DNA of 64,000 bases from Bactericera cockerelli (taxonomy: Eukaryota; Arthropoda; Insecta; Hemiptera; Triozidae), in NCBI GenBank assembly GCA_024516035.1, contig CM044962.1:3459335-3523334 (forward strand). The letters run 5' to 3'. A program made the translations under genes and the position numbers. This document shows, in pieces, positions 1 to 64,000 of this stretch. The notes under the pieces are model-generated. The model made no database searches. It was not told where the DNA came from and saw only the letters and a list, made by a program, of their open reading frames with translations. The first letter of the stretch is position 1. Every line of letters starts with the position of its first letter.

Positions 1-341
1 GAGTAGAGAAGAAAGAAAGAAGAGAATAGAGACAGAGGTGTGGGAAAGCAAGAAATTAAGAGAGAGAGGAGACAAAGGAAAGAGGGGATAGAGAAGAGAG
101 AGAGAAAATAGTGGCGAGAGCAAGAGAGAGGGAGAGAGAAAAAAGAAGAAGAAGAAGAGGATATTGGAAAGAAAGCAGAGATTGAAGAAAGGGGAGAGGA
201 GAGAAAGGGGAGAGGAGTAAGCAAACAAAGGAGAGAGTGGAGACAGAGCAAAGAGAGGAGAGAGGTAGAGGTGAGTAATACGACAGAGATGATGGAAGGA
301 GAGAGAGAGAGAGAAGAGATAGAGAAGTAAGGAGATATCAA
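1..341. repeat. Purine-rich (GA)n low-complexity tract
   Basis: Almost pure A/G on the plus strand, built from irregular gaga, gaaa and ggaga runs. No gene is seen here. It lies in the intron downstream of the last visible myosin exon. Confidence 0.9.
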
Positions 342-1736
342 TTATTGAATATTGTTGTAGAGAAAAAGGATTTTTGGTACCAAAACTGGTACAAAACGAT
401 GAAAAAAAGTCCGACCAAAAAATTTGATATGGAGTACAAAACGGTACAAAACAAGGGCTTTCATTTGAGATATGTAGCGTCCAAATCCGTTCTGGTGGTC
501 AACCAACTCCATGTGAAGTTGACTGACCACCAAGGGAGGGTCTGTATCTCGAGAACGAAAGGTCGTAGAGAAAAAAGTTGGCTGACCACCAGGGGGGGGT
601 CTGTATCTCGGGAACGAAAGGTCGTAGAGAAAAATGGTTTTTGGTACAAAACGGTACAAAACCGGTACAAAACGATGGAAAAAAGTCCGACCCAAAAATC
701 TGAAATTTTTCGAGATATTACGTTTTATTACGTTTTTTTACTTGTCGATATCTCAGGAACGAAAGGTCGCAGGAAGATATGATAAGTGGTACAAAACGGT
801 ACAAAACAAGACCTTTCATTTGAGATATGTAGCGTCCAATTCTGTTCTGGTGGTCAGCCAACTTCACGTTTTTTTACTTGTCGATATCTCGGGAACGAAA
901 GGTCGCAGGAAGATAAGATAAGTGGTACAAAACGGTACAAAACCGGTACAAAACGATGAAAAAAAGTCCGCCCCAAAAAGCTAAAAAATTTTGAGTTATT
1001 ACGTTTTATTACGTTTTTTTCAACCGTCAATATCTCAGGAACGAAAGGTCGGAGGAAGGTAAGATAAGTGGTACAAAACGGTACAAAACAAGAGCTTTCA
1101 TTTGAGATATGTAGCGTCCAAATCCGTTCTGGTGGTCAGCCAACTTCACGTTTTTTTACTTGTCGATATTTCGGGAACGAAAGGTCGCAGAAAGATAAGA
1201 TAAGTGGTACAAAACGGTACAAAACAAGACCTTTCATTTGAGATAAGTAGCGTCCAAATCCGTTCTGGTGGTCAGCCAACTTCACGTGAAGTTGGCTGAC
1301 CACCAAGGGGGGGTCTATATCTCGAGAACGAAAGGTCGTAGAGAAAAATGGTTTTTGGTACAAAACGGTACAAAACCGGTACAAAACGATGAAAAAAAGT
1401 CCGCCCCAAAAATCTGAAATTTTTCGAGTTATTACGTTTTATTACGTTTTTTAACCGTCAATATCTCAGGAACGAAAGGTCGCAGGAAGGTAAGATAAGT
1501 GGTACAAAACGGTACAAAACAAGACCTTTCATTTGAGATATGTTGCGTTCAATTCTGTTCTGGTGGTCAGCCAACTTCACGTGAAGTTGGCTGACCACCT
1601 AGGGGGGGTCAATATCTCGGGATTGGTACTGGTACAAAACGAAATTTTTGTGGTACAAAACGGTACAAAACCGGTACAAAACGTTGAGCCAAGTAGCGAC
1701 CAAATCGCTTCTGGTGGTCAGACAACTTCACGTAGC
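342..1736. repeat. Complex satellite-like array with palindromic core
   Basis: Recurring blocks include ggtacaaaacggtacaaaac, a cgtccaaatccgttctggtg block and tatctcgggaacgaaaggtc, shuffled in order with about five copies of the larger unit. The joined form contains a perfect 40-bp palindrome at 1266-1305 and a 38-bp one at 1562-1599. Open frames run through on both strands, but they only reflect the repeat and are not called as genes. Confidence 0.85.
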
Positions 1737-1737
1737 T

Positions 1738-1836
1738 GATAACTTGTCATGTCCCGGCTGGGTTTCGAACCCGCGACTTCTGGAATCTCTGGATTCACAG
1801 AGTGCCGCCTTTACCACTGAGCTACAGGAACAGACA
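1738..1836 (-). mobile_element. tRNA-headed SINE fragment (family S6)
   Basis: The minus-strand reading has a tRNA-like head with A-box-like agctcagtggtaaaggc and B-box-like gggttcgaaaccc. Related copies lie at 4096, 35104, 38984, 58560 and 60343. It abuts the satellite array, and only the head is kept. Confidence 0.7.
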
Positions 1837-1958
1837 TATATAATACAATAGGAAATGGTATTCATCCATAAAATGATGAAGTAGAAAACCACAAGTATGT
1901 ACATTAGCTATTGTTTCATGGCTAGGAAATATTCAGATATTCAGTGATGTTAAGTTAC

Positions 1959-2087
1959 CTTGAGCTTGGCGAGATGTTTGCGGGCGAGGTATCCTCGGCA
2001 CTGTGCCTGGAAGGCTATGACTCGGGAGCTAAGCTTCTTGTCTCTCTCAGCCTCCAACTGGGGAAGCACATGAGAGCGGAAGAAGAT
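1959..2087 (-). CDS. MYO18: Myosin XVIII exon 13 (end of converter, first IQ motif)
   Basis: This exon encodes 43 residues, beginning [16 protein letters not shown] and ending [13 protein letters not shown]. The first part is the conserved myosin segment after the converter (IFFRxGxLxxLExxRD). The second contains an IQ motif ([11 protein letters not shown]) that should bind a calmodulin-type light chain. Boundaries are a tttcag acceptor at 2088 and a gtaac donor below 1959, both phase 0. It continues the exon ending YRVGLSQ at 27189, so the intervening intron is 25.1 kb. Later coiled-coil exons must lie beyond position 1. The gene symbol is a class-level name; the A/B type is not determined. 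Confidence 0.9.
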
Positions 2088-2149
2088 CTGAAACATGGCA
2101 CGAGAGAGTCAGGTGATGAGTGATTGCACAATGCTTTACGAGAAAAAAA

Positions 2150-2206
2150 ACGAACACAATACCTACTTCCGATTTCTAATATTAGAAATTTTCGGAAGTA
2201 ATAAAT
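2150..2206. repeat. Hairpin repeat (acttccgatttct motif)
   Basis: An imperfect inverted repeat of acttccgatttctaat against its complement ending cggaagt. The same hairpin with the lead-in acgaacacaata is found at 32340, 43655 and 63600, so it marks the end of a dispersed element. Confidence 0.7.
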
Positions 2207-2548
2207 TTATATCGTGGCTGAGAGGCAGAGTTAATTCAGAAAAATACGGAAACAGATTTACAGCCGTATTTATGAACAGATAATTTTGTCTGAGCAATGC
2301 CTCAAGTAAGGTATTGGCCAGTAATATTAAAGGAAATCATGCTTGAGACATTGCTCAGACGGAGTTCACCTCGGCCCAGGTGTGAAGAACGCCTTATAGA
2401 AAAAAAGAGACAGCACGGCAGAATGTAAGGTAATAAATACGACTGTACATCAGTCATTTAATGAACGAATCCGTTTTTTTTCGTTAATAAGTTTATAACT
2501 GAGATATGACCATGCAGTTGAAAGCGACGTTAAACCCAAATTAAATAA

Positions 2549-3141
2549 GGAAAGTAAAATATAATATCCCGAACTCAATAATATAATATCCCGCTCTCTC
2601 ACATCCCTTGGCTTCCACCCAACACTTGAACCAACAGGCATGTCACGCAGTGATGGTAAGCGGCCAGATGGTGTCACTCTGGATTCCTGGTCTCGTGGGA
2701 AGAAGTTAGTGTGGGACGTCACTTGCGTGGACACTCTAGCTCCTTCGTATGTTTGTAAATCATCCACTCATGTTGGTTCGGCGGCCGAGGCAGCTTGTGA
2801 AAGAAAGCATTCCATATATTCTAACATCGAAAACAATGGATATATTTTCAAAGGATTGGCAGTTGAGTCCATGGGCCCTTTCTGCCAGGAGATGAAGGAT
2901 CTTGTCGAAGAAATGGGCAAAAAATTAAAAGAGAAAAGTGGAGAACCAAAAGCCAAGACCTACCTCTACCAATCCCTGTCCTTGGCGATCCAGAGAGGGA
3001 ATGCATCGAGTATTCTTGGGACTTTTCCTCCCAATCCCTCTCTGGACTTTATCTACCAACTTTGATAGTTATGTTTGTTGTTTAATAAATAAAGATTAAA
3101 TGTAATTTTTAAAAAAAAAAAAAAAAAAAAGGAAAGTAAAA
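2549..3141 (+). mobile_element. 5'-truncated LINE insertion with C-terminal coding remnant, polyA and target-site duplication
   Basis: An open frame at 2640-3065 encodes 141 residues with KRPDGVTLDSW, LVWDVTCVDTLAPSY and a closing LSLAIQRGNASSI-type stretch. This layout is familiar from the C-terminal region of invertebrate non-LTR retrotransposon polymerase proteins; the assignment is from recall of that family, not a search. It is followed by a stop, an aataaataaag signal and an A-run of about 22. The insertion is bracketed by ggaaagtaaaa at 2549-2559 and 3131-3141, the duplication expected from target-primed reverse transcription. The N-terminal part and the endonuclease/RT core are absent, so it is a dead 3' fragment. 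A short antisense piece of the same end recurs at 47165-47221. Confidence 0.8.
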
Positions 3142-3149
3142 AGAGTTTA

Positions 3150-3435
3150 TAACTATGCTAGCCAGCGTCGATGGCTAGCATAGATCTTTAACATCTGTCA
3201 CCAAGCAACGTCCAGCGAGGTTCAAACTTGGATGAGCGATTATTGAAATTCGAACCGTCGTAATGCATGGCATTGCCGGCCCAATACAGGCTGGGTAAGA
3301 TTTATCATTCAAATTTGAACCCTCGGGATGCTGGCCATTCCCGGGTGAGGTTAATTTGAGTAGCTGAGATGCTTGCCCAGCGAATGGTGTAAAAGTACCG
3401 TCGTTATATGACGCTCGGCAAGCAACCCAGCAATT
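3150..3435 (+). mobile_element. SINE with 5S rRNA-like head and a body shared with family S3
   Basis: Positions 3158-3232 resemble 5S rRNA: an agcgtcgatggc start, then caccaagcaacgtccagcga and acttggatgagcga, matching the internal-promoter half of 5S. The body that follows (gccggcccaatacaggctgggt ... gcccagcgaatgg ... gtaaaa) parallels the tRNA-headed S3 SINEs at 19520 and 59399. Confidence 0.65.
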
Positions 3436-4011
3436 GACTATGTAGATAGATAGATAGTTTTATTTGTACTTAAAAACATCAAAATGCATCGGACAAAAGT
3501 ATTTATAAAAATTAAAAATAAAATACATACAGGTAGATATTATTGAATAGATATTATTTGGTAGATAATTGGTGACATAACTGAAGAAAAAAAAAAAAAA
3601 AAAAAAGGTAAAGCGACGTTAATCAAGCGAAACGGTCTTTTCGCGGGAGAACGCCTCCAAAGAAACTACAGTGCTTATCCATATAACACAAACACGGAGT
3701 TTTTTATCCCACTGTGCAGACGTAATATGCTATGAATCAGCTTCCTAAAGTTCCTAATGAATAATAAAAAAAACACACAATAATATCATTAAAAATTACC
3801 ACTGCTGTTGTGAGATCCGTTTGTCTGGCAAATTCGGTACAAACAATGAGTGAATGAGGAACTCCCTTATCCCGTGAATCTCTCTCATTAAAAACTGAAC
3901 GCATTCATCTCATTCTAGTTCCTAAGAAGACACTCAAACCCACTCAGTACACGTTTGTGAAGAAGACATGATTTGGGTGACGGGAGGTATCCAAAATGAC
4001 ACGAAAAGATA

Positions 4012-4082
4012 TAGGGCGGAATAAATAGACGTGTTTGTAATACCTCTGTGGCGCTAAGTCACGGATTGCGTACTATGTGGGA
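4012..4082 (-). mobile_element. Half copy of the GGCGGAATTAATAGAC MITE
   Basis: The run gggcggaataaatagacg followed by aatacctctgtggcgctaag is the reverse complement of the right half of the complete element at 46478-46607. The other inverted end is missing. Confidence 0.7.
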
Positions 4083-4095
4083 TAATAACAATAAT

Positions 4096-4238
4096 ATCGC
4101 CTTATTTATACAGCCCGATTAGGACTATGAAGTCCCATTATTCCAGCAGTAAGTCAAAGACCTATTATTATGTGTTCAAAATCCTAAAAGGGAGGAGAAC
4201 ATATCATGTCCCGGCCGCCTTTACCACTGATCTATTGA
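4096..4238 (-). mobile_element. tRNA-headed SINE (family S6)
   Basis: Reads aatatcgccttatttatac ... tgtcccggccgcctttacc. The tRNA head is partly deleted, and it matches the copies at 35104 and 38984. Confidence 0.7.
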
Positions 4239-4360
4239 GACAAGATAGGGAAAACCGACGCTTGCAATGACTTGGGTAATAGAATTTGTTTATTAAGTTC
4301 GGTGTAAGTTTGGCTAACCACCTCAACATCTAGGCTCTGATCCTGCTCAGGAACAAAAGT

Positions 4361-4560
4361 GCACTGGTAGTCAAGTGGTTAAAGCGCTAGTCTGGCAATC
4401 CCGTTAGCGTAGGGATCCGTTGGTTCGAATCCCACCCAGTGCATGAATTTTTCCTCATCAATTTGAGTTTGTGACCACTTAATAATAAGACTCTGAGGGT
4501 TAGGAGGTAGAAAATGATTTGAGCATTAACCTCACCTGGTGGTTACCTTCCACTAAAGAG
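4361..4560 (+). mobile_element. tRNA-headed SINE (family S1), complete copy
   Basis: The head reads gcactggtagtcaagtggtt with B box ggttcgaatccc and closes with cccagtgca, so the acceptor-stem-like ends pair. It resembles tRNA-Leu/Ser types. The body ends gtggttaccttccactaaag. At least ten further copies lie in the window, so this is a dispersed SINE, not a working tRNA gene. Confidence 0.85.
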
Positions 4561-5436
4561 GTAAAACTAAACGGATGTAGATGTTAATTTATTTGTTGAA
4601 AAAAGATTTTTTTTTAAATTTATTTATTTATTTATTAACAGAATAACATATACAAAGGTATTTTTCCTAAGCTAAAGCTTCTAAGAAAATTATTTTAGTT
4701 TACTATATTATTATTATTATTATAAAATCTATTGCCAGCAGGTGCCCCCTTTCAATCGCCCAACAGGGGTGGATGGAGGGATATTACAATAAAATAAAAA
4801 TTAAAAAAGGCTCCAGGTCAATCGAGACGGGAGGTTTACCCTCTATTCGGTGGAAACTCACCAACTAGCTACTCAAATGAACAGGTTGAAGCAGGAGTGT
4901 CAGAACCAACCTCAACCGTGAGGGCAAGGTTGAACAGTGCCAACCCCAAGTAGATTTAAGAAAAGGCAAAGTGAAAGAAGATGGTTTAGTAATGATATGA
5001 GAAAGTACTTTTGGATTGTGATAACTCAAAGTTTGGGTGGAAGAAATTGCCATAGGCGATAACCCCGCCCTTTAGTAAAGACATCTGAATATATTTTATC
5101 TGTGTTGTTTATCAATTATGTATTTCGTTTTTTTTTTTTTTTTTTTTCTCTCTTCAGAAGTTATTCTTTAGCTAAGGAGATTTTATATGTTATTATTAAT
5201 TTGTAAAAAGTCAAGTAATCAATATTCAATTCAATTCAATTCAATAATATGAGACTAGGATTCATTGTCATTTTGGACTAATTCATTGTCACAAGATTAA
5301 AACTTGTCAAACAAGTTGAATTTATTGTGTTGTTTATCTTTTTTTTTGTTTATATTGTTGTCAATTTTGCATTTTAATTTTAATCATTATTTGTTTGTAC
5401 ATAATATGTCCTGTCACTAAAGAGTTTGATGATAAG
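4561..5436. other. AT-rich intronic stretch without a gene
   Basis: It contains TTTA and ATT runs, a T-tract near 5130 and a fragment of the gattgcc/cccgccc LINE-tail family near 5040-5075. It also has a ggtgccccctttcaatcgcc segment of unknown origin at 4741. No coding signal is seen. Confidence 0.6.
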
Positions 5437-5590
5437 AGTTGGGTGGAAGAGATTGCCACAGGCAATTTACCCCGCTCTTTACCCCCTCTTTGTTCAATCT
5501 ATTTATTTTTTCTTTATAATTTTATTGTATTTTACTGTATATATTTTTGTATTACCTAATAAAGCATACTATAATAATAATAATAATAAT
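5437..5590 (+). mobile_element. LINE-type 3' tail with (TAA)n end (family S9)
   Basis: Starts ttgggtggaagagattgcc, passes aatttaccccgctcttt and ends cctaataaagcatactataa followed by (TAA)n. Other copies lie at 26086, 26969, 30943, 31935 and 57208. A shared 3' end with a microsatellite tail is typical of CR1/L2-like LINEs and SINEs that borrow their ends. No coding part is attached. Confidence 0.65.
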
Positions 5591-5713
5591 ACTTGTAACC
5601 ATAATTTCAGTTTCTTGAAAATCTCAAATCTTGGTCGATTTGTCTACCACTCACTGACGACTCCGATGATGAACCAGGATTCACCTCACTCTAAGCATAC
5701 ACACTACGTGGGT

Positions 5714-5715
<2 letters not shown>

Positions 5716-5759
<44 letters not shown>
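5716..5759. repeat. (AC)n microsatellite
   Basis: About 21 uninterrupted AC units. Confidence 0.95.
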
Positions 5760-5760
<1 letters not shown>

Positions 5761-6479
5761 ACTAGTCCGCTCGCACAATGGAGTACTTAGCCAGTTCTAC
5801 TCACAATAGCTACACTCACGGAATCTACACAATGGACCATCTCGGCCACTTAATCCGAAAGAGGTTAGCCGACTCCTACGAACTGAAAGTTTAGAATTAG
5901 GTATGTAATTTTGTTCCTACATACATAATTATGTATGGAGAGCAACTCTTCCTTCATTCACTTCCTGGAATCTTATGTGATAACGCATTTATAATCTAAA
6001 AAGATCTAGCAAAATCTAGGAAGAAGATTCTGAGGGATATGTCTAATCCTTCTGAAGTTTGCATAAGCTTAGGAGATAATATTAAGAAATATTATTGTAC
6101 AAAAAAAGTATCATATTATTCAATTCAATTCTGAGGACTTAATATTGTTGTTAATATTAAATACTTCATTAGATATAAAAAGACATGTGTACAGTACAAA
6201 TAATTATTATAAAAATTAAAAAATGGAAACAATATGAACTATAATAAATATACACAATTACACATATGCGAGGTTATTGCCTATGGCAATCCCTTTCACC
6301 CAACCCTTAATTTAAAGTTTTATCTAGATTTTGCGTATTGTTTAAAATGGGAAAATATAAGTTTTGACTCGAACTTGGTGAGATTTTGTCAAATACATAA
6401 TTTCACCCCTAGACCTTAAGTTAAAGTACAAAATTGTATAGGCGTTCTTCACACCTCGGCCGAGGTGTTTGATTATAAT

Positions 6480-6613
6480 TGTGTTAATCACTTTCGTGAT
6501 ATCACAACTGCTCAAACTAGCTTTACTAATGCTTCGCTGAAACCGAGACTTGAACCACCAACCTCCAGGTAACAAGTCCGCCGCCTTATCGAACAAGCTA
6601 CTGAGAACGGTTG
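6480..6613 (-). mobile_element. tRNA-Thr-like SINE (family S2)
   Basis: The minus-strand reading has a head with ggacttgt...ggtggttcaagtc, close to tRNA-Thr(TGT), and a tail with cacgaaagtgattaacac. About a dozen copies occur in the window. This copy is diverged in the anticodon arm. Confidence 0.75.
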
Positions 6614-6868
6614 AATGCGAACTAAAAAATCTTGAAACACAACTTAAGAGAAAAAAAAGAAAGAAAGAAATAACGAAAAAAACTGCGTCGGAAATGGGCT
6701 CTACCAAAAAAGGTGTACTTATGTGCGGGCAGATGATTTTGCCTGGAGCGGGAGTCTAGAGAAACGTGGGGTCAGACAAAATTCCGGGCTCGGAACTTAA
6801 TTAAATTCACACGACCAAAACTTTCAGGAGTGGTTTGGAACATGCGATGTTGTATTGTTCATAATAAT

Positions 6869-7130
6869 ACTCTCTAGTGGAAGGTAACCACCAGGCGAGA
6901 TTAATGCTCAAAGCATTTTCTACCACCTTTCATAATGGGACTCCTTGTCTTGTGCCAACAGTCTAAATAAAGCACTACTATACATTACTATACCACCTAA
7001 TCCCAGAGTCTTATTACTATGTGGTCACAAACTCAAATTTATGAGGAAAATTTCAAGCACTGGCTGGGATTCGAACCAACGGATCCCTACGCTACCTGGA
7101 TTACCAGACTACTTGACTAGCAGTGCACAT
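6869..7130 (-). mobile_element. tRNA-headed SINE (S1) with an internal insertion
   Basis: The S1 tail (ctctagtggaaggtaacc) and head (gattcgaaccaacggatccc) are both present. They are separated by about 65 extra bases at 6932-6998 that include gccaacagtctaaataaagc. The same extra segment recurs near 34300, so a second short element sits inside this SINE. Confidence 0.75.
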
Positions 7131-8435
7131 CATGCAAAGTTGGAAACAACAGACCGATGGATAACGCCAAAGATGGGAAAAGTTGAAATTGAAGAAAAAG
7201 AGATACCATGAAACTAAATAGATATAATTATATTATGTTGGTTCAAGAAACCTATAAATCATAAAAAAGATAACTTAAAAAAAAAAGAATAAAAAAGACT
7301 GGCTAAAAAATAAAAATGAAACAAGTGCAATGGCTGAAATTTTGGCCAGTGTCCCCAAAGTTATAGGAAAAGAAACTTAAAACAAGACGTAGAGAGAAAA
7401 GATTTTGTCATAGATGTAAAGGAATTCAACAAAATGAAATCATCGTCAGAGAACACAATTTTGAATACTCGAATGTGAAAAACAAAAAGAAAATCTGGTC
7501 AGTATTCGAGCGGTCAAAAAGAAAAACTAAAAAACAATAATTTAACAAGATTTCATGACAAATATGACAGAGTTAAATGGAATAATATTCATGGCAAAAT
7601 AATTCATGGGCCAATAAAAAGTGTTCCAAAATTTTGACCAGCATATTAAAAAAGTCATAAAAAATTTAAGAAACAAGAGGTAGCCAAGATTTCGTCATGA
7701 AAGAGTTCAATAAAATGAAATCATGGTCAACACAATTTATGGGTCAGTAAAAAAATTCAAGGCTCAATGAACTGGCTCTAAAATATGCGAGAGTGGGCTG
7801 GCGACTTGCCCAGTGGTTCGCGATGAGTAGCGGTACAAAAAATAGTTTGCACCAAAGCCGTTACAAACGAAAAGGAAAGTTCTGCTTGCTAAAATAGAAT
7901 ATCTTTGAAATTGTGTTTTTTAAATAACTATTAAATTTATACATTAAAAACAATAATAAAAAAATAAATTGGACTGGCCGCTATAATTCACAAGAAGTAG
8001 ATGAATAGAAAGTAAGAATAATCTCATAGAAATATTAAAAAAAACTCTAAACCTATTCACAAGTTGCGAGTGAATTCTGCTACGGGTATTTCTAGTTTCT
8101 TCAGTCTGTTGATAGCCCAGATCTCATGTCAAGTGGTTTGCACCAATTTCTCGTCTACAGGACGTGCCTAGTTTGAATATGGGGTTAATTTACTATAAAG
8201 TATGTTTTTGATAAATAAAGAAAGATATATTTTACAGGAGCGATTGTAAAATTCTTTTTTTAAGAACAAAATGAAATTGATGAACATTTAGCCAGTAAAA
8301 AACTCAGTGTCAAGCTTATCATTGGGTTTAAAATGTTATGAACAAAATACTTATCCGGCCTTTCACGGTGTACTCGTCGAATTCGGTGCTTTTCCAAATT
8401 TAATTAAATAAATAAAGAAGAGAAACTATACTTAC
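7131..8435. other. AT-rich stretch with a diverged internal duplication
   Basis: Segments at 7330-7450 and 7628-7740 share gattttgtcat/gatttcgtcat and ttcaacaaaatgaaatcat / ttcaataaaatgaaatcat blocks, an old tandem or element pair. Nothing coding was found. Confidence 0.5.
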
Positions 8436-11400
8436 ATCATCGTTACTGGTTCTATGGCACATGTCGGGTTCATCAGAGCCCAACGGTTGATCCCGCTTCA
8501 ATTTTTGATCCAGATGCTTACGATCTTGTGGCGAGGCAGTAGAGAGCCTCTCGACGGCTTCAATGCTTGCCATCATTTCCATCACGTCACGATCTTGGCT
8601 TACGATGACGTCATTAAGACTCAAATTGATTTTGAGACCATCTTCAAAGTCTTCAGTAATGCCAGAGTCGTTCAGAACGTCTTTTAGAAATTGTTTGTCT
8701 TTGTCTCGAGAAATGATACCTGGAAGCTCTCCGTACTCCGCATTGGTGGTTGACGAATCGGAATGATTGCTTCGTGGATTGGTTTGGATATTTGGATATG
8801 TGATGACGTTTGTTTGAGGCTTGAGAGCTTTGACTTGAGTTGGTTTTGAAAAATTGACATGTCCTCCCTTGTTTAAAAGACCCTCAGTTGGAATTTTAGA
8901 GTTGGAAATTTGGCCTACGATACCCTTTTTATTTGAACTACTATTGAGATTCCCTGCTGGAAGAGAGACCGGTGATGGTGAATTTTTAACTGTCCTGGTC
9001 GAGAGTGGATCATGATCCAATGACCGACTACTGGTGTTAACAAATTGCGTGTGGACCCTGTTTTTGCTTTTACATTAGAATCTTTACCTGAAATATTCTC
9101 AACACTAACAGACCTTTCAGATGGCTTTGCTAATTTTGGCTGTTGAGACGTAAAAATACATTCAAGGGATTTGGTTTTCATCTTGGGAATCTTCGACAAC
9201 CCGTTGCCGATCCATCCGATTTTTTGGGCGTCTCGGATTCCGTTTGATCTGGGATTCGAAGTTAGAAATCCTATTTAAAACATCAAACTGTGGTTTTGAA
9301 GGTGATTTAGAGTGTTCTTTCAACGATCCACTGGAAAACAACTGGCAGTTTCTTAGCTTTTCTTCATAGCTACTACGAATTGATTTCATCGGAGTCTTTA
9401 GGTTACAAGTGTTGATCTTGTCACTCGTGATTTTCGATGTATCTTCAACTTTCGCAACGGTGAAAGTCTGGCGATTTTGAGCTTACCCCGCCCTTTGATT
9501 TCAAATTCTCAAAGCTTTGAAGCTTTTCCGACACATTCACTCGAACGTCAATGTTGGGACTGTTTTTCAAGCTTGAGACAGTGTTCGAAGTTTTTGCCAG
9601 ATTTTCAAAACTGGATATTTTTTCCGAGAAAATGTTCTTGGAATCGACCGGCTCAGGTGAGGGTGATTTCGAATTTTCCCGCTCCAAGATTCTTTTCTCG
9701 AAACACTTAACTTTGTCAGAAACATTTGGAACTTGGATGATCTTTTTTAAAGTTCGATTTTCCTTTCTTGTATTTACGATAGAGTTGCTGCTGTTAAAGA
9801 GGTGGCTATCTTTAATTAAAGTTGAGTTCATTCTTTATCGAACAAATTTGATTTTATAATTGGCTCACGAAGTTTAGAAACTTTTATTCTCTAGGACTCT
9901 GGAAAGGCTCAGGCTGAGCAGTGTTAATATTTTCAAAATTCTTAATTTTTTCAATAACCATCTGGCGATACCGGCTTGAACTTTCTTTTTCGTCACTTAA
10001 CGTTTCCAAGGTTACTTTTTGTGGCACAACAACTAATTCGTACTTCTTGAGTGGCAGATAAGAACTTCGTGGAGGTTTTCGTTTCTCCAACGTATTACCT
10101 CCAGGTTTACTTGAGCTACCCCTTTGTCCGGTATAACGGCTTTCAAACCTATCTTGAGAATCGCCATCAGTAGAGCCACTACTTCTGGCAGAACAATCAC
10201 TTCCAGTGGAATCCATCCTACAAACTTGTTCTCGAGAAGGCGAAAATCTTTTATCTTGATAGTCACTTTGATTATCACTCGAGTTTGATCCGCCACCATT
10301 CTTGTTAGATCCATTACTTTGGCTGGAACAATTGCTCGGAGAATATTTTCTAGGCGATAATTCTGAATGAGAACTTTCATAGTCGATTGAGCTTAGGATA
10401 TGCTCAAGTTCAGAACTCAAATCCGAACCAGAACTGTTGGTTTTCGGTCGATCAGAGCAGCGTTCTAGCTCATCGCTTTCGGATGTACTGTTTGGTTTGG
10501 CTACTCTTGAGAGATCATCCGTTAAATTCGCCTTATTAGTTAAATGAGCCATGTGGAATTTGGTATTCAGAACAACCGGTTCGATAGGAATTTCAGAGTT
10601 TTCTTCAGAATTGTTGAAATTACTAGACATTTTACGGCACATTTTGTCACTTTTTCTATCAGAACTGCTAGGTGTAATACTATTACAGTCAGAGCTATGA
10701 CAAGATTCGAAATGTGTACACATGTAGGTAGATTTCTCACTCGGTTCTAATTCAACAGTAATTGTTTTAGTTGGATAACTAGAATTCACTTCACTGTCTA
10801 ATTCAGTTTCACTGCTCATCATCTCCACTTCTTCAACTCTTGGCAATAGACACACATCTTCCTCACAACTATCAACAATGTTTTCAAACGTAGAAAACGA
10901 CGTCACACATTCGTCCAATTCTGGATCCAATGTGTTCAAACTTCGCTCAACACTATTCGTCTTACAATCCTTATTTTTTAGGGGTAAAATTTCAACTTCC
11001 TTTTCAGTTTCTTCCTCATTTGTAAAGTCGGACTCGTCTGCGCTGATTTCCAGCGAAAGCTCCCTGATTGGAGATAGGTAGGTATGAAAGCTATGCTGAT
11101 TTAACGCATGCGCTATGGACGTGTGTTTCAGCACCGCTGGATCCATTTTGAGGATTTCTTCTGGTTTTTCCTGATTGGCGGAACTATCTGCAGATGCTGG
11201 GACGCCATTGAAAATCATGCTTTGTCCACTTGACTCAGACGATGACGACGTAAGTGATGATGTGAAGAAGAAAGAGATAGGACGTCATCCTCAACTAAGG
11301 TGTCACTTTCTTTATCAAATCGTCATCCAGATCTGTTACAATAGAGTCGACCATTTTTTCGATTGGGTACTCAGAGTCTGCGAGGAGGTTTTCTTTGGAT

Positions 11401-13904
11401 GCATCATTTTCTAGGAAAGTCACTCTTTTGCTTTTCGTTGAAGACAGCGAAACTGGTTCGCTTTTGATGCTCTCTAGAGACTTGATACAAAGCTCGTCCA
11501 AACTTCTAAGAGCGTTTTCTTCAAAGTTACCTGAAATGGTAACATCAGAATCTGCGTCGCTATTCGTCAGATCATTGTTCGCAGAAAATGAACAAGATAG
11601 AGAATTTGGTGGCGGATTATAGGTTTCATGCGTGGTTTGCTTTGATTCACCTGGAAAATGATCCAATTAGAAAGTCAAGGTCTGAAATAGACTTTAGGGA
11701 ATGTGCAGGATTCATCATTTGGTTATTTCCGGAGAAATAAGCAGGAGAAAATTGCGCATTTGGTAAACTTTCGCTTGGTTCTAAATTAAAGTCAAAAGTT
11801 TCGTTGAAAGTGAACGACGGAGAGGGCATCTCTGATTCATTTAAAGAAAAATGAGTAGGAGCTTCCGCGTTGGACCTTTCAGCGACTTCAAGATTGCTGA
11901 TCAGAGAACAATTCTCATGTGATTCACTTGAGCAGCACTTGTCTATAACTGGTGAGTCAGAAAACAGGCTGTGTGTTGATTTGAAACAAGATTCTGGGAT
12001 GGGAGCCAATCCCCAGAAGTGTAGAGTATCAACATTGTTAGTCGTAGAGCTATCATTTTCTATCTTTCTATCAATGATAACAGCCTTAATGTCGTCCCGC
12101 TCTATTTTCTCTCTTGTAATTTTGCCATTGACATGATTGGTTTCCCAACTTTTACTTTCTTCAACTTAGATTTTATATCAACCATTTTATTTCTTTTCTG
12201 AAACACATGACTAGGTTTACTTCTTAATTTTGTATTCAGGCTCAGCTTCTTCTTTATAAGTGACCAAGTTATTGAGTTCATTATACTCACAGGACTTATT
12301 TAGGTTGGACAAGATATTTTGTTTATTATCACTAGATTTATTCAGATCGCACGTTTCTCTCTTGACCGGTTTGTTAAATGAATCAAATGTTTGACTCGGT
12401 GTATTCTCGAGCTCATCCACCGGACTGCTCACAATGTAAACATCCAGAGATTGACTGGTCGCCTGGACCGAGGTTAATTGATGATTGAACACCCAGGAGA
12501 ACGAGAGATCGCTGGAGTTGGGGCCGACGGAGTGATCTGGTTTGAAATTAGAACCGCCGAGAACCTGACCATTGGAATCCACACTATGAAGTTCCGACCT
12601 GGGTACGTGCTCCGATATCTTCAGTGCCCCAAGGTCATGGCTCTGTTTATTACAACCCAGAAGATCCTGTTCAATCCTCGGGGATTTTTCAGCACCCAGA
12701 GATGACTCTTCAATCCTTTCGAGTTTATTAAGACCAAGACTTTTTTCTCCAATTGTATTGTGTCCATTAGCCAAGGATACCGTTTCGTTCTTAATTAAAC
12801 CATCATCTCGCGGGGCCTCCTCTTCTATTCTGTTCAGTATTTCGATCGGAACATTGAAGATCTCCATGCACTTGTTCCTTTTTCGTCTCTTTTTGCGCTT
12901 CAATTCGTTCACATCCATGTAGGGAATTTCTTCTTCAGCGTCTGTTGAACCAGTTTCTAGCATTGCGTCTGGTCGGACTGATGCAACTAGCGGCACGCTT
13001 GCTTCTATGTGCGAGGATAAGATCGTAGTTGTAGAGTTTGTCTCCGATGATAAAGTTCGGTACAAGGTTGTCACCGTCAGATAAATCACTCGAAGTTAGA
13101 CTCGAATTTACTTGAAGCAAGTTTGTGTTCTCACGTTTAGTTCCTTCTGGGAGTAAATTACCGGGACCATGCACGTGTGACTCGTTCTTCTGCGTGACTT
13201 CACGTTCATTAAGACTGTTCGTTGCAAAAAGATTCTGCGTACGAATCACTTTGGCCACTTTGATTCCGTTGAAATCGTTCGAACAAATGGTAAGGTTTCT
13301 AGGCGAGCATTTTGAGCTCAACATTTTCGTTTAAATCTGAAATGGACTGACATTGTACGTCGAAATCTATATTAGAGTTGTTTGGTTTTCGCATAGCTAT
13401 CGCGATGCTGTCTGTACAAAGATCTACATTTTTATAACAGTACTTGTGTATTTACATTCTCAGTCGAGCTCGTCTCTTTTTCAAATGTTGCGGCTTCGGT
13501 TACATGAAGTAAGCCAGAGTCAACAACATCTGTGTTCACTTCAGGCGGCCGAAGCTTGGCTTGGTAAAGTTCAACATCGTTAGATTCAACTCTACTTAGC
13601 GTGACTTTGTTAAACTTATTGCTCTGCTCGACTTCGTCTGATCCAAGTCTGTTAGATTCGACTCTGTCAAGTTCAACTTTATTGTGCTCCTTGTCGATCT
13701 CATCATCTTGGGAACAGGTGTCCCCATCGCCGATGCAAAGAAGATTCAAACTTTTACATTTCCTTTCACTTTCTCGCCGCGCTTGATACTGAGAGAACTG
13801 TTGGTGCTGAGAATAGTGAGAGAAGGCATAATTACACTGGAGATAAGTACAAAGGATAATAGCAGCAGTATTATCCCGATCAGGACCCATAGGAGACCGG
13901 GCAT
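8436..13904 (-). CDS. Large single-exon-like coding region, Ser/acid-rich protein with N-terminal membrane segment; frame broken about a dozen times
   Basis: I do not recognise this protein. Coding potential is continuous over 5.5 kb, because wherever one frame stops another is open across the break. Frames switch near 13.8, 13.43, 13.30, 13.05, 12.25, 12.1, 11.65, 11.3, 11.2, 9.85, 9.4, 9.2 and 9.0 kb. The best start is the ATG at 13904 (MPGLLWVLIGIILLLL), a strong signal-anchor helix, followed by a basic stop-transfer-like KRGEK. The rest is rich in Ser, Glu, Asp and Asn, with a basic patch (KRKKRRKRNK near 12890). Spaced motifs of the form K-[IL]-x-x-F-E occur toward the C-terminus (KIKNFENI, KISSFENLA, KLQSFENLK, RISNFESQ). 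The 3' edge is a good donor, gatgat|gtaagt, at 8436/8435 in phase 0, so at least one more exon follows. It is nested in a myosin intron on the same strand. Single-base indels elsewhere favour sequence error over a pseudogene. Confidence 0.6.
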
Positions 13905-13980
13905 GGGCGATCCCTTACGGACACGGGTTACAAGGAGTCATCGCCAGGTCGGATAAGGAAACAAAAAGAAACATCGTTAT

Positions 13981-14514
13981 TGTCTGAAAATAATTAACGC
14001 GTTATTCTCTCGGGTTAGAACTTGTAGTCCCAGTCAAATAGCTTCTTAGAGAACCTCTTTAAGTTATTTTCGTCTCGAAAGAGCTGCCTTGTAGCCAATA
14101 AATAAATGTAGTAAAAGGTACTCAGCACTAGTTTGAAATAAAGTATACCTATATGGTTTCCTACTCATTTTTTTATCTTTTATTCTTGTCCAGTTCAAAA
14201 ATCTTAAGCAGAATATTATAGGAAAAAAAACCTACAATATGTAATTGTCTGAAAATAATTAACGCGTTATTCTCTCGGGTTAGAACTTGTAGTCCCAGTC
14301 AAATAGCTTCTTAGAGAACCTCTTTAAGTTATTTTCGTCTCGAAAGAGCTGCCTTGTAGCCAATAAATAAATGTAGTAAAAAGGTACTCAGCACTTAGTC
14401 TTGAAATAAAGTATACCTATATTGGTTTCCTACTCATTTTTTTATCTTTTATTCTTGTCCAATTCAAAAATCTTAAGCAGAATATTATAGGAAAAAAAAC
14501 CTACAAATATGTAA
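13981..14514. repeat. 265-bp direct tandem duplication
   Basis: The block starting tgtctgaaaataattaacgc at 13981 restarts at 14246, with near-identity to about 14514. Differences are almost all single bases missing from the first copy (for example aaaaggt versus aaaaaggt, ctatatgg versus ctatattgg). It lies just upstream of the nested coding region. Confidence 0.9.
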
Positions 14515-17374
14515 TTTTTTGTCATCTCATATCAGGCTTTTTCACTGAAAGCTGAAAAAGGTGACTGAATTTAAGGATTCTTGATGTGGAGGTGAAAAAA
14601 CCCTGTCAATTTAGCGTCACCAAAAGTCAAAGATCATCTCTGCCTTCGATAATCCAAAAATATCTCAATTGTCCGTCTTACCAGAATAGTTGAAACTCTT
14701 TTACCAACTCTTTTGCGATCTAGTCAATAGAAATGACCGTCTGCCACATTGTTCTGTCCTTGACAGGTTTTTGCTCTCTTCTACCTCGTCCACATCACAT
14801 TCTCATGGTCCAGAATGATTTTCCAATAAGCTCGGATTTTCCAATTATTTTCTGAAATATCATCTCATCTTCTCAGCTCCACGAGTGAGAATCCCAGCCT
14901 TGCGTTGCGTTGGTTCACCATGGGTCCTCAATACGAGGCGTGATAGTTCAATGGAACTTGCACCACTCCGAGCAATATTCACTTCAATATTATTTATTAA
15001 CAATACATCAAGTCTTCTTGAACAACTATTACAGCATATCTGATTTACGTTGCATTATTAATATTTCACTTATGCTATGTGTTCTATCAGTGTATTTACA
15101 AGAGTTCTGTAGCACGGAGATGGATTTGCAAGAATTTCTTCACTTTGTTGTACAATTTTCAGAATATTATTCAGAATGTTAAAGTTAATGATAGGGGATC
15201 TAAAGGAGTTTATTTAATATTCATGTTTTGTTGGCTTTATTTATAAATAATATAATTATGTATTTGGTTTCATCATGCATGCTAAAATCTTACGGATTGA
15301 TCTGAAACAAGTGATTGTTTTTCAAGAGAATTGTGAGAATATATTATTTTGTGAGTTGAAAAGATAATCCTTAGGGAGATGTATATGTTTATAAACCTTG
15401 GTTTTTGCATGAAACTAGATGTTTATGTAATCATGGACCATTATTATAAGAAATGTAATATATTATCCAACTTGAGCTATGTATTTTTTCCTGAAGCTTA
15501 TCATAGCGTGTAGAATATTTTAAGCCTTTACAATCACAAGATAATAACAGACTCAAGAATTTTTTAAAGACTCATATTGTAATTCTGATTCATCATATTC
15601 AATTTGTGTTAATGACGAGACGAGTAATATCACAACTACTCACACCTACCTTATTTTACTAGTTTGGGACTCGAACCACCGACCGCCAGCTTACGAGTCC
15701 AATTGACGATCTGGTGACCGAGGTCGGTAATTCTTATTTACAATTTGACGAATTATGTATTCGGAAACAAATCATGCGAGGCATTAACCTTAGCGGCACT
15801 CTCACCACAAAAAACATTATCTATGTAGGTATTTAAGTACATAAAACGTAAGTATTCCATTACAAAACAGTTTGTTTGTGGTTGTGTGTTCTGATATAAC
15901 TCGAGAACGACAAATGCTCTAGTGGTAATCTTACTTTGAACATAACGGGTCAGTACCTAGAAAGTTTGATAATATTTCAATAATAAATTTCAAGAGTTTT
16001 GGTAGGTACCGAATATGAGAGAAAATATTATTTAGTTCGGTTAGGGTTTACAACAACAAAATTTGAAGTACAGCAACATTGACAACATCTTTTTGAGATA
16101 TCTTTTTGTCTTCAAAAATTGACGCCGAAGGATTTGTTAATTTGTCACATAGCGACCTAAGGATAGTGGACATAATACCTGACGGACGCTCAACTAACTA
16201 AATAGGAACAATATAATTTTATCGCAAGTTCTGATGGTTAATGACAATAAACCTTAGAAGTATTCCTTAGGGAGAGAGCCACAAACATTGTAAATATACA
16301 TTACATTACACCTAAAATAAATATACATTACATTACATTAAATATACATTACAAACACAAACAGCAAACATACAATTTCAACAATCCTAAGCAAAATCTA
16401 AATCCTGCACACAGATACCATCTTCCAATCGGAGGAACCCGCACCTAACTGTTCACATCTCCGCCTCCTCCACTCGCTTGTTTAATTGCTTTTTCATTAT
16501 TGTTTTCATCGAGGTTATTGATTTCCTCCTGATAGCGGCATTATACCCGGCACGGACCATTATCTCTTGGTGACACCTCCTATGGCTGCGATGGCATTTT
16601 TGATTAGGATGGAAAATGTAGACGCGGCGAGCAATGGAGACGCGAAAACAGATAATGGAATCCAACGGGGACATGCACGATGACTACATACATTGTACTC
16701 AATATAGTAATCGTAGACGATGATGTTATTGACAATCAGGCGTGGCCGGTGGGACAATGTTTTGGAGGTGCTGCCACATAAATCGGACTAAAATGGGATT
16801 TATAGAGTTGACCGTTCAGTATCTAAAGAGTTTGAGTTTGTTTACCATGCTATCATAATATTTATACATTAATTATTCTAGAAATGTATGATAATTTTCA
16901 TTGTGTACGAGCTAGGACTTGAGAAAATACTCTCTTCCGCCCCTGTTGACAATGATGTGGTTGATGTTAATGGCATTATCATCATAGAAACCATTAGTTG
17001 TTCATGTTAAAAACATTATCAACACAATCTGAATAAACCCAATTATACAGGATATTATCGTATTAGAGAGAAGGAGAAGACGACTCAAAGAAATTTGCAA
17101 TAGGCCAGATAGCACCAATGTCCTCTGATGACCGAATTCGCAAAATAGGCGATTATTTTGCGCTATTGTCGATTATTTTTGCTTTGTGTTTTCGCAACCG
17201 GAGGCACACGGTTGCAATTATTGCATTTCCGATTCGGTGGCGCTGAGCATGATGGAAAGAAAAAAGATGTCACAGGAAAGATCAGATTTCTCCTGATTGG
17301 CATTTTTTGCCTCACTTGTAGAAGACGGTGAATTGTTATCGCCAAATGTATACAATTGACGACTTACTGACTGG
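14515..17374. other. AT-rich intronic stretch, no gene recognised
   Basis: It contains one diverged S2 SINE (15604-15727, minus) and short tandem copies of atacattacattac near 16300-16350. A more GC-balanced patch at 16440-16760 has a weak minus-strand open frame (His/Arg-rich) with no recognisable domain. Confidence 0.5.
15604..15727 (-). mobile_element. Diverged tRNA-Thr-like SINE (S2)
   Basis: Reads ttgtgttaatgacgag ... gggactcgaaccaccgacc ... gaggtcggt. Several substitutions lie in the middle of the tRNA head. Confidence 0.65.
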
Positions 17375-17565
17375 TATTAGTCTGGTAATCCAGGTAGCGT
17401 AGGGATCCGTTGGTTTGAATCCCACCCAGTGCATGAATTTTTCCTCATTAATTTGAAATTGTGACACATAATAATAAGACTCCGAGGGTTAGGTGGTAGA
17501 AAATGCTTTGAGCATTAACCTCGCCTGGTGGTTACCTTCCACTCAAGAGGGTTATTATTATTATT
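17375..17565 (+). mobile_element. tRNA-headed SINE (S1), 5'-truncated
   Basis: Lacks the first A-box part but keeps gtagcgtagggatccgttgg and the complete body, ending in (TTA)n after ccactcaagagg. Confidence 0.8.
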
Positions 17566-18140
17566 AGGTACTATCATCTCTACCATCGGAAAAAATCAAT
17601 GGACCGGTTCTCTAGGTTGGGGGTTGATCATGGGCTGACTAGCTCATATCACAAAAAACTGACTATCGAAAAAATACAACTTTTATCAACCAAACCAAGA
17701 TTTATGCACAATGAAACGTAACAGAAAGACCAAGTAAATCGGGAAATACTTCAAGTTGATATGCTTCAAATTCCAAATGTAATGCAACTTCGATTATCCA
17801 AAACAAGTTTCATTCACAAAGAGTAAGTAACTCGGAAATCCTGTTAACCTCTTTATTCTTAGACGGAAATCAGTTACCTTCTCACACAAATGAGGAAATC
17901 CGGTCAAATATTGATTAGATTGGTAAACAACAAAGTAATGAACCAATACATTTATGTTATTGAGATCATTAAAAAGAGGATTTATCGTTAAAACCAACAT
18001 GTATCACCACATTTACTGTGTGCTCTTTTACGACGTCATGGGTTGGATGGTAAAGATTGTCTTTGGCAATAATCCCGCCGTTTGTATTTTATGTAAATAA
18101 ATTAAAAACTTGAGTCTGAGTTTCAATGAAAATATGTGAT

Positions 18141-18181
18141 ATGTTGGCAGTTTTCAAGAAAAACTGAAAACTGCCAACATA
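18141..18181. repeat. Hairpin, 17-nt arms
   Basis: The arm tatgttggcagttttca pairs with tgaaaactgccaacata across a 7-nt loop. Confidence 0.9.
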
Positions 18182-18198
18182 GAGGTATCACATAATTT

Positions 18199-18341
18199 GG
18201 GCCGAATTATAAAACAGGATTAAAGTTAAGATAAGCCAAACCCTCCCTCAAGTCGGAAATTCGACCACTCACAGCGCACAATAGCCCGACTTTAGGAACA
18301 GTCTGTCTTATCTTAACTTTCATCCTGTTTAAATTCGGTCC
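18199..18341. mobile_element. MITE with long inverted ends
   Basis: The left end (ggccgaattataaaacagg followed by attaaagttaagataag) is inverted at the right end (cttatcttaactttcatcc followed by tgtttaaattcgg). Arms are about 35 bp and the core contains cactcacagcgcacaatagcc. A degraded relative lies at 50140-50275. Confidence 0.85.
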
Positions 18342-18729
18342 ATAGAGTAAGATGCAATGATTTTGCAGTTGTTGTTTGATTGTCTTTAGCTGGATTCAAT
18401 AAAAGGCAACATTTTGTATTAGATTGGAGAAGAAAAAGAAATGTTTCCGTGTGTTGTGTCTCCTTTGCTAGTTTGTGGTGTGTGGTAAGGTAACTGATGT
18501 TGAGCTTAATAGACTTGGTAAAATGGGATGAGTTTTGGTATCCAACAGAATGTCGGGTCGTCTGGTCTCTATGACATAATGTCTGGTAAGTTACCAACTT
18601 CAATTGTGGTGAATTTCCAGCTGGGAGGTTGTTGGTTCGGATCTTGGTCTTTTCAAAATATTTACGAAACTTTTCGACTGTTTACAATCTAGTCATACCC
18701 TCGAGAGGAGATACCATAAATGTATTAGT

Positions 18730-18893
18730 AATACTCTTTAGTGGAAGGTAACCACCAGGCGAGGTTCATACTTGAAGTATTTTCTATTACCTAAACTCTC
18801 TGAGTCTTATTATTATTTGTCACATAATCAAATTAGTGAGGAAAAATTCATGCTCTGGGTGGGATTCGAACTAACGGATCCTTACCCATTAAA
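18730..18893 (-). mobile_element. tRNA-headed SINE (S1), head truncated
   Basis: Tail ctctttagtggaaggtaacc and B box gattcgaactaac are present; the A-box end is missing. Confidence 0.8.
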
Positions 18894-18929
18894 TATTGTA
18901 CTTCTTGTACTATGTACAATTGTACATTG

Positions 18930-19105
18930 CTGTTGTTAAAGACAGCTTGGCTACAGCTGGAGGGGGTGATGATTATGTTAAGCCAACTTTATTTCAAAGT
19001 TGGCTCGTCCTGAACCACATATTTTTATGTGCGATCAACCATCGATCGTGAGGACTTGGACTTTTTCTTTAGAAACCATTAAACCCTTGGGAAACTACAA
19101 AACGT
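18930..19105 (+). mobile_element. Dispersed repeat with agccaacttt hairpin (family S10)
   Basis: Reads gacagcttggctacagctgg ... agccaactttatttcaaagttggct-type hairpin ... accattaaacccttgggaaac. Copies lie at 27510 and 34505. No tRNA head is visible, so the class is uncertain. Confidence 0.7.
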
Positions 19106-19370
19106 CCCCTCGCCAGACATACTATGTACATTTGGAATGTACTATGTACATTTCTATGTACTATGGAATCATATAGGAATTGTACATTACATACGTTCCA
19201 TCTGGAAAATCATTCCGTCTCATGATTGTATTGACCTTCACTCGTGGGAAAAGCGTTGTGAGAAAAACACTCATGAGATTGGCAGTCTGACTTCCTTTGC
19301 TATTTTTCATGACGTAGTTAGAAATAAATTGAGTAAAAATTTAGACCTTACTAACTAAAACCAGGCCAGC

Positions 19371-19745
19371 CTCCGTGGCGTAATGGTTGTGACTACTGCC
19401 CGTAGTCCAGAGTTCCCGAGTTCAACTCCCGGTTGGGGCACACTTTTCGACGAAAATAATAGAACATAATATTATGTACATAATAGAACACGAGTAATAC
19501 GATTATACTATGTTGCACGCCAGCCTCCGTGGTGTAATGGTTGTGACTACTGCCCGTAGTCCAGAGTTCCCGAGTTCAAAATCGAAGAAAATTCTGTGCC
19601 ATCCAAACACGTGAGGCTGGCATTTCCGGCCCTACCCAGGCTGGGTGAGGTTAATGTGGGTAGCTGGTACGATTCCCAGCGAATGGAAGGTAAAACCCCC
19701 GTCCTGACTATCTATCTCAGTCAGGACGTTAAAACCAAATAGAAT
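19371..19745 (+). mobile_element. Two adjacent tRNA-headed SINEs (family S3)
   Basis: The first (19371-19443) is essentially a tRNA-like head, gcctccgtggcgtaatggtt ... gagttcaactcccgg. The second (19520-19745) has a head plus body (caggctgggtgaggttaatg, gattcccagcgaatggaagg) ending in gtcaggacgttaaaaccaaa. The head of the second lost several bases around its B box. Confidence 0.8.
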
Positions 19746-19796
19746 CAACTGGTCACAATAGATCTAATTAGTCAGAAGTTGATACCTACTTCTAAA

Positions 19797-20424
19797 AGTA
19801 TACAAGGTGTCCAGGTTTTTAATAGAAAATTTCAAAATCAATTCTAGGGGACATTTTAAGACTAAAATAATCTCAGATCATTTTCGGAAAATGTCGTCGA
19901 ACGGAGATATGAAATAATAACTCAGTTTTGAATGCAAATAGGTATGTACATAATCTCTATATATAAAACAGAAAAAAGGACTACCTACCTACCTACCTAC
20001 CTATGTTTGTTTGTTTGTTTGTCCGGAGTTGTTTAGCCAAAACGGTAAGAGATAGCGAAAAATGTCTCAGAATTGACCCCCCCAAAACCATTATCGCTTT
20101 GTCCAGAAAAATTATAAAAAGTTCAAAAAGGCATTGCTGTCCAGCAGTACGGCCATGCCTTAGTAAATTTGAAATTTAGTCCCGTTGCAAAGCACGGGCA
20201 AACGGCTAGTGTTGGATATAAAGGATTTCCTTGGGAAAAATAATCATAATACACAAAGACATGAGAACCATTTTCACTGCTTTTCAACACGGTGAAGTAT
20301 ATATTCAGTTGATTTTTTTTACTTTTTCTTTTCTCGAAAAATTACCTAAGATTATTTTAGTATTAGAATGTGTCTCCTGGAGTTGATTCTAAAAAATTAT
20401 AAAAATATATCTTGGACACCCTGT
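19797..20424. mobile_element. DNA transposon remnant (MITE) with TATACA(A/G)GGTGTCC ends, interrupted by a Helitron-like element
   Basis: The left end, tatacaaggtgtccagg, runs on through ctaaaataatctcagatcat. The right end is its inverse: acctaagattattttag ... cttggacaccctgtata. The inverted ends match over about 90 bp with mismatches and TA at both outer edges. No transposase remains. It is about 370 bp once the inner insertion is removed. A second copy lies at 57990-58426. Confidence 0.8.
19952..20210 (+). mobile_element. Non-autonomous Helitron-like element
   Basis: Begins A|TCTCTATATATAAAAC and ends CGGCTAG|T. A short hairpin, cccgt-tgcaaagc-acggg, lies about 11 nt before the CTAG end. 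These termini (5'-TC, 3' hairpin plus CTRR, insertion between A and T) are the Helitron signature. The interior has (CTAC)n and (TTTG)n runs and no coding capacity. Confidence 0.75.
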
Positions 20425-21390
20425 ATACATACCCTTTATACATATTTCTCAATAATTGTACATATGGTATATGTTTAATTGTTTATGTATTACTAATAAA
20501 AAATTAATAACAATAATTATAATTGTCCATTACTATAGCCTACCAAACCACTTGTTTCAGATCAATTTGTACATTTTAAACACAAGCTGCACTTATGATA
20601 GATGAATAATATTAAAAAGGGTAGGTGAGAAACTTTTTTATTTTATTTGTCAGTGGAAAAACTCCATCATAATAATGTTCAACAGTTTATTAAATTATTA
20701 CAGAAAGCTCAAAAAATTTGACAAGATTTCCGAGAAAAAAAATGAAATATATAAGTTCTCAGGAAAAACTTATAACTATAAACATTTTAATCTTTCAAAT
20801 TATTTAGAGAAAAAAAATATTTAGTTTTAAAGAAAGGTCAATGAATGATTGATATTGATTGATTACTTGATTACAGTTAAAAACTTGGTACAAAAAATAA
20901 TAATACAGTTTTAGACCGAAAAACGCATTCAGAGTGAATCTCAGAAACACGCACCCGAAAAAAAATCACCCGAAAATCACAAACGCAAATTGTCACAAAA
21001 ATATAAACAAATTTAGTGAACACGAACCAAAATTATAACCGGCAAAAAATCAAAACAAAAAAAAACCAAAACCAAAATGATTCTGTGCCCACAGGACAAG
21101 TAAATGTACTAGTTTATTATTATTAATGTAAAAAAACTTTAATAAAAAAGAAGATTTTAATTCAAGAAATAAAAAAGAAAAAAAACAAAGATTGAGAAAC
21201 AAATGTAGAAATAACTAACAAATAACACAGATAGATTTTGTTTGATAAAAAATAAATTCCAGCAAAAGTTCCGCACATATGAAGAGAGGTTAGCTATGTC
21301 TCCGACGCGATGCAGGTACCTACAACTCCTCAGGGGACTCAGTAGTAGGAAGATCTCTGGTTTGGTACTTGCTAGGAGAACGGAACTTTA
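20425..21390. other. AT-rich intronic stretch, no gene seen
   Basis: A-rich runs and simple sequence with no recognisable element ends or coding signal. Confidence 0.5.
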
Positions 21391-21394
21391 GCCT

Positions 21395-22123
<729 letters not shown>

Positions 22124-22230
22124 TTAGTTTAAAGCTCGGAAGGAATTTAGGTTGAATCCACTTGTGTGTATATAAAGTACATATAGAATACATATGTGTA
22201 AAGTGTAAAGTGAATGACTGGGCGAGAGAG

Positions 22231-22265
22231 AAAGGTATGTGTATGTGTGTGTGTGTGTGTGTGTG

Positions 22266-22299
<34 letters not shown>
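22231..22299. repeat. (TG)n microsatellite
   Basis: Two TG runs separated by ttttg. Confidence 0.95.
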
Positions 22300-22301
<2 letters not shown>

Positions 22302-22350
22302 GAGATGGTATCAGAAGAAAGGAACACACACACACCACCTAACATGTAAA

Positions 22351-22546
22351 AGGTAGTCAAGTGGTTAAGGCGCTAGTTTAGTATTCCAGGTAGCGTAGGG
22401 ATCCGTTGGTTCGACTCCCACCTAATGCTTAGATTTTCCTTATTAATTTGAGTTTATGACCACATAATAATAAGACTCTGAGGGTTAGATGGTAGAAAAT
22501 GCTTTGAGCATTAGCCTCGCCTGGTGGTTATATTCCACTAAAATCT
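22351..22546 (+). mobile_element. tRNA-headed SINE (S1)
   Basis: Head aggtagtcaagtggttaagg, B box ggttcgactccc, tail gtggttatattccac. Confidence 0.85.
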
Positions 22547-23162
22547 ATTAATTAAGTCTTCTAATTGAATCCTTCTAATATTTACCCAAGTATATGTTAA
22601 GTACCTCAGCAAATAAGCTGAATTGGAACCAGTTGTTCCGATGTATGTATTAATTTTGATGTATGTATTATTTCTGTTCCACATAAAGGTTTATTTATTT
22701 ATGTGTAAATGGGATTAGGACTCTATGTATTAACACAAGTCTTCAATCCTTAATAGCTGCTAGAAATCTAGGAATCTAGATTACCAGTCTTCTGGAATCC
22801 TAAATATCACGTGTTTGTGAAAAGTTGTTGTTTGTTATAGTTGTAGTTTTTGTACCATTAGTTCTTGTTGATATTGTTGTTGTTGATATTGTTGTAGTTG
22901 TTATTGTTGTTGTTGCTAATGATATTGTTGTTGTAGCGGCATGAGCTACGCCGGATTGTTTATAAAAAGTGAAAACTCCTGGGATTTTTTTCCTCCCGAG
23001 TAATTGATTTAATTATAAACCACTTACTCATTACTCTAACATGAGTATAAACCACTTACTCATGTAGAGAGCACAATCTTAATAAAGTTGCAACAATACA
23101 ATGCATCTTCTTATCCGTCATTATTGAACCCGTTTGCATTACTTCTAGGATATACAGGGTGA
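22547..23162. other. Intronic stretch with (TTG)n-like tract
   Basis: Holds a gttgttgttgatattg tract at 22835-22935 and AT-rich unique sequence. No gene is seen. Confidence 0.5.
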
Positions 23163-23395
23163 AACAGACTCCTACCCTACCCAGGCTGGGTGAGGTTAAT
23201 GTGGGTAGCTGGTACGATTCCCAGCGGATGGAGGGTAAAACCACCGTCCTGTCTACCTCAAGTCAGGACGTTAAAACTAAATAGAATCAATGGACATGAA
23301 AGGAGCCTAGACATTGGATCTGGGCGTACATAATCCTCTCACCACCGTGTTTTAGGTATCAATACCTATCTCACGGACACGGAATTATTATAATT
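23163..23395 (+). mobile_element. SINE body (S3) followed by the ggacatgaaaggagcc repeat (S12)
   Basis: 23163-23285 is the headless S3 body ending gtcaggacgttaaaac. 23290-23395 is a repeat running from ggacatgaaaggagcctag to cacggacacggaattatt, also found at 34405 (inverted), 40752 and in part at 46155. Confidence 0.7.
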
Positions 23396-23959
23396 ATTAT
23401 AGTTGTTACACTATTCTGTTTATTCACTGAGGAATCTTCTCAACTTGTATCGAGCTGCATGTATTATTAGTATTATTATTATTTGTAGGTATATTTTACA
23501 TTTACATTGATATTACAATAAACGGGGTTATTATTATTTTATTTCTCATGTTATAAATGGTAACAATTAACAACATCTATGGGCTAGGATATAGCAAGGA
23601 AGAGAATGCCAAAGGCATTATCACCACCCTTGATCAAACTTTGTTTACCTTTCATTAATTATACTTTTTCATTGTATATAAAAAAATGTAAATAAAGATT
23701 GATCAAAAATGGTGGATAAGAAGGATTACAATGTTGTTAAGGAGATTTGAGGAGATGAGATATTATGAAGAGGATGGTTGAGAGATTATTATTATTGTTA
23801 TGAAGAAGAGAGAACTTGGCGATAGAAATAGTAAGTACCTGCTACGAGCAGGCGAAATGAAAGTTGAAACCCGAGACCAGCTTCTCAGATAACCCGGTCG
23901 TAACCTATGGGACCCAGCAAACCAGCACGGAGCTATGTATAACTTGCTCGCATGAGAAT

Positions 23960-24250
23960 TGCATATTCAAATCCAGTTCCGCTTCTATATGGTAGTGTGA
24001 TTAGCAGTGGATCTGGGCGTCCATATAATCCTTGCACCATCACAAGAAGGTGTATTCAAATCAAGTTCCGCTTCTACCTGGCAGTGTGATTAGCAGTGGA
24101 TCTGGGAGTCCATATAATCCTTGCACCACCACAAGAAGGTGTATTCAAATCAAGTTCCGCTTCTATCTAGCACTGAAGTGATTAGCAGTGGATCTGGGCG
24201 TCCATATAATCCCTGCACCACCACAAGAAGATATATTCAAATCAAGTTAC
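23960..24250. repeat. 86-bp minisatellite, about 3.5 copies
   Basis: The unit carries tattcaaatcaagttccgc, gattagcagtggatctggg and ccatataatccttgcacc. Confidence 0.9.
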
Positions 24251-24516
24251 GCTCCTCCTATCGAGCCGTTTTTATTTCGTAGCCATGAAACAGGAGCTAC
24301 TGTAGACGCTTGTGGTCTGTGTTGTAGCCTGCCCATCCCATAGTGTGCCTCCCCTCTGATGGGCGAGAAGTGACACAATACTTCCCAATTAGGTGCTGGG
24401 TCAACAATTGTAACCAAACTAAGAATACAATTTTTTGTCGGCACGGGGGATCGAATCCGGGACCTTCCGCAGGGCAAGCGAGTGCTTAACCACTGAGCTA
24501 ATCGCGCGCTCTAAAG
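24251..24516 (-). mobile_element. tRNA-headed SINE (family S5)
   Basis: The minus strand has the head gattagctcagtggttaagc and B box ggattcgatcccc. The body includes gtgtcacttctcgcccatc and ends tgtttcatggctacgaaat. Copies lie at 30450 and 48795. Confidence 0.8.
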
Positions 24517-25009
24517 TTTCATAAAAAAAATCTGATTCGAACTGGTGATCTCGATTTTCCTAACTTACCGGACACACTGTACTGATAACCACAAGGAGTC
24601 TAGTTACACTCCCTGGCCGGCTATGACGCTTGTGCAATCTGAACTACATTATGTCAACGAACTTGTGACCACGAACCTGGGAACCGCTAGACGTATGAAA
24701 CGGCACAGACCATAACGCGAAAGAGTTTTTATTATTATTATCTGAGTTGGGGTATAAAAACAATAGAAATGTTACAATTTACTGCAAATAAAAGAATAAG
24801 AAGAAAATAAATGTTACGATTATATTGTTTATTTTATTTTGTATATTATGTACTTATGTCAAATATTGTAAATAAAAAAGGCAACTTGTTTGCGATTAAA
24901 GCTTAATTTTTTTATTATTATCTGACCTGGTTGCAGGGTTTTCAGTGAAACCCTTACAATTAACACTGCGAAGTAATTAGATCTATTGTGACTGTGACCA
25001 GTTGATTCT
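24517..25009. other. Intronic stretch without a recognised feature
   Basis: AT-rich in its second half; contains a ttattattatctga repeat pair at 24735 and 24915. Nothing coding is seen. Confidence 0.5.
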
Positions 25010-25376
25010 ATGTATTTGGTTTTAACTTCCTACACTGAGAAAAAAAAAATCATCGAGGATAACATTATTAAGGATAACTTACTAGCTAACAAGGATGTCC
25101 TCGATAATTTTTTTTCTCAGTGTGATTGAGATAGATAGATAGGACGAGGGTTTTACCCTCCTTTTGCTGGGAATCGTACCAGCTACACACAATAACCTCA
25201 CCCAGCCTGGGTAGGGGCGGAAATGCCAGCCTTACGTGTTTGGAAGGAACAGAATTTTCTTCGAAAAATCTGCCCCAACCGGGGATCGAACTCGGGATCT
25301 CTGGACTACGGGCAGTAGTCACAACTATTACTCGTGTTCTATTATGTACATGGGGCCGCATTACGGAGGCTGGCTA
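25010..25376 (-). mobile_element. tRNA-headed SINE (S3) split by a small MITE
   Basis: The S3 body and head (cgggagttgaactc-like region to ggaggctggc) are in reverse orientation. At 25033-25124 a 92-bp palindromic element interrupts the body. Its ends are cactgagaaaaaaaa and ttttttttctcagtg, with atcgagga/tcctcgat next inside, so this is a MITE within a SINE. Confidence 0.8.
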
Positions 25377-26085
25377 GGTGGCTAGTGAGGTAAATAAAAT
25401 TTGACTTGAAAATCTTTCTTTCAAACTATCCAGGATTCTGTTTTTTTACTATTTTTTTGTGCATAAAAACATGACAGTAAGTAATCAATGTCCAAAGTAA
25501 ATTTAAAATCTCAAAATTAAAAAATATAAAATCATTAAAAGCAAAAGCAAAATATATATTATTATCTCCAAGTGACTATGATAGCACTAGAAATAAAAAA
25601 AAACAATGTTTCTCCTTACCTGGCTAAGCCCAACACGATAGTTCTCCTTACCTGGCTAAGCCCAACACGATAGTTCTCCTTACCTGGCTAAGCCCAACAC
25701 GATAGTTCTCCTTACCTGACTAAGCCCAACACGATAGTTCTCCTTACCTGGCTAAGCCCAACACGATAGTTCTCCTTACCTGGCTAAGCCCAACACGATA
25801 GTTCTCCTTACCTGGCTAAGCCCAACACGATAGTTCTCCTTACCTGGCTAAGCCCAACACGATAGTTCTCTTTACCTGGCTAAGCCCAACACGATAGTTC
25901 TCCTTACCTGGCTAAGCCCAACACGATAGCTCTCCTTACCTGGCTAAGACCAACACGATAGTTCTGCTTACCTGGCTAAGCCCAACACGATAGTTCTCCC
26001 TACCTGGCTAAGCCCAACACGATAGTTCTGCTTACCTGGCTAAGCCCAACACAATAGTTCTCCTTACTTGGCTAAGCCTAACACG

Positions 26086-26294
26086 ATATTATTATTATTA
26101 TATATTATTATTATAGTATGCTTTATTAGGAGGACAGAGTAGAATGGTAACAGTATAAAATTAAGAAAAAACAAACAAATAAGAAAATAAATAAGTAAAA
26201 AAGAAAATAACAATAATGTCCTACCTAAAGGGCGGGGTTATTGCCTGTGGCAACCTATTCCACCCAACCATTTGGCAATCTCTTCCATCCAACC
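26086..26294 (-). mobile_element. LINE-type 3' tail (S9) inside the donor array, copy 1
   Basis: Runs from (ATT)n through agtatgctttattaggagg to ggcggggttattgcctgtgg and cacccaacc. Nearly identical to 26969-27175, with the same array flanks on both sides, so the block was probably duplicated together with the array. Confidence 0.8.
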
Positions 26295-26968
26295 GATAGT
26301 TCTGCTTACCTGGCTAAGCCCAACACGATAGTTCTCCTTACTTGGCTAAGCCCAACACGACAGTTCTCCTTACCTGGCTAAGCCCAACACGCTAGTTCTC
26401 CTTACCTGGCTAAGCCCAACACGCTAGTTCTCCTTACCTGGCTCAGCCCAACACGCTAGTTCTCCTTACCTGGCTCAGCCCAACACGCTAGTTCTCCTTA
26501 CCTGACTAAGCCCAACACAATAGTTCTGCTTACCTGGCTAAGCCCAACACGATAGTTCTCCTTACCTGGCTAAGCCCAACACGATAGTTCTCCTTACCTG
26601 GCTAAGTCCAACACGATAGTTCTCCTTACCTGGCTAAGCCCAACACGATAGTTCTCCTTACCTGGCTAAGCCCAACACGATAGTTCTCCTTACCTGGCTA
26701 AGCCCAACACGATAGTTCTGCTTACCTGGCTAAGTCCAACACGATAGTTCTCCTTACCTGGCTAAGCCCAACACGATAGTTCTCCTTACCTGGCTAGGCC
26801 CAACACGATAGTTCTCCTTACCTGGCTAAGCCCAACATGATAGTTCTCCTTACCTGGCTGAGCCCGACACGATAGTTCTCCTTACCTGGCTAAGCCCAAC
26901 ACGATAGTTCTCCTTACCTGGCTAAGCCCAACACGATAGTTCTCCTTACCTGGCTAAGCCTAACACGA

Positions 26969-27175
26969 TATTATTATTATATATTATTATTATAGTATGC
27001 TTTATTAGGAGGACAGAGTAGAATGGTAACAGTATAAAATTAAGAAAAAACAAACAAATGACAAAATAAATAAGTAAAAAAGAAAATAACAATAATGTCC
27101 TACCTAAAGGGCGGGGTTATTGCCTGTGGCAACCTTTTCCACCCAACCCTTTGGCAATCTCTTCCACCCAACCGA
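26969..27175 (-). mobile_element. LINE-type 3' tail (S9) inside the donor array, copy 2
   Basis: Same sequence as 26086-26294 apart from a few substitutions. It is separated from exon 12 by only one partial array unit. Confidence 0.8.
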
Positions 27176-27188
27176 TAGTTCTCCTTAC

Positions 27189-27443
27189 CTGGCTAAGTCC
27201 AACACGATAGGAGGAGGCGTCCAGGTCCAGAGAGAGCAGAATCTCCTCCACGGCGCCCCTGTCGTCCGCTGGCGGGGGCGGGGGTTGGGTGGCAGAGTCC
27301 GCCCGTGGGGTCTCGGAGCCAGGGGCGGAGTCAGCGGGCGCGGCTAGAAGGGCGTAGCGGCGGCGGAACTCCGCCAGGGGCAGATGGTGGGGGTAGCCTT
27401 GCTTGTGGAGGCGGGCTGCGGGGAGTAGCTGAGCCCCGCGCAG
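27189..27443 (-). CDS. MYO18: Myosin XVIII exon 12 (converter region)
   Basis: Encodes 85 residues, starting LRGAQLLPAARLHKQGYP and ending LDLDASSYRVGLSQ. This is the motor's converter/relay region: LRG...R..RxGYPxHxxxxEFRRRY and a closing YRVGLSQ are conserved in class XVIII myosins. Between them is a Pro/Ala-rich insert (QPPPPPADD) longer than in typical conventional myosins. Boundaries are a ctctcag acceptor at 27444 and a gtaagg donor at 27188, both phase 0. The exon is strongly GC-rich against AT-rich introns. Its 3' end is the source of the 32-bp array next to it. Confidence 0.92.
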
Positions 27444-27509
27444 CTGAGAGAAATAATTATAAACACATGAATAAAACAGTTAAAACACATTAAAAAAAGT
27501 AATAATAAT

Positions 27510-27685
27510 AATTGAGATGTTGTTGTAGCCAGCTTGGCTGCAGCTGGGGGAGTGAGTGATGGTCTCCAGCCAACTTTATTTCAAAGTTGGCTCGTCCTGA
27601 ACCACATATTTCTATGTGCGATGAACCATCATGAGGACTTGGACTTTTCTGTACAAGCCATTAAACCTTTAGGAAACTGCAAGTT
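27510..27685 (+). mobile_element. Dispersed repeat (S10)
   Basis: Copy of the element at 18930 and 34505, with the same agccaacttt...aaagttggct hairpin and the gtacaagccattaaacc end. Confidence 0.7.
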
Positions 27686-27702
27686 AAGTTACTTGTTTTT
27701 TT

Positions 27703-28185
27703 TTTGTTGACATTTTCATGTCTTTGCTCTGGCACATAACCAAAATTATGTAACGAAATTAAGTAACGAAATCATGTAACGAAATTATGTGACGAAATTA
27801 TGTAACGAAATTATGTGACGAAATTATGTAACGAAATTATGTAACGAAAAAAAAAACAACATGAAAATGTCCCAATGGTTGCAGACTCGTATGCAAGCGT
27901 TTTGACATTTTCATGTCTTTGCTCTGGCCCATAACCAAAATTATGTGACGAAATTATGTAACGAAATTATGTAACGATATTATGTAACGAAATATTGAAT
28001 TGTAAAGGGAGAGAAGAGGGAAAGTGTGTGTCATGCGCACAATGGCGAAGTATTGAATTGTAGAGGGAGAGAAGAGAGAAGGTATGTGTCATGCGCACAA
28101 TACGAAATTTGGTCAGTTGGGTTTTGGACCTTGAATAGTAAAGATGAAAATGTCCCAATGGTTGCAGACTCGTATGCAAGCGTTT
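27703..28185. repeat. Two inverted-ended units with internal (attatgtaacgaa)n arrays
   Basis: Each unit opens tgacattttcatgtctttgc, holds a 13-bp array of attatgtaacgaa/attatgtgacgaa, and closes with atgaaaatgtcccaatgg and gcagactcgtatgcaagcg. The opening gacattttcat and closing atgaaaatgtc are inverted. A third copy is at 29705-30035. Confidence 0.85.
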
Positions 28186-28231
28186 TTTTAAACAAAAATT
28201 TAACATCGCTTTCAACTGCATGGTCATATCA

Positions 28232-28318
28232 GTAGTCACCGTGGCAGAGTGAGTTAGCGCGCTAAGCATTGTACGCATGGTGACCTGGGTTCGATTCCCA
28301 GCGGGGCAGGAATTTTTT
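28232..28318 (+). mobile_element. tRNA-headed SINE head (family S4)
   Basis: Head agtcaccgtggcagagtgag ... B box gggttcgattccc. Inverted fuller copies lie at 36455 and 37640. A (CT)-rich tract follows at 28340-28480. Confidence 0.75.
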
Positions 28319-28764
28319 TTCATCTTTTTTATTATTCCTCTCCTTCTCCCTCTCTTTCTCTCTCTTTAGCCCGCCCCCTCCCTCTCTCTCTTTCTCTACC
28401 CCACCTCTCCCTCTCTTTCTCATTATCTTTCTCTCTCTCTCTTTCTCCCCCTCTTTCTCTCTCTCCCTTGTTTCCTTGTCTGGTTTAACCCACTAGCACT
28501 AGCCATTAGAAATAGGTCTGTTACCCACTGACGTCATCACTCAACATCTCATCGCATCGGTCCCGTCCTATAGGGACCGTCAGGGACGATTTAAGAATAT
28601 AATCTTTCAAACTCTTGAATAGGATTGACTATGGCTTTATCCTTTGAAAACAAGTCTGTTACCCACTCAAAATTAATTTCTTTCTACTAGCTTCTTAATG
28701 TGATATCAGGGGATAAGTGAGAACTAGATGTAGGGGAGGGCAATATGAATTTTTTTTTTTGAGA

Positions 28765-29170
28765 TCATCCTAGGGTGGCGTCATCGTGATCGATGGTAGC
28801 CAGACAGCGGAGGAATGACTCAGCACTTCTACCACTGTCTTTATAAGGAGGCTAATAATTGACAAGGATCCCCAGAACCAAGCCAATTATAGTCCAGACT
28901 AATAATTGAGAACACTTTATAAATAAAGTAATAACAGACACGTCTACATGAACAATTGAACATATAAAGAGGAAGAAAAAACAAATTTAACTTAAATAAA
29001 TAAATGTTTTTCTTTGTGTTATTATATCACATTTTAAGTGGGTAGCGCAGAATTATTGGACTTTTTCTGTTCCTAAAATATACTGATATCTTGTTGTTTT
29101 TTGCCTTTTACCAGCTACTCAGTCATCCTCAAGAGTATAAGTGGAACTCCCACATACCTCTTGCCAAAAA
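28765..29170. mobile_element. gtggcgtcatcgtg repeat (S8) and headless S4 body
   Basis: 28765-28900 carries gtggcgtcatcgtgatcgat ... gaggctaataattgacaagg, also at 40243, 44240 and 49413. 28960-29170 is the S4 body in reverse (gtgggtagcgcagaattatt, agctactcagtcatcctc). Confidence 0.65.
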
Positions 29171-29517
29171 TATTCGACTTTGTCGGGGCTTAATATTCTT
29201 CCATATCCCGTCAATCACAATCCAACATTTATGACCAGTTTTATGTGGATATAATAACCATAAGGATAGTAATTATAATCAACACAAAAACTAGAACAAG
29301 ACTGCATCCCACGACGCAAGGACCATACTTCATAGGTGTGGCCCTTAGTGTGAGATGACGACAGCCAAAAAAAACTAGCATAAGTTCAGTTAAAAATATT
29401 ATGAATTATGTAAACTGTCATTGTTATATACATTTGAACCATTTACTTGTCATGTATTAAAAAAAATAAAAAAATTATATACCATTTTTCAAAAAAGATG
29501 GCTGGATTCAGACTCAC

Positions 29518-29670
29518 CTGAGATCGGAGCAGGGGCACATTGACGAGAGAGTCAAAGGGGGCGGCAGTGGGCGCCAGGGAGCGGGTGTCCACCAGGCCTG
29601 CGTGGTGGTGGGGGAGGAGGCAGTGGGCGAACTGGAGGTGAGTGCGGCGGATGGTCTCTATGAGACTGTC
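29518..29670 (-). CDS. MYO18: Myosin XVIII exon 11 (motor, actin-binding side)
   Basis: Encodes 51 residues, from DSLIETIRRTHLQFAHCLLP to NVPLLRSQ. It matches the class XVIII segment DxLxxTxRR/K..xHFVHCFLP that follows loop 2 and precedes the converter. The conventional-myosin equivalent of the HCLLP stretch is HFVRCIIPN, and the change to HC..P is typical of class XVIII. Acceptor cccccag at 29671 and donor gtgagtc at 29517, phase 0 on both sides. It joins in frame to exon 12 (LLRSQ-LRGAQ). Confidence 0.92.
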
Positions 29671-29704
29671 CTGGGGGCGAGGAGAACAGGGATGGAATGT
29701 ATTT

Positions 29705-30035
29705 TTGACATTTTCATGTCTTTGCTCTGGCACATAACCAAAATTATGTAACGAAATTATGTGACGAAATTAAGTGACGAAATTAAGTGACGAAATTAAG
29801 TGACGAAATTATGTAACGAAATTAAGTGACGAAATTATGTAACGAAATTATGTAACGAAATTAAGTGACGAAATTATGTAACGAAATTATGTAACGAAAT
29901 TATGTAACGAAATTATGTGACGAAATTATGTAACGAAATATTAAATACGAAATTTGGTCAGTTAAGTTTTAGACCTTGAATAGTAAAGATGAAAATGTCC
30001 CAATGGTTGCAGACTCGTATGCAAGCGTTTTTGAC
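29705..30035. repeat. Third unit with a (attatgtaacgaa)n array
   Basis: Same opening and closing blocks as 27703-28185, with about 15 internal 13-bp repeats. It begins 34 bp upstream (transcript sense) of exon 11. Confidence 0.85.
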
Positions 30036-30449
30036 ATTTTTTGCTAAAACATCCCCGCACAAAACCTTGCACCACACAAATTTAATTCTAAACATATTTT
30101 TTTTTTTTAAGATGAGTGTTTTTTTATTTTTATTACTTTTTCATCATTTATTTTTTTATAAACATATAACAATTGACAAGCACAGAAACATAAATTAAAT
30201 AAAATAATATTATATACATAGATAAAGTGCTTAAAATTGTTTTTTTGTTATTTAAATTGCAGTAGAAAAGACCCAAAGTGCGCAAGCATGTGTTGGGTCT
30301 CTTATGGATATTAAAAATAAAATGTATTATATAATTTGAGTTTAAAAATATTTATTGTTAAAAATGTAATTTCCTTATTACATATTTGTAACATAGATAT
30401 ATTCTTTTTGATTTTTCCTTATAATTAGTGTTTCACAACCTTTTTTTTA
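30036..30449. other. T/A-rich intronic stretch, nothing recognised
   Basis: Long T and A runs. No coding signal or repeat ends seen. Confidence 0.5.
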
Positions 30450-30718
30450 TTTCGAAGCCGTGAAACAGGAGCTACTGTAGACGCTTGTGGGCTGTGTTGT
30501 AGCTTGCCAATTCTGTAGAATGCCTCCTCTGATGGACGAGAAGTGACACAATACTTTCCATTTAGGTGCTGGGTCAACACGAGCACACAGGAAGGTATCC
30601 CTCACAAACAACTGTAGCCAAATTTAGAATACAAATTTTCTGTCGGCTCGGGGGATCGAACCCGGAACCTTCCGCATGGCAAGCGAGTGCTTAACTACTG
30701 AGCTAATCGTGCGGTGAC
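30450..30718 (-). mobile_element. tRNA-headed SINE (S5)
   Basis: Same head (gattagctcagtagttaagc) and body as 24251-24516, with an extra cacgagcacacaggaagg segment near 30580 that the copy at 24251 lacks and 48795 retains. Confidence 0.8.
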
Positions 30719-30942
30719 AATTAGGTCCTATTATCAAAATAATTTGAAGATACAACGCTTGGCGCTTTTTTTGTAAATGATTATTTACAAAAAAGACACA
30801 CACACAAAAACAATTGTAGTAAACTCTTTATCGACATTATTTACATAGATCACAAAGGTCGGGATTACTGCCAAAGGCGATCTCTACCACCCAACCCATG
30901 ATCCTGCACCACATAGAATAATAATAATAGAATCCGGTGGAA

Positions 30943-31245
30943 GAGAAAGCCACAGGCTTTAACCTCGCCCCTTGGTTCACTACATATTCTATTGTGTTCT
31001 TTTTTTTTTCATGTCCTATTTGATGAATCTATGTAGTTGACCAATAAAGTGTTATATAATAATAATAATAAAAAATTTTTAATGGAAGGCAGGAAAAAAT
31101 CTTTCAAAGACACCCAGATGGTCCCAGATCCATCCTAACCTGGGGTGTGGGATTTCCACCCACTAAAAACCCACCTTCTCTAAAAGCTAACCGCACTTGG
31201 AACCGAAAAATATCAATTACTTCAAGTGCGGCGCTGTAGGGCACC
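30943..31245. mobile_element. LINE-type tail (S9) followed by the aatggaaggcagg repeat (S13)
   Basis: 30943-31075 runs gtggaagagaaagccacagg ... (ATAA)n. 31080-31245 runs aatggaaggcaggaaaaaat ... cacttggaaccgaaaaatatc, and is repeated at 42846-42990. Confidence 0.65.
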
Positions 31246-31365
31246 TACTGATTTCGTTGTAGTGCCCTCCCATCTCTCTCTTTTATAACTATTATCTCTC
31301 TCACCATTTTCTCTATACACTCCCAATTCTCTTTACTATAATATAATAATAATAAAACCACTTAC

Positions 31366-31634
31366 CACCGCACTCTTCACCTGCACCGGCACACTCCGCC
31401 GCTTGGCGAAGCCGCCCGTGGTGGTCCGCCTCAGACTAGTCACCCCCCGCACGGTGCCGCCCGCCCCCAAGTCATACGTCCCGCCACTGAGCCCGCCGCC
31501 CCTCGAGGAGCCCACGAGGGCGGCCAGCTGCTTGTGGGTGGAATCGGACAGAAGGGCGAGAAGGGCGCGCGGGGTGGAGGGCTCCCGGAGCTGGCGGGCC
31601 CACCCCTCCGAGTTGTACAGGACCGGGTTGGTGC
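31366..31634 (-). CDS. MYO18: Myosin XVIII exon 10 (lower 50-kDa region and loop 2)
   Basis: Encodes GTNPVLYNSEGWARQLREP at its start, closely matching the class XVIII motif GTNPVxYNxxGW. It continues through a Gly/Arg-rich loop 2 (RRTTTGGFAKRRS) to VPVQVKSAV. The exon is 269 bp: its first two bases complete a Gly codon begun in exon 9, and it ends in phase 0. Acceptor ccacag at 31635, donor gtaagtgg at 31365. Confidence 0.92.
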
Positions 31635-31689
31635 CTGTGGGCGGGGCGAGAGAGATTTATTAGTAATGAAAAGCTAAAAAAAGTTATCA

Positions 31690-31823
31690 TATTTGTGTTA
31701 ATCACTATCGTGATAGCACAACTACTCAAACTCGCTTTACTAAATCTACGCTGAAAACGGGACTTGAACCACCGACCTCCAGGTTACAAGTCCGCTGCCT
31801 TATCGATCAAGCTACTGAGGTTG
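31690..31823 (-). mobile_element. tRNA-Thr-like SINE (S2)
   Basis: Complete copy: tgtgttaatcactatcgtg ... gggacttgaaccaccgacc ... caagctactgaggttggt. It lies 56 bp upstream of exon 10. Confidence 0.85.
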
Positions 31824-31934
31824 GTGTAACGAAAAGTTAACACACTGATGTAATTCGGCGCCGAATAAATTTTCAAAGACATCCACATCAAACACCTAAT
31901 AATTATTATGGAATATAAAATAGATAATAAAAAC

Positions 31935-32400
31935 AAGAAAATACATTATTACAATACTCGTAAATACAGAAGTCTTAACTAAAGGGCGGGGTTATTGCCT
32001 ACGGCAATCTCTTCCACCCAACACTAAATGGATTGTACATCATACCATCAAATGAAAAAAAAAACAGCATTTCACCGAGATGTATGGCTACAACGACAAA
32101 GGTTGACAAGAGTTTGATGATGACCTTTACATGTCGTAAACATTTCAACCCTCTTGAAAAAAACAATACTTCTAACACCTTCCTCTTTATTTTTCTACTA
32201 TTCATCTAACTTGTCAGAAATGTTCTACAATATCACATACTTATTTTAAAATACTTCTAATTTCTACAAACGTTTCTACAAACAATTTGATTTAGATAAG
32301 AGACGAAAAACAATCGGAGCAAAAAGATTTTTTTTTTTTTACAAAAACGAACACAATACTTCCGATTTCTAATAATAGAAATTTTACGGAAGTAAAAAAA
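31935..32400. mobile_element. LINE-type tail (S9) and hairpin-ended repeat
   Basis: 31935-32027 includes ggcggggttattgcctacgg. 32285-32400 includes acaatcggagcaaaaagat and the acttccgatttct hairpin, a shortened copy of the element at 43100-43712. Confidence 0.6.
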
Positions 32401-32431
32401 AAGATGGAAAAATCTAGTCAAAAACATCAAC

Positions 32432-33855
32432 ACAGAGAATCTCACCCAGATTGTGCTGCACAATGACTCATTGACTCACCCACCCAGATTGTGCTGCACA
32501 ATGACTCACCCAGATTGTGCTGCACAATGACTCACCCAGGTATGTTCTGTTACTCATGTACATCTAGTACAACTTCTCACTTTTCTGTTTATACTAATAC
32601 TGACAATGACTCACCCAGATTGTGCTGCACAATGACTCACCCAGGTATGTTCTGTTACTCATGTACATCTAGTACAACTTCTCACTTTTCTGTTAATACT
32701 GATACTGACAATGACTCACCCAGATTGTGCTGCACAATGACTCACCCAGGTATGTTCTGTTATTCATGTACATCTAGTACAACTTCTCACTTTTCTGTTA
32801 ATACTGATACTGACAATGACTCACCCAGATTGTGCTGCACAATGACTCACCCAGGTATGTTCTGTTACTCATGTACATCTCGTACAACTTCTCACTTTTC
32901 TGTTTATACTGATTCTGACAATGACTCACCCAGATTATGCTGCACAATGACTCACCCAGGTATGTTCTGTTATTCATGTACATCTAGTACAACTTCTCAC
33001 TTTTCTGTTTATACTGATACTGACAATGACTCACCCAGATTGTGCTGCACAATGACTCACCCAGGTATGTTCTGTTACTCATGTACATCTAGGACAACTT
33101 CTCACTTTTCTGTTTATACTGATACTGACAATGACTCATCCAGGTATGTTCTGTTACTCATGTACATCTAAAACAACTTCTCACTTTTCTGTGTATACTG
33201 ATACTGACAATGACTCACCCAGATTGTGCTGCACAATGACTCACCCAGGTATGTTCTGTTACTCATGTACATCTAATACAACTTCTCACTTTTCTGTTTA
33301 TACTGATACTGACAATGACTCACCCAGATTGTGCTGCACAATGACTCACTCAGGTATGTTCTGTTATAATATGTCAATAAATATGAATATCCATCATTGA
33401 AAAAAAAAGTACAACTTCTCACTTTTCTGTTTATACTGATACTGACAATGACTCACCCAGATTGTGCTGCACAATGACTCACTCAGGTATGTTCTGTTAT
33501 AATATGTCAATAAATATAAATATCCATCATTGAAAAAAAAAGTACAACTTCTCACTTTTCTGTTTATACTGATACTGACAATGACTCACCCAGATTGTGC
33601 TGCACAATGACTCACTCAGGTATGTTCTGTTATAATATGTCAATAAATATAAATATCCATCATTGAAAAAAAAAGTACAACTTCTCACTTTTCTGTTTAT
33701 ATTGATACTGACAATGACTCACCTAGATTGTGCTGCACAATGACTCACTCAGGTATGTTCTGTTATAATATGTCAATAAATATAAATATCCATCATTGAA
33801 AAAAAAAGTACAACTTCTCACTTTTCTGTTTATATTGATACTGACAATCACTCAC
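32432..33855 (-). repeat. 105-bp tandem array of the exon 9 / 5' splice-donor junction
   Basis: About 12 units. On the minus strand each carries cattgtgcagcacaatctgg followed by gtgagtcattg. The first part encodes IVQHNL plus the split G, the end of exon 9; the second is its donor. A second ctgg|gtgagtcattgt in the same unit doubles the donor count. The rest of the unit (catgagtaacagaacatacc, agaaaagtgagaagttgta) also occurs alone at 63117-63180. Because 105 is a multiple of three, a spurious plus-strand frame stays open for 226 codons. Confidence 0.93.
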
Positions 33856-34177
33856 CTAGATTGTGCTGCACAATGAAGTGGTGGGCGCCGGGCGCCTTTC
33901 GCAACAGCCCGTGGTATTCTTTCTCGGAGAAATTGCCGAACACGAGATCGGGAAACGTCGGGGGCGACGAAGGCGAAGAGCCGACTCCGCCCGAAGTGAG
34001 TTCGTCGAGCAGCCACAGGAGTCCGGGCGGCTTCCTGTCCTGTGAGTGGGCGTGGCCTAGCGAGTTGTAGGCGGGGCCAGGGGAGGGGGAGTTGTCGAGG
34101 AGGGAGACGAGGGCGGAGGGGGAGGAGAACTCGTCGTCCGGGTCCGACAGGTCCAGGCCGGGAATCTCGATGTGTTC
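33856..34177 (-). CDS. MYO18: Myosin XVIII exon 9 (upper/lower 50-kDa junction)
   Basis: Encodes 107 residues plus one base. It starts EHIEIPGLDLSDPDD, includes PPGLLWLLDEL (the class XVIII GLxWLLDEE stretch), and ends KAPGAHHFIVQHNL, leading into GTNPV of exon 10. A Ser/Pro/Gly-rich segment in the middle (VGSSPSSPPTF) is probably a surface loop. Acceptor ccgcag at 34178, donor gtgagtg at 33855, phase 1. The 3' end is the source of the array at 32432-33855. Confidence 0.92.
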
Positions 34178-34404
34178 CTGCGGGAGCGAAAGGGATTTTT
34201 TTTTTATATATTTTTCATCTATATAAGGGACTACGACACTCTAAATATAACATAATTCTGTAAAATAAACCTACCCATTATGCCAAACTGTTGGCATAAT
34301 AGGACTACCTGTCTTGCGCTGACAGTCTAAATAAAGCACTACTTACACTTATACTTACACCACTTTAGTGGTGAAAATTGCTTCATAAAAAATAAAACAT
34401 AAGG

Positions 34405-34720
34405 CCGAATAATAATATAATAATTCCGTGTCCGCGAGATAGGTATTGATACCTAAATCACGGTGGTGAGAGGATTATATGGACGCCCAGATCCAATGTC
34501 TAGGCTCCTTTGTTGTTGTTATTGTAGCTGTAGCCAGTTTGGCTACAGCTGGAGGGGTGAGTGATGGTCTACAGCCAACTTTATTTCAAAGTTGGCTCGT
34601 CCTGAACCACATATTTCTAGGTGCGATCAACCATCATGAGGACTTGGACTTTTCTGTACAAGCCATTAAACCCTTAGGAAACTGCAAGCTAGCCTGGCTT
34701 GTAAGGGTTGGCTAGTTTGT
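34405..34720. mobile_element. S12 repeat (inverted) and S10 repeat
   Basis: 34405-34505 is the inverse of the 23290 element, ending ccaatgtctaggctcc. 34515-34700 is an S10 copy with the agccaactttatttc hairpin. A short tctctgtttatagtcctc fragment of the 38-bp minisatellite follows. Confidence 0.65.
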
Positions 34721-34859
34721 TCTCTGTTTATAGTCCTCTAGCGAGACACTGGTCTTCTCCCTGTTTAACGTCCCCCAGCCAGACTACAGAAATATAAGTG
34801 AAAACAGCTGCTGTTTCATAAAATAGGGACTTTCAAAAAAAAAAGTGTTTCACAATTAC

Positions 34860-35087
34860 CTGGCTGTACAGATCCTTGGGTGTCACCAGACTGCTGTGAT
34901 GAAACAGGAGACTCAGCCGCTCCTGCAGGTAGTTGAAACAGAGGTCACTGAACCCTGCCCCCAGCTGGTTGAGGCCTGTGGAGGCGGGGTTCTGGAAGCC
35001 GGGGGTGTCCACGAGGAGGAGGGAGCAGACGCTGTGGGAGGAGGAGGACAGACTCCTGTTGATGAGGCCTCCGACACTGTTGAATGC
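34860..35087 (-). CDS. MYO18: Myosin XVIII exon 8 (switch II / relay)
   Basis: Encodes 76 residues, from AFNSVGGLINRSLSS to SLVTPKDLYSQ. It contains LLLVDTPGFQNP, the switch II region. Active myosins have DIxGFE here; D-T-P-G-F-Q lacks the Glu that helps hydrolysis, as in other class XVIII motors. CFNYLQERLSLLFHH is the relay-side helix. Acceptor ttcccag at 35088, donor gtaatt at 34859, both phase 0. The first third of the exon is duplicated at 35416-35511. Confidence 0.93.
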
Positions 35088-35103
35088 CTGGGAATAGAAT
35101 AAT

Positions 35104-35305
35104 AATAATATCGCCTTATTTATACTGCCCGATTAAGACTACTAAAGTCCCATTATTCTAGCAGTAAGCCCAAGACATATTATTATGAGGTAAAAATCCC
35201 AAATGGGAGGATAACTTGTCATGTCCCGGTTGGGTTTCGAACCCACGACCTCTGGAAACTCTGGATTCCCAGAGTGCCGCCTTTACCACTGAGCTACCGG
35301 GAAAG
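35104..35305 (-). mobile_element. tRNA-headed SINE (S6), complete
   Basis: Runs from aatatcgccttatttatact to the head ctcagtggtaaaggcggc (minus). Inserted 17 bp upstream of exon 8. Confidence 0.85.
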
Positions 35306-35415
35306 AATAGAATTTAATTGAATTGAATAGAATTAAAGAGAATAATAGTATTGGAATAGAATATTACTATTATTATTGTATTATGCTTTATTAGGTAAGA
35401 CAAAGTAAAATATAT

Positions 35416-35511
35416 AGAGGAGGAGGAGGGAGCAGACACTGTGGGAGGAGGAGGCCAGACTCCTGTTGATGAGGCCTCCGACACTGTTGAATGCCTGGGA
35501 ATAGAATAGAA
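35416..35511 (-). repeat. Duplicate of exon 8's 5' third with its splice acceptor
   Basis: About 90 bp matching 35015-35098 with two or three mismatches. On the minus strand it gives ctattcccag|gcattcaacag and encodes AFNSVGGLINRSL-A-SSSHSVC before running into intron sequence. It keeps an intact acceptor but no donor, so it is a decoy 3' splice site 330 bp upstream of the true one. Confidence 0.92.
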
Positions 35512-36454
35512 TTTAATTGAATGATAATTTTTTATTGAACTATAACACAAACACTCAATGAATTTGTGAAGGGGAATGAGCCCGCAATGCTGGCTGCATT
35601 CCCCCTCTGAATGACCAGGCTTAAACGTTGGATGAGGTATGATATTTAATTGAATTGAATAGAATTAAAGAGAATAGTATTGGAATAGAATATTACTATT
35701 ATTATTGTATTATGCTTTATTAGGTAAGACAAAGTTAATCCTTTACAATTGTTTTTATTTATTTTTTAATTAATAAAAAACATACAATTTACAAAATGTA
35801 AAAAAAATTGCTCCATGCTAGAGGAATAGGGTATTGTGCCCATTACACAGGTAAGACAAAGTAAAATATAAACTGTAAAATACAATGAAATTATAAAGAA
35901 AAAATAAATAGATCGAACAAAGAAACAAGAACAAAAAAGAGAATAAAGCTAATAGAATAGAATTTAATTGAATTGAATAGAATTAAAGAGAATAGTATTG
36001 GAATAGAATAGAATCCAGAGGTGTCCAAAAGGAAGAGAAAGAGGGAGGCTGCTACACTGCACTACCATTGCACTATTAAATGTATGTGCAAAATGTCTGT
36101 TTAAATTTGAAAATAACCAAGATCTTGTTTAGACTGTTGAAATAAAGGGACTTTTTACACTCACCGCGGCAGAATGGACCAGGTAATTTCTAGTATATTC
36201 TATGCTCCTGAATTAATGAACCGGTACATCCGGTATATTATTATTTCACGACTGTCTTTTTTATTATTTTTTTTTTATGACTTTTTCAATTGATATCTTA
36301 GTGTGTCATAATGTTAAAGGTTGCTTGCAACTGTTTTGTAATATACTTTAAATAAATATACGAACTTCAATTCAATTTCATTATTATTATTATTATTAAA
36401 ATCAAGTGTAGATGTGTATTAAAAAAAGATAATAATAATAATAATAATGCTTTT
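35512..36454. other. AT-rich stretch with a repeated aatagaattta-attgaattg block
   Basis: The block agaatttaattgaattgaat with agaatagtattggaatag recurs at 35310, 35650 and 35955. agtaagacaaagt-type fragments of the S9 tail also lie here. No gene is seen. Confidence 0.55.
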
Positions 36455-36722
36455 TCTTTGTGTTATTATGTCACAAGAGGGTAGCGCAGAATCATAGGAC
36501 TTTACCATGTTATTTTACAATATCTTGTATTTTATTTGCCTATGATTCTGCCACTGGTCGCTGCTTCACATCAAAGCAGCTACTCATTTTTCCTCACGAG
36601 GTATGAGTGGACCCCGAACATCCAAGTACAGAGCAGAAAAATTCCTGCACCGCTGGGGATCGAACCCAGGTCACCATGCGTGCAATGCCTAGCGCGCTAA
36701 CTCACTCTGCCACGGTGACTAC
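36455..36722 (-). mobile_element. tRNA-headed SINE (S4), complete
   Basis: Body gtcacaagagggtagcgcag ... head ggggatcgaacccaggtcac ... actctgccacggtgact. Confidence 0.85.
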
Positions 36723-36802
36723 TCAATTCAATTAATTATTATTATTATTAAAATCAAGTGTAGATGTGTATTAAAAAAAAAAAGATGGTACAAAAAACTC
36801 AC

Positions 36803-37071
36803 CTCCGCGTACAGATTCATGGCGAAACTCTCCACCATCTCCTGGCCACTCGCCTCTTCGGTCCCGCCGCCGCCGGGGCTCGAACCCGCGGTCCTCCGTC
36901 CCAGCGTCCCCCCCCCGCCCCCCGGGGAGCCAGGCGAGCCCCCCCCCGCGGGGCCCTGGGGACTGAACAGGGCCCGGGCCAGGGAGTCGGGGGCCAGGCC
37001 CAGCACCTTGGCGGCCCTGCTTGCGGCCCCCGGCGACTGGAACTGCCACTTCCCGCCGGCCCCACTCGAGC
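36803..37071 (-). CDS. MYO18: Myosin XVIII exon 7 (upper 50-kDa, with Gly/Pro-rich insert)
   Basis: Encodes about 90 residues, from SSGAGGKWQFQSPGAASRAAKV-type sequence to MVESFAMNLYAE. It matches the class XVIII region W..AA.LLG...EL..A.F ... EGMAxGLYxE, but carries an unusual Gly/Pro/Arg-rich insert (GPAGGGSPGSPGGGGGTLGR). Acceptor accccag at 37072, in phase 1 with exon 6 (VK-G). Donor gtgagttt at 36802, phase 0. The exon is over 70 percent GC, so both strands show long open frames; only this one fits myosin and the splice sites. Confidence 0.88.
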
Positions 37072-37639
37072 CTGGGGTAGAAAGATAACAGAGTGGACTC
37101 ATTAGTATTATTGTTTTTTTTAACACGTATGAGACGGGGTGCCCACCGGCGGGTAAAGTTTTTTTTATCAATTTCCTTTGTAACGTGACCCACCGGTGGG
37201 CACAGATAATGTTATTATTAATATATTTTTGTACTCGCCCGTCCCAATTTTTTTTTTTTTTTTTTGTCATATTTGGAACACATACCCTAATTTGAAGCCG
37301 TCCCAGCGTACAAACTATAGAAAATAGGACCCGTCTCATACGTGTTTAAATTAAATACACTTATAAATGAAAATAATAAATTAACCCAGATTATCCCACT
37401 GTCGTTCTAAAAGGATTCCTGAGTGGGCTTCGAAAACACCCCCTCGTTTTTTTTCTATTGGAGAACCTGTTTTCCCACTGTCCTTTTAAAAGGACGACTC
37501 CTCCTGGCGGAACAGCTCATCTTAGAGCGACAGTTTTTATATACATTTGTATTTGGTATCAAGAAGCAATACTGAATCCAGATATCTAAAGAACTGGAAA
37601 AAAAATCTCCAAAAAAATTCATGGGAAGATCTGGGTTAA

Positions 37640-37872
37640 GGTGTTTATTTGTGTTATTATATCAAAATTTCAGTGGGTAGCGCAGAATTATAGGACTTTT
37701 CCGTATCTATTATATCCCAAATTCTTATTTTTGCCACTAAAGCAGCTACTTATTTTTCCTCACGAAGTATGAGTGAACCCTGGACATCGAAGTACAGAGC
37801 AGAAAAAATCGTGCCCCGCTGGGGATCAAACTCAGGTCACTAAACGCTAACTCACTCGGCCACGGTGACTAA
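37640..37872 (-). mobile_element. tRNA-headed SINE (S4)
   Basis: Same family as 36455-36722; some bases of the anticodon region are deleted (ggtcactaaacgctaactc). Confidence 0.8.
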
Positions 37873-38409
37873 AAATACATTTATGTCTTATAGTTGAACC
37901 TGGGTATTAGAGAACTGAATACAATTTCCTAGGGACCTTGGAGACTGAAAAATCTCAACTTTTAAAAAATGGACATTTTGAAAATAACAATAACTCTTAT
38001 ACAATGTCAATTTCAGCTCAATCGGACTTTTACTTTGCGAGAAATGCTTAGATATGTGAAAGCTCAACTTTTAGGAAATTGACGTTTTTTTACGCCATAA
38101 CGCTTATGAGCCTGTCATTGGTAACCATGCAAAATTTCAGCTCAATCTGACTTGTGGTTCTCGAGTTTTACGCGACTAAACATACACAGAAACGAATCAT
38201 TTTATAATCTCTATATATAAATGAGAAATATAAGATAAAACCCTTGGGGAACTGCAAACTAGCCTGGCTAGTTAGGATTGGCTAGTCCGTTCTCTGTGTA
38301 TAGTCAGTCCTCTTACCCTGTAGTCTCTTACGGAAGAGAATGCCGTTGGCATTAGCACCGCCCTTGATCAAGTTTTGTTCTATTGATTTCATTTTCTATG
38401 TATTGCATA

Positions 38410-38640
38410 TCTTAATATATAAATGTCAAAGTCACTGACTGACTGACTGATCATCGCTCTACAGCCCAAACCGTAATACCTAGCGAGCTGAAATTTGGTA
38501 GGTAGCTTTGTCTTATAGTCTAGATGTGCAATAAGACGGGATTTTTCGAAATTCCCACTACAACACCTGCCATTGGCGAAAAAGAATTTTTTGCTTTCAC
38601 GGCCATGCCTCGGCCCGCAAAGCGGGCGACAGCCCGCTAG
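38410..38640 (+). mobile_element. Non-autonomous Helitron-like element
   Basis: Begins A|TCTTAATATATAAATG, has (ACTG)n and the imprint gagctgaaatttggtaggta. It ends with the hairpin gcccgc-aaa-gcgggc, then gacagcccgctag|T. Ends and hairpin spacing fit Helitrons. A solo 5' end (tctctatatataaatgag) lies at 38207. Confidence 0.75.
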
Positions 38641-38682
38641 TATTCTAAGTAAATAAAACTTGATCCAATATGTTTAACAGTC

Positions 38683-38708
38683 TCTTACCTTTGACGGCAT
38701 GAAATAGT
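38683..38708 (-). repeat. Small duplicate of the exon 6 donor junction
   Basis: The plus-strand tctcttacctttgacggc recurs here about 85 bp below the true junction at 38774-38793. On the minus strand it reads gccgtcaaag|gtaagaga, the last codons of exon 6 with its donor. Confidence 0.85.
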
Positions 38709-38782
38709 TAATGTCCTAGTTAGGATTGGCTAGTCCGTTCTCTGTGTATAGTCCTTAGTCCTCTTACCCTCTGGTCTCTTAC

Positions 38783-38927
38783 CTTTGACGGCCCCGGCCG
38801 CGCCCAGATGCAGCACTGCGGCCAGCAAGGAGAACACGGCCTTCAGTTCGGCCTCAGTGGTTCCCAAAGTGGTGAGCGCGGCGCACAGACGCACAAAGTC
38901 CATGAGGCCTCTCTGCTTGTCCTCGTG
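38783..38927 (-). CDS. MYO18: Myosin XVIII exon 6 (upper 50-kDa helix)
   Basis: Encodes 48 residues plus one base, HEDKQRGLMDFVRLCAALTT through VLHLGAAGAVKG. The stretch LxxLG.....L.AV...LAAVLHLGAAGA is diagnostic: LAA(I/V)xHLGAAGA is the class XVIII form of the conserved myosin HLGN segment. Acceptor cttccag at 38928, donor gtaagaga at 38782, phase 1 into exon 7. Confidence 0.93.
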
Positions 38928-38983
38928 CTGGAAGGAGACCACAGGGGTTAGGTCAGTTCTCGAGCTACGCGTCAGTACTTAGA

Positions 38984-39182
38984 TAATAATAATATCGCCT
39001 TTATACTACCCGATTAGGACTACTACAGTCCCATTATTCCAGCAGTAAGTCCAAGACGTATTATTATATGGTAAAAATCCCAAATGGGATGATAACTTGT
39101 CATGTCACGGTTGGGTTTCGAACCCACGACCTCTTGAATATCTGGATTCACGCCTTTACCACTAAGCTACCGGGACAGACAT
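38984..39182 (-). mobile_element. tRNA-headed SINE (S6)
   Basis: Complete body and head (ggtttcgaacccacgacc ... agctaccgggacag). Confidence 0.85.
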
Positions 39183-39496
39183 AATCAGCGTTTACTATGC
39201 CTTTATTTTTTTTAAAGTCATAGTTATCATATTTATATCACTTTCGTAATATCACAACTACTCAAACTCGCTTTGCACTTTTAGATTATTATTATTTGAA
39301 CAGAAATGTAAGTATTTTATTAAATCAAAGATCCTTAGTTCAACACCTTAGCAGACAAATTATTTTTGTTCGGCTAGAATTTTAAAATAGCAAAACTATG
39401 TTGAATATATTTTTACTGCCACAGGAATCATTGGCGCTTTCCTGATATCAGTCCTTTTTGATCAAACCAATTATTGACAAAAACCACAACAACAAC

Positions 39497-39873
39497 ATTC
39501 TTCAGTGGAAGGTTACCAGGCGAGGTTAATGCTCAAAGCATTTTCTATCACCTAACCCTGAGAGTCTTATTATTATGTGCTAACATATTCAAATTAATGA
39601 GGAAAAATTAATGCACTGGGTGGGATTCGAACCAACAGATCCCTACGCTACCTGGATTTCCATACTAGCGCGTTAACCACTGCCGACCGGTGCACTACAA
39701 TTTAAGTTTTTTACATTTAAGTTAAGTTATCATATTTGTGTTAATCACTTTCGTGATATCACAACTACTCAAACTCGCTCTCTAATACCTAAATCGACGC
39801 TGAACCGGACGTGAACACCGACCTCCAAGTTACAAGTCCGCCCCGCCTTATCGATCAAGCTATTGAGGTCGGT
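39497..39873 (-). mobile_element. S1 and S2 SINEs in tandem
   Basis: 39497-39697 is S1 (cttcagtggaaggttacc ... gattcgaaccaacagatcc). 39727-39873 is S2 (tgtgttaatcactttcgtga ... aagctattgaggtcggt). Confidence 0.8.
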
Positions 39874-40047
39874 TAGAGCATTTTACATATAAAAATAAGG
39901 GTAGCCACATGCTTTAACCTCGCCCCTTGGTTCACTACATATTCTATTTATTATTATTATTATTATTTTTTTTTATTTTTTTTAGCATGTCCTATTTTGT
40001 TGAATAAAGTAGTTGACCAATAAATAGTTAAATAATAATAATAATAC

Positions 40048-40218
40048 CTTGGAGTAGGGTGTGATAAACTGGTTCGCCTCCCCACCGCCCGTGATGGCGT
40101 CCAGCATAAGCTCCTTCCTCAGAGTGCTGTCAGCGCCTGAGAGGAGCCGGTAGAACACGTGGAAGTTGCTTTCTCCCTCTGACCTGCGCACCACACGCTG
40201 CTTATCCAGCAGTAGAAG
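40048..40218 (-). CDS. MYO18: Myosin XVIII exon 5 (upper 50-kDa)
   Basis: Encodes 57 residues, from [19 protein letters not shown] to FITPYSK. It fits the class XVIII run LLEKxRVARR..E..FNVFY.LL.G.DS.LR.EL exactly in order after exon 4. Acceptor ccccag at 40219, donor gtatta at 40047, both phase 0; the donor is weaker than its neighbours. Confidence 0.92.
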
Positions 40219-40500
40219 CTGGGGAAGTAAATTATCATCATCATCATCATAGAGTGGCGTCATCGTGAACGATGGTAGCCAGACAATGGAGAAATGACTC
40301 AGCACTTCTACCACTGTCTTTACAGGGAGGCTAATAATTGACAAGGGCCCCCAGAACCAAGCACTTATCAACCAGAACCAATTTATCATATTTGTGTTCA
40401 TAATGCTAAATTTTAACTGAACTTGGGACGCGAACCAGCGACCAGCTGACCAGCCTTATCGATCAAGCTACTGAGGCCGGTAGAAGTTGGGAAAGTAAAT
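40219..40500. mobile_element. S8 repeat plus S2 SINE between copies of the exon 5 acceptor edge
   Basis: S8 (agtggcgtcatcgtgaacga) and an S2 fragment (ttatcatatttgtgttcat ... gctactgaggccgg) are flanked by tagaagctggggaagtaaat (40213-40232) and tagaagttgggaaagtaaat (40481-40500). This looks like a 20-bp target-site duplication that spans the splice acceptor of exon 5. Confidence 0.7.
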
Positions 40501-42504
40501 ATTACTCTGGTGTAAACAACCTGTATGAGTCAGCCGTTATCTGAATAAGTCAGCAGTTACTTGTATTATGAGTCAGCAGATACCTCTATTATGAGTGAGC
40601 AGTTAACTGAAGTATGAGTCAGCAGATACCAATATGTATCATAAGTGAAATATACGCGTCAGCAGTTACCTGTATGAGTCAGCAGACACCTGAATGTTTT
40701 ATCCATTACCTATATGAGTCAGCACATACCTGTATGTGCTGACTCATACATATATCGGCTATGGACATGAAAGGAGCCTAGAAATTGGATCTGGGCGTCC
40801 ATGTAATCCTCTCACCACCGTGATTTAGGCATCAATACCTAACTCACGGACACGGAATTATTATTATTACTGTTGGAGTAAAGGGACTTTTCAGTCTTAC
40901 CTCGGCAGTATAAACAAGGTGTATATTCTTATCTAAGGTATATTCTATGAGATATAGTTTACCTGTGTTTTGAGTCGGCAGTTACCTGTATGAGTCGGCA
41001 GTTAACTGTATTATGAGTCTGCAGTTACCTGTATTATGAGTCAGCAGTTACCTGTATGAGTCGGCCGTTACCCGAATAAATCAAATACCAATATGTATCA
41101 GAAGTGAAATATACGAGTCAGCAGTTACCTGTATGTTTTGGTTGTTACCAATATGAGTCAGCGAACATACCTGTTTGAGTCAGTCGTTACCTGCATAAAT
41201 CAGCAGTTATCTGAGGTATGAGTCAGCAGTTATCTACATATATGTATCAGAAGTCAAATATACAAGTCAGCAAATACCTGTATGAGACATAATTTACCTC
41301 TGTTTTGAGTCAGCAGTTACTTGTATTATGAGGCAGAAGTTACCTGTATTATGTGTCAGCAGTTACCTGTATTATGAGTCAGCAGTTACCTGTATTATTA
41401 GTCAGCAGTTACCTGTATTATGAGTCAGCAGTTACCTGTATTATGAGTCAGCAGTTACCTGTATTATGAGTCAGGAGTTACCTGTATTATGAGTCAGCAG
41501 TTACCTGTATTATGAGTCAGGAGTTACCTGTATTATGAGTCAGCAGTTACCTGTATTATGAGTCAGCAGTTACCTGTATTATGAGTCAGCAGTTACCTGT
41601 ATGGCGCCGGTCATGTCAAAGTCCAGGGAGAAGATGTGGGACAGCCGGGTGGCGTTCAGGTTGAGACAGGTGCTTATATTATGAGTCAGCAGTTACCTGT
41701 ATGAGTCTGCAGTTACCTGTATTATGAGACAGGTGCTTGTATTATGAGTCAGCATTTACCTGTATGAGTCTGCAGTTACCTGTATTATGAGTCAGCAGTT
41801 ACCTGTATTGTGAGTCAGAAGTTACCTGTATTATGAGTCAGCAGTTACCTGTATGAGTCAGCAGTTACCTGTATTATGAGTCAGCAGTTACCTGTATGGC
41901 GCCGGTCATGTCAAAGTCCAGGGAGAAGATGTGGGACAGCCGGATGGCGTTCAGGTTGAGACAGGTGCTTGTATTATGAGTCAGCAGTTACCTGTATGAG
42001 TCTGCAGTTACCTGTATTATGAGACAGGTGCTTGTATTATGAGTCAGCAGTTACCTGTATTATGAGACAGGTGCTTGTATTATGAGTCAGCAGTTACCTG
42101 TATTATGAGACAGGTGCTTGTATTATGAGTCAGCAGTTACCTGTATGAGTCAGCAGTTACCTGTATTATGAGTCTGCAGTTACCTGTATGAGTCAGCAGT
42201 TACCTGTATGAGTGGACAGTTACCTGTATTATGAGTCAGCAGTTACCTGTATGAGTCAGCAGTTACCTGTATGAATCAGCGGTTACCTGTATTATGAGTC
42301 AGCAGTTACGTGTATGAGTCAGCAGTTACCTGTATGATGAGTCAGCAGTTACCTGTATTATGAGTCAGCAGTTACCTGTATGAGTCAGCAGTTACCTGTA
42401 TGAGTGGGCAGTTACCTGTATGATGAGTCAGCAGTTACCTGTATGGTGAGTCAGCAGTTACCTGTATGAGTCAGCAGTAACCTGTATGATGAGTCAGCAG
42501 TTAC
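40501..42504 (-). repeat. 20-23-bp tandem array of the exon 4 / 5' splice-donor junction, with two larger exon 4 copies
   Basis: Dozens of units; the minus strand reads (at)atacag|gtaactgctgactc. atacag is the end of exon 4 (..S-I-Q) and gtaactg is its donor. Inside the array, 41600-41672 and 41893-41968 carry about 70 bp of exon 4 coding sequence (LNLNATR, SHIFSLDFDMTGA) followed directly by IQ and the donor. They lack 15 bp that encode the ASASI-type stretch of the real exon. S12 SINE-like sequence interrupts the array at 40752-40866. Confidence 0.94.
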
Positions 42505-42657
42505 CTGTATGGACGCCGAGGCTATGGCGCCAGTCATATCAAAGTCCAGGGAGAAGATGTGGGACACCCGGGTGGCGTTCAGGTTGAGACAGGTGCGGGC
42601 GTGACCGAAAGCTTCCAGCACGATGGCGATGGCGTTCAGTTTGTCTGGCGTCAGGAT
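42505..42657 (-). CDS. MYO18: Myosin XVIII exon 4 (switch I region)
   Basis: Encodes 51 residues, from ILTPDKLNAIAIVLEAFG to GAIASASIQ. It contains LNLNATRVSHIFSLDFD, the counterpart of the switch I motif NxNSSRFGK. As in other class XVIII myosins the second Ser is replaced (N-A-T-R) and the final GK is missing, which argues against normal ATP turnover. Acceptor ccacag at 42658, donor gtaactg at 42504, phase 0. Confidence 0.93.
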
Positions 42658-42845
42658 CTGTGGAGGATACATGTCGGGGAGTTAGGAGTTAGCATATTTG
42701 TGGCAATCACAATCGCGACAGCACAATTGCTCAAACTCGCTTTACAATAAAATCCTCTGCAAGAACGAGACTATTACCTATTACGATTTTTTTCTGTCTG
42801 ATGTGTTATTAAATAGCTTGTTTTGTCTGATTTTTTTTTTTTTTT

Positions 42846-42990
42846 TTTAATGGAAGGCAGGAAAAAATCTTTCAAAGACACCCAGATCCTGGGGTGTGGG
42901 ATTTCCACCCACTAAAAACCCACCTTCTCTAAAAGCTAACCGCACTTGGAACCGAAAAATATCATTACTTCAAGTAATGATATTTTTCGT
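42846..42990. mobile_element. aatggaaggcagg repeat (S13) ending in a near-perfect palindrome
   Basis: Copy of 31080-31245. It ends with cgaaaaatatcattactt, one base, then the inverse aagtaatgatatttttcg. Confidence 0.75.
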
Positions 42991-43099
42991 TTGTCTGATG
43001 TATTATTAAATAATAAAAAAAAAAACACCGCCAATTATGGACACAATACTTCCTCGTGATTATTTCACATTGTATACACGTGTGAATTTTGAGATTTTA

Positions 43100-43712
43100 T
43101 ACTAAATCACTTGTATCTCCAAAACCGCTTTTCTTCAAATTTGTTTTATATGGTAGAACACTATTTTTTATACATTCTAAATTCTACAAAAAAAATCTGT
43201 TTCGGCAAGTAGTGGACCTTATTTTTTGACTTTTTTGTCCAAAATTTCGGATTTTCTTAAATATCAGAGTTAAATTATAATGAATTAAAAAATAAATAAT
43301 ATTAATATCATATTTAAAACAATAATATGCATATACATACAAAATTTCATCAAAATCGGGTGTACCGTTCACGAGATATAAGCGTTTAAGTAAAAAGTTA
43401 GTGGTCAGGCGCATGGTCTCTTTCACCCAGAACCGCTAGTACGAATTTGATGAATTTAAAATGGGACCATCTACAGAACGTCTCCTATATGTGTGCAAAA
43501 TTTCATCAAAATCCGTTGAGCAGTTTCCGAGATTTGCGCGTTACAAGGAATATTTTTAATAGACCGATAGACGAACATAAAACGAAAGTTGCTCAGGAGG
43601 TTATGAAACGTCCAGAAATATGAAAAATCGGAGCAAAAAAATATTTTTTTTTACAAAAACGAACACAATACTTCCGATTTCTAATATTAGAAATTTCTCG
43701 GAAGTAATATCT
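43100..43712. mobile_element. Long member of the acttccgatttct hairpin family
   Basis: AT-rich body with imprints such as gttcacgagatataagcg and gcagtttccgagatttgcg, ending gaacacaatacttccgattt and its inverted cggaagt. Probably a non-autonomous DNA element; no transposase seen. It ends 22 bp from exon 3. Confidence 0.55.
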
Positions 43713-43733
43713 CGAGTTGATGGCTAGCCTCAC

Positions 43734-43933
43734 CTTGCTCGTGGAGTCAGCAGTGAGGGCGAGGTAGCGGAGGGCGTGCTGCATGCTGGTGGTCTTGCCC
43801 GCCCCTGAGCGGCCCATGGGCACCAGAGCATGGTCCCGGCGGGTGCCCAGCAGACTTCTGTACAGGGCCTGGGCGGTGGCGAATATGTGGGGGGCGTGTC
43901 TTCGCTGCTGCAGCCCTTGAACAACTGGGCCAC
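43734..43933 (-). CDS. MYO18: Myosin XVIII exon 3 (P-loop), with a one-base frameshift
   Basis: Encodes VAQLFKGCSSEDTPP in one frame, then HIFATAQALYRSLLGTR through GRSGAGKTTSMQHALRYL to TADSTSK in the next. The P-loop GRSGAGKTT replaces the usual GESGAGKT, as in class XVIII. The exon is 200 bp where 201 (67 codons) is needed. The slip is in a run of six Cs (gacacgCCCCCCacat on the minus strand) where seven would keep DTPPHIF in frame. Acceptor cctcag at 43934 and donor gtgagg at 43733 are intact, so an assembly error is more likely than a dead gene. Confidence 0.92.
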
Positions 43934-44030
43934 CTGAGGGGAGAAGGGCGAGAATTTTCACTAAGTGGTTCAGATCAGGGCGGGCTATAACCGGGACAGA
44001 CTATAATAACTTTGTTGATTACATCATAAT

Positions 44031-44358
44031 AATAATACTCTTTAGTGGAAGGTGACCACCCGGCGAGGTTAATGCTCAAAGCAATTTCTACCACCTAACC
44101 CTCAGAGACATTATTATGTAGTCACAAACTCAAATTAATGAGGAAAAATTCATGCACTGGGTGGGATTCGAACCAACGGATCCCTACGCTACCTGGATTA
44201 CCAGACTAGCGCGTTAACCACTTGACTACCAGTGTACATCATCATCATAGGGTGGCGTCATCGTGAACGATGGTAACCTGACAGTGGAGGAGTGACTCAG
44301 CACTTCTACCACTGTCTTTACAAGGAGGCTAATAATTGACAAGGGCCCCCAGAACCAA
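44031..44358 (-). mobile_element. S1 SINE followed by an S8 repeat
   Basis: 44031-44237 is a complete S1 (ctctttagtggaaggtgacc ... ttgactaccagtg). 44240-44358 is S8 (ggtggcgtcatcgtgaacga). Confidence 0.8.
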
Positions 44359-44625
44359 GCCAATGCTTGTCTTCTCCCTGTTTATAGTCCTCCAGCTAGA
44401 CTGCTGGTCTACTCCCTGTTTATAGTCCCCAGCCAGACTGCTGGTCTACTTTCTGTTTATAGTACCCCAGCCAGACTGCTGGTCTACTCCCTCTTTATAG
44501 TGCCCCAGCCAGACTGCTGGTCTACTCCTGTTTATAGTCCCCCAGCTAGACTTCTGGTCTACTTTCTGCTTATAGTCTCCCAGCCAGACTTCTGGTCTAC
44601 GACCTGTTTATAGTCCACTACAAAC
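44359..44625. repeat. 38-bp minisatellite, about seven copies
   Basis: The unit is ccagccagactgctggtctac plus tccctgtttatagtcc. Partial copies lie at 34725, 38280 and 49540. Confidence 0.9.
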
Positions 44626-45083
44626 ATTACATTACAAAAAAAGAATAACGTTCAATGTTGTTTGCTTCTAATATTACTATTGACCAGACTGCCTGGAGAC
44701 AGCTGGTAAGAAATGTCGACCCCACATGAGCGGAATTAAAGACAAAGTAAAAGAAGAAGACCAACCCTTTCTCAGCAGTACCTCAGCAAATAAGCTGAAT
44801 TGGAATCAACCATTCAGATGTATACTTTTCATTTTGATTTATTTGTGTATTATTCCAAAATAAAAAAAATAATATAATTGTATCTCGATGTTTTTCTCTT
44901 ATGTACTAAACTATCCTCAATTAGAGAATATTATTGTCCGATAAATAAATAAAAAATTTGTTTGCACACTCTAATAAATTAATAAAAAAAAATCCAAATA
45001 AAGGTATACCTATTTGTTTATTTGTTATGCCAACCCTTCATCTCACCTTATGGCCATCTCTTCCACCCAACCTCGTGTCTTAC
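44626..45083. other. AT-rich intronic stretch, nothing recognised
   Basis: Contains a taagctgaattggaatcaac segment also seen near 22615. No gene is seen. Confidence 0.5.
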
Positions 45084-45245
45084 CTTGTCCGAGTAGATGG
45101 CTAGGGGAGCCACAGGGTTGAGTACGATCGCCGTGGGGCCCGCGTTCGTGTGGATGAGATTAGAAGCATAGCGCAGGCGCAGAGTATGCAACACGCTCGA
45201 CTCGTTTAGATGCCGCGCGGAGCAGATGTCCTCACACGTGTCGTA
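45084..45245 (-). CDS. MYO18: Myosin XVIII exon 2 (start of motor)
   Basis: Encodes 54 residues: YDTCEDICSARHLNESSVLH, then RYASNLIHTNAGPTAIVLNP and ending LAIYSDK. It matches LxxLNESSVLHxLRxRYxxxLIxTxAGPxxxVLNPxxxxxIYS, the first conserved motor block. Acceptor cgcccag at 45246, donor gtaagac at 45083, phase 0 on both sides. The first half with its acceptor is repeated upstream at 45246-45775. Confidence 0.94.
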
Positions 45246-45775
45246 CTGGGCGGGGTTACACTGGGGAGATTAGACGCAGAGTATTAGAGGCAAGGGATTA
45301 GAGGGATTAGAAGCATAGCGCAGGCGCAGAGTATGCAACACGCTCGACTCGTTTAGATGCTGCGCGGAGCAGATGGCCTCACACGTGTCGTACTGGGTGG
45401 GGTTACACTGTGGAGATTAGACGCAGAGTATTAGAGGCAAGGGATTAGACGCATAGCGCAGGCGTAGGGTATGCAACACGCTCGACTCGTTTAGATGCTG
45501 CGCGGAGCAGATGTCCTCACACGTGTCGTACTGGGCGGGGTTACACTGTGGAGATTAGACGCAGAGTATTAGAGGCAAGGGATTAGACGCATAGCGCAGG
45601 CGTAGGGTATGCAACACGCTCGACTCGTTTAGATGCTGCGCGGAGCAGATGTCCTCACACCTGTCGTACTGGGCGGGGTTACACTGTGGAGATTAGACGC
45701 AGAGTATTAGAGGCAAGGGATTAGAGAGAATAGACGCATAGCGACGGCGCAGAGTATGCAACACATTGCAACACG
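45246..45775 (-). repeat. 139-bp tandem array of exon 2's 5' half with its splice acceptor
   Basis: Three further full units (from about 45300, 45440 and 45580) and a partial one near 45730. Each holds a cgcccag-type acceptor, then tacgacacgtgtgagg and about 84 bp of exon 2 (YDTCE, CSAQHLNESSVLHTLRLRYAS), then about 50 bp of intron including ggattagacgcagag in plus orientation. The copies lack the exon's 3' half and donor. Most read CSAQH where the real exon reads CSARH. Confidence 0.94.
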
Positions 45776-45887
45776 CTGTACTCACACCGTATCATAATAA
45801 TAATATCCTTAGGTCTCCAAACATGGATTAAAAACGAGAAGATGATGATGTATCAGAATTTGAATAAAATATATAACTATGATAATA

Positions 45888-45970
45888 ATAATAATATCAC
45901 CTTATTTATACTGCCGGATTAGGACTATGAAGTCCCATTATTTCAGCAGTAAGGCCAAGACGTATTAATT
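45888..45970 (-). mobile_element. S6 SINE fragment
   Basis: Only the tail half, aatatcaccttatttatact ... gtaaggccaagacgtatt. Confidence 0.7.
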
Positions 45971-45999
45971 CCAAGTAGTTCAGAAGCATCTTAAATAAT

Positions 46000-46450
46000 C
46001 ACACAGGACTACCATCCAAGTAGGCATTAAAGAGGCAATCAGAAGGAGTAGAAGCACGTAGACCGAAATCAGAAGCACAGGGATGAGCAAAATCAGAAGC
46101 ACAGGGATCAGCAGAATCAGAAGCATGGGTCACATGAAGATGAGAAGCCAGAATACCTACCTCACGGACACGGAATTATTATTATTAGACAGGACTACCA
46201 TCCAAGTAGGCAACAAAGAGGCAATCAGAAGCACACAGGCCAGGAGTAGAAGCACGTAGACCGAAATCAGAAACACAGGGATCAGCAAAATCAGAAGCAC
46301 AGGGATCAGCAAAATCAGAAGCAAGGGCCACAAGAAGATGAGAAGCCAGAAGTGGTAGAAGATAATGAAGACAGGCGCAATGATAGATAATACACTCGGG
46401 AAAGTTGTGCTGAGGGCGGGAGAGTCCTGAAGATCCCTGGCGTGTGGAAC
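46000..46450. repeat. Duplicated block with agaagcacagggatcagc tandem units
   Basis: A roughly 150-bp block starting aggactaccatccaagtagg occurs at 46005 and 46191. Inside are repeats of aaaatcagaagcacaggg. A minus-strand frame (46453-46157) is very hydrophobic (LLLILLIPVLLILLIPV) but is generated by the repeat; I do not call it a gene. Confidence 0.85.
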
Positions 46451-46477
46451 CATATTAAATATGGACTCAAAGTTTAA

Positions 46478-46607
46478 CGGCGGAATTAATAGACAACATC
46501 AATAACTTAAGTCGTTGGTAAGTGTCGGTTTTCCCTATCCCACACAGTACGCAATCCGTGACTTAGCGCCACAGAGGTATTACAAAAACGTCTATTAATT
46601 CCGCCCT
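46478..46607. mobile_element. Complete MITE with 16-bp inverted ends
   Basis: Ends are ggcggaattaatagac and gtctattaattccgcc. The core includes cgcaatccgtgacttagcgc. About 130 bp with no coding. Half copy at 4012-4082. Confidence 0.85.
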
Positions 46608-47077
46608 AAATTTTCAAACCACAGTAAAAAAAATTGTAAGATAAAATAAGATAGAGAACTATTTATCTGTGTTATTATCACAAACGATTGACTTTGAACT
46701 GTTTCAAATAATATTAACAATCACAACAGAACTGTAAGAAAAAAAGATATTAACACAAATATTTCAGTTATTATGTCACAAAATGTGTTACTTTGTCACA
46801 AAATGTTTATTTTTTATTTACAAAATAATGTTCACAACTGTAAGATAAGATAAAAATATATAAAATACACAAATATTTGACTTATTATGTCACAATTTGT
46901 GTTCTTATGTTACAAAAGATTGATACCACAAATATTTGAGTTATTCTGTCACAAAATGTGTTACTCAAAAGATAAACTTAGAACAGGTTAAAATAATGTT
47001 CACAACGAAAATTTTAAGTTTTTTTTTTGTGAAAATAAACTGTTTCCTGTTTTTACTGAAAACAAAATAACTGAACT

Positions 47078-47221
47078 AGCGAGCGTCGATGGCGCATTAA
47101 AATCACCAGTTCTCGTAAGGTCACCGAAGTTAAGCAACGTCCAGCGAGGTGAAGACTTGAAGGTGAATGTAGTCCAGAGAGGGATTGGGAGGAAAAGTCC
47201 CAAGAATACTGCATGCATTCC
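47078..47221 (+). mobile_element. 5S rRNA-like sequence joined to an antisense LINE 3' fragment
   Basis: 47080-47160 matches 5S rRNA around ccgaagttaagcaacgtc and the flanking ttctcgt and gacttgaaggtga. It runs directly into 47165-47221, the reverse complement of the LINE end at 3000-3055 (ggattgggaggaaaagtcc). Not a functional 5S gene: the 5' third is altered and the 3' end is missing. Confidence 0.75.
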
Positions 47222-47439
47222 CTATAATACACTCGTATAAACGAAAAGTTAGTTCAATAAATAATAGTGGAAATCTAAACTACATCTCCGACCGTTTAGT
47301 GACTAATAATAACTATAACTAGCTTTAGTGATTTAACTATAGCACTATTATGCCTTGAACTACTTCCTGCCTTGCGCTGAAAGGTTCTAGTGCAAAGATA
47401 AAGGCTAATCGGAGTGTTAACTAGAGATCCATTAAGCCT

Positions 47440-47442
47440 AAT

Positions 47443-47489
<47 letters not shown>
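47440..47489. repeat. (CT)n microsatellite
   Basis: About 20 CT units. Confidence 0.95.
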
Positions 47490-47492
<3 letters not shown>

Positions 47493-47582
47493 TGTTGCCT
47501 TTGTTCTTAAAGTCTATTGAAAACCTTCAAGGCCTGTTTACATCGATAATGCATTCGAACTCATTGACAGAAGACAATTCAT

Positions 47583-47646
47583 AAGACAGCGTCGATGCCG
47601 CCTTGAATTCTCCGGTTCTCGTAGAGCACCAATTTGGATGAGGTGT
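47583..47646 (+). mobile_element. 5S rRNA-like fragment
   Basis: Reads cagcgtcgatgccgccttga, ctccggttctcgtagagcacc and aatttggatgaggtg. The stretch holding ccgaagttaagcaacgtc has been deleted. Confidence 0.6.
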
Positions 47647-47809
47647 TCTTTAAAAAAAAAAATATATACATCTATGTTCTATAGATATTTTGGGTAGAAC
47701 CCAATAATCATGTCAGTAGGAAAAAAAAAACCGTCAAAAAAAATTGCCGCGACCGCGACTTGAACCCACGACCTCGGAATGAAACAAAGAAACACCTCCC
47801 GCTGCCTAC

Positions 47810-48025
47810 CTTCTCGAGATCGTCCTCATCCACTGTCAGCTCGAGGCCGCTCCCCTCCACCTGCACCCTGACTTTTCCGTCCCTGGAAGAGAGGCCAGGC
47901 GGGGGGGAGAGGGGGGAGAGGGGGGAGAGGGGCCGCACCCGGGTGAAGCCGGCCCTGTGGACCAGCCAGAGGGGCTCGGCGGCCAGCCACGCCTTCTCCG
48001 AGGCCAGCTGCTCCTCGGACTTGGC
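47810..48025 (-). CDS. MYO18: Myosin XVIII exon 1 of this window (pre-motor/SH3-like region)
   Basis: Encodes 72 residues, from AKSEEQLASEKAWLAAEPLW through LVHRAGFTRVRPL and KVRVQVEGSGLELTVDEDD to LEK. PLWLVHxxGFxxxx...GKVRVxLexxGxxLxVDEDDxEK is the class XVIII N-terminal subdomain just before the motor. A Ser/Pro/Leu repeat (SPLSPLSPPPG) is inserted. Acceptor ttcccag at 48026 shows that upstream exons exist; none was recognised at 48026-64000. Donor gtaggc at 47809, phase 0 into exon 2. Confidence 0.9.
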
Positions 48026-48045
48026 CTGGGAACAAGAAGAGGGGG

Positions 48046-48794
48046 AAAATAATAATAATAATAAATTTATTAGGTTTTCAATAATCATCATTGTTAAAAG
48101 TTCCGCTAAGGACATTTATTTTGTACTTTTCGGGAGCTTCGATTTTCATTTTCTTGTTTACTTTTTGATTTTCATTTTGATCTTAAATTTCGTTGTTGTT
48201 CAATAAAAACTTTTTTATTTCTCTTTTCATTTTGTTCTAATCTTCTATTTGTTTCATCTCGTTTATAAAAATTACATCAATTTTATTTTTAAATAACCAA
48301 TTTTATTATAAGTTTTTAAAGTACAATTTTATTTATAAATTTATTTTTATTTATTTACACTTTATTTTTTTTACAAAACTATCATTAACAACAACAAAAA
48401 AATAACAATAAATTAAAAAAAAAAAACTTAAAAAGTATGTACAAAAAGAAATAAATATCAATATTAATTTTTATTACAATTGTTTTGTAATTCGGGGCGA
48501 AGTTAATGCCTTAGGCATTCTCTGCCACTTAACCCCGAACTTAAAGTTTGAAGAACTTAAAATATTACAGGGTGAAAATTTTTGAAGAGCACATCATTAA
48601 AATTACATCATATGTCAAAAATTACATTGAAAGTAAGTACATATGTACATGCTTTTTCTTAATTTTCACCAATTAACAGGGTTATGCCCAATGTTTACTA
48701 TACTATTGTGATATCAAAATCAAGCTACTGAGGTTGGTTGAATAAAAGAAACAGTCCGATACATTTTTTTTTTTTGTTTTTTAAAGATGAGTGT
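48046..48794. other. AT-rich stretch, upstream intron of the myosin gene
   Basis: (AAT)n, T-rich sequence, an S9-like gttaatgccttaggcattc piece at 48500 and an S2 remnant (caagctactgaggttggttg) at 48722. No gene is seen. Confidence 0.55.
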
Positions 48795-49100
48795 TTCACA
48801 CCCTTTATTATTTCGTAGCCATTAAACAGAAGCTACTGTAGACGCTTGTGGTCTGTGTTGTAGCCTGCCCATCCCGTAGTATGCCGCCCCTCTGATGGGC
48901 GGGAAGTGACACAATACTTCCCATTTAGGCGCTGGGTCAACACGAGCGCACCGGAAGGTATCCCTTTTTTTTTGGCATTGGGCAAAAACAACCCATACAG
49001 CCATAAGGTATCCCTTACAAACAACTGTAACCAAACTTTGAATACAAATTTTTGTCGGCGCGGGGGTTCGAAACCGGGACCTTCCGCATGGCAAGCGAAA
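48795..49100 (-). mobile_element. tRNA-headed SINE (S5)
   Basis: Body agctactgtagacgcttgtg ... B box gggttcgaaaccg. A ttggcattgggcaaaaacaac segment of about 45 bp is inserted at 48965-49010. Confidence 0.75.
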
Positions 49101-49412
49101 CAGACACAGCTATCTATATCACCACCGTGATATAGAGAGCTGTGCCTATTTCACTGTGCTTAATACTTATACATAACACTGAAACTCATGTATACATGAT
49201 TTTCAGGAACGCAAAAAGGGAAAACGGCCCACGTGTGATCTAATTGGCATTTATTTTTTTTCTCATTTTAAGGTTTTTTAATAACTAAACCATTCGCCTG
49301 TCGTTCACGCCGGATCCGCGTGTTTAAATTTTGGTGACAATATTTGCAGCTTTAAGGTAAGTTTATAAGATCTAGCAAGGAGGGTTTAGAGTAATTGGCA
49401 TTGAAAACTATT

Positions 49413-49640
49413 CATCATCATAGGGTGGCGTCATCATGAACGATGGTAGCCAGACAGTGGAGGAATGACTCAGCACTTCTACCACTGTCTTGACAAGGAG
49501 GCTAATAATTGACAAGGGCCCCAGAACCAAGCCAATGCTGGTCTACTCTCTGATTATAGTCCTCCAGCCAGAATGCTGGTCTACTCCCTGTTTATAGTCC
49601 CCCAGCCAGACTTCTAGTCTACTCCCTGTTTATAGTCCAC
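49413..49640. mobile_element. S8 repeat followed by copies of the 38-bp minisatellite
   Basis: ggtggcgtcatcatgaacga then gctggtctactctctgatt and two or three more 38-bp units, the same arrangement as at 44240-44625. Confidence 0.75.
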
Positions 49641-49929
49641 TACAGGAGGCTAATAATTGTGAACTAAAAAAAAAAAAAAAATGAAAACTATTAGATACCA
49701 AAAATTTGACTCAGGTCAATCTTTCTCGTAATCTAATAAGATCGGGCGTAGGTAGACCTCAAGCGTAAGGTCCAACTATCCTTGATGTGAGTACAAGCAT
49801 GTTGGCCAAATGACTGTTGGTGGCCCTAACTAATGGGTGCCTGCCCACACGTCCTCAGACATGGCCGCAACTGACGCGAGCAATTAAGAGCACTAATTAA
49901 AGTAATTGCATTCAGCATGGAGGATCACG

Positions 49930-50065
49930 AACATGGACACCGAATGCAACTTGCATCAGTGTGCAGCTAATAATTGATGGATCACAAAATGCAACTTGCA
50001 GTGTGCAGTAAATAATTGATGCATCACAAAATGCAACTTGCAGTGTGCAGCTAATAATTGGAGGA
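49930..50065. repeat. 53-bp tandem repeat, about 2.5 copies
   Basis: Unit: aaaatgcaacttgcagtgtg with cagctaataattgatgg and atcac. Confidence 0.85.
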
Positions 50066-50139
50066 CTACAATAAAGACGGACTTATGAAACGAATTGTTA
50101 AATGAAATATATTATATATCTATATATATAAAAAAAAAA

Positions 50140-50275
50140 ATAGTTATGAAACATGATTAAAATCAAAAAACCCTTCCTCAATGTTCAACCAATCACAACG
50201 CACTCTAGCCCGAGTTGAGAAATAATCTGGCTTATCTTAACTTTAATCCTGATTTATAAGTCGGCCCTAGGAAGT
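50140..50275. mobile_element. Degraded copy of the 18199 MITE
   Basis: Keeps ccaatcacaacgcactctagc and ggcttatcttaactttaatcc; the left arm is diverged. Confidence 0.65.
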
Positions 50276-50369
50276 TGCTCCGGGCCAAGGCGTAGCGACG
50301 GGTTCAAAACCAAGCCAGGGCATGTTAAGTTATCCTCCCATTTGAGCCTCACTAAGTGAGGTTCTGTTT

Positions 50370-50600
50370 TAATTTGTATACTGGACGATTTGGCTTTCGT
50401 TTGTCTGTCTGTCTGTTCCGCGATAACTCTCGAACGGATTCTTCAAAATAAATGAAATTTTGAATACATGTTTATTCAGGTCCCTATAGTTTTTGGGCCG
50501 AATTAGGCTACTCGGGGCCAATGGGGGGCAGTTTTGGTGAATTTTGAAAACGATTTTTCTATTTTTATTGAATAAAGGAAGGCTTGTAGATCAAACTCCT
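50370..50600. repeat. Dispersed repeat with ccgcgataactctcg
   Basis: ggacgatttggctttcgttt, gtctgtctgttccgcgataa and gggccgaattaggc recur at 61435-61580. Class unknown; no coding part. Confidence 0.6.
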
Positions 50601-50867
50601 GAGGTTAGTTATGAGTGTAATGAGTCTATGTGTACCTAGCAAAGTACATACATGATTTTTTTTACAACGTGGGGGAAGTTTATTTATTTTGTATTTAAAC
50701 TTTTTTACAACATGTGGAAGTTTTTTTTATTTATTACGTATTTAAACTTTTTTTACAACGTGGGAAAAGCGGAAATCGAGGAATAGAAATAAATCAGCAA
50801 CTTTATTTTAATATAGGAGCAATCAAGTGAGAAGTTGTTGCCTTATTCAAACAGTCAGTAGGTGGCC

Positions 50868-50945
50868 CTATCTCAGTAGCTTGATCGGTAAGGCGGCGGA
50901 CTTCTAACCTGTAGGTCGGTGGTTCGAGTTCCAATTCTGTTTAAG
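50868..50945 (+). mobile_element. tRNA-Thr-like SINE head (S2)
   Basis: ctcagtagcttgatcggtaa ... gtcggtggttcgagttcc. A matching tail fragment is found at 51118-51178. Confidence 0.8.
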
Positions 50946-51698
50946 TTATATTATATTCTGGCCACTGTCAAAATGACTGAATGTTTTCCAATTTTCTGGT
51001 TCATTCCATTCTAGGCGTTTTATGATGTCACTTCGTAATAAAATGTACAAACAAACTTATTGTTTTTTCAATGCATTAGTTGTATTTCTTATCATTTCAT
51101 ACATAATAGTAAAAATTTAGCAGCATGAGTTTGAGTGGTTGTGACATGACGAAAGTGATTGACTTAAATATGATAACTTTCAACTTTTTCAAACAATCAG
51201 GAGGTGGGGTGTAACTTGTTTGTTGAGTTGAAATCTATCCATGTGTCTCTTAGATTACAGTGGTGCATATCAACATGTATGGTCATGGTCATACACACCA
51301 CGGATGTATGGTTGATGTAGTGGGAGGACCAGCACCCCAACATTTCCTTTTTTGACCCTGTATCTTTGTAAGACAAGTCGCTCAAATTTTGCTCCGTGTT
51401 TCGATTAACTTTGTTGTGTTTCTAGTGTACGAAATATTATTTGTTTTTATCTAAATTATAGTTTTTCACCTACTAATTCCGAATCTGTTTGTGTTTTTTT
51501 CGTACGTGCAATACTAAAAAAGTTATACCGATAAACATTTCCATCTTTTGTATTTCTTTTGTTTAACATACTGTAATTTTTTCCATGGTGATAGTGTCAC
51601 GATTCATTATATAAAATCTGACCTTGAACACTTTGATTTTCTTATCTTACTTTGGACCGTATTTAATACTTGGGTAAATTGCTCATCACAGTATCTGC

Positions 51699-51768
51699 TG
51701 CTTTGGTGTAGCTGTTAACGCACAGACTTTGAGTCCGTCGATCCCCGGTTCAAATACCCGTGGAAGCA
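51699..51768 (+). tRNA. tRNA-Gln(TTG)-like sequence, probably a pseudogene or promoter relic
   Basis: The 70-nt stretch tgctttggtgtagctgttaa ... ccccggttcaaatacccg ... tggaagca can fold as a cloverleaf. The acceptor stem pairs five of seven positions plus one wobble, the anticodon loop is CTTTGAG (TTG, Gln), the anticodon stem has four of five pairs, and the B box is ggttcaaatac. It is 180 bp upstream of LINE ORF1 in the same orientation. It could be a tRNA pseudogene, a SINE head or a pol III promoter. The stem mismatches argue against a working tRNA. Confidence 0.5.
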
Positions 51769-51948
51769 TTGCCTTTGCTGTTTATTGCTTTTTTTTTGGT
51801 TCAAAAATTGAACTGGACAGCAACTATTGACAAACATTGAGTTTTGTATTTTTTTTATATCAGTGTATTTTATTTAACTATCTTGACAGAATCTGATTTC
51901 CTCTTTATTCTTCTTTCTTACTTACTGTGATATTACTGTGATAATTGT

Positions 51949-52854
51949 TTGACACCAATGGCTTTGACTGATAAGGCTGTGGTTAACGACGAGTCTCTCT
52001 CAGACTCTAATATTGTGATTGACAATAATGATGACAATGACACGCGGTGCACTGTGTACTGTCGCAGATATGTGGCGGAGTTGAAGAAGCGGCTTGTTGT
52101 CCAAGAGCAGCTGATATCAATGTTGTATGAGAAGAACGCGCTTTTGCAGTCTGCAGCAGCAAATGCAAAGTCCCTGACAAGCACCCATCAGGAAGGTCCT
52201 TCCACTTCGTCAAGCATCAGTGGCGAAGCTCAGCTGAGGAAACCGAAAACCAATGATCCCAGTTCTTCTTTTGTTGGTTCAAAAAAGACTGACATATCGT
52301 GTGTTCCGTCCGTCAGATATACTCAGTTCTTCGTCTCTCGCCTGAACCCGGCTCTCTCATCTGTCGAGCTTGCGAAGGATATCCTAAAGGATGTCAGTGG
52401 ACTGGAATCTGTAAAATGTTGTAAGTTGAAGACCCGTCATCCCTCTTACTCATCTTTTCATGTGATAGTGCAGGAGAAGCAGAGACAGTTAGTTTCATGT
52501 GGGGAGGCATGGCCCGAGGGTGCTTTTGTCAGGATATTCTCGGGTCGACTCCTTGAGTCTTACATCCTGGAATCATATGACTCGGTAACAGATATCCATA
52601 CAATCCCTAAGCCTTCTGAAAAGAAGAAAGCATCACCTTCGGACAACACACCATTACCAGCTGTGGGAGCTTCTGGAAGTAAACCCCCTGCTGGAAGTAA
52701 ACCCCCTGCTTCTTCGTCTTCTTCCTCCAAGAAAACTGCTGCACCTAAAACAAACGATCGTCTTTCTACTGGTACTGGCTCGGGAACTGCTTCACCGAAC
52801 TCTCAGAATGCTTCAAAAAACGTCAGACCTTTGAGAAGCACAACCAAACGTTAA
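51949..52854 (+). CDS. LINE ORF1 protein (RNA-binding, gag-like)
   Basis: Encodes 301 residues. Residues about 35-67 (RRYVAELKKRLVVQEQLIS...) look like a short coiled coil. Residues about 121-198, from YTQFFVSRLNPALSSVELAK to WPEGAFVRIFSGRL, form a compact alpha/beta segment like the RRM/PRE_C-type domain of arthropod and other invertebrate CR1/Jockey-group ORF1 proteins. The tail from 225 is Ser/Pro/Lys-rich with a GSKPPA repeat. No zinc knuckle is visible. The likely role is to bind the element's RNA. The frame is intact. It ends in TAA at 52852, inside the upstream reach of ORF2. An A AAA AAC heptamer lies 31 nt before the stop. Confidence 0.85.
   Translation: MTPMALTDKAVVNDESLSDSNIVIDNNDDNDTRCTVYCRRYVAELKKRLVVQEQLISMLYEKNALLQSAAANAKSLTSTHQEGPSTSSSISGEAQLRKPKTNDPSSSFVGSKKTDISCVPSVRYTQFFVSRLNPALSSVELAKDILKDVSGLESVKCCKLKTRHPSYSSFHVIVQEKQRQLVSCGEAWPEGAFVRIFSGRLLESYILESYDSVTDIHTIPKPSEKKKASPSDNTPLPAVGASGSKPPAGSKPPASSSSSSKKTAAPKTNDRLSTGTGSGTASPNSQNASKNVRPLRSTTKR
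52815..52821 (+). promoter_or_regulatory. Candidate -1 ribosomal frameshift site (A AAA AAC)
   Basis: In ORF1 frame the codons read tcA AAA AAC gtc, which is the classic X XXY YYZ heptamer in phase. A -1 slip here enters the frame of ORF2 at 52821 (RQTFEKHNQTLTCYYQNV...) with no stop before the endonuclease domain. A downstream stimulator (stem or pseudoknot) was not established by eye. The alternative is stop-restart or internal initiation at the overlap. Confidence 0.5.
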
Positions 52855-55571
52855 CTTGCTACTACCAGAACGTAGGTGGTATTCGGACTAGGCTTGATGA
52901 GTTGAAACGAAATGTAGAACTGTCCAATTATGATTTAATTTTTTTAAGTGAAACTTGGCTCTCTGATAATTTTTCATCTAGCGAGGTAACATTTATGAAC
53001 TATGTTATTTATAGATCCGACAGAGATTTTTCTGTGTCACATAAAACGAGGGGAGGGGGTGTATGTATAGCCGTCCATACAAAATTGAGGTCGAGATTGA
53101 TCCCAGTTGCTCAGCCTTCATTATCTTGTGATCATGTTTTTGTTTGTATCCAGGTACGGGATGAATCTCTTCTTCTAGGCTGTACCTATATTCCACCAGG
53201 TTCTAGTCATACCACGTATTTGGAGCACTGCATGGTTGTGGAAAACCTTTCTCATCAGTTTCCAGATTCCAGATCATTTCTTCTTGGTGATTACAACCTG
53301 AATACAGCTACTTGGAGACACGACGATGAATGTGGGATGCTTGTCGACTGTCCTCTGTCAGCTCCCGCAGTCCATGTCTGTGAGTCCTTCAATAGTCTGT
53401 CTCTTCATCAGGTAAATTCTCTTCCCAATAATCATGGTATTTTTCTGGACTTGTTGTTTTCTTCAGACAGTGATATCAAGATATATCAGGCTCAAGATCT
53501 ACTACTTCCTAACAATTTTCATCATAACGCCTTCACTTTTGATATTCCTTTACTCAACAATGTCCAATTTCTTCCTGATAATTCTACTATTTTTGACTAT
53601 GCCAAATGTGACTTAGATTCATTAAGATCTTACATTCATGAGACTGATTGGAACAGTATTTTTGCTTCTGAAGTTCTTGATGAGGCTGTTCAATCTTTCT
53701 ATAATATTATTTCCACTGGCATAAAGACGTTCACTCCACAAAAACGTGTTTTTTCAAGTTCTTACCCTCGTTGGTTTTCTAGAGAGCTTATAAAATTGAC
53801 AGTGGAAAAGAAGAAAGCGCACGCTGTTTACAAGAGATCCCAATCAGAGTCCGATTACGCTCATTTTTCCAGCTTACGTTCTCAATGTAAATTTTTAAGT
53901 AATCAATGTCACAATGTCTATCTTAACAATGTCAATAATAGCATCAAGAATAATCCTCGCTTTTTCTGGAAATATTCTGAAGAGACGCGTAAAGTTCGTG
54001 GTTTTCCCAAACATATGTTCTCGGATAATCGAACAAGTTCTTCTTCTGCTGACACTGCTGATTTATTCGCAGAATCATTTTCTTCGGCTTATACCGAGTG
54101 CCACGAACAAATTCCTCATTACGCTGTCAATGATTTAATTGATTTTTCAAGTTGTCAGGTTTCACACAAAGAAGTCTTCAAGGCGCTTTCTTCACTTCCT
54201 CCAAAGTTTTCATCTGGTCCTGACAACATTCCACCGTTTATTCTAAAAAAATGTGCATCTGTACTGACGGAACCTATCACCAAAGTCTTCAATAAATCTT
54301 TATCTTCTGGTTATTTCCCTGCTTGTTGGAAGTCAAGCTATGTTATTCCCATTTTTAAATCAGGTGATAGATGCAATGTTTCCAATTACCGTGGTGTTTG
54401 CATACAATCGGCCATACCTAAGATCTTGGACAAGTTAATTTCAGTCAAACTATCTTTCGCTTGCAAACATATAATAGCTGACCAACAACATGGTTTTACT
54501 TCCAAAAGATCCACAGTCACCAACCTTCTCTGTTATCAACATAATATCACTGGTTCTTTTCAAGCAGGTTCTTCTGTCCATTCTGTATACACAGATATTG
54601 CTAAGGCTTTTGATAGAGTTGACACACGTTTTCTTATTAATAAATTGCGATCTTACGGCATTGGCGAATCGTTTCTTTCTTGGCTTTCATCATACCTTTC
54701 AAGCAGAACTCAGTTTGTGCGAATCGGTGAATCTCGCTCTAGGGCCATTCATGTTACTTCTGGAGTTGGTCAAGGCAGCCATGTTGGACCTATTCTCTTT
54801 AATCTATTCTTCAATGATCTACCGAAGTTTATTGAACATTCTTCGGTTTTGATGTTTGCTGACGATGTGAAGTTGTTTAGGACAGTTAGTGGCATTTCTG
54901 ATTGTCACCTTCTTCAGAAAGATCTTGATGCCTTTTGTTCATGGTTGACTGCCAATGGTATGAGTTTATCTCTTCATAAGTGCTTTATTGTTGAATTCTC
55001 TCGTGGTAAATCATTTGATTTCATCTATTCCATCAGCTCTCATTCTCTCTCCCGAGTTAACCAAATCAAGGATTTGGGTGTTATCTTGGACTCAAAGCTC
55101 TCTTTTGTTCCTCATATCACCAATCTCTCCATGAAATGCCATCGTCTTCTCGGCTATGTGTGTAGGAACTCTAAGGATCTGTCTTCTGATGCCTTTAGTC
55201 TTCTTTTCAAATCCTTGGTAAGATCGCTCCTAGAGTACGCTTGTTCTGTATGGTCGCCTTATTATGAAGTGCATGTTAAAATTCTAGAGCGAGTGCAGAA
55301 GAGATTCATCTCTTATTTTCGCTATCGATATCCTGATGTTAATATCCAGTTGGCACTCCTTAAAGACCGCAGAAAAGATCAAGATAGTACTTTTCTTCGG
55401 AAATTGATCACTGGAGATGTAGATTGTGCTGAGCTCTTGGGATTGATCACATTTGACTGTCATCGACGGTTGAGACAACCTAAGACCTTTAGAGTTGACC
55501 AGTGTGTTAATAATTACTCTTACCATCTGCCTTTGAACAGGATGATGCGTGAAGTCAATAACCAGTTATGA
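52821..55571 (+). CDS. LINE ORF2 protein: AP-type endonuclease and reverse transcriptase
   Basis: Open from the frameshift point to TGA at 55569-55571, about 916 residues. No ATG precedes the endonuclease, so it is probably made as a fusion or by reinitiation; a TTG lies at 52902. Numbering from that TTG, the endonuclease has SETWL with catalytic Glu17, a GGGVCIAV strand and GDYN at 129-132. The RT core includes DQQHGFTSKRSTVTNLL, TDIAKAFDRVD, SGVGQGSHVGPILFNLFFND and the catalytic FADD at 652-655. It ends with thumb-like sequence (LEYACSVWSPY...RVQKRF). There is no RNase H or integrase. This fits the CR1/Jockey group. FADD replaces the commoner YADD, as in many LINEs. No internal stop or frameshift is seen, so recent activity is likely. 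Confidence 0.9.
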   Translation, partial: RQTFEKHNQTLTCYYQNVGGIRTRLDELKRNVELSNYDLIFLSETWLSDNFSSSEVTFMNYVIYRSDRDFSVSHKTRGGGVCIAVHTKLRSRLIPVAQPSLSCDHVFVCIQVRDESLLLGCTYIPPGSSHTTYLEHCMVVENLSHQFPDSRSFLLGDYNLNTATWRHDDECGMLVDCPLSAPAVHVCESFNSLSLHQVNSLPNNHGIFLDLLFSSDSDIKIYQAQDLLLPNNFHHNAFTFDIPLLNNVQFLPDNSTIFDYAKCDLDSLRSYIHETDWNSIFASEVLDEAVQSFYNIISTGIKTFTPQKRVFSSSYPRWFSRELIKLTVEKKKAHAVYKRSQSESDYAHFSSLRSQCKFLSNQCHNVYLNNVNNSIKNNPRFFWKYSEETRKVRGFPKHMFSDNRTSSSSADTADLFAESFSSAYTECHEQIPHYAVNDLIDFSSCQVSHKEVFKALSSLPPKFSSGPDNIPPFILKKCASVLTEPITKVFNKSLSSGYFPACWKSSYVIPIFKSGDRCNVSNYRGVCIQSAIPKILDKLISVKLSFACKHIIADQQHGFTSKRSTVTNLLCYQHNITGSFQAGSSVHSVYTDIAKAFDRVDTRFLINKLRSYGIGESFLSWLSSYLSSRTQFVRIGESRSRAIHVTSGVGQGSHVGPILFNLFFNDLPKFIEHSSVLMFADDVKLFRTVSGISDCHLLQKDLDAFCSWLTANGMSLSLHKCFIVEFSRGKSFDFIYSISSHSLSRVNQIKDLGVILDSKLSFVPHITNLSMKCHRLLGYVCRNSKDLSSDAFSLLFKSLVRSLLEYACSVWSPYYEVHVKILERVQKRFISYFRYRYPDVNIQLALLKDRRKDQDSTFLRKLITGDVDCAELLGLITFDCHRRLRQPKTFRVDQCVNNYSYHLPLNRMMREVNNQL

Positions 55572-55790
55572 AATTGGTAATTATCTTTTTCTATAATTAT
55601 CTTTTCTGTAATTATGTTTCTTTTCTTTTTGCTACCGAAGTATTTCACAGTGTTTTTTTTTATATTTCAGTAATTTGTCATATTGGTAAAATTTTATTTT
55701 AACTGTTATTTTATTTGAAAATGTAAATAGGGCTAAACCCGTCAATAAACACCCGTCTACCGGGCATTATTATTATTATTTATTATTTAA
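55572..55790 (+). mobile_element. LINE 3' UTR and (ATT)n tail
   Basis: A T-rich 3' UTR carrying caataaac and cgtctaccgggc, followed by (ATT)n at 55766-55785. A short-repeat tail instead of polyA agrees with CR1/Jockey-type elements. The 5' end of the LINE is not delimited. Confidence 0.75.
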
Positions 55791-55972
55791 AATTCTTTGT
55801 ATTACCCAGTAAATTCTTATTTAAAAAATCATCTCATCTCCTCAAATCTCCTTAACAACATTGTAATCTTTCTATGGTTGCTATATCTTAGCGCATGAAT
55901 GCTGTTAATTGATACCATGTATAGTATAGTGTATACTGTGTATTAGTATGATAAATAAAACAGAATAGTTAT

Positions 55973-56172
55973 AATAATACTCTCAAGTGGAAGGTAACCA
56001 CCAGACGAGGTTAATGCACAAAGCATTTTCCACCACCTAACCCTCAGAGTCTTATTATTATGTGGTCACAAACACAAATTAATGAGGAAGAATTGGGTGG
56101 GATTCGAACCAACGGATTCCTACTCTACCTGGAGTACCAGACTAGCGCGTTAACCACTTGACTACCAGTGCA
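55973..56172 (-). mobile_element. tRNA-headed SINE (S1)
   Basis: ctctcaagtggaaggtaacc ... gattcgaaccaacggattcc ... ttgactaccagtgca. About 17 bases are missing beside the head (gaggaagaattgggtggg). Confidence 0.8.
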
Positions 56173-56279
56173 TTACGCTATACGATACATGACCTCCAGG
56201 ACTATGCAGAGAGGGAGTAGACCAGCAGTCTACTTGTCTACTTGACTTCACAGCTAAATATTCTCATTAATATCTTTAA

Positions 56280-56625
56280 AAAAAATATATTTATATATAT
56301 TATATATATATATCTAAAAAAGGACCTCAGGCGATGGCGCTTCGGTTCTTCTGGTTTTTTGAATACCAGATTGGCGTAGGCTTACACCCTCTCGCAAAAT
56401 TTTGACCTTCAAAATATACCCAAAGAGGTTGGCGATTCAGAAGGAAAGGAAAAAGTTTCAACTGGTTATGGCGACTCTGAGTCTATCTGAAGTCTGAAAT
56501 GAATAATAAAAAGTAATAAATGTTTTAATTTTTTAACCAGATGAAAGAAATCTACCCGTCGTGATATGACCATGCAGTTGAAAGCGACGTTAAACCCAAA
56601 AAAAAAAAAAAAAAAAAAAAAAACG
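56280..56625 (+). mobile_element. Unclassified short element ending in gacgttaaaccc plus polyA
   Basis: Begins with a TA-rich run, includes cgatggcgcttcggttcttc, and ends tgaccatgcagttgaaagcg + acgttaaaccc + A(23). The same end lies at 2505-2540 and, inverted, at 28197-28233; a conserved SINE tail. Confidence 0.55.
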
Positions 56626-57207
56626 AAAGAAATCGAGTTGTTTTTTATGAATAAAACCAAAGTTGATGGATAAGCGATAATATGTATGCTAAAACAAGAA
56701 ATGAGATGTTCTTCATTAAAACTTGTTTTCCTGTATAGATAACACCGCGTTTTGTCACTTTTTTGTAAGAAACAAATTGATTTTTTTATCAACGAATACA
56801 AATAGTCGTTTGGTTGTGTTCATTTTTATTTATTTATACAACAAAATACGGGCGGCCCCATCACTAACGATACACATATTAGTTCCTGGCTTAAAAAAAC
56901 CTATTTAAGTATATAAAACTAAAGATATTCAGGTAATAACTAATTAATAATAATAATTGATATTAATTTTAAAAATGGTGCAAACAATCGAGGTGTATGT
57001 AATTATTGATTCATCCACCTATATCAGTCAGTCAGGCTAAACAGAAAAGCGAGAAGTTGTATTCGATGTACATGAATATCAGAACATACCTGGACTGCTG
57101 TTTCGAGCTTATTTGCTCTCAGCATTGATATACATAATATACGATTATACATACATAAAATTCATTTATTATTACCAACCAACACATTCACAACTTTATT
57201 ACAAAAG

Positions 57208-57372
57208 GGTTGGGTGGAAGAGATTGCCGCAGGCAATAACCATATTATTTTCTTCTTTCTTATTTATTTTCCAATCTATTTTAGTCTTTTTTTTTCTTCT
57301 TAATTTTATTCTGTAAATAATATTGTACATTACTTTGTCCTCCTAATATGGATTTATATAAATTTATATAAC
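57208..57372 (+). mobile_element. LINE-type 3' tail (S9)
   Basis: gggttgggtggaagagattgcc (first 20 bases shared exactly with 5436) through tactttgtcctcctaatatgg. Confidence 0.7.
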
Positions 57373-57572
57373 AACTTTGCCCGTGGTTTTTACTTTCTAT
57401 GACCTATAAGGTATAGAGAGTATTGTTTATTATACTTCATCTGCTACTCATAAAAACAAGACCTTAAAAAATGAATAATTTGTATCACACGTTGAATAAC
57501 TACGGTGACAATAGGTCATGTTTAAAAAAAAAAAAAAAAAATAGAGTGTCTCACAGCCTTTTTATTTCCTTA

Positions 57573-57700
57573 TATACCAGAGGATATTAGTTGCTGGACT
57601 TGTGACCTGGAGGTTGCTGGTTCAAGTCCCGTATTCATTAAAGATTTAGTAAAGCGAGTTTGAGTAGTTGTGACATCACGAAAGTGATTAACACAAATAT
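57573..57700 (+). mobile_element. tRNA-Thr-like SINE (S2)
   Basis: ggacttgtgacctggaggtt, B box ggttcaagtccc and tail cacgaaagtgattaacac. It runs straight into the 62-bp palindrome. Confidence 0.8.
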
Positions 57701-57757
57701 AGCTTGATAGCTTTACTTGATGAGTATACTCATCAAGTAAAGCTATCAAGCTATATT
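57696..57757. repeat. Perfect 62-bp palindrome without spacer
   Basis: The left arm begins aatatagcttgatagcttta and ends gatgagta; the right arm is its exact complement, 31 + 31 bp, with the centre at 57726/57727. Confidence 0.97.
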
Positions 57758-57989
57758 AGTTATATATAACCACCCAATAATATATGTAGATTTACCAAAT
57801 TTCAGCATAGAATTAAACCCGAACATTAATCAGATATCCATTAGCCAAGAGCTATTCGATAGATTCCCCACACAGTGCGTATGGAACAAGTTTTGTGGGC
57901 GTGGCTGGTTTTCTGGTAGTGGATTGTTTTAGAAATATTCGTGTGGGATTTAGAGACTGTAGAGAAGGAGTTTTATTAGAGAGAACATT

Positions 57990-58426
57990 ATACTTACAAG
58001 GTGTCCAATTATTTTTTATAGAAAATTTGAGAATTAATTCTAGGAGACTCTCTAACACTAAAATAAACTTAGATCAAAAATGCCATTGAACGGAGATTTT
58101 CCGAAAAATGCCATCGAATGGACATATGAACAAAATATTAACTCAAGTTTTAAATGCAAATGTAGGTAAAAAATGTTAAGTATCGGGTATTTTCCTGGGA
58201 AATTCACTCAATAATCATGATACGTAAGGACATAAGAACCATTTTCACTTCTTTTCAAGTAGTTCAAGTTTATTTTTCAGGTGAAAACTTTTGTATTCAA
58301 GTGATTTTTTTTTATTCTTTTCTTTTTTTTTTGAAAAATTACCTAAGATTATTTTAGTCTTAGAATATCTTCTAGACTTGATTCTGAATTTTTCTAAAAA
58401 TAAAACTTGGTCACTCTGTATATGAA
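57990..58426. mobile_element. Second copy of the GGTGTCC-ended MITE
   Basis: Left end acaaggtgtccaattat ... ctaaaataaacttagatc; right end acctaagattattttagtc ... aaaacttggtcactctgta. It lacks the Helitron insertion present at 19952. Confidence 0.75.
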
Positions 58427-58559
58427 TTAACATTCGGATAAATATAGTCATCAATGCATTTTGATTGAGATAAAAAGTATTCATGTTAATAAAAGTATTC
58501 ATTCCTTAACTAGTTCCTGGTAAATACATAATAATAATAAAACATATCTCATTATGTAT

Positions 58560-58720
58560 GGTGACCGATTGGGATTTATGTATGAGTCCCATTATTCTAG
58601 ACACATTATAATATAGCTATGTATTATTTGGTTAAAATGGGACATTTGGGGGTTTCACCACATAGTAATATGTCTTTGGTTTACTGGACTCATGGGACTT
58701 ATTAGTATAAGGCGATATTA
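58560..58720 (+). mobile_element. S6 SINE, inverted and head-less
   Basis: gtcccattattctag ... actcatgggacttattagt ... aaggcgatatta. Confidence 0.6.
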
Positions 58721-58734
58721 TTTTTTATTTAAAC

Positions 58735-59242
58735 ACCACCACACCACACACAACATAATAAACTATCAACACACAACAAAGAACATCACCATACCACACA
58801 CAACATAATAAACAATCAACACACAACATAAAACACCACCACACCAAAAACAACATAATAAACTATCAACACACAACATAGAACACCACCACACCACACA
58901 CAACATAATAAACTATCAACACACAACATAGAACACCACCACACCACACACAAAATAATAAACTATCAACAGCACAACATAAAACACCACCAAACCAACA
59001 ACATGATAAACTATCAACACACAACATAGAACACCACCCCACCACACACAACATAATAAACAATCAACACACAACATAAAACACCACCACACCAAAAACA
59101 ACATAATAAACTATCAATACACAACATAGAACACCACCACACCTCACACAACATAATAAACTATCAACACACAACATAAAACATCACCACACCACACACA
59201 ACATAATAAACTATCAACACACAACATAAAACACCACCACAC
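58735..59242. repeat. About 52-62-bp minisatellite, roughly nine copies
   Basis: Unit: acaccaccacaccacacacaa and cataataaactatcaac with acacaacata. It resumes at 59604 after a SINE insertion. Confidence 0.9.
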
Positions 59243-59604
59243 CTTCTTCTTCTTCTTCTTTTACTCTGTCTTATCCCGCTCAAGCAGGGTCGACGTTGTT
59301 CAACCTCATGGTTGAGGTTGATTGGTTTTGGCACATTTTTTTACGGCTGGATGCCCTTCCTAACGCCAACGATTCTATTTGGTTTAACGTTCTGGATTAG
59401 GACGGGGGTTTTACCCTCCATTCGCTGGGAATCGTACCAGCTACCCACATTAACCTCACCCAGCCTGGGTAGGGCCGGAAATGTCAGCCTCACGTGTTTG
59501 GATGGAACAGAACTTTCTTCGAAAAGTCTGCCCCAGCCGTGAGTTGAACTCGGGAACTCTGGACTACGGGCAGTAGTCACAACCATTACGCCACGGAGGC
59601 TGGC
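59243..59604 (-). mobile_element. S3 SINE inserted in the minisatellite, with target-site duplication
   Basis: The minus strand has head gcctccgtggcgtaatggtt, the S3 body, then a tail region with acggctggatgcccttccta (plus strand) ending in (GAA)n. Flanks aaaacaccaccacacc at 59226-59241 and 59604-59620 look like the duplicated target. This is the longest S3 copy in the window. Confidence 0.8.
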
Positions 59605-59809
59605 AAAACACCACCACACCACACAACACAATACCCCACATCACGCATTGAGTTTGGCTCGACCGGAATTTCTCTCTCGTGTTAAAAGCATTGGGCATGC
59701 GGTGGAGTGGCACACTAGACGAAAATGTCGCCTCGTCTTACAAATCTACTTGTCTCAAACACTTGGGGACAACAAATAAAATAGGTTTAGAAGTTATCAT
59801 ATTTGTGTT

Positions 59810-60131
59810 GATAATAACACTGTTTAGTGGAAGGTTACCACCAGGCGAGGTTAATGCTCAAAGCATTTGATACCGCCTAACCCTCAGAGTCTTATTACTA
59901 TGTGGTCACAAAATCAAATTAATGAGGAAAAATTCATGCACTGGGTGGGATTCGAACCAACGGATCCCTACACTAACTGGATTACCAGACTAGCGCGTTA
60001 TCATAATCACTTTCGTGATGTCAGACTGTCACAACTACTGAAACTCGCTTTCCTAAATCTTCGCTGAACCCAGGACTGAAACCACCGACCTCCAGGTTAC
60101 AAGTCCGCCGCCTTATCGATCAAGCTACTGA
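59810..60131 (-). mobile_element. S1 SINE and S2 SINE, end to end
   Basis: 59810-60000 S1 (gattcgaaccaacggatccc), joined at gcgcgttatc to S2 60000-60131 (actgaaaccaccgacctcc). Confidence 0.8.
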
Positions 60132-60342
60132 AGACAAGCCAAACCTGATGTCTGAGTTTCAACAAATCACACATTTATCGTTGTCGCCCTTAATAGGGTT
60201 GGTATGAGTGCCAGAACCAACCAACCTCAACCATGAGGAGGAAGAGGTTGAAAAATGACAACCGCAAGTAGGTTTGGGAATTGGCAAATAAATGAAAAAG
60301 GGTAGGACGAATTTGAATTTATTATTGATATTATTATTATTA

Positions 60343-60558
60343 TTAAGAGAAATAATAATGAATTGGTCTTATTTAATACTCCCCAAATAGGACTAAGAAC
60401 TCCCATTACTCCACCAGTAAGTAGGCCTTAGATGTACTATTATGTAGTCGAAATGCCAATTGGTATGATAATTTGTCATGTCCCGGTTCGGTTTCGAACC
60501 CGCGACCTCTGAATTACCAGATCGACGCGTCGCCTTGATTACTGAGCTACCAGGACTG
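60343..60558 (-). mobile_element. tRNA-headed SINE (S6)
   Basis: aataatgaattggtcttat ... cggtttcgaacccgcgacc ... gagctaccaggac. Confidence 0.8.
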
Positions 60559-60687
60559 ATCCTAGCAATTTACTTGCAGCGACCAACATGACTTGAACTC
60601 TTTATCTACAGTGATAACAAAACTCTCAAGTTATGGACTTTCTTTTTCTCTTCAAAACACACATAGGTCTCTTATACGAGATTGCCA

Positions 60688-61176
60688 TATACAGGGTGAC
60701 TTTAAAAAAAATAATAATACTCTTTAGTGGAAGGTAACGCGAGGTAACATCAGCCGAGGTTAATTCTCAAAGCATTTTCTACCATGGAACCCTCAGAGTC
60801 TTATTATTATGTGGTCACAAACTCAAATTAATGAGGAAAAATTCATGCACTGGGTGGGATTCGAACCAACGGATCCCTACGCTACCTGGATTACCAGACT
60901 AGCGCGTTCAATAAGTCACATTGAATTGAATTCGATATGTCACAACCCCCATCTAGGATGAATAATAAAAAAGTTAGTGTGCATGTGTGTGTCTTGAACT
61001 TTTATTTGTACCTCGACTCCAATTTACGGGTGTTTTGGGGGGACCCGCTTTGACTAACTTTTTTATTATTCATCCTAGTTGGGGGTTGTGACATATAACA
61101 ATCAAGCAATAACAAGCAAGCAATTTTTTTAATGGGAGAGTAGGATTTGTCTCACCGTTTGACGCACCCTGTATAC
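60688..61176. mobile_element. MITE with TATACAGGGTG ends and a long internal stem, carrying an S1 SINE
   Basis: Outer ends tatacagggtg and caccctgtata. Inner arms 60936-60978 and 61052-61095 are inverted (tgtcacaacccccatctagg / cctagttgggggttgtgaca and the ttattattcat / atgaataataa continuation). A minus-strand S1 SINE occupies 60708-60909. Confidence 0.8.
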
Positions 61177-61434
61177 TTTGATATACAATACATATAGGAG
61201 CCTACATAACATCGGGCTATAGTTGTGTAGAGCATTACGTTGGCATTTCAGCCTCAGTCTGTTAGGTAACTTTATTGCCATCCTTGCTATGCTGGGCGCT
61301 GCCCAAGCCTAAGGTCCTGGGTTCAAACCAGGGAATCAACAAAATTTTGTACTTGGAAATTGGTTAGAAAATTTCGTGATTTCATTTTAATGTTTATTAA
61401 CCGAATACAGAGAGGTTTTGTTTGAACTTGGGTA

Positions 61435-61640
61435 CTGGACAATTTGGCTTTCGTTTATCTGTCTGTCTGTTCCGCGATAACTCTCGACGGGATTTTTGGC
61501 CCGACTCAGGCCACTTGGCCCCGAGTGGAGTCGTTTTGGGGAAAGTTGAATCTATTTTCATTGATTAAAGTAAGGCTCTTGAAATTCTGTAGAATATTTG
61601 ATTTCAGTAGTGAAATTTTGTTATAGTGAAAGCTAAGGGG
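61435..61640. repeat. Second copy of the ccgcgataactctcg repeat
   Basis: ggacaatttggctttcgttt ... ttccgcgataactctcgacg; parallels 50370-50600. Confidence 0.6.
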
Positions 61641-61950
61641 GCCGCACTGTGGTGAAAATTCGAAAAATGGCCCAAAACAAGAGCCGGTTGATATTTTTTT
61701 GATGAAAACCTATCGAGTGGTTTATTGAAAGAAATGTCTCGATGTCCTCATGCTTGATTGAACATTTATAATCCGATAGTTGAATCTGTGTGAGGTTTAC
61801 AGTTCACAGAACTACTAGTTTTATAAGCTTTATAAGACCATTTGAGAGTTTTAAGTGTTTTTTGCTTTGTCACCTCTCTAGATTATTCAAGATGGAGGTT
61901 TTACCCTCCATTTGAAGGAAACACTAGCTACCTACGTTTGGGTTGGAATA

Positions 61951-62095
61951 GTTATCATATTTGTGTCAATCACTTTAGTGATATCACACTTACTCAAACT
62001 CGCTTTACTGAATTTACGCTGAAACCGGGACTTGAACCACCGACCTCCAGGTTACAAATTCGCCGCCTTGTCGATCAAGCTACTGAGGTCGGTTT
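61951..62095 (-). mobile_element. tRNA-Thr-like SINE (S2)
   Basis: ttatcatatttgtgtcaatc ... gggacttgaaccaccgacc ... actgaggtcggt. Confidence 0.85.
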
Positions 62096-62519
62096 GGACA
62101 AGAATAGCCACCATTACGAAAGTTCGAATTTCAATGGTCACCATTCAAGTCCTAGCCTCGCTGGACGTATTCAACACTGACTTTTTTTCAAGTGGTTTAG
62201 TCTGGGTATGGACTCTAAATTAACACTATGTATTAAGAGTTCAACGACTACATAAATATATTATGTACACAGCACATGATTACATAAATATGTAAGTACA
62301 TAATCACTTTTCTGTTTGTACTGATTTCTGTTTGGACATAAACATAGTCGATTAAAAGTGTCTGGAATTTTGAAGACGGACAATTTCAAGAGCTGTGGGG
62401 GGAGTGACCTATCATAAATCTATAGAACATGCGTATCTTTTGGTTTGTGTGTGTTAGGGAGAGGCTGGGCAGGGGCGACACACAGACAAACAGTCAGCCA
62501 TGAGACAGACGGATAGATT

Positions 62520-62620
62520 GACAGACACACACACATACACACATACAGACAGTCAGTAAGACATACATACAGCCAGAGAGACAGATAGACACACACATAT
62601 ACACATCATTGCACTGTTAC

Positions 62621-62705
<85 letters not shown>

Positions 62706-62850
62706 TACATATACTGACACACAGACAGTCAGTAAGACATACATACAGCTAGACACACACACACACATACGCATATAGACAGCCAATAAGACACACACAT
62801 CCACACACACACACTAACACACACGCACAAATACACACACACACCTTAGT
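62520..62850. repeat. (AC)n microsatellite with acagacagtcagtaagac interruptions
   Basis: The pure AC core is at 62620-62705. Confidence 0.95.
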
Positions 62851-62907
62851 ACTGTGACACACTCTTCAAGGCATCCCAGTTAGATATCCTGACAACATAG
62901 TGAACCG

Positions 62908-63015
62908 ACGACAGTAGCTCCACCGACAAGGCAGATGACGCGTAACCTGGAGGTCAGTGGTTCGAGTCCCGAGCGCGATAAATTTTAGTGAGCCGGATTT
63001 GAGTTATTGTAACAT
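62908..63015 (+). mobile_element. Diverged S2-type SINE
   Basis: acagtagctccaccgacaag ... gtcagtggttcgagtcccg ... gagttattgtaacatt. Confidence 0.6.
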
Positions 63016-63116
63016 TAGTTTTGCTTAAGAGTACTGATTAAAATAGAGGTTTAGTTGATTGCAGGAATATTCAGAACTATTAACTCCTGATGAGAGCAAA
63101 TAAGCTCGAAACAGTT

Positions 63117-63180
63117 GTCCAGGTATGTTCTGATATTCATGTACATCTAGTACAACTTCTCACTTTTTTGTTTACAATGA
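63117..63180 (+). repeat. Solo copy of the non-exonic part of the exon 9 donor array
   Basis: caggtatgttctgatattca + tgtacatctagtacaacttc + tcactttt, matching the 105-bp unit at 32432-33855 outside its exon-derived piece. Confidence 0.85.
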
Positions 63181-63589
63181 TTTACACACTGATTACACTA
63201 CCGTACGATAATCTGCTAAGACGAAAAAGGTAGCATTGGGTGTTTTTCTTCCCCTTCTAGGAATAGATTACATGTTATTTGTCATATAGATTGGTCAAGA
63301 TCACATTAGCTTTGATTCACAGTGTAATCTATCACCGTAAGCTGTTCCGGGACCGAAAATTTTCTGCTTAAAAATTCTGCCGCGGTCGGGAATTGAACCT
63401 GCAACTTTCAGATCCAGATCTCCCCACCATAGGTAGGCACCCAGTGACCTCAAACATTCAGTTCATGGCGTTCATCATTCATAGGTATTAGAAAGCTGAG
63501 CCACTGTCGAGTGATCAACACACAATACTAGACAATCGTGAATATCATGACCTAGCTATTCATTCATTGAATGGATCACTTGCAAATCG

Positions 63590-63645
63590 AAAAAAAAAAC
63601 AAAATACTTCCGATTTCTAACATTAGAAATTTATCTGAAGTAAAA
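63590..63645. repeat. acttccgatttct hairpin end
   Basis: atacttccgatttctaacat / ttagaaatttatctgaagta. Confidence 0.7.
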
Positions 63646-63667
63646 GTGAATGACTGAATCTATAGAG

Positions 63668-63870
63668 AATATTACTCAAACTCGGTCGACTAAATGTACT
63701 CTGAAACCGGGACTTGAACCACCGACCTTCAGGTAACGAGTCCGCACCTTACAATAATAATAATAACACTCTTTAGTGGAATACCCACCAGGTGAGGTTA
63801 ATGCTCAAAGCATTTTCTACCACCTAACCCTCTAGACCAGAGTCTTATTATTATGTAGTCACAAACTCAA
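63668..63870 (-). mobile_element. Partial S2 and S1 SINEs
   Basis: 63668-63748 S2 head (gggacttgaaccaccgacc); 63750-63870 S1 tail (ctctttagtggaatacccac). Confidence 0.75.
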
Positions 63871-63871
63871 A

Positions 63872-64000
63872 AACCAACCTCAGTAGCTTGATCGATAAGG
63901 CGACGGACTTGTAACTTGGAGGTCGGTGGTTCAAGTCCTGGTTCCGGCGTAGATTTAGTAAAGCGAGTTAGCCTAGTTGTGATATCACGAAAGTGATTAA
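63872..64000 (+). mobile_element. tRNA-Thr-like SINE (S2), cut by the window end
   Basis: cctcagtagcttgatcgata ... gtcggtggttcaagtcctgg ... tatcacgaaagtgatta. Confidence 0.85.

Follow-up and report, generated by a model that had tools for sequence, protein, structure and literature searches.

Tandem arrays of exon-intron boundary copies in introns of a myosin-XVIIIa gene and of other genes in an arthropod genome

The window, i.e. the whole stretch of 64,000 nt that was analysed, contains a myosin-XVIIIa gene on the minus strand, in which 13 exons were found (Table 1). Twelve exons were placed by AG/GT borders and continuous reading frames, with one frame break, in exon 3, located in a C homopolymer (43894-43889). 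All twelve, as well as exon 13, were matched by tblastn with 120 myosin relatives as queries. Exon 1, encoding the SH3-like part of the myosin-XVIIIa head, is the first exon found and is not established as the 5' end of the gene.

Table 1. Exons, junction arrays and single junction copies of the myosin-XVIIIa gene in the window
Feature	Positions	Strand	Evidence
Exon 1	47810..48025	-	splice borders, tblastn, Pfam SH3_Myosin-XVIIIa
Exon 2	45084..45260	-	splice borders, tblastn
Exon 3	43734..43933	-	splice borders
Exon 4	42505..42657	-	splice borders, tblastn
Exon 5	40048..40218	-	splice borders, tblastn
Exon 6	38783..38927	-	splice borders, tblastn
Exon 7	36803..37071	-	splice borders, tblastn
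Exon 8	34860..35087	-	splice borders, tblastn
Exon 9	33856..34177	-	splice borders, tblastn
Exon 10	31366..31634	-	splice borders, tblastn
Exon 11	29518..29670	-	splice borders, tblastn
Exon 12	27189..27443	-	splice borders, tblastn
Exon 13 (upstream intron 25,101 bp)	1956..2090, ends approximate	-	tblastn
Exon 2 acceptor array	45261..45743	-	TRF, BLAST
Exon 4 donor array	40520..42504	-	TRF, BLAST
Exon 4 piece within exon 4 array	41600..41680	-	tblastn, BLAST
Second exon 4 piece within exon 4 array	41895..41975	-	tblastn, BLAST
Exon 9 donor array	32440..33855	-	TRF, BLAST
Exon 12 donor array	25611..27188	-	TRF, BLAST
Exon 8 acceptor copy with 5' part of exon 8, 74 bp, 97%	35435..35508	-	BLAST
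Exon 6 donor copy, 19 bp, exact	38680..38698	-	BLAST, random-position background
Candidate exon 5 acceptor copy, 21 bp, 90%, E 0.006	40480..40500	-	BLAST, random-position background

Four introns of the gene contain large arrays, which are beyond chance and are built from the gene's own junctions: donor arrays at the start of the introns following exons 4, 9 and 12, and an acceptor array at the end of the intron preceding exon 2. These arrays, described in an earlier note on this DNA, were confirmed by TRF (rows 25610-26970, 32472-33876, 40519-42511 and 45302-45725) and by the comparison of exon edges with the gene which that note had proposed. For the latter, 24 junctions of 120 bp each were searched by BLAST against the gene-sense window, and same-strand copies spanning the junction were counted; all four arrays were recovered, with 50 spanning copies of the exon 4 donor, 36 of the exon 12 donor, 14 of the exon 9 donor and three of the exon 2 acceptor. 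A stricter ungapped 24-mer test revealed a local copy at 5/24 junctions of the window.

The unit of the exon 2 array, 138 bp long, is represented by the acceptor and the 5' half of exon 2 and is present in three extra copies (45743-45624, 45587-45486 and 45449-45348). Units of the exon 4 array (20/23 bp) comprise the end of exon 4 and GTAACTGCTGACTCAT, and the exon-distal end of this array is degenerate. The exon 9 array contains 26-bp junction units, which together with a dispersed element form units of 105 and 133 bp; the element is located inside the intron, contributes about 68 bp to the exon 9 unit and has 38 listed matches outside the copies of this gene (E 2.5e-23 or better). The 32-bp unit of the exon 12 array includes 21 nt of the exon end and GTAAGGAGAAC, and the array is broken twice by other sequence. 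Its assignment to a dispersed satellite was ruled out, since four occurrences of the unit were found, all of them on contig C8. The three donor arrays, with the true sites counted in, contain 33 sites of the pattern CAGGTAAG, 47 of the pattern ACAGGTAA and 20 of the pattern [AG]GGTGAGT. These dozens of donor-like sites were taken for competing splice sites in the earlier note.

Smaller copies had also been reported for exons 5, 6 and 8, giving a duplicated boundary in 7/13 exons. As a background, 300 random positions outside the exons and listed arrays were examined, of which nine had a spanning copy within 1 kb with a score of at least 15. The single copies of exon 8 (score 81), detected in the exon 8 search beside the window copy of the gene only, and of exon 6 (score 19) are real, yet no commoner than this local background. 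The exon 5 acceptor copy, with a score of 13, below the cut-off of 15, was not retained as secure and may be a chance match. The duplicated boundary is secure in 6/13 found exons, the seventh, that of exon 5, being doubtful. An exon 8 donor copy (31 bp, 84%, E 0.006) more than 9 kb away and two copies of the exon 10 acceptor (E 0.83) were taken for chance.

The splice pair is altered in 0 to 3 copies per array across 14 arrays of 4 to 60 copies each. In 337 copies of 11 donor arrays, GT is altered at 7/674 positions, compared with 272/6,650 for the other positions from -9 to +13; the values are 46/2,022 for the rest of the donor consensus and 210/3,954 for the flanks. Such counts favour selection keeping spare splice sites, either as a safeguard in case the true site mutates or for the regulation of splicing, but they overstate the signal, because the copies of an array are not independent. 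When distinct changes are counted, the two GT positions have three, i.e. 1.5 per position, and the other positions about 4.3 to 4.5 each; consensus positions apart from GT (4.5) are not better preserved than flanking ones (4.3). GT conservation, strong in raw counts, is weak in distinct changes and was rejected as proof of selection. In addition, arrays can be shorter or lacking in the sister genes, and selection for spare sites appears improbable. The copy joined to the exon body is probably still the one used in splicing, the spare sites being mostly ignored.

Three copies of the myosin-XVIIIa gene, A (in the window), B and C, are located on contig C8, and the number of array copies differs strongly between these recent copies of the same gene. 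The exon 12 array occupies 1,569 bp in A, 0 bp in B and 1,063 bp in C, the exon 12 donor of B adjoining sequence that resembles the sequence past the array in A. Exon 2 has 3, 8 and 9 extra copies in A, B and C, respectively, and the distance from the exon 9 donor to the distal flank is 1,408 vs 401 bp between gene copies. The exon 4 array is the one alignable in its far part between gene copies: the distal part is identical in A and B at 302/306 positions without gaps, the proximal part measures 1,204 bp in A vs 425 bp in B, and the change thus adjoins the exon. In another gene pair, L016/L018, both genes share a donor array of 94 bp with the same distal end, but copy number and order differ. 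Divergence from the true junction grows with distance (p<0.05) in 3/14 arrays, namely those of exons 4 and 9 of the window and of L014; the gradient is not significant in ten and undefined in one, and a significant fall of divergence with distance was observed in none of the 14.

The arrays are unstable minisatellites, not assembly noise. The homopolymer frame break in exon 3 indicates that local errors are possible, but collapse or expansion of repeats by the assembly is hardly credible as the source of arrays that occur in genes on several contigs, contain diverged copies and interruptions by other sequence, and have distal ends common to separate gene copies.

The arrays had been presented as a peculiarity of one myosin gene. 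This was ruled out by the presence of junction arrays in other myosins (9/20 stretches around exons) and in dynein heavy-chain introns, as well as, by eye, in RPB2. The sample comprised 85 introns of the same genome, namely 12 from the window, 48 from other myosins and 25 from dynein/RPB2, in genes that are not random, having been chosen via profile hits to myosin, dynein and RPB2. Junction-derived arrays were found in 20/85 introns, a count including related gene copies that are not independent (L016/L018, L015/L017, L009-L010/L011 and L037/L038). Some introns of L024/L025 separate apparent alternative exons, and one exon pair of L029 and two of L034 were not resolved. Arrays observed in L012, L020, L021, L027 and L028 either fall in introns that do not belong to the counted 85 or did not classify as junction arrays; an apparent acceptor array, seen by eye in L036, failed the homology test.

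With each array counted once, as one seed in collapsed introns, on which the edge excess depends, 21/45 arrays are junction-derived, while 4.12 are expected under uniform seeding (P 1e-12). A shared cause, suggested in the earlier note, is therefore reasonable. A harsher null with half of the intron length off-limits gives an expectation of 7.46 (P 1e-7), and masking of dispersed repeats, with the four arrays lying on them dropped, gives 21/41 vs 5.0 (P 2e-11). For dynein and RPB2 alone, the excess is weak: 3/5 arrays are junction-derived, with P 0.01, which rises to 0.057 when the harsher null is applied. The arrays were classified in turn by coordinate crossing (16/48), by unit homology (18/42), by homology with merging and the dynein/RPB2 introns added (21/45), and after the removal of arrays on dispersed repeats (21/41).

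Part of this excess is accounted for by base composition, and an unlikely, though serious, alternative is that no junction-linked process exists: minisatellites would arise everywhere, those at the G+C-rich exon edges surviving while mobile elements keep renewing the interior of introns. Consistent with this, the other 24/45 arrays, in the same introns, are not derived from junctions, their units are also richer in G+C than the background (0.383 vs 0.325), and in each locus, 1-33% of the sequence is similar to two or more of the others. Of the 20 arrays in the repeat-masked set that cross no junction, 8 are located at most 50 bp from an exon edge, with 1.9 expected, which points to a bias towards edges generally, not towards splice sites. 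When the contexts are shifted into the intron by 40, 80, 120 and 200 bp, they match 23, 22, 23 and 20 arrays, respectively, as many as the junctions do. In plain coordinates, junctions of the other myosins are duplicated in 16/96 cases, no more often than intron interiors (0.10 to 0.47 per 48-bp bin). However, weighting by G+C, done by hand, raises the expectation only about 1.4-fold, and the excess persists both under repeat masking and with half of each intron ruled out.

Both the 5' and 3' boundaries of introns are affected, with 15 donor and 6 acceptor arrays (binomial P 0.08), and the units of an array match one intron end only. By eye, the periods of donor arrays seem to avoid multiples of three, TRF giving several periods per array. 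A fixed position of the unit relative to the splice site was considered and dropped, since unit ends differ by eye from gene to gene. An RNA-templated origin had been among the earlier suggestions; junction copies would then derive from intermediates linked to the spliceosome or to lariats, or from pre-mRNA turned back into DNA. Clustering at splice junctions and the lean towards donors would agree with it. It received no direct support and is very improbable, given the varying unit ends, the presence within units of exon and adjacent intron DNA joined in genomic order, and copy-number changes between gene copies that resemble ordinary unequal exchange in unstable minisatellites; selection against extra acceptors could equally produce the donor lean.

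The arrays are best interpreted, with a probability of about 0.62, as 'mirage' minisatellites, i.e. tandem duplications of exon-intron boundary DNA within the adjoining intron. Units consisting of an exon end with its donor, or of an acceptor with the exon start, are observed in several genes and cluster at edges when arrays are counted once. Such arrays could originate when a short stretch spanning a junction is duplicated in tandem, with short direct repeats assisting; this would leave one intact exon edge while the spare copy falls in the intron, and would therefore be tolerated; slippage or unequal exchange would then lengthen or shorten the array. Exon edges may be favoured partly by their higher G+C content and partly since they persist while intron interiors are replaced, and the exon under selection perhaps keeps one good copy as a source for array regrowth. 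It is doubtful, although conceivable, that exon edges anchor a directional, genome-wide growth of introns, with arrays repeatedly regenerated on the exon-proximal side, perhaps in connection with transcription or splicing, much of intron length consisting of copies of the gene's own junctions, and a spliceosome adapted to recognise, out of dozens of nearly identical sites, the one joined to the exon.

A curiosity of a few amphioxus genes thus looks common in the genes sampled from one arthropod genome. Such genes provide many natural replicates for the questions of how the spliceosome selects a single site from dozens of almost identical ones nearby, and of how introns can lengthen, or originate, from splice signals that were duplicated. 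They also call for caution, since the annotation of genes and the mapping of short reads may go wrong at introns of this type.

Ordinary intronic minisatellites, or VNTRs, are likewise represented by tandem units with unstable copy number and degenerate ends; ordinarily, they would not be expected to begin within exon ends, as 21/45 of the arrays sampled here do. Introners are dispersed elements forming introns with their own splice sites; in the window gene, the four places of the exon 12 unit are all on C8, and the exon 9 unit includes a dispersed element inside the intron. In the searched literature, tandem arrays at splice junctions were not found for any arthropod, and the word 'splice' is absent from the main text of PMC3152781. 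The gain of introns through tandemly duplicated AG/GT proto-splice sites (the Rogers model), with cases in Drosophila and human, is described in PMC2891723 and PMC2812944. As in that model, the duplicated DNA carries splice signals; those cases mostly begin inside coding sequence and make a new intron, whereas here the duplicated junction appears to be that of an existing intron, which the copies lengthen.

Mirage minisatellites are known from amphioxus Adh3, the globins BflGb6 and BflGb9, and reportedly TnC, PGBD5 being similar ( PMC3087553 and PMC3902484; the original amphioxus Adh paper, NAR 2002, as cited in PMC3087553). They are described as tandem duplications of minisatellite type that cross the exon-intron boundary at one or the other end of an intron, with units of about 10-160 bp, AG/GT kept in many, not all, units, and copy number varying between haplotypes; regular splicing is taken to be undisturbed, and RT-PCR and somatic instability data exist. 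The arrays described here similarly span boundaries, affect both intron ends and keep AG/GT in many units. Their copy number was compared between gene copies and differs there. They are known at the genomic level, from an arthropod host and from a number of mutually unrelated genes; the longest arrays hold about 60 copies of a donor, and three copies of one gene were compared. Relative to the amphioxus mirages, the phylum, the number of genes, the measured excess at exon edges and the exon-proximal turnover in one array are new.

Twelve exons of the myosin-XVIIIa gene, numbered 5' to 3', are canonically bordered and keep consistent phases apart from a single frame break in exon 3. All 12 were matched in a tblastn search with 120 relatives, as was an exon 13. 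Its best-matching relatives belong to the unconventional myosin-XVIIIa proteins of arthropods (49% across the whole query), and the Pfam domains Myosin_head and SH3_Myosin-XVIIIa were recognised. Non-muscle myosin II encoded by this genome shows up to 84% identity to insect proteins, and on these grounds the source is taken to be an arthropod. The assembly comprises 565 Mb in 1,032 contigs, with the window on contig C8. The frame of exon 3 is broken at a C homopolymer, at which a second copy of the gene (copy B) differs; copy B was scored as one open stretch. The break reflects either a mistake in the sequence or decay of the window copy. An open frame of 307 aa on the plus strand matched nothing in Pfam at E 0.001 and is perhaps derived from a mobile element.

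Four exons of the gene adjoin junction arrays, that is, tandem copies of the exon edge with its donor or acceptor. The 32-bp unit at exon 12 consists of the final 21 exon bases and GTAAGGAGAAC; units of 20 or 23 bp at exon 4 consist of the exon end and GTAACTGCTGACTCAT, with two longer exon 4 pieces among them; at exon 9, 26-bp junction units together with a dispersed element form units of 105 and 133 bp; and the 138-bp unit at exon 2 contains the acceptor and the 5' half of the exon. The earlier note had listed duplicated boundaries at seven exons: the arrays at exons 2, 4, 9 and 12 and one extra copy each at exons 6 and 8 were recovered, whereas exon 5 is doubtful. The dispersed element makes up about 68 bp of the unit repeated at exon 9. 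It has at least 38 matches outside the gene's copies (E 2.5e-23 or better, mostly 92–99%; 40 of 930 candidates were scored), and relatives of it lie in the window. The exon 12 unit also occurs elsewhere on C8, where the exon 12 search gave no exon 12, apparently as an array without its own exon.

Coordinates of the features described (window positions unless another sequence is named)
Feature	Location	Position	Strand
Myosin-XVIIIa, exons 1–12	window	between 48025 and 27189	-
Exon 13	window	near 2090-1956	-
C homopolymer, exon 3	window	43889-43894	
Open frame, 307 aa	window	51931-52854	+
Dispersed element in exon 9 unit	window	33245-33312	
Its relatives	window	57027-57090; 63122-63181	
Exon 12 unit, further place	G000:C8	23759947-23761083	
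Gene copy B	C8	near 3.83-3.85 Mb	
Gene copy C	C8	near 0.41-0.42 Mb	
38-bp unit CTGGTCTACTCCCTGTTTATAGTCCCCCAGCCAGA	window	44364-44616; 49534-49638	
38-bp unit CTGGTCTACTCCCTGTTTATAGTCCCCCAGCCAGA	L015 (myosin stretch)	1578-1652	
13-bp unit AAATTATGTAACG	window	27743-27849; 27938-27993; 29741-29939	
13-bp unit AAATTATGTAACG	L011	3752-3806	
13-bp unit AAATTATGTAACG	L031 (dynein stretch)	498-618	
RPB2 last exon, three copies	L039	6451-8240	

The arrays had been presented as a peculiarity of one gene, which does not hold: junction arrays were found in nine of the 20 stretches, each of 10 kb, that surround other myosin exons in this genome (L013–L016, L018, L019, L023 and L026 by the homology test, L012 by its copies). 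None was classified as junction-derived in the other 11, partly because few introns are resolvable there. In non-muscle myosin II, the exons ending YRSMLQ, SEDYS, TKEQ and RIHFQ each lead into about 270 to 1,220 bp in which the exon's own donor is repeated, and the acceptor of the exon beginning VDYSAEKW is likewise repeated ahead of that exon. Among ten dynein heavy chain stretches, junction-like TRF units were recognised by eye in L030, L032, L033 and L036, of which the formal test accepts the first three, L036 not being counted; L031 and L034 contain TRF arrays of other kinds, and L029, L035, L037 and L038 have no TRF array above score 70. Arrays in RPB2 are readable by eye as one donor and one acceptor array. 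RPB2 carries its last exon in three successive copies, with blocks 80–85% alike, and one exon of a muscle-type myosin gene (L024 and L025) exists in several alternative forms (YNGFEQL, FNGFEQL). Two further tandem units recur: the 38-bp unit represents a dispersed minisatellite-like family found at several places, and the 13-bp arrays are apparently carried by a dispersed element.

Counts were made on 60 introns resolved by spliced protein alignment (12 in the window, 48 in other myosin genes) and 25 predicted from profile hits and splice signals (24 dynein, one RPB2). Some of the introns may be mispredicted, and the genes, sampled for convenience, include several related copies. Once the arrays of each intron are grouped into families, a junction-derived array is present in 20 of the 85 introns, and 21 of 45 arrays (15 donor, six acceptor) are junction-derived. 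Seeding each unit uniformly in array-free intron gives 4.12 expected (P 1e-12), and the harsher null, ruling out half of each intron, 7.46 (P 1e-7). By set, 4/13 arrays are junction-derived in the window (0.50 expected), 14/27 in other myosins (3.05 expected) and 3/5 in dynein with RPB2 (0.56 expected). After masking of dispersed repeats the count is 21/41 against 5.0, and eight of the 20 remaining arrays begin no more than 50 bp from an exon edge (1.9 expected). Out of 124,531 intron bases, 16,534 lie in junction arrays and 4,704 in arrays of other kinds. The excess is visible only when each array is taken as a seed: by plain coordinates, contexts 40–200 bp into the intron match as many arrays (20–23) as junctions do, because junction arrays are long. 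G+C content, 0.454 at exon edges (±20 bp) against 0.325 in the intron background and 0.383 in non-junction units, explains part of the excess. By a strict 24-mer test the window does not stand out within its genome (5/24 junctions against 16/96 in other myosin genes).

Own-genome DNA searches located copies B and C of the gene, whose exons are close to those of the window copy A (B/C: exon 2, 98/98%; exon 4, 99/99%; exon 8, 99/98%; exon 12, 96/91%). The exon 12 array measures 1,569 bp in A and 1,063 bp in C and is absent from B, where the donor is followed directly by sequence resembling that after the array in A; the array has thus either expanded cleanly in A and C or been lost cleanly from B. 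Extra copies of exon 2 number three, eight and nine in A, B and C. From the exon 9 donor to the common distal flank there are 1,408 bp in A against 401 bp in B, where other sequence is inserted adjoining the donor. The far part of the exon 4 array is identical between A and B at 302 of 306 positions, with no gap, and the exon-adjoining part has 1,204 bp and 40 donor-like sites in A against 425 bp and 11 in B. The exon 8 search found a junction copy beside A only. On C1, another pair of gene copies has a common 94-bp donor array and far end, with units differing in number and order. Assembly error would hardly explain far ends that agree and unit numbers that differ between separate copies.

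The arrays may have arisen by slippage or unequal exchange, for either of which flanking short direct repeats are expected. Such repeats were seen by eye at several junctions: the exon 12 donor is flanked by CTATCG..GTTGG, the exon 2 acceptor by TCTAATC and the exon 9 donor by ATTGT..CAG. Divergence from the true junction grows with distance (p<0.05) in three of 14 arrays, including those of window exons 4 and 9; ten show no significant trend, in one the trend is undefined, and in none is it significantly reversed. Within the splice pair GT, 7 of 674 positions are changed, compared with 272 of 6,650 elsewhere. Counted as distinct changes, however, there are only three at GT (1.5 per position, against about 4.4), so that selection on the spare splice sites is possible at most. 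Read-through past the true donors of window exons 4, 9 and 12 comes to a stop 51, 5 and 69 bases on, so that a message spliced at a distant donor would usually be broken.

The junction arrays fit the kind described in amphioxus as mirages, minisatellites across exon–intron boundaries. New in comparison with these are the different phylum and the several unrelated genes, the measured excess at exon edges, and one array with evidence of change adjoining the exon.
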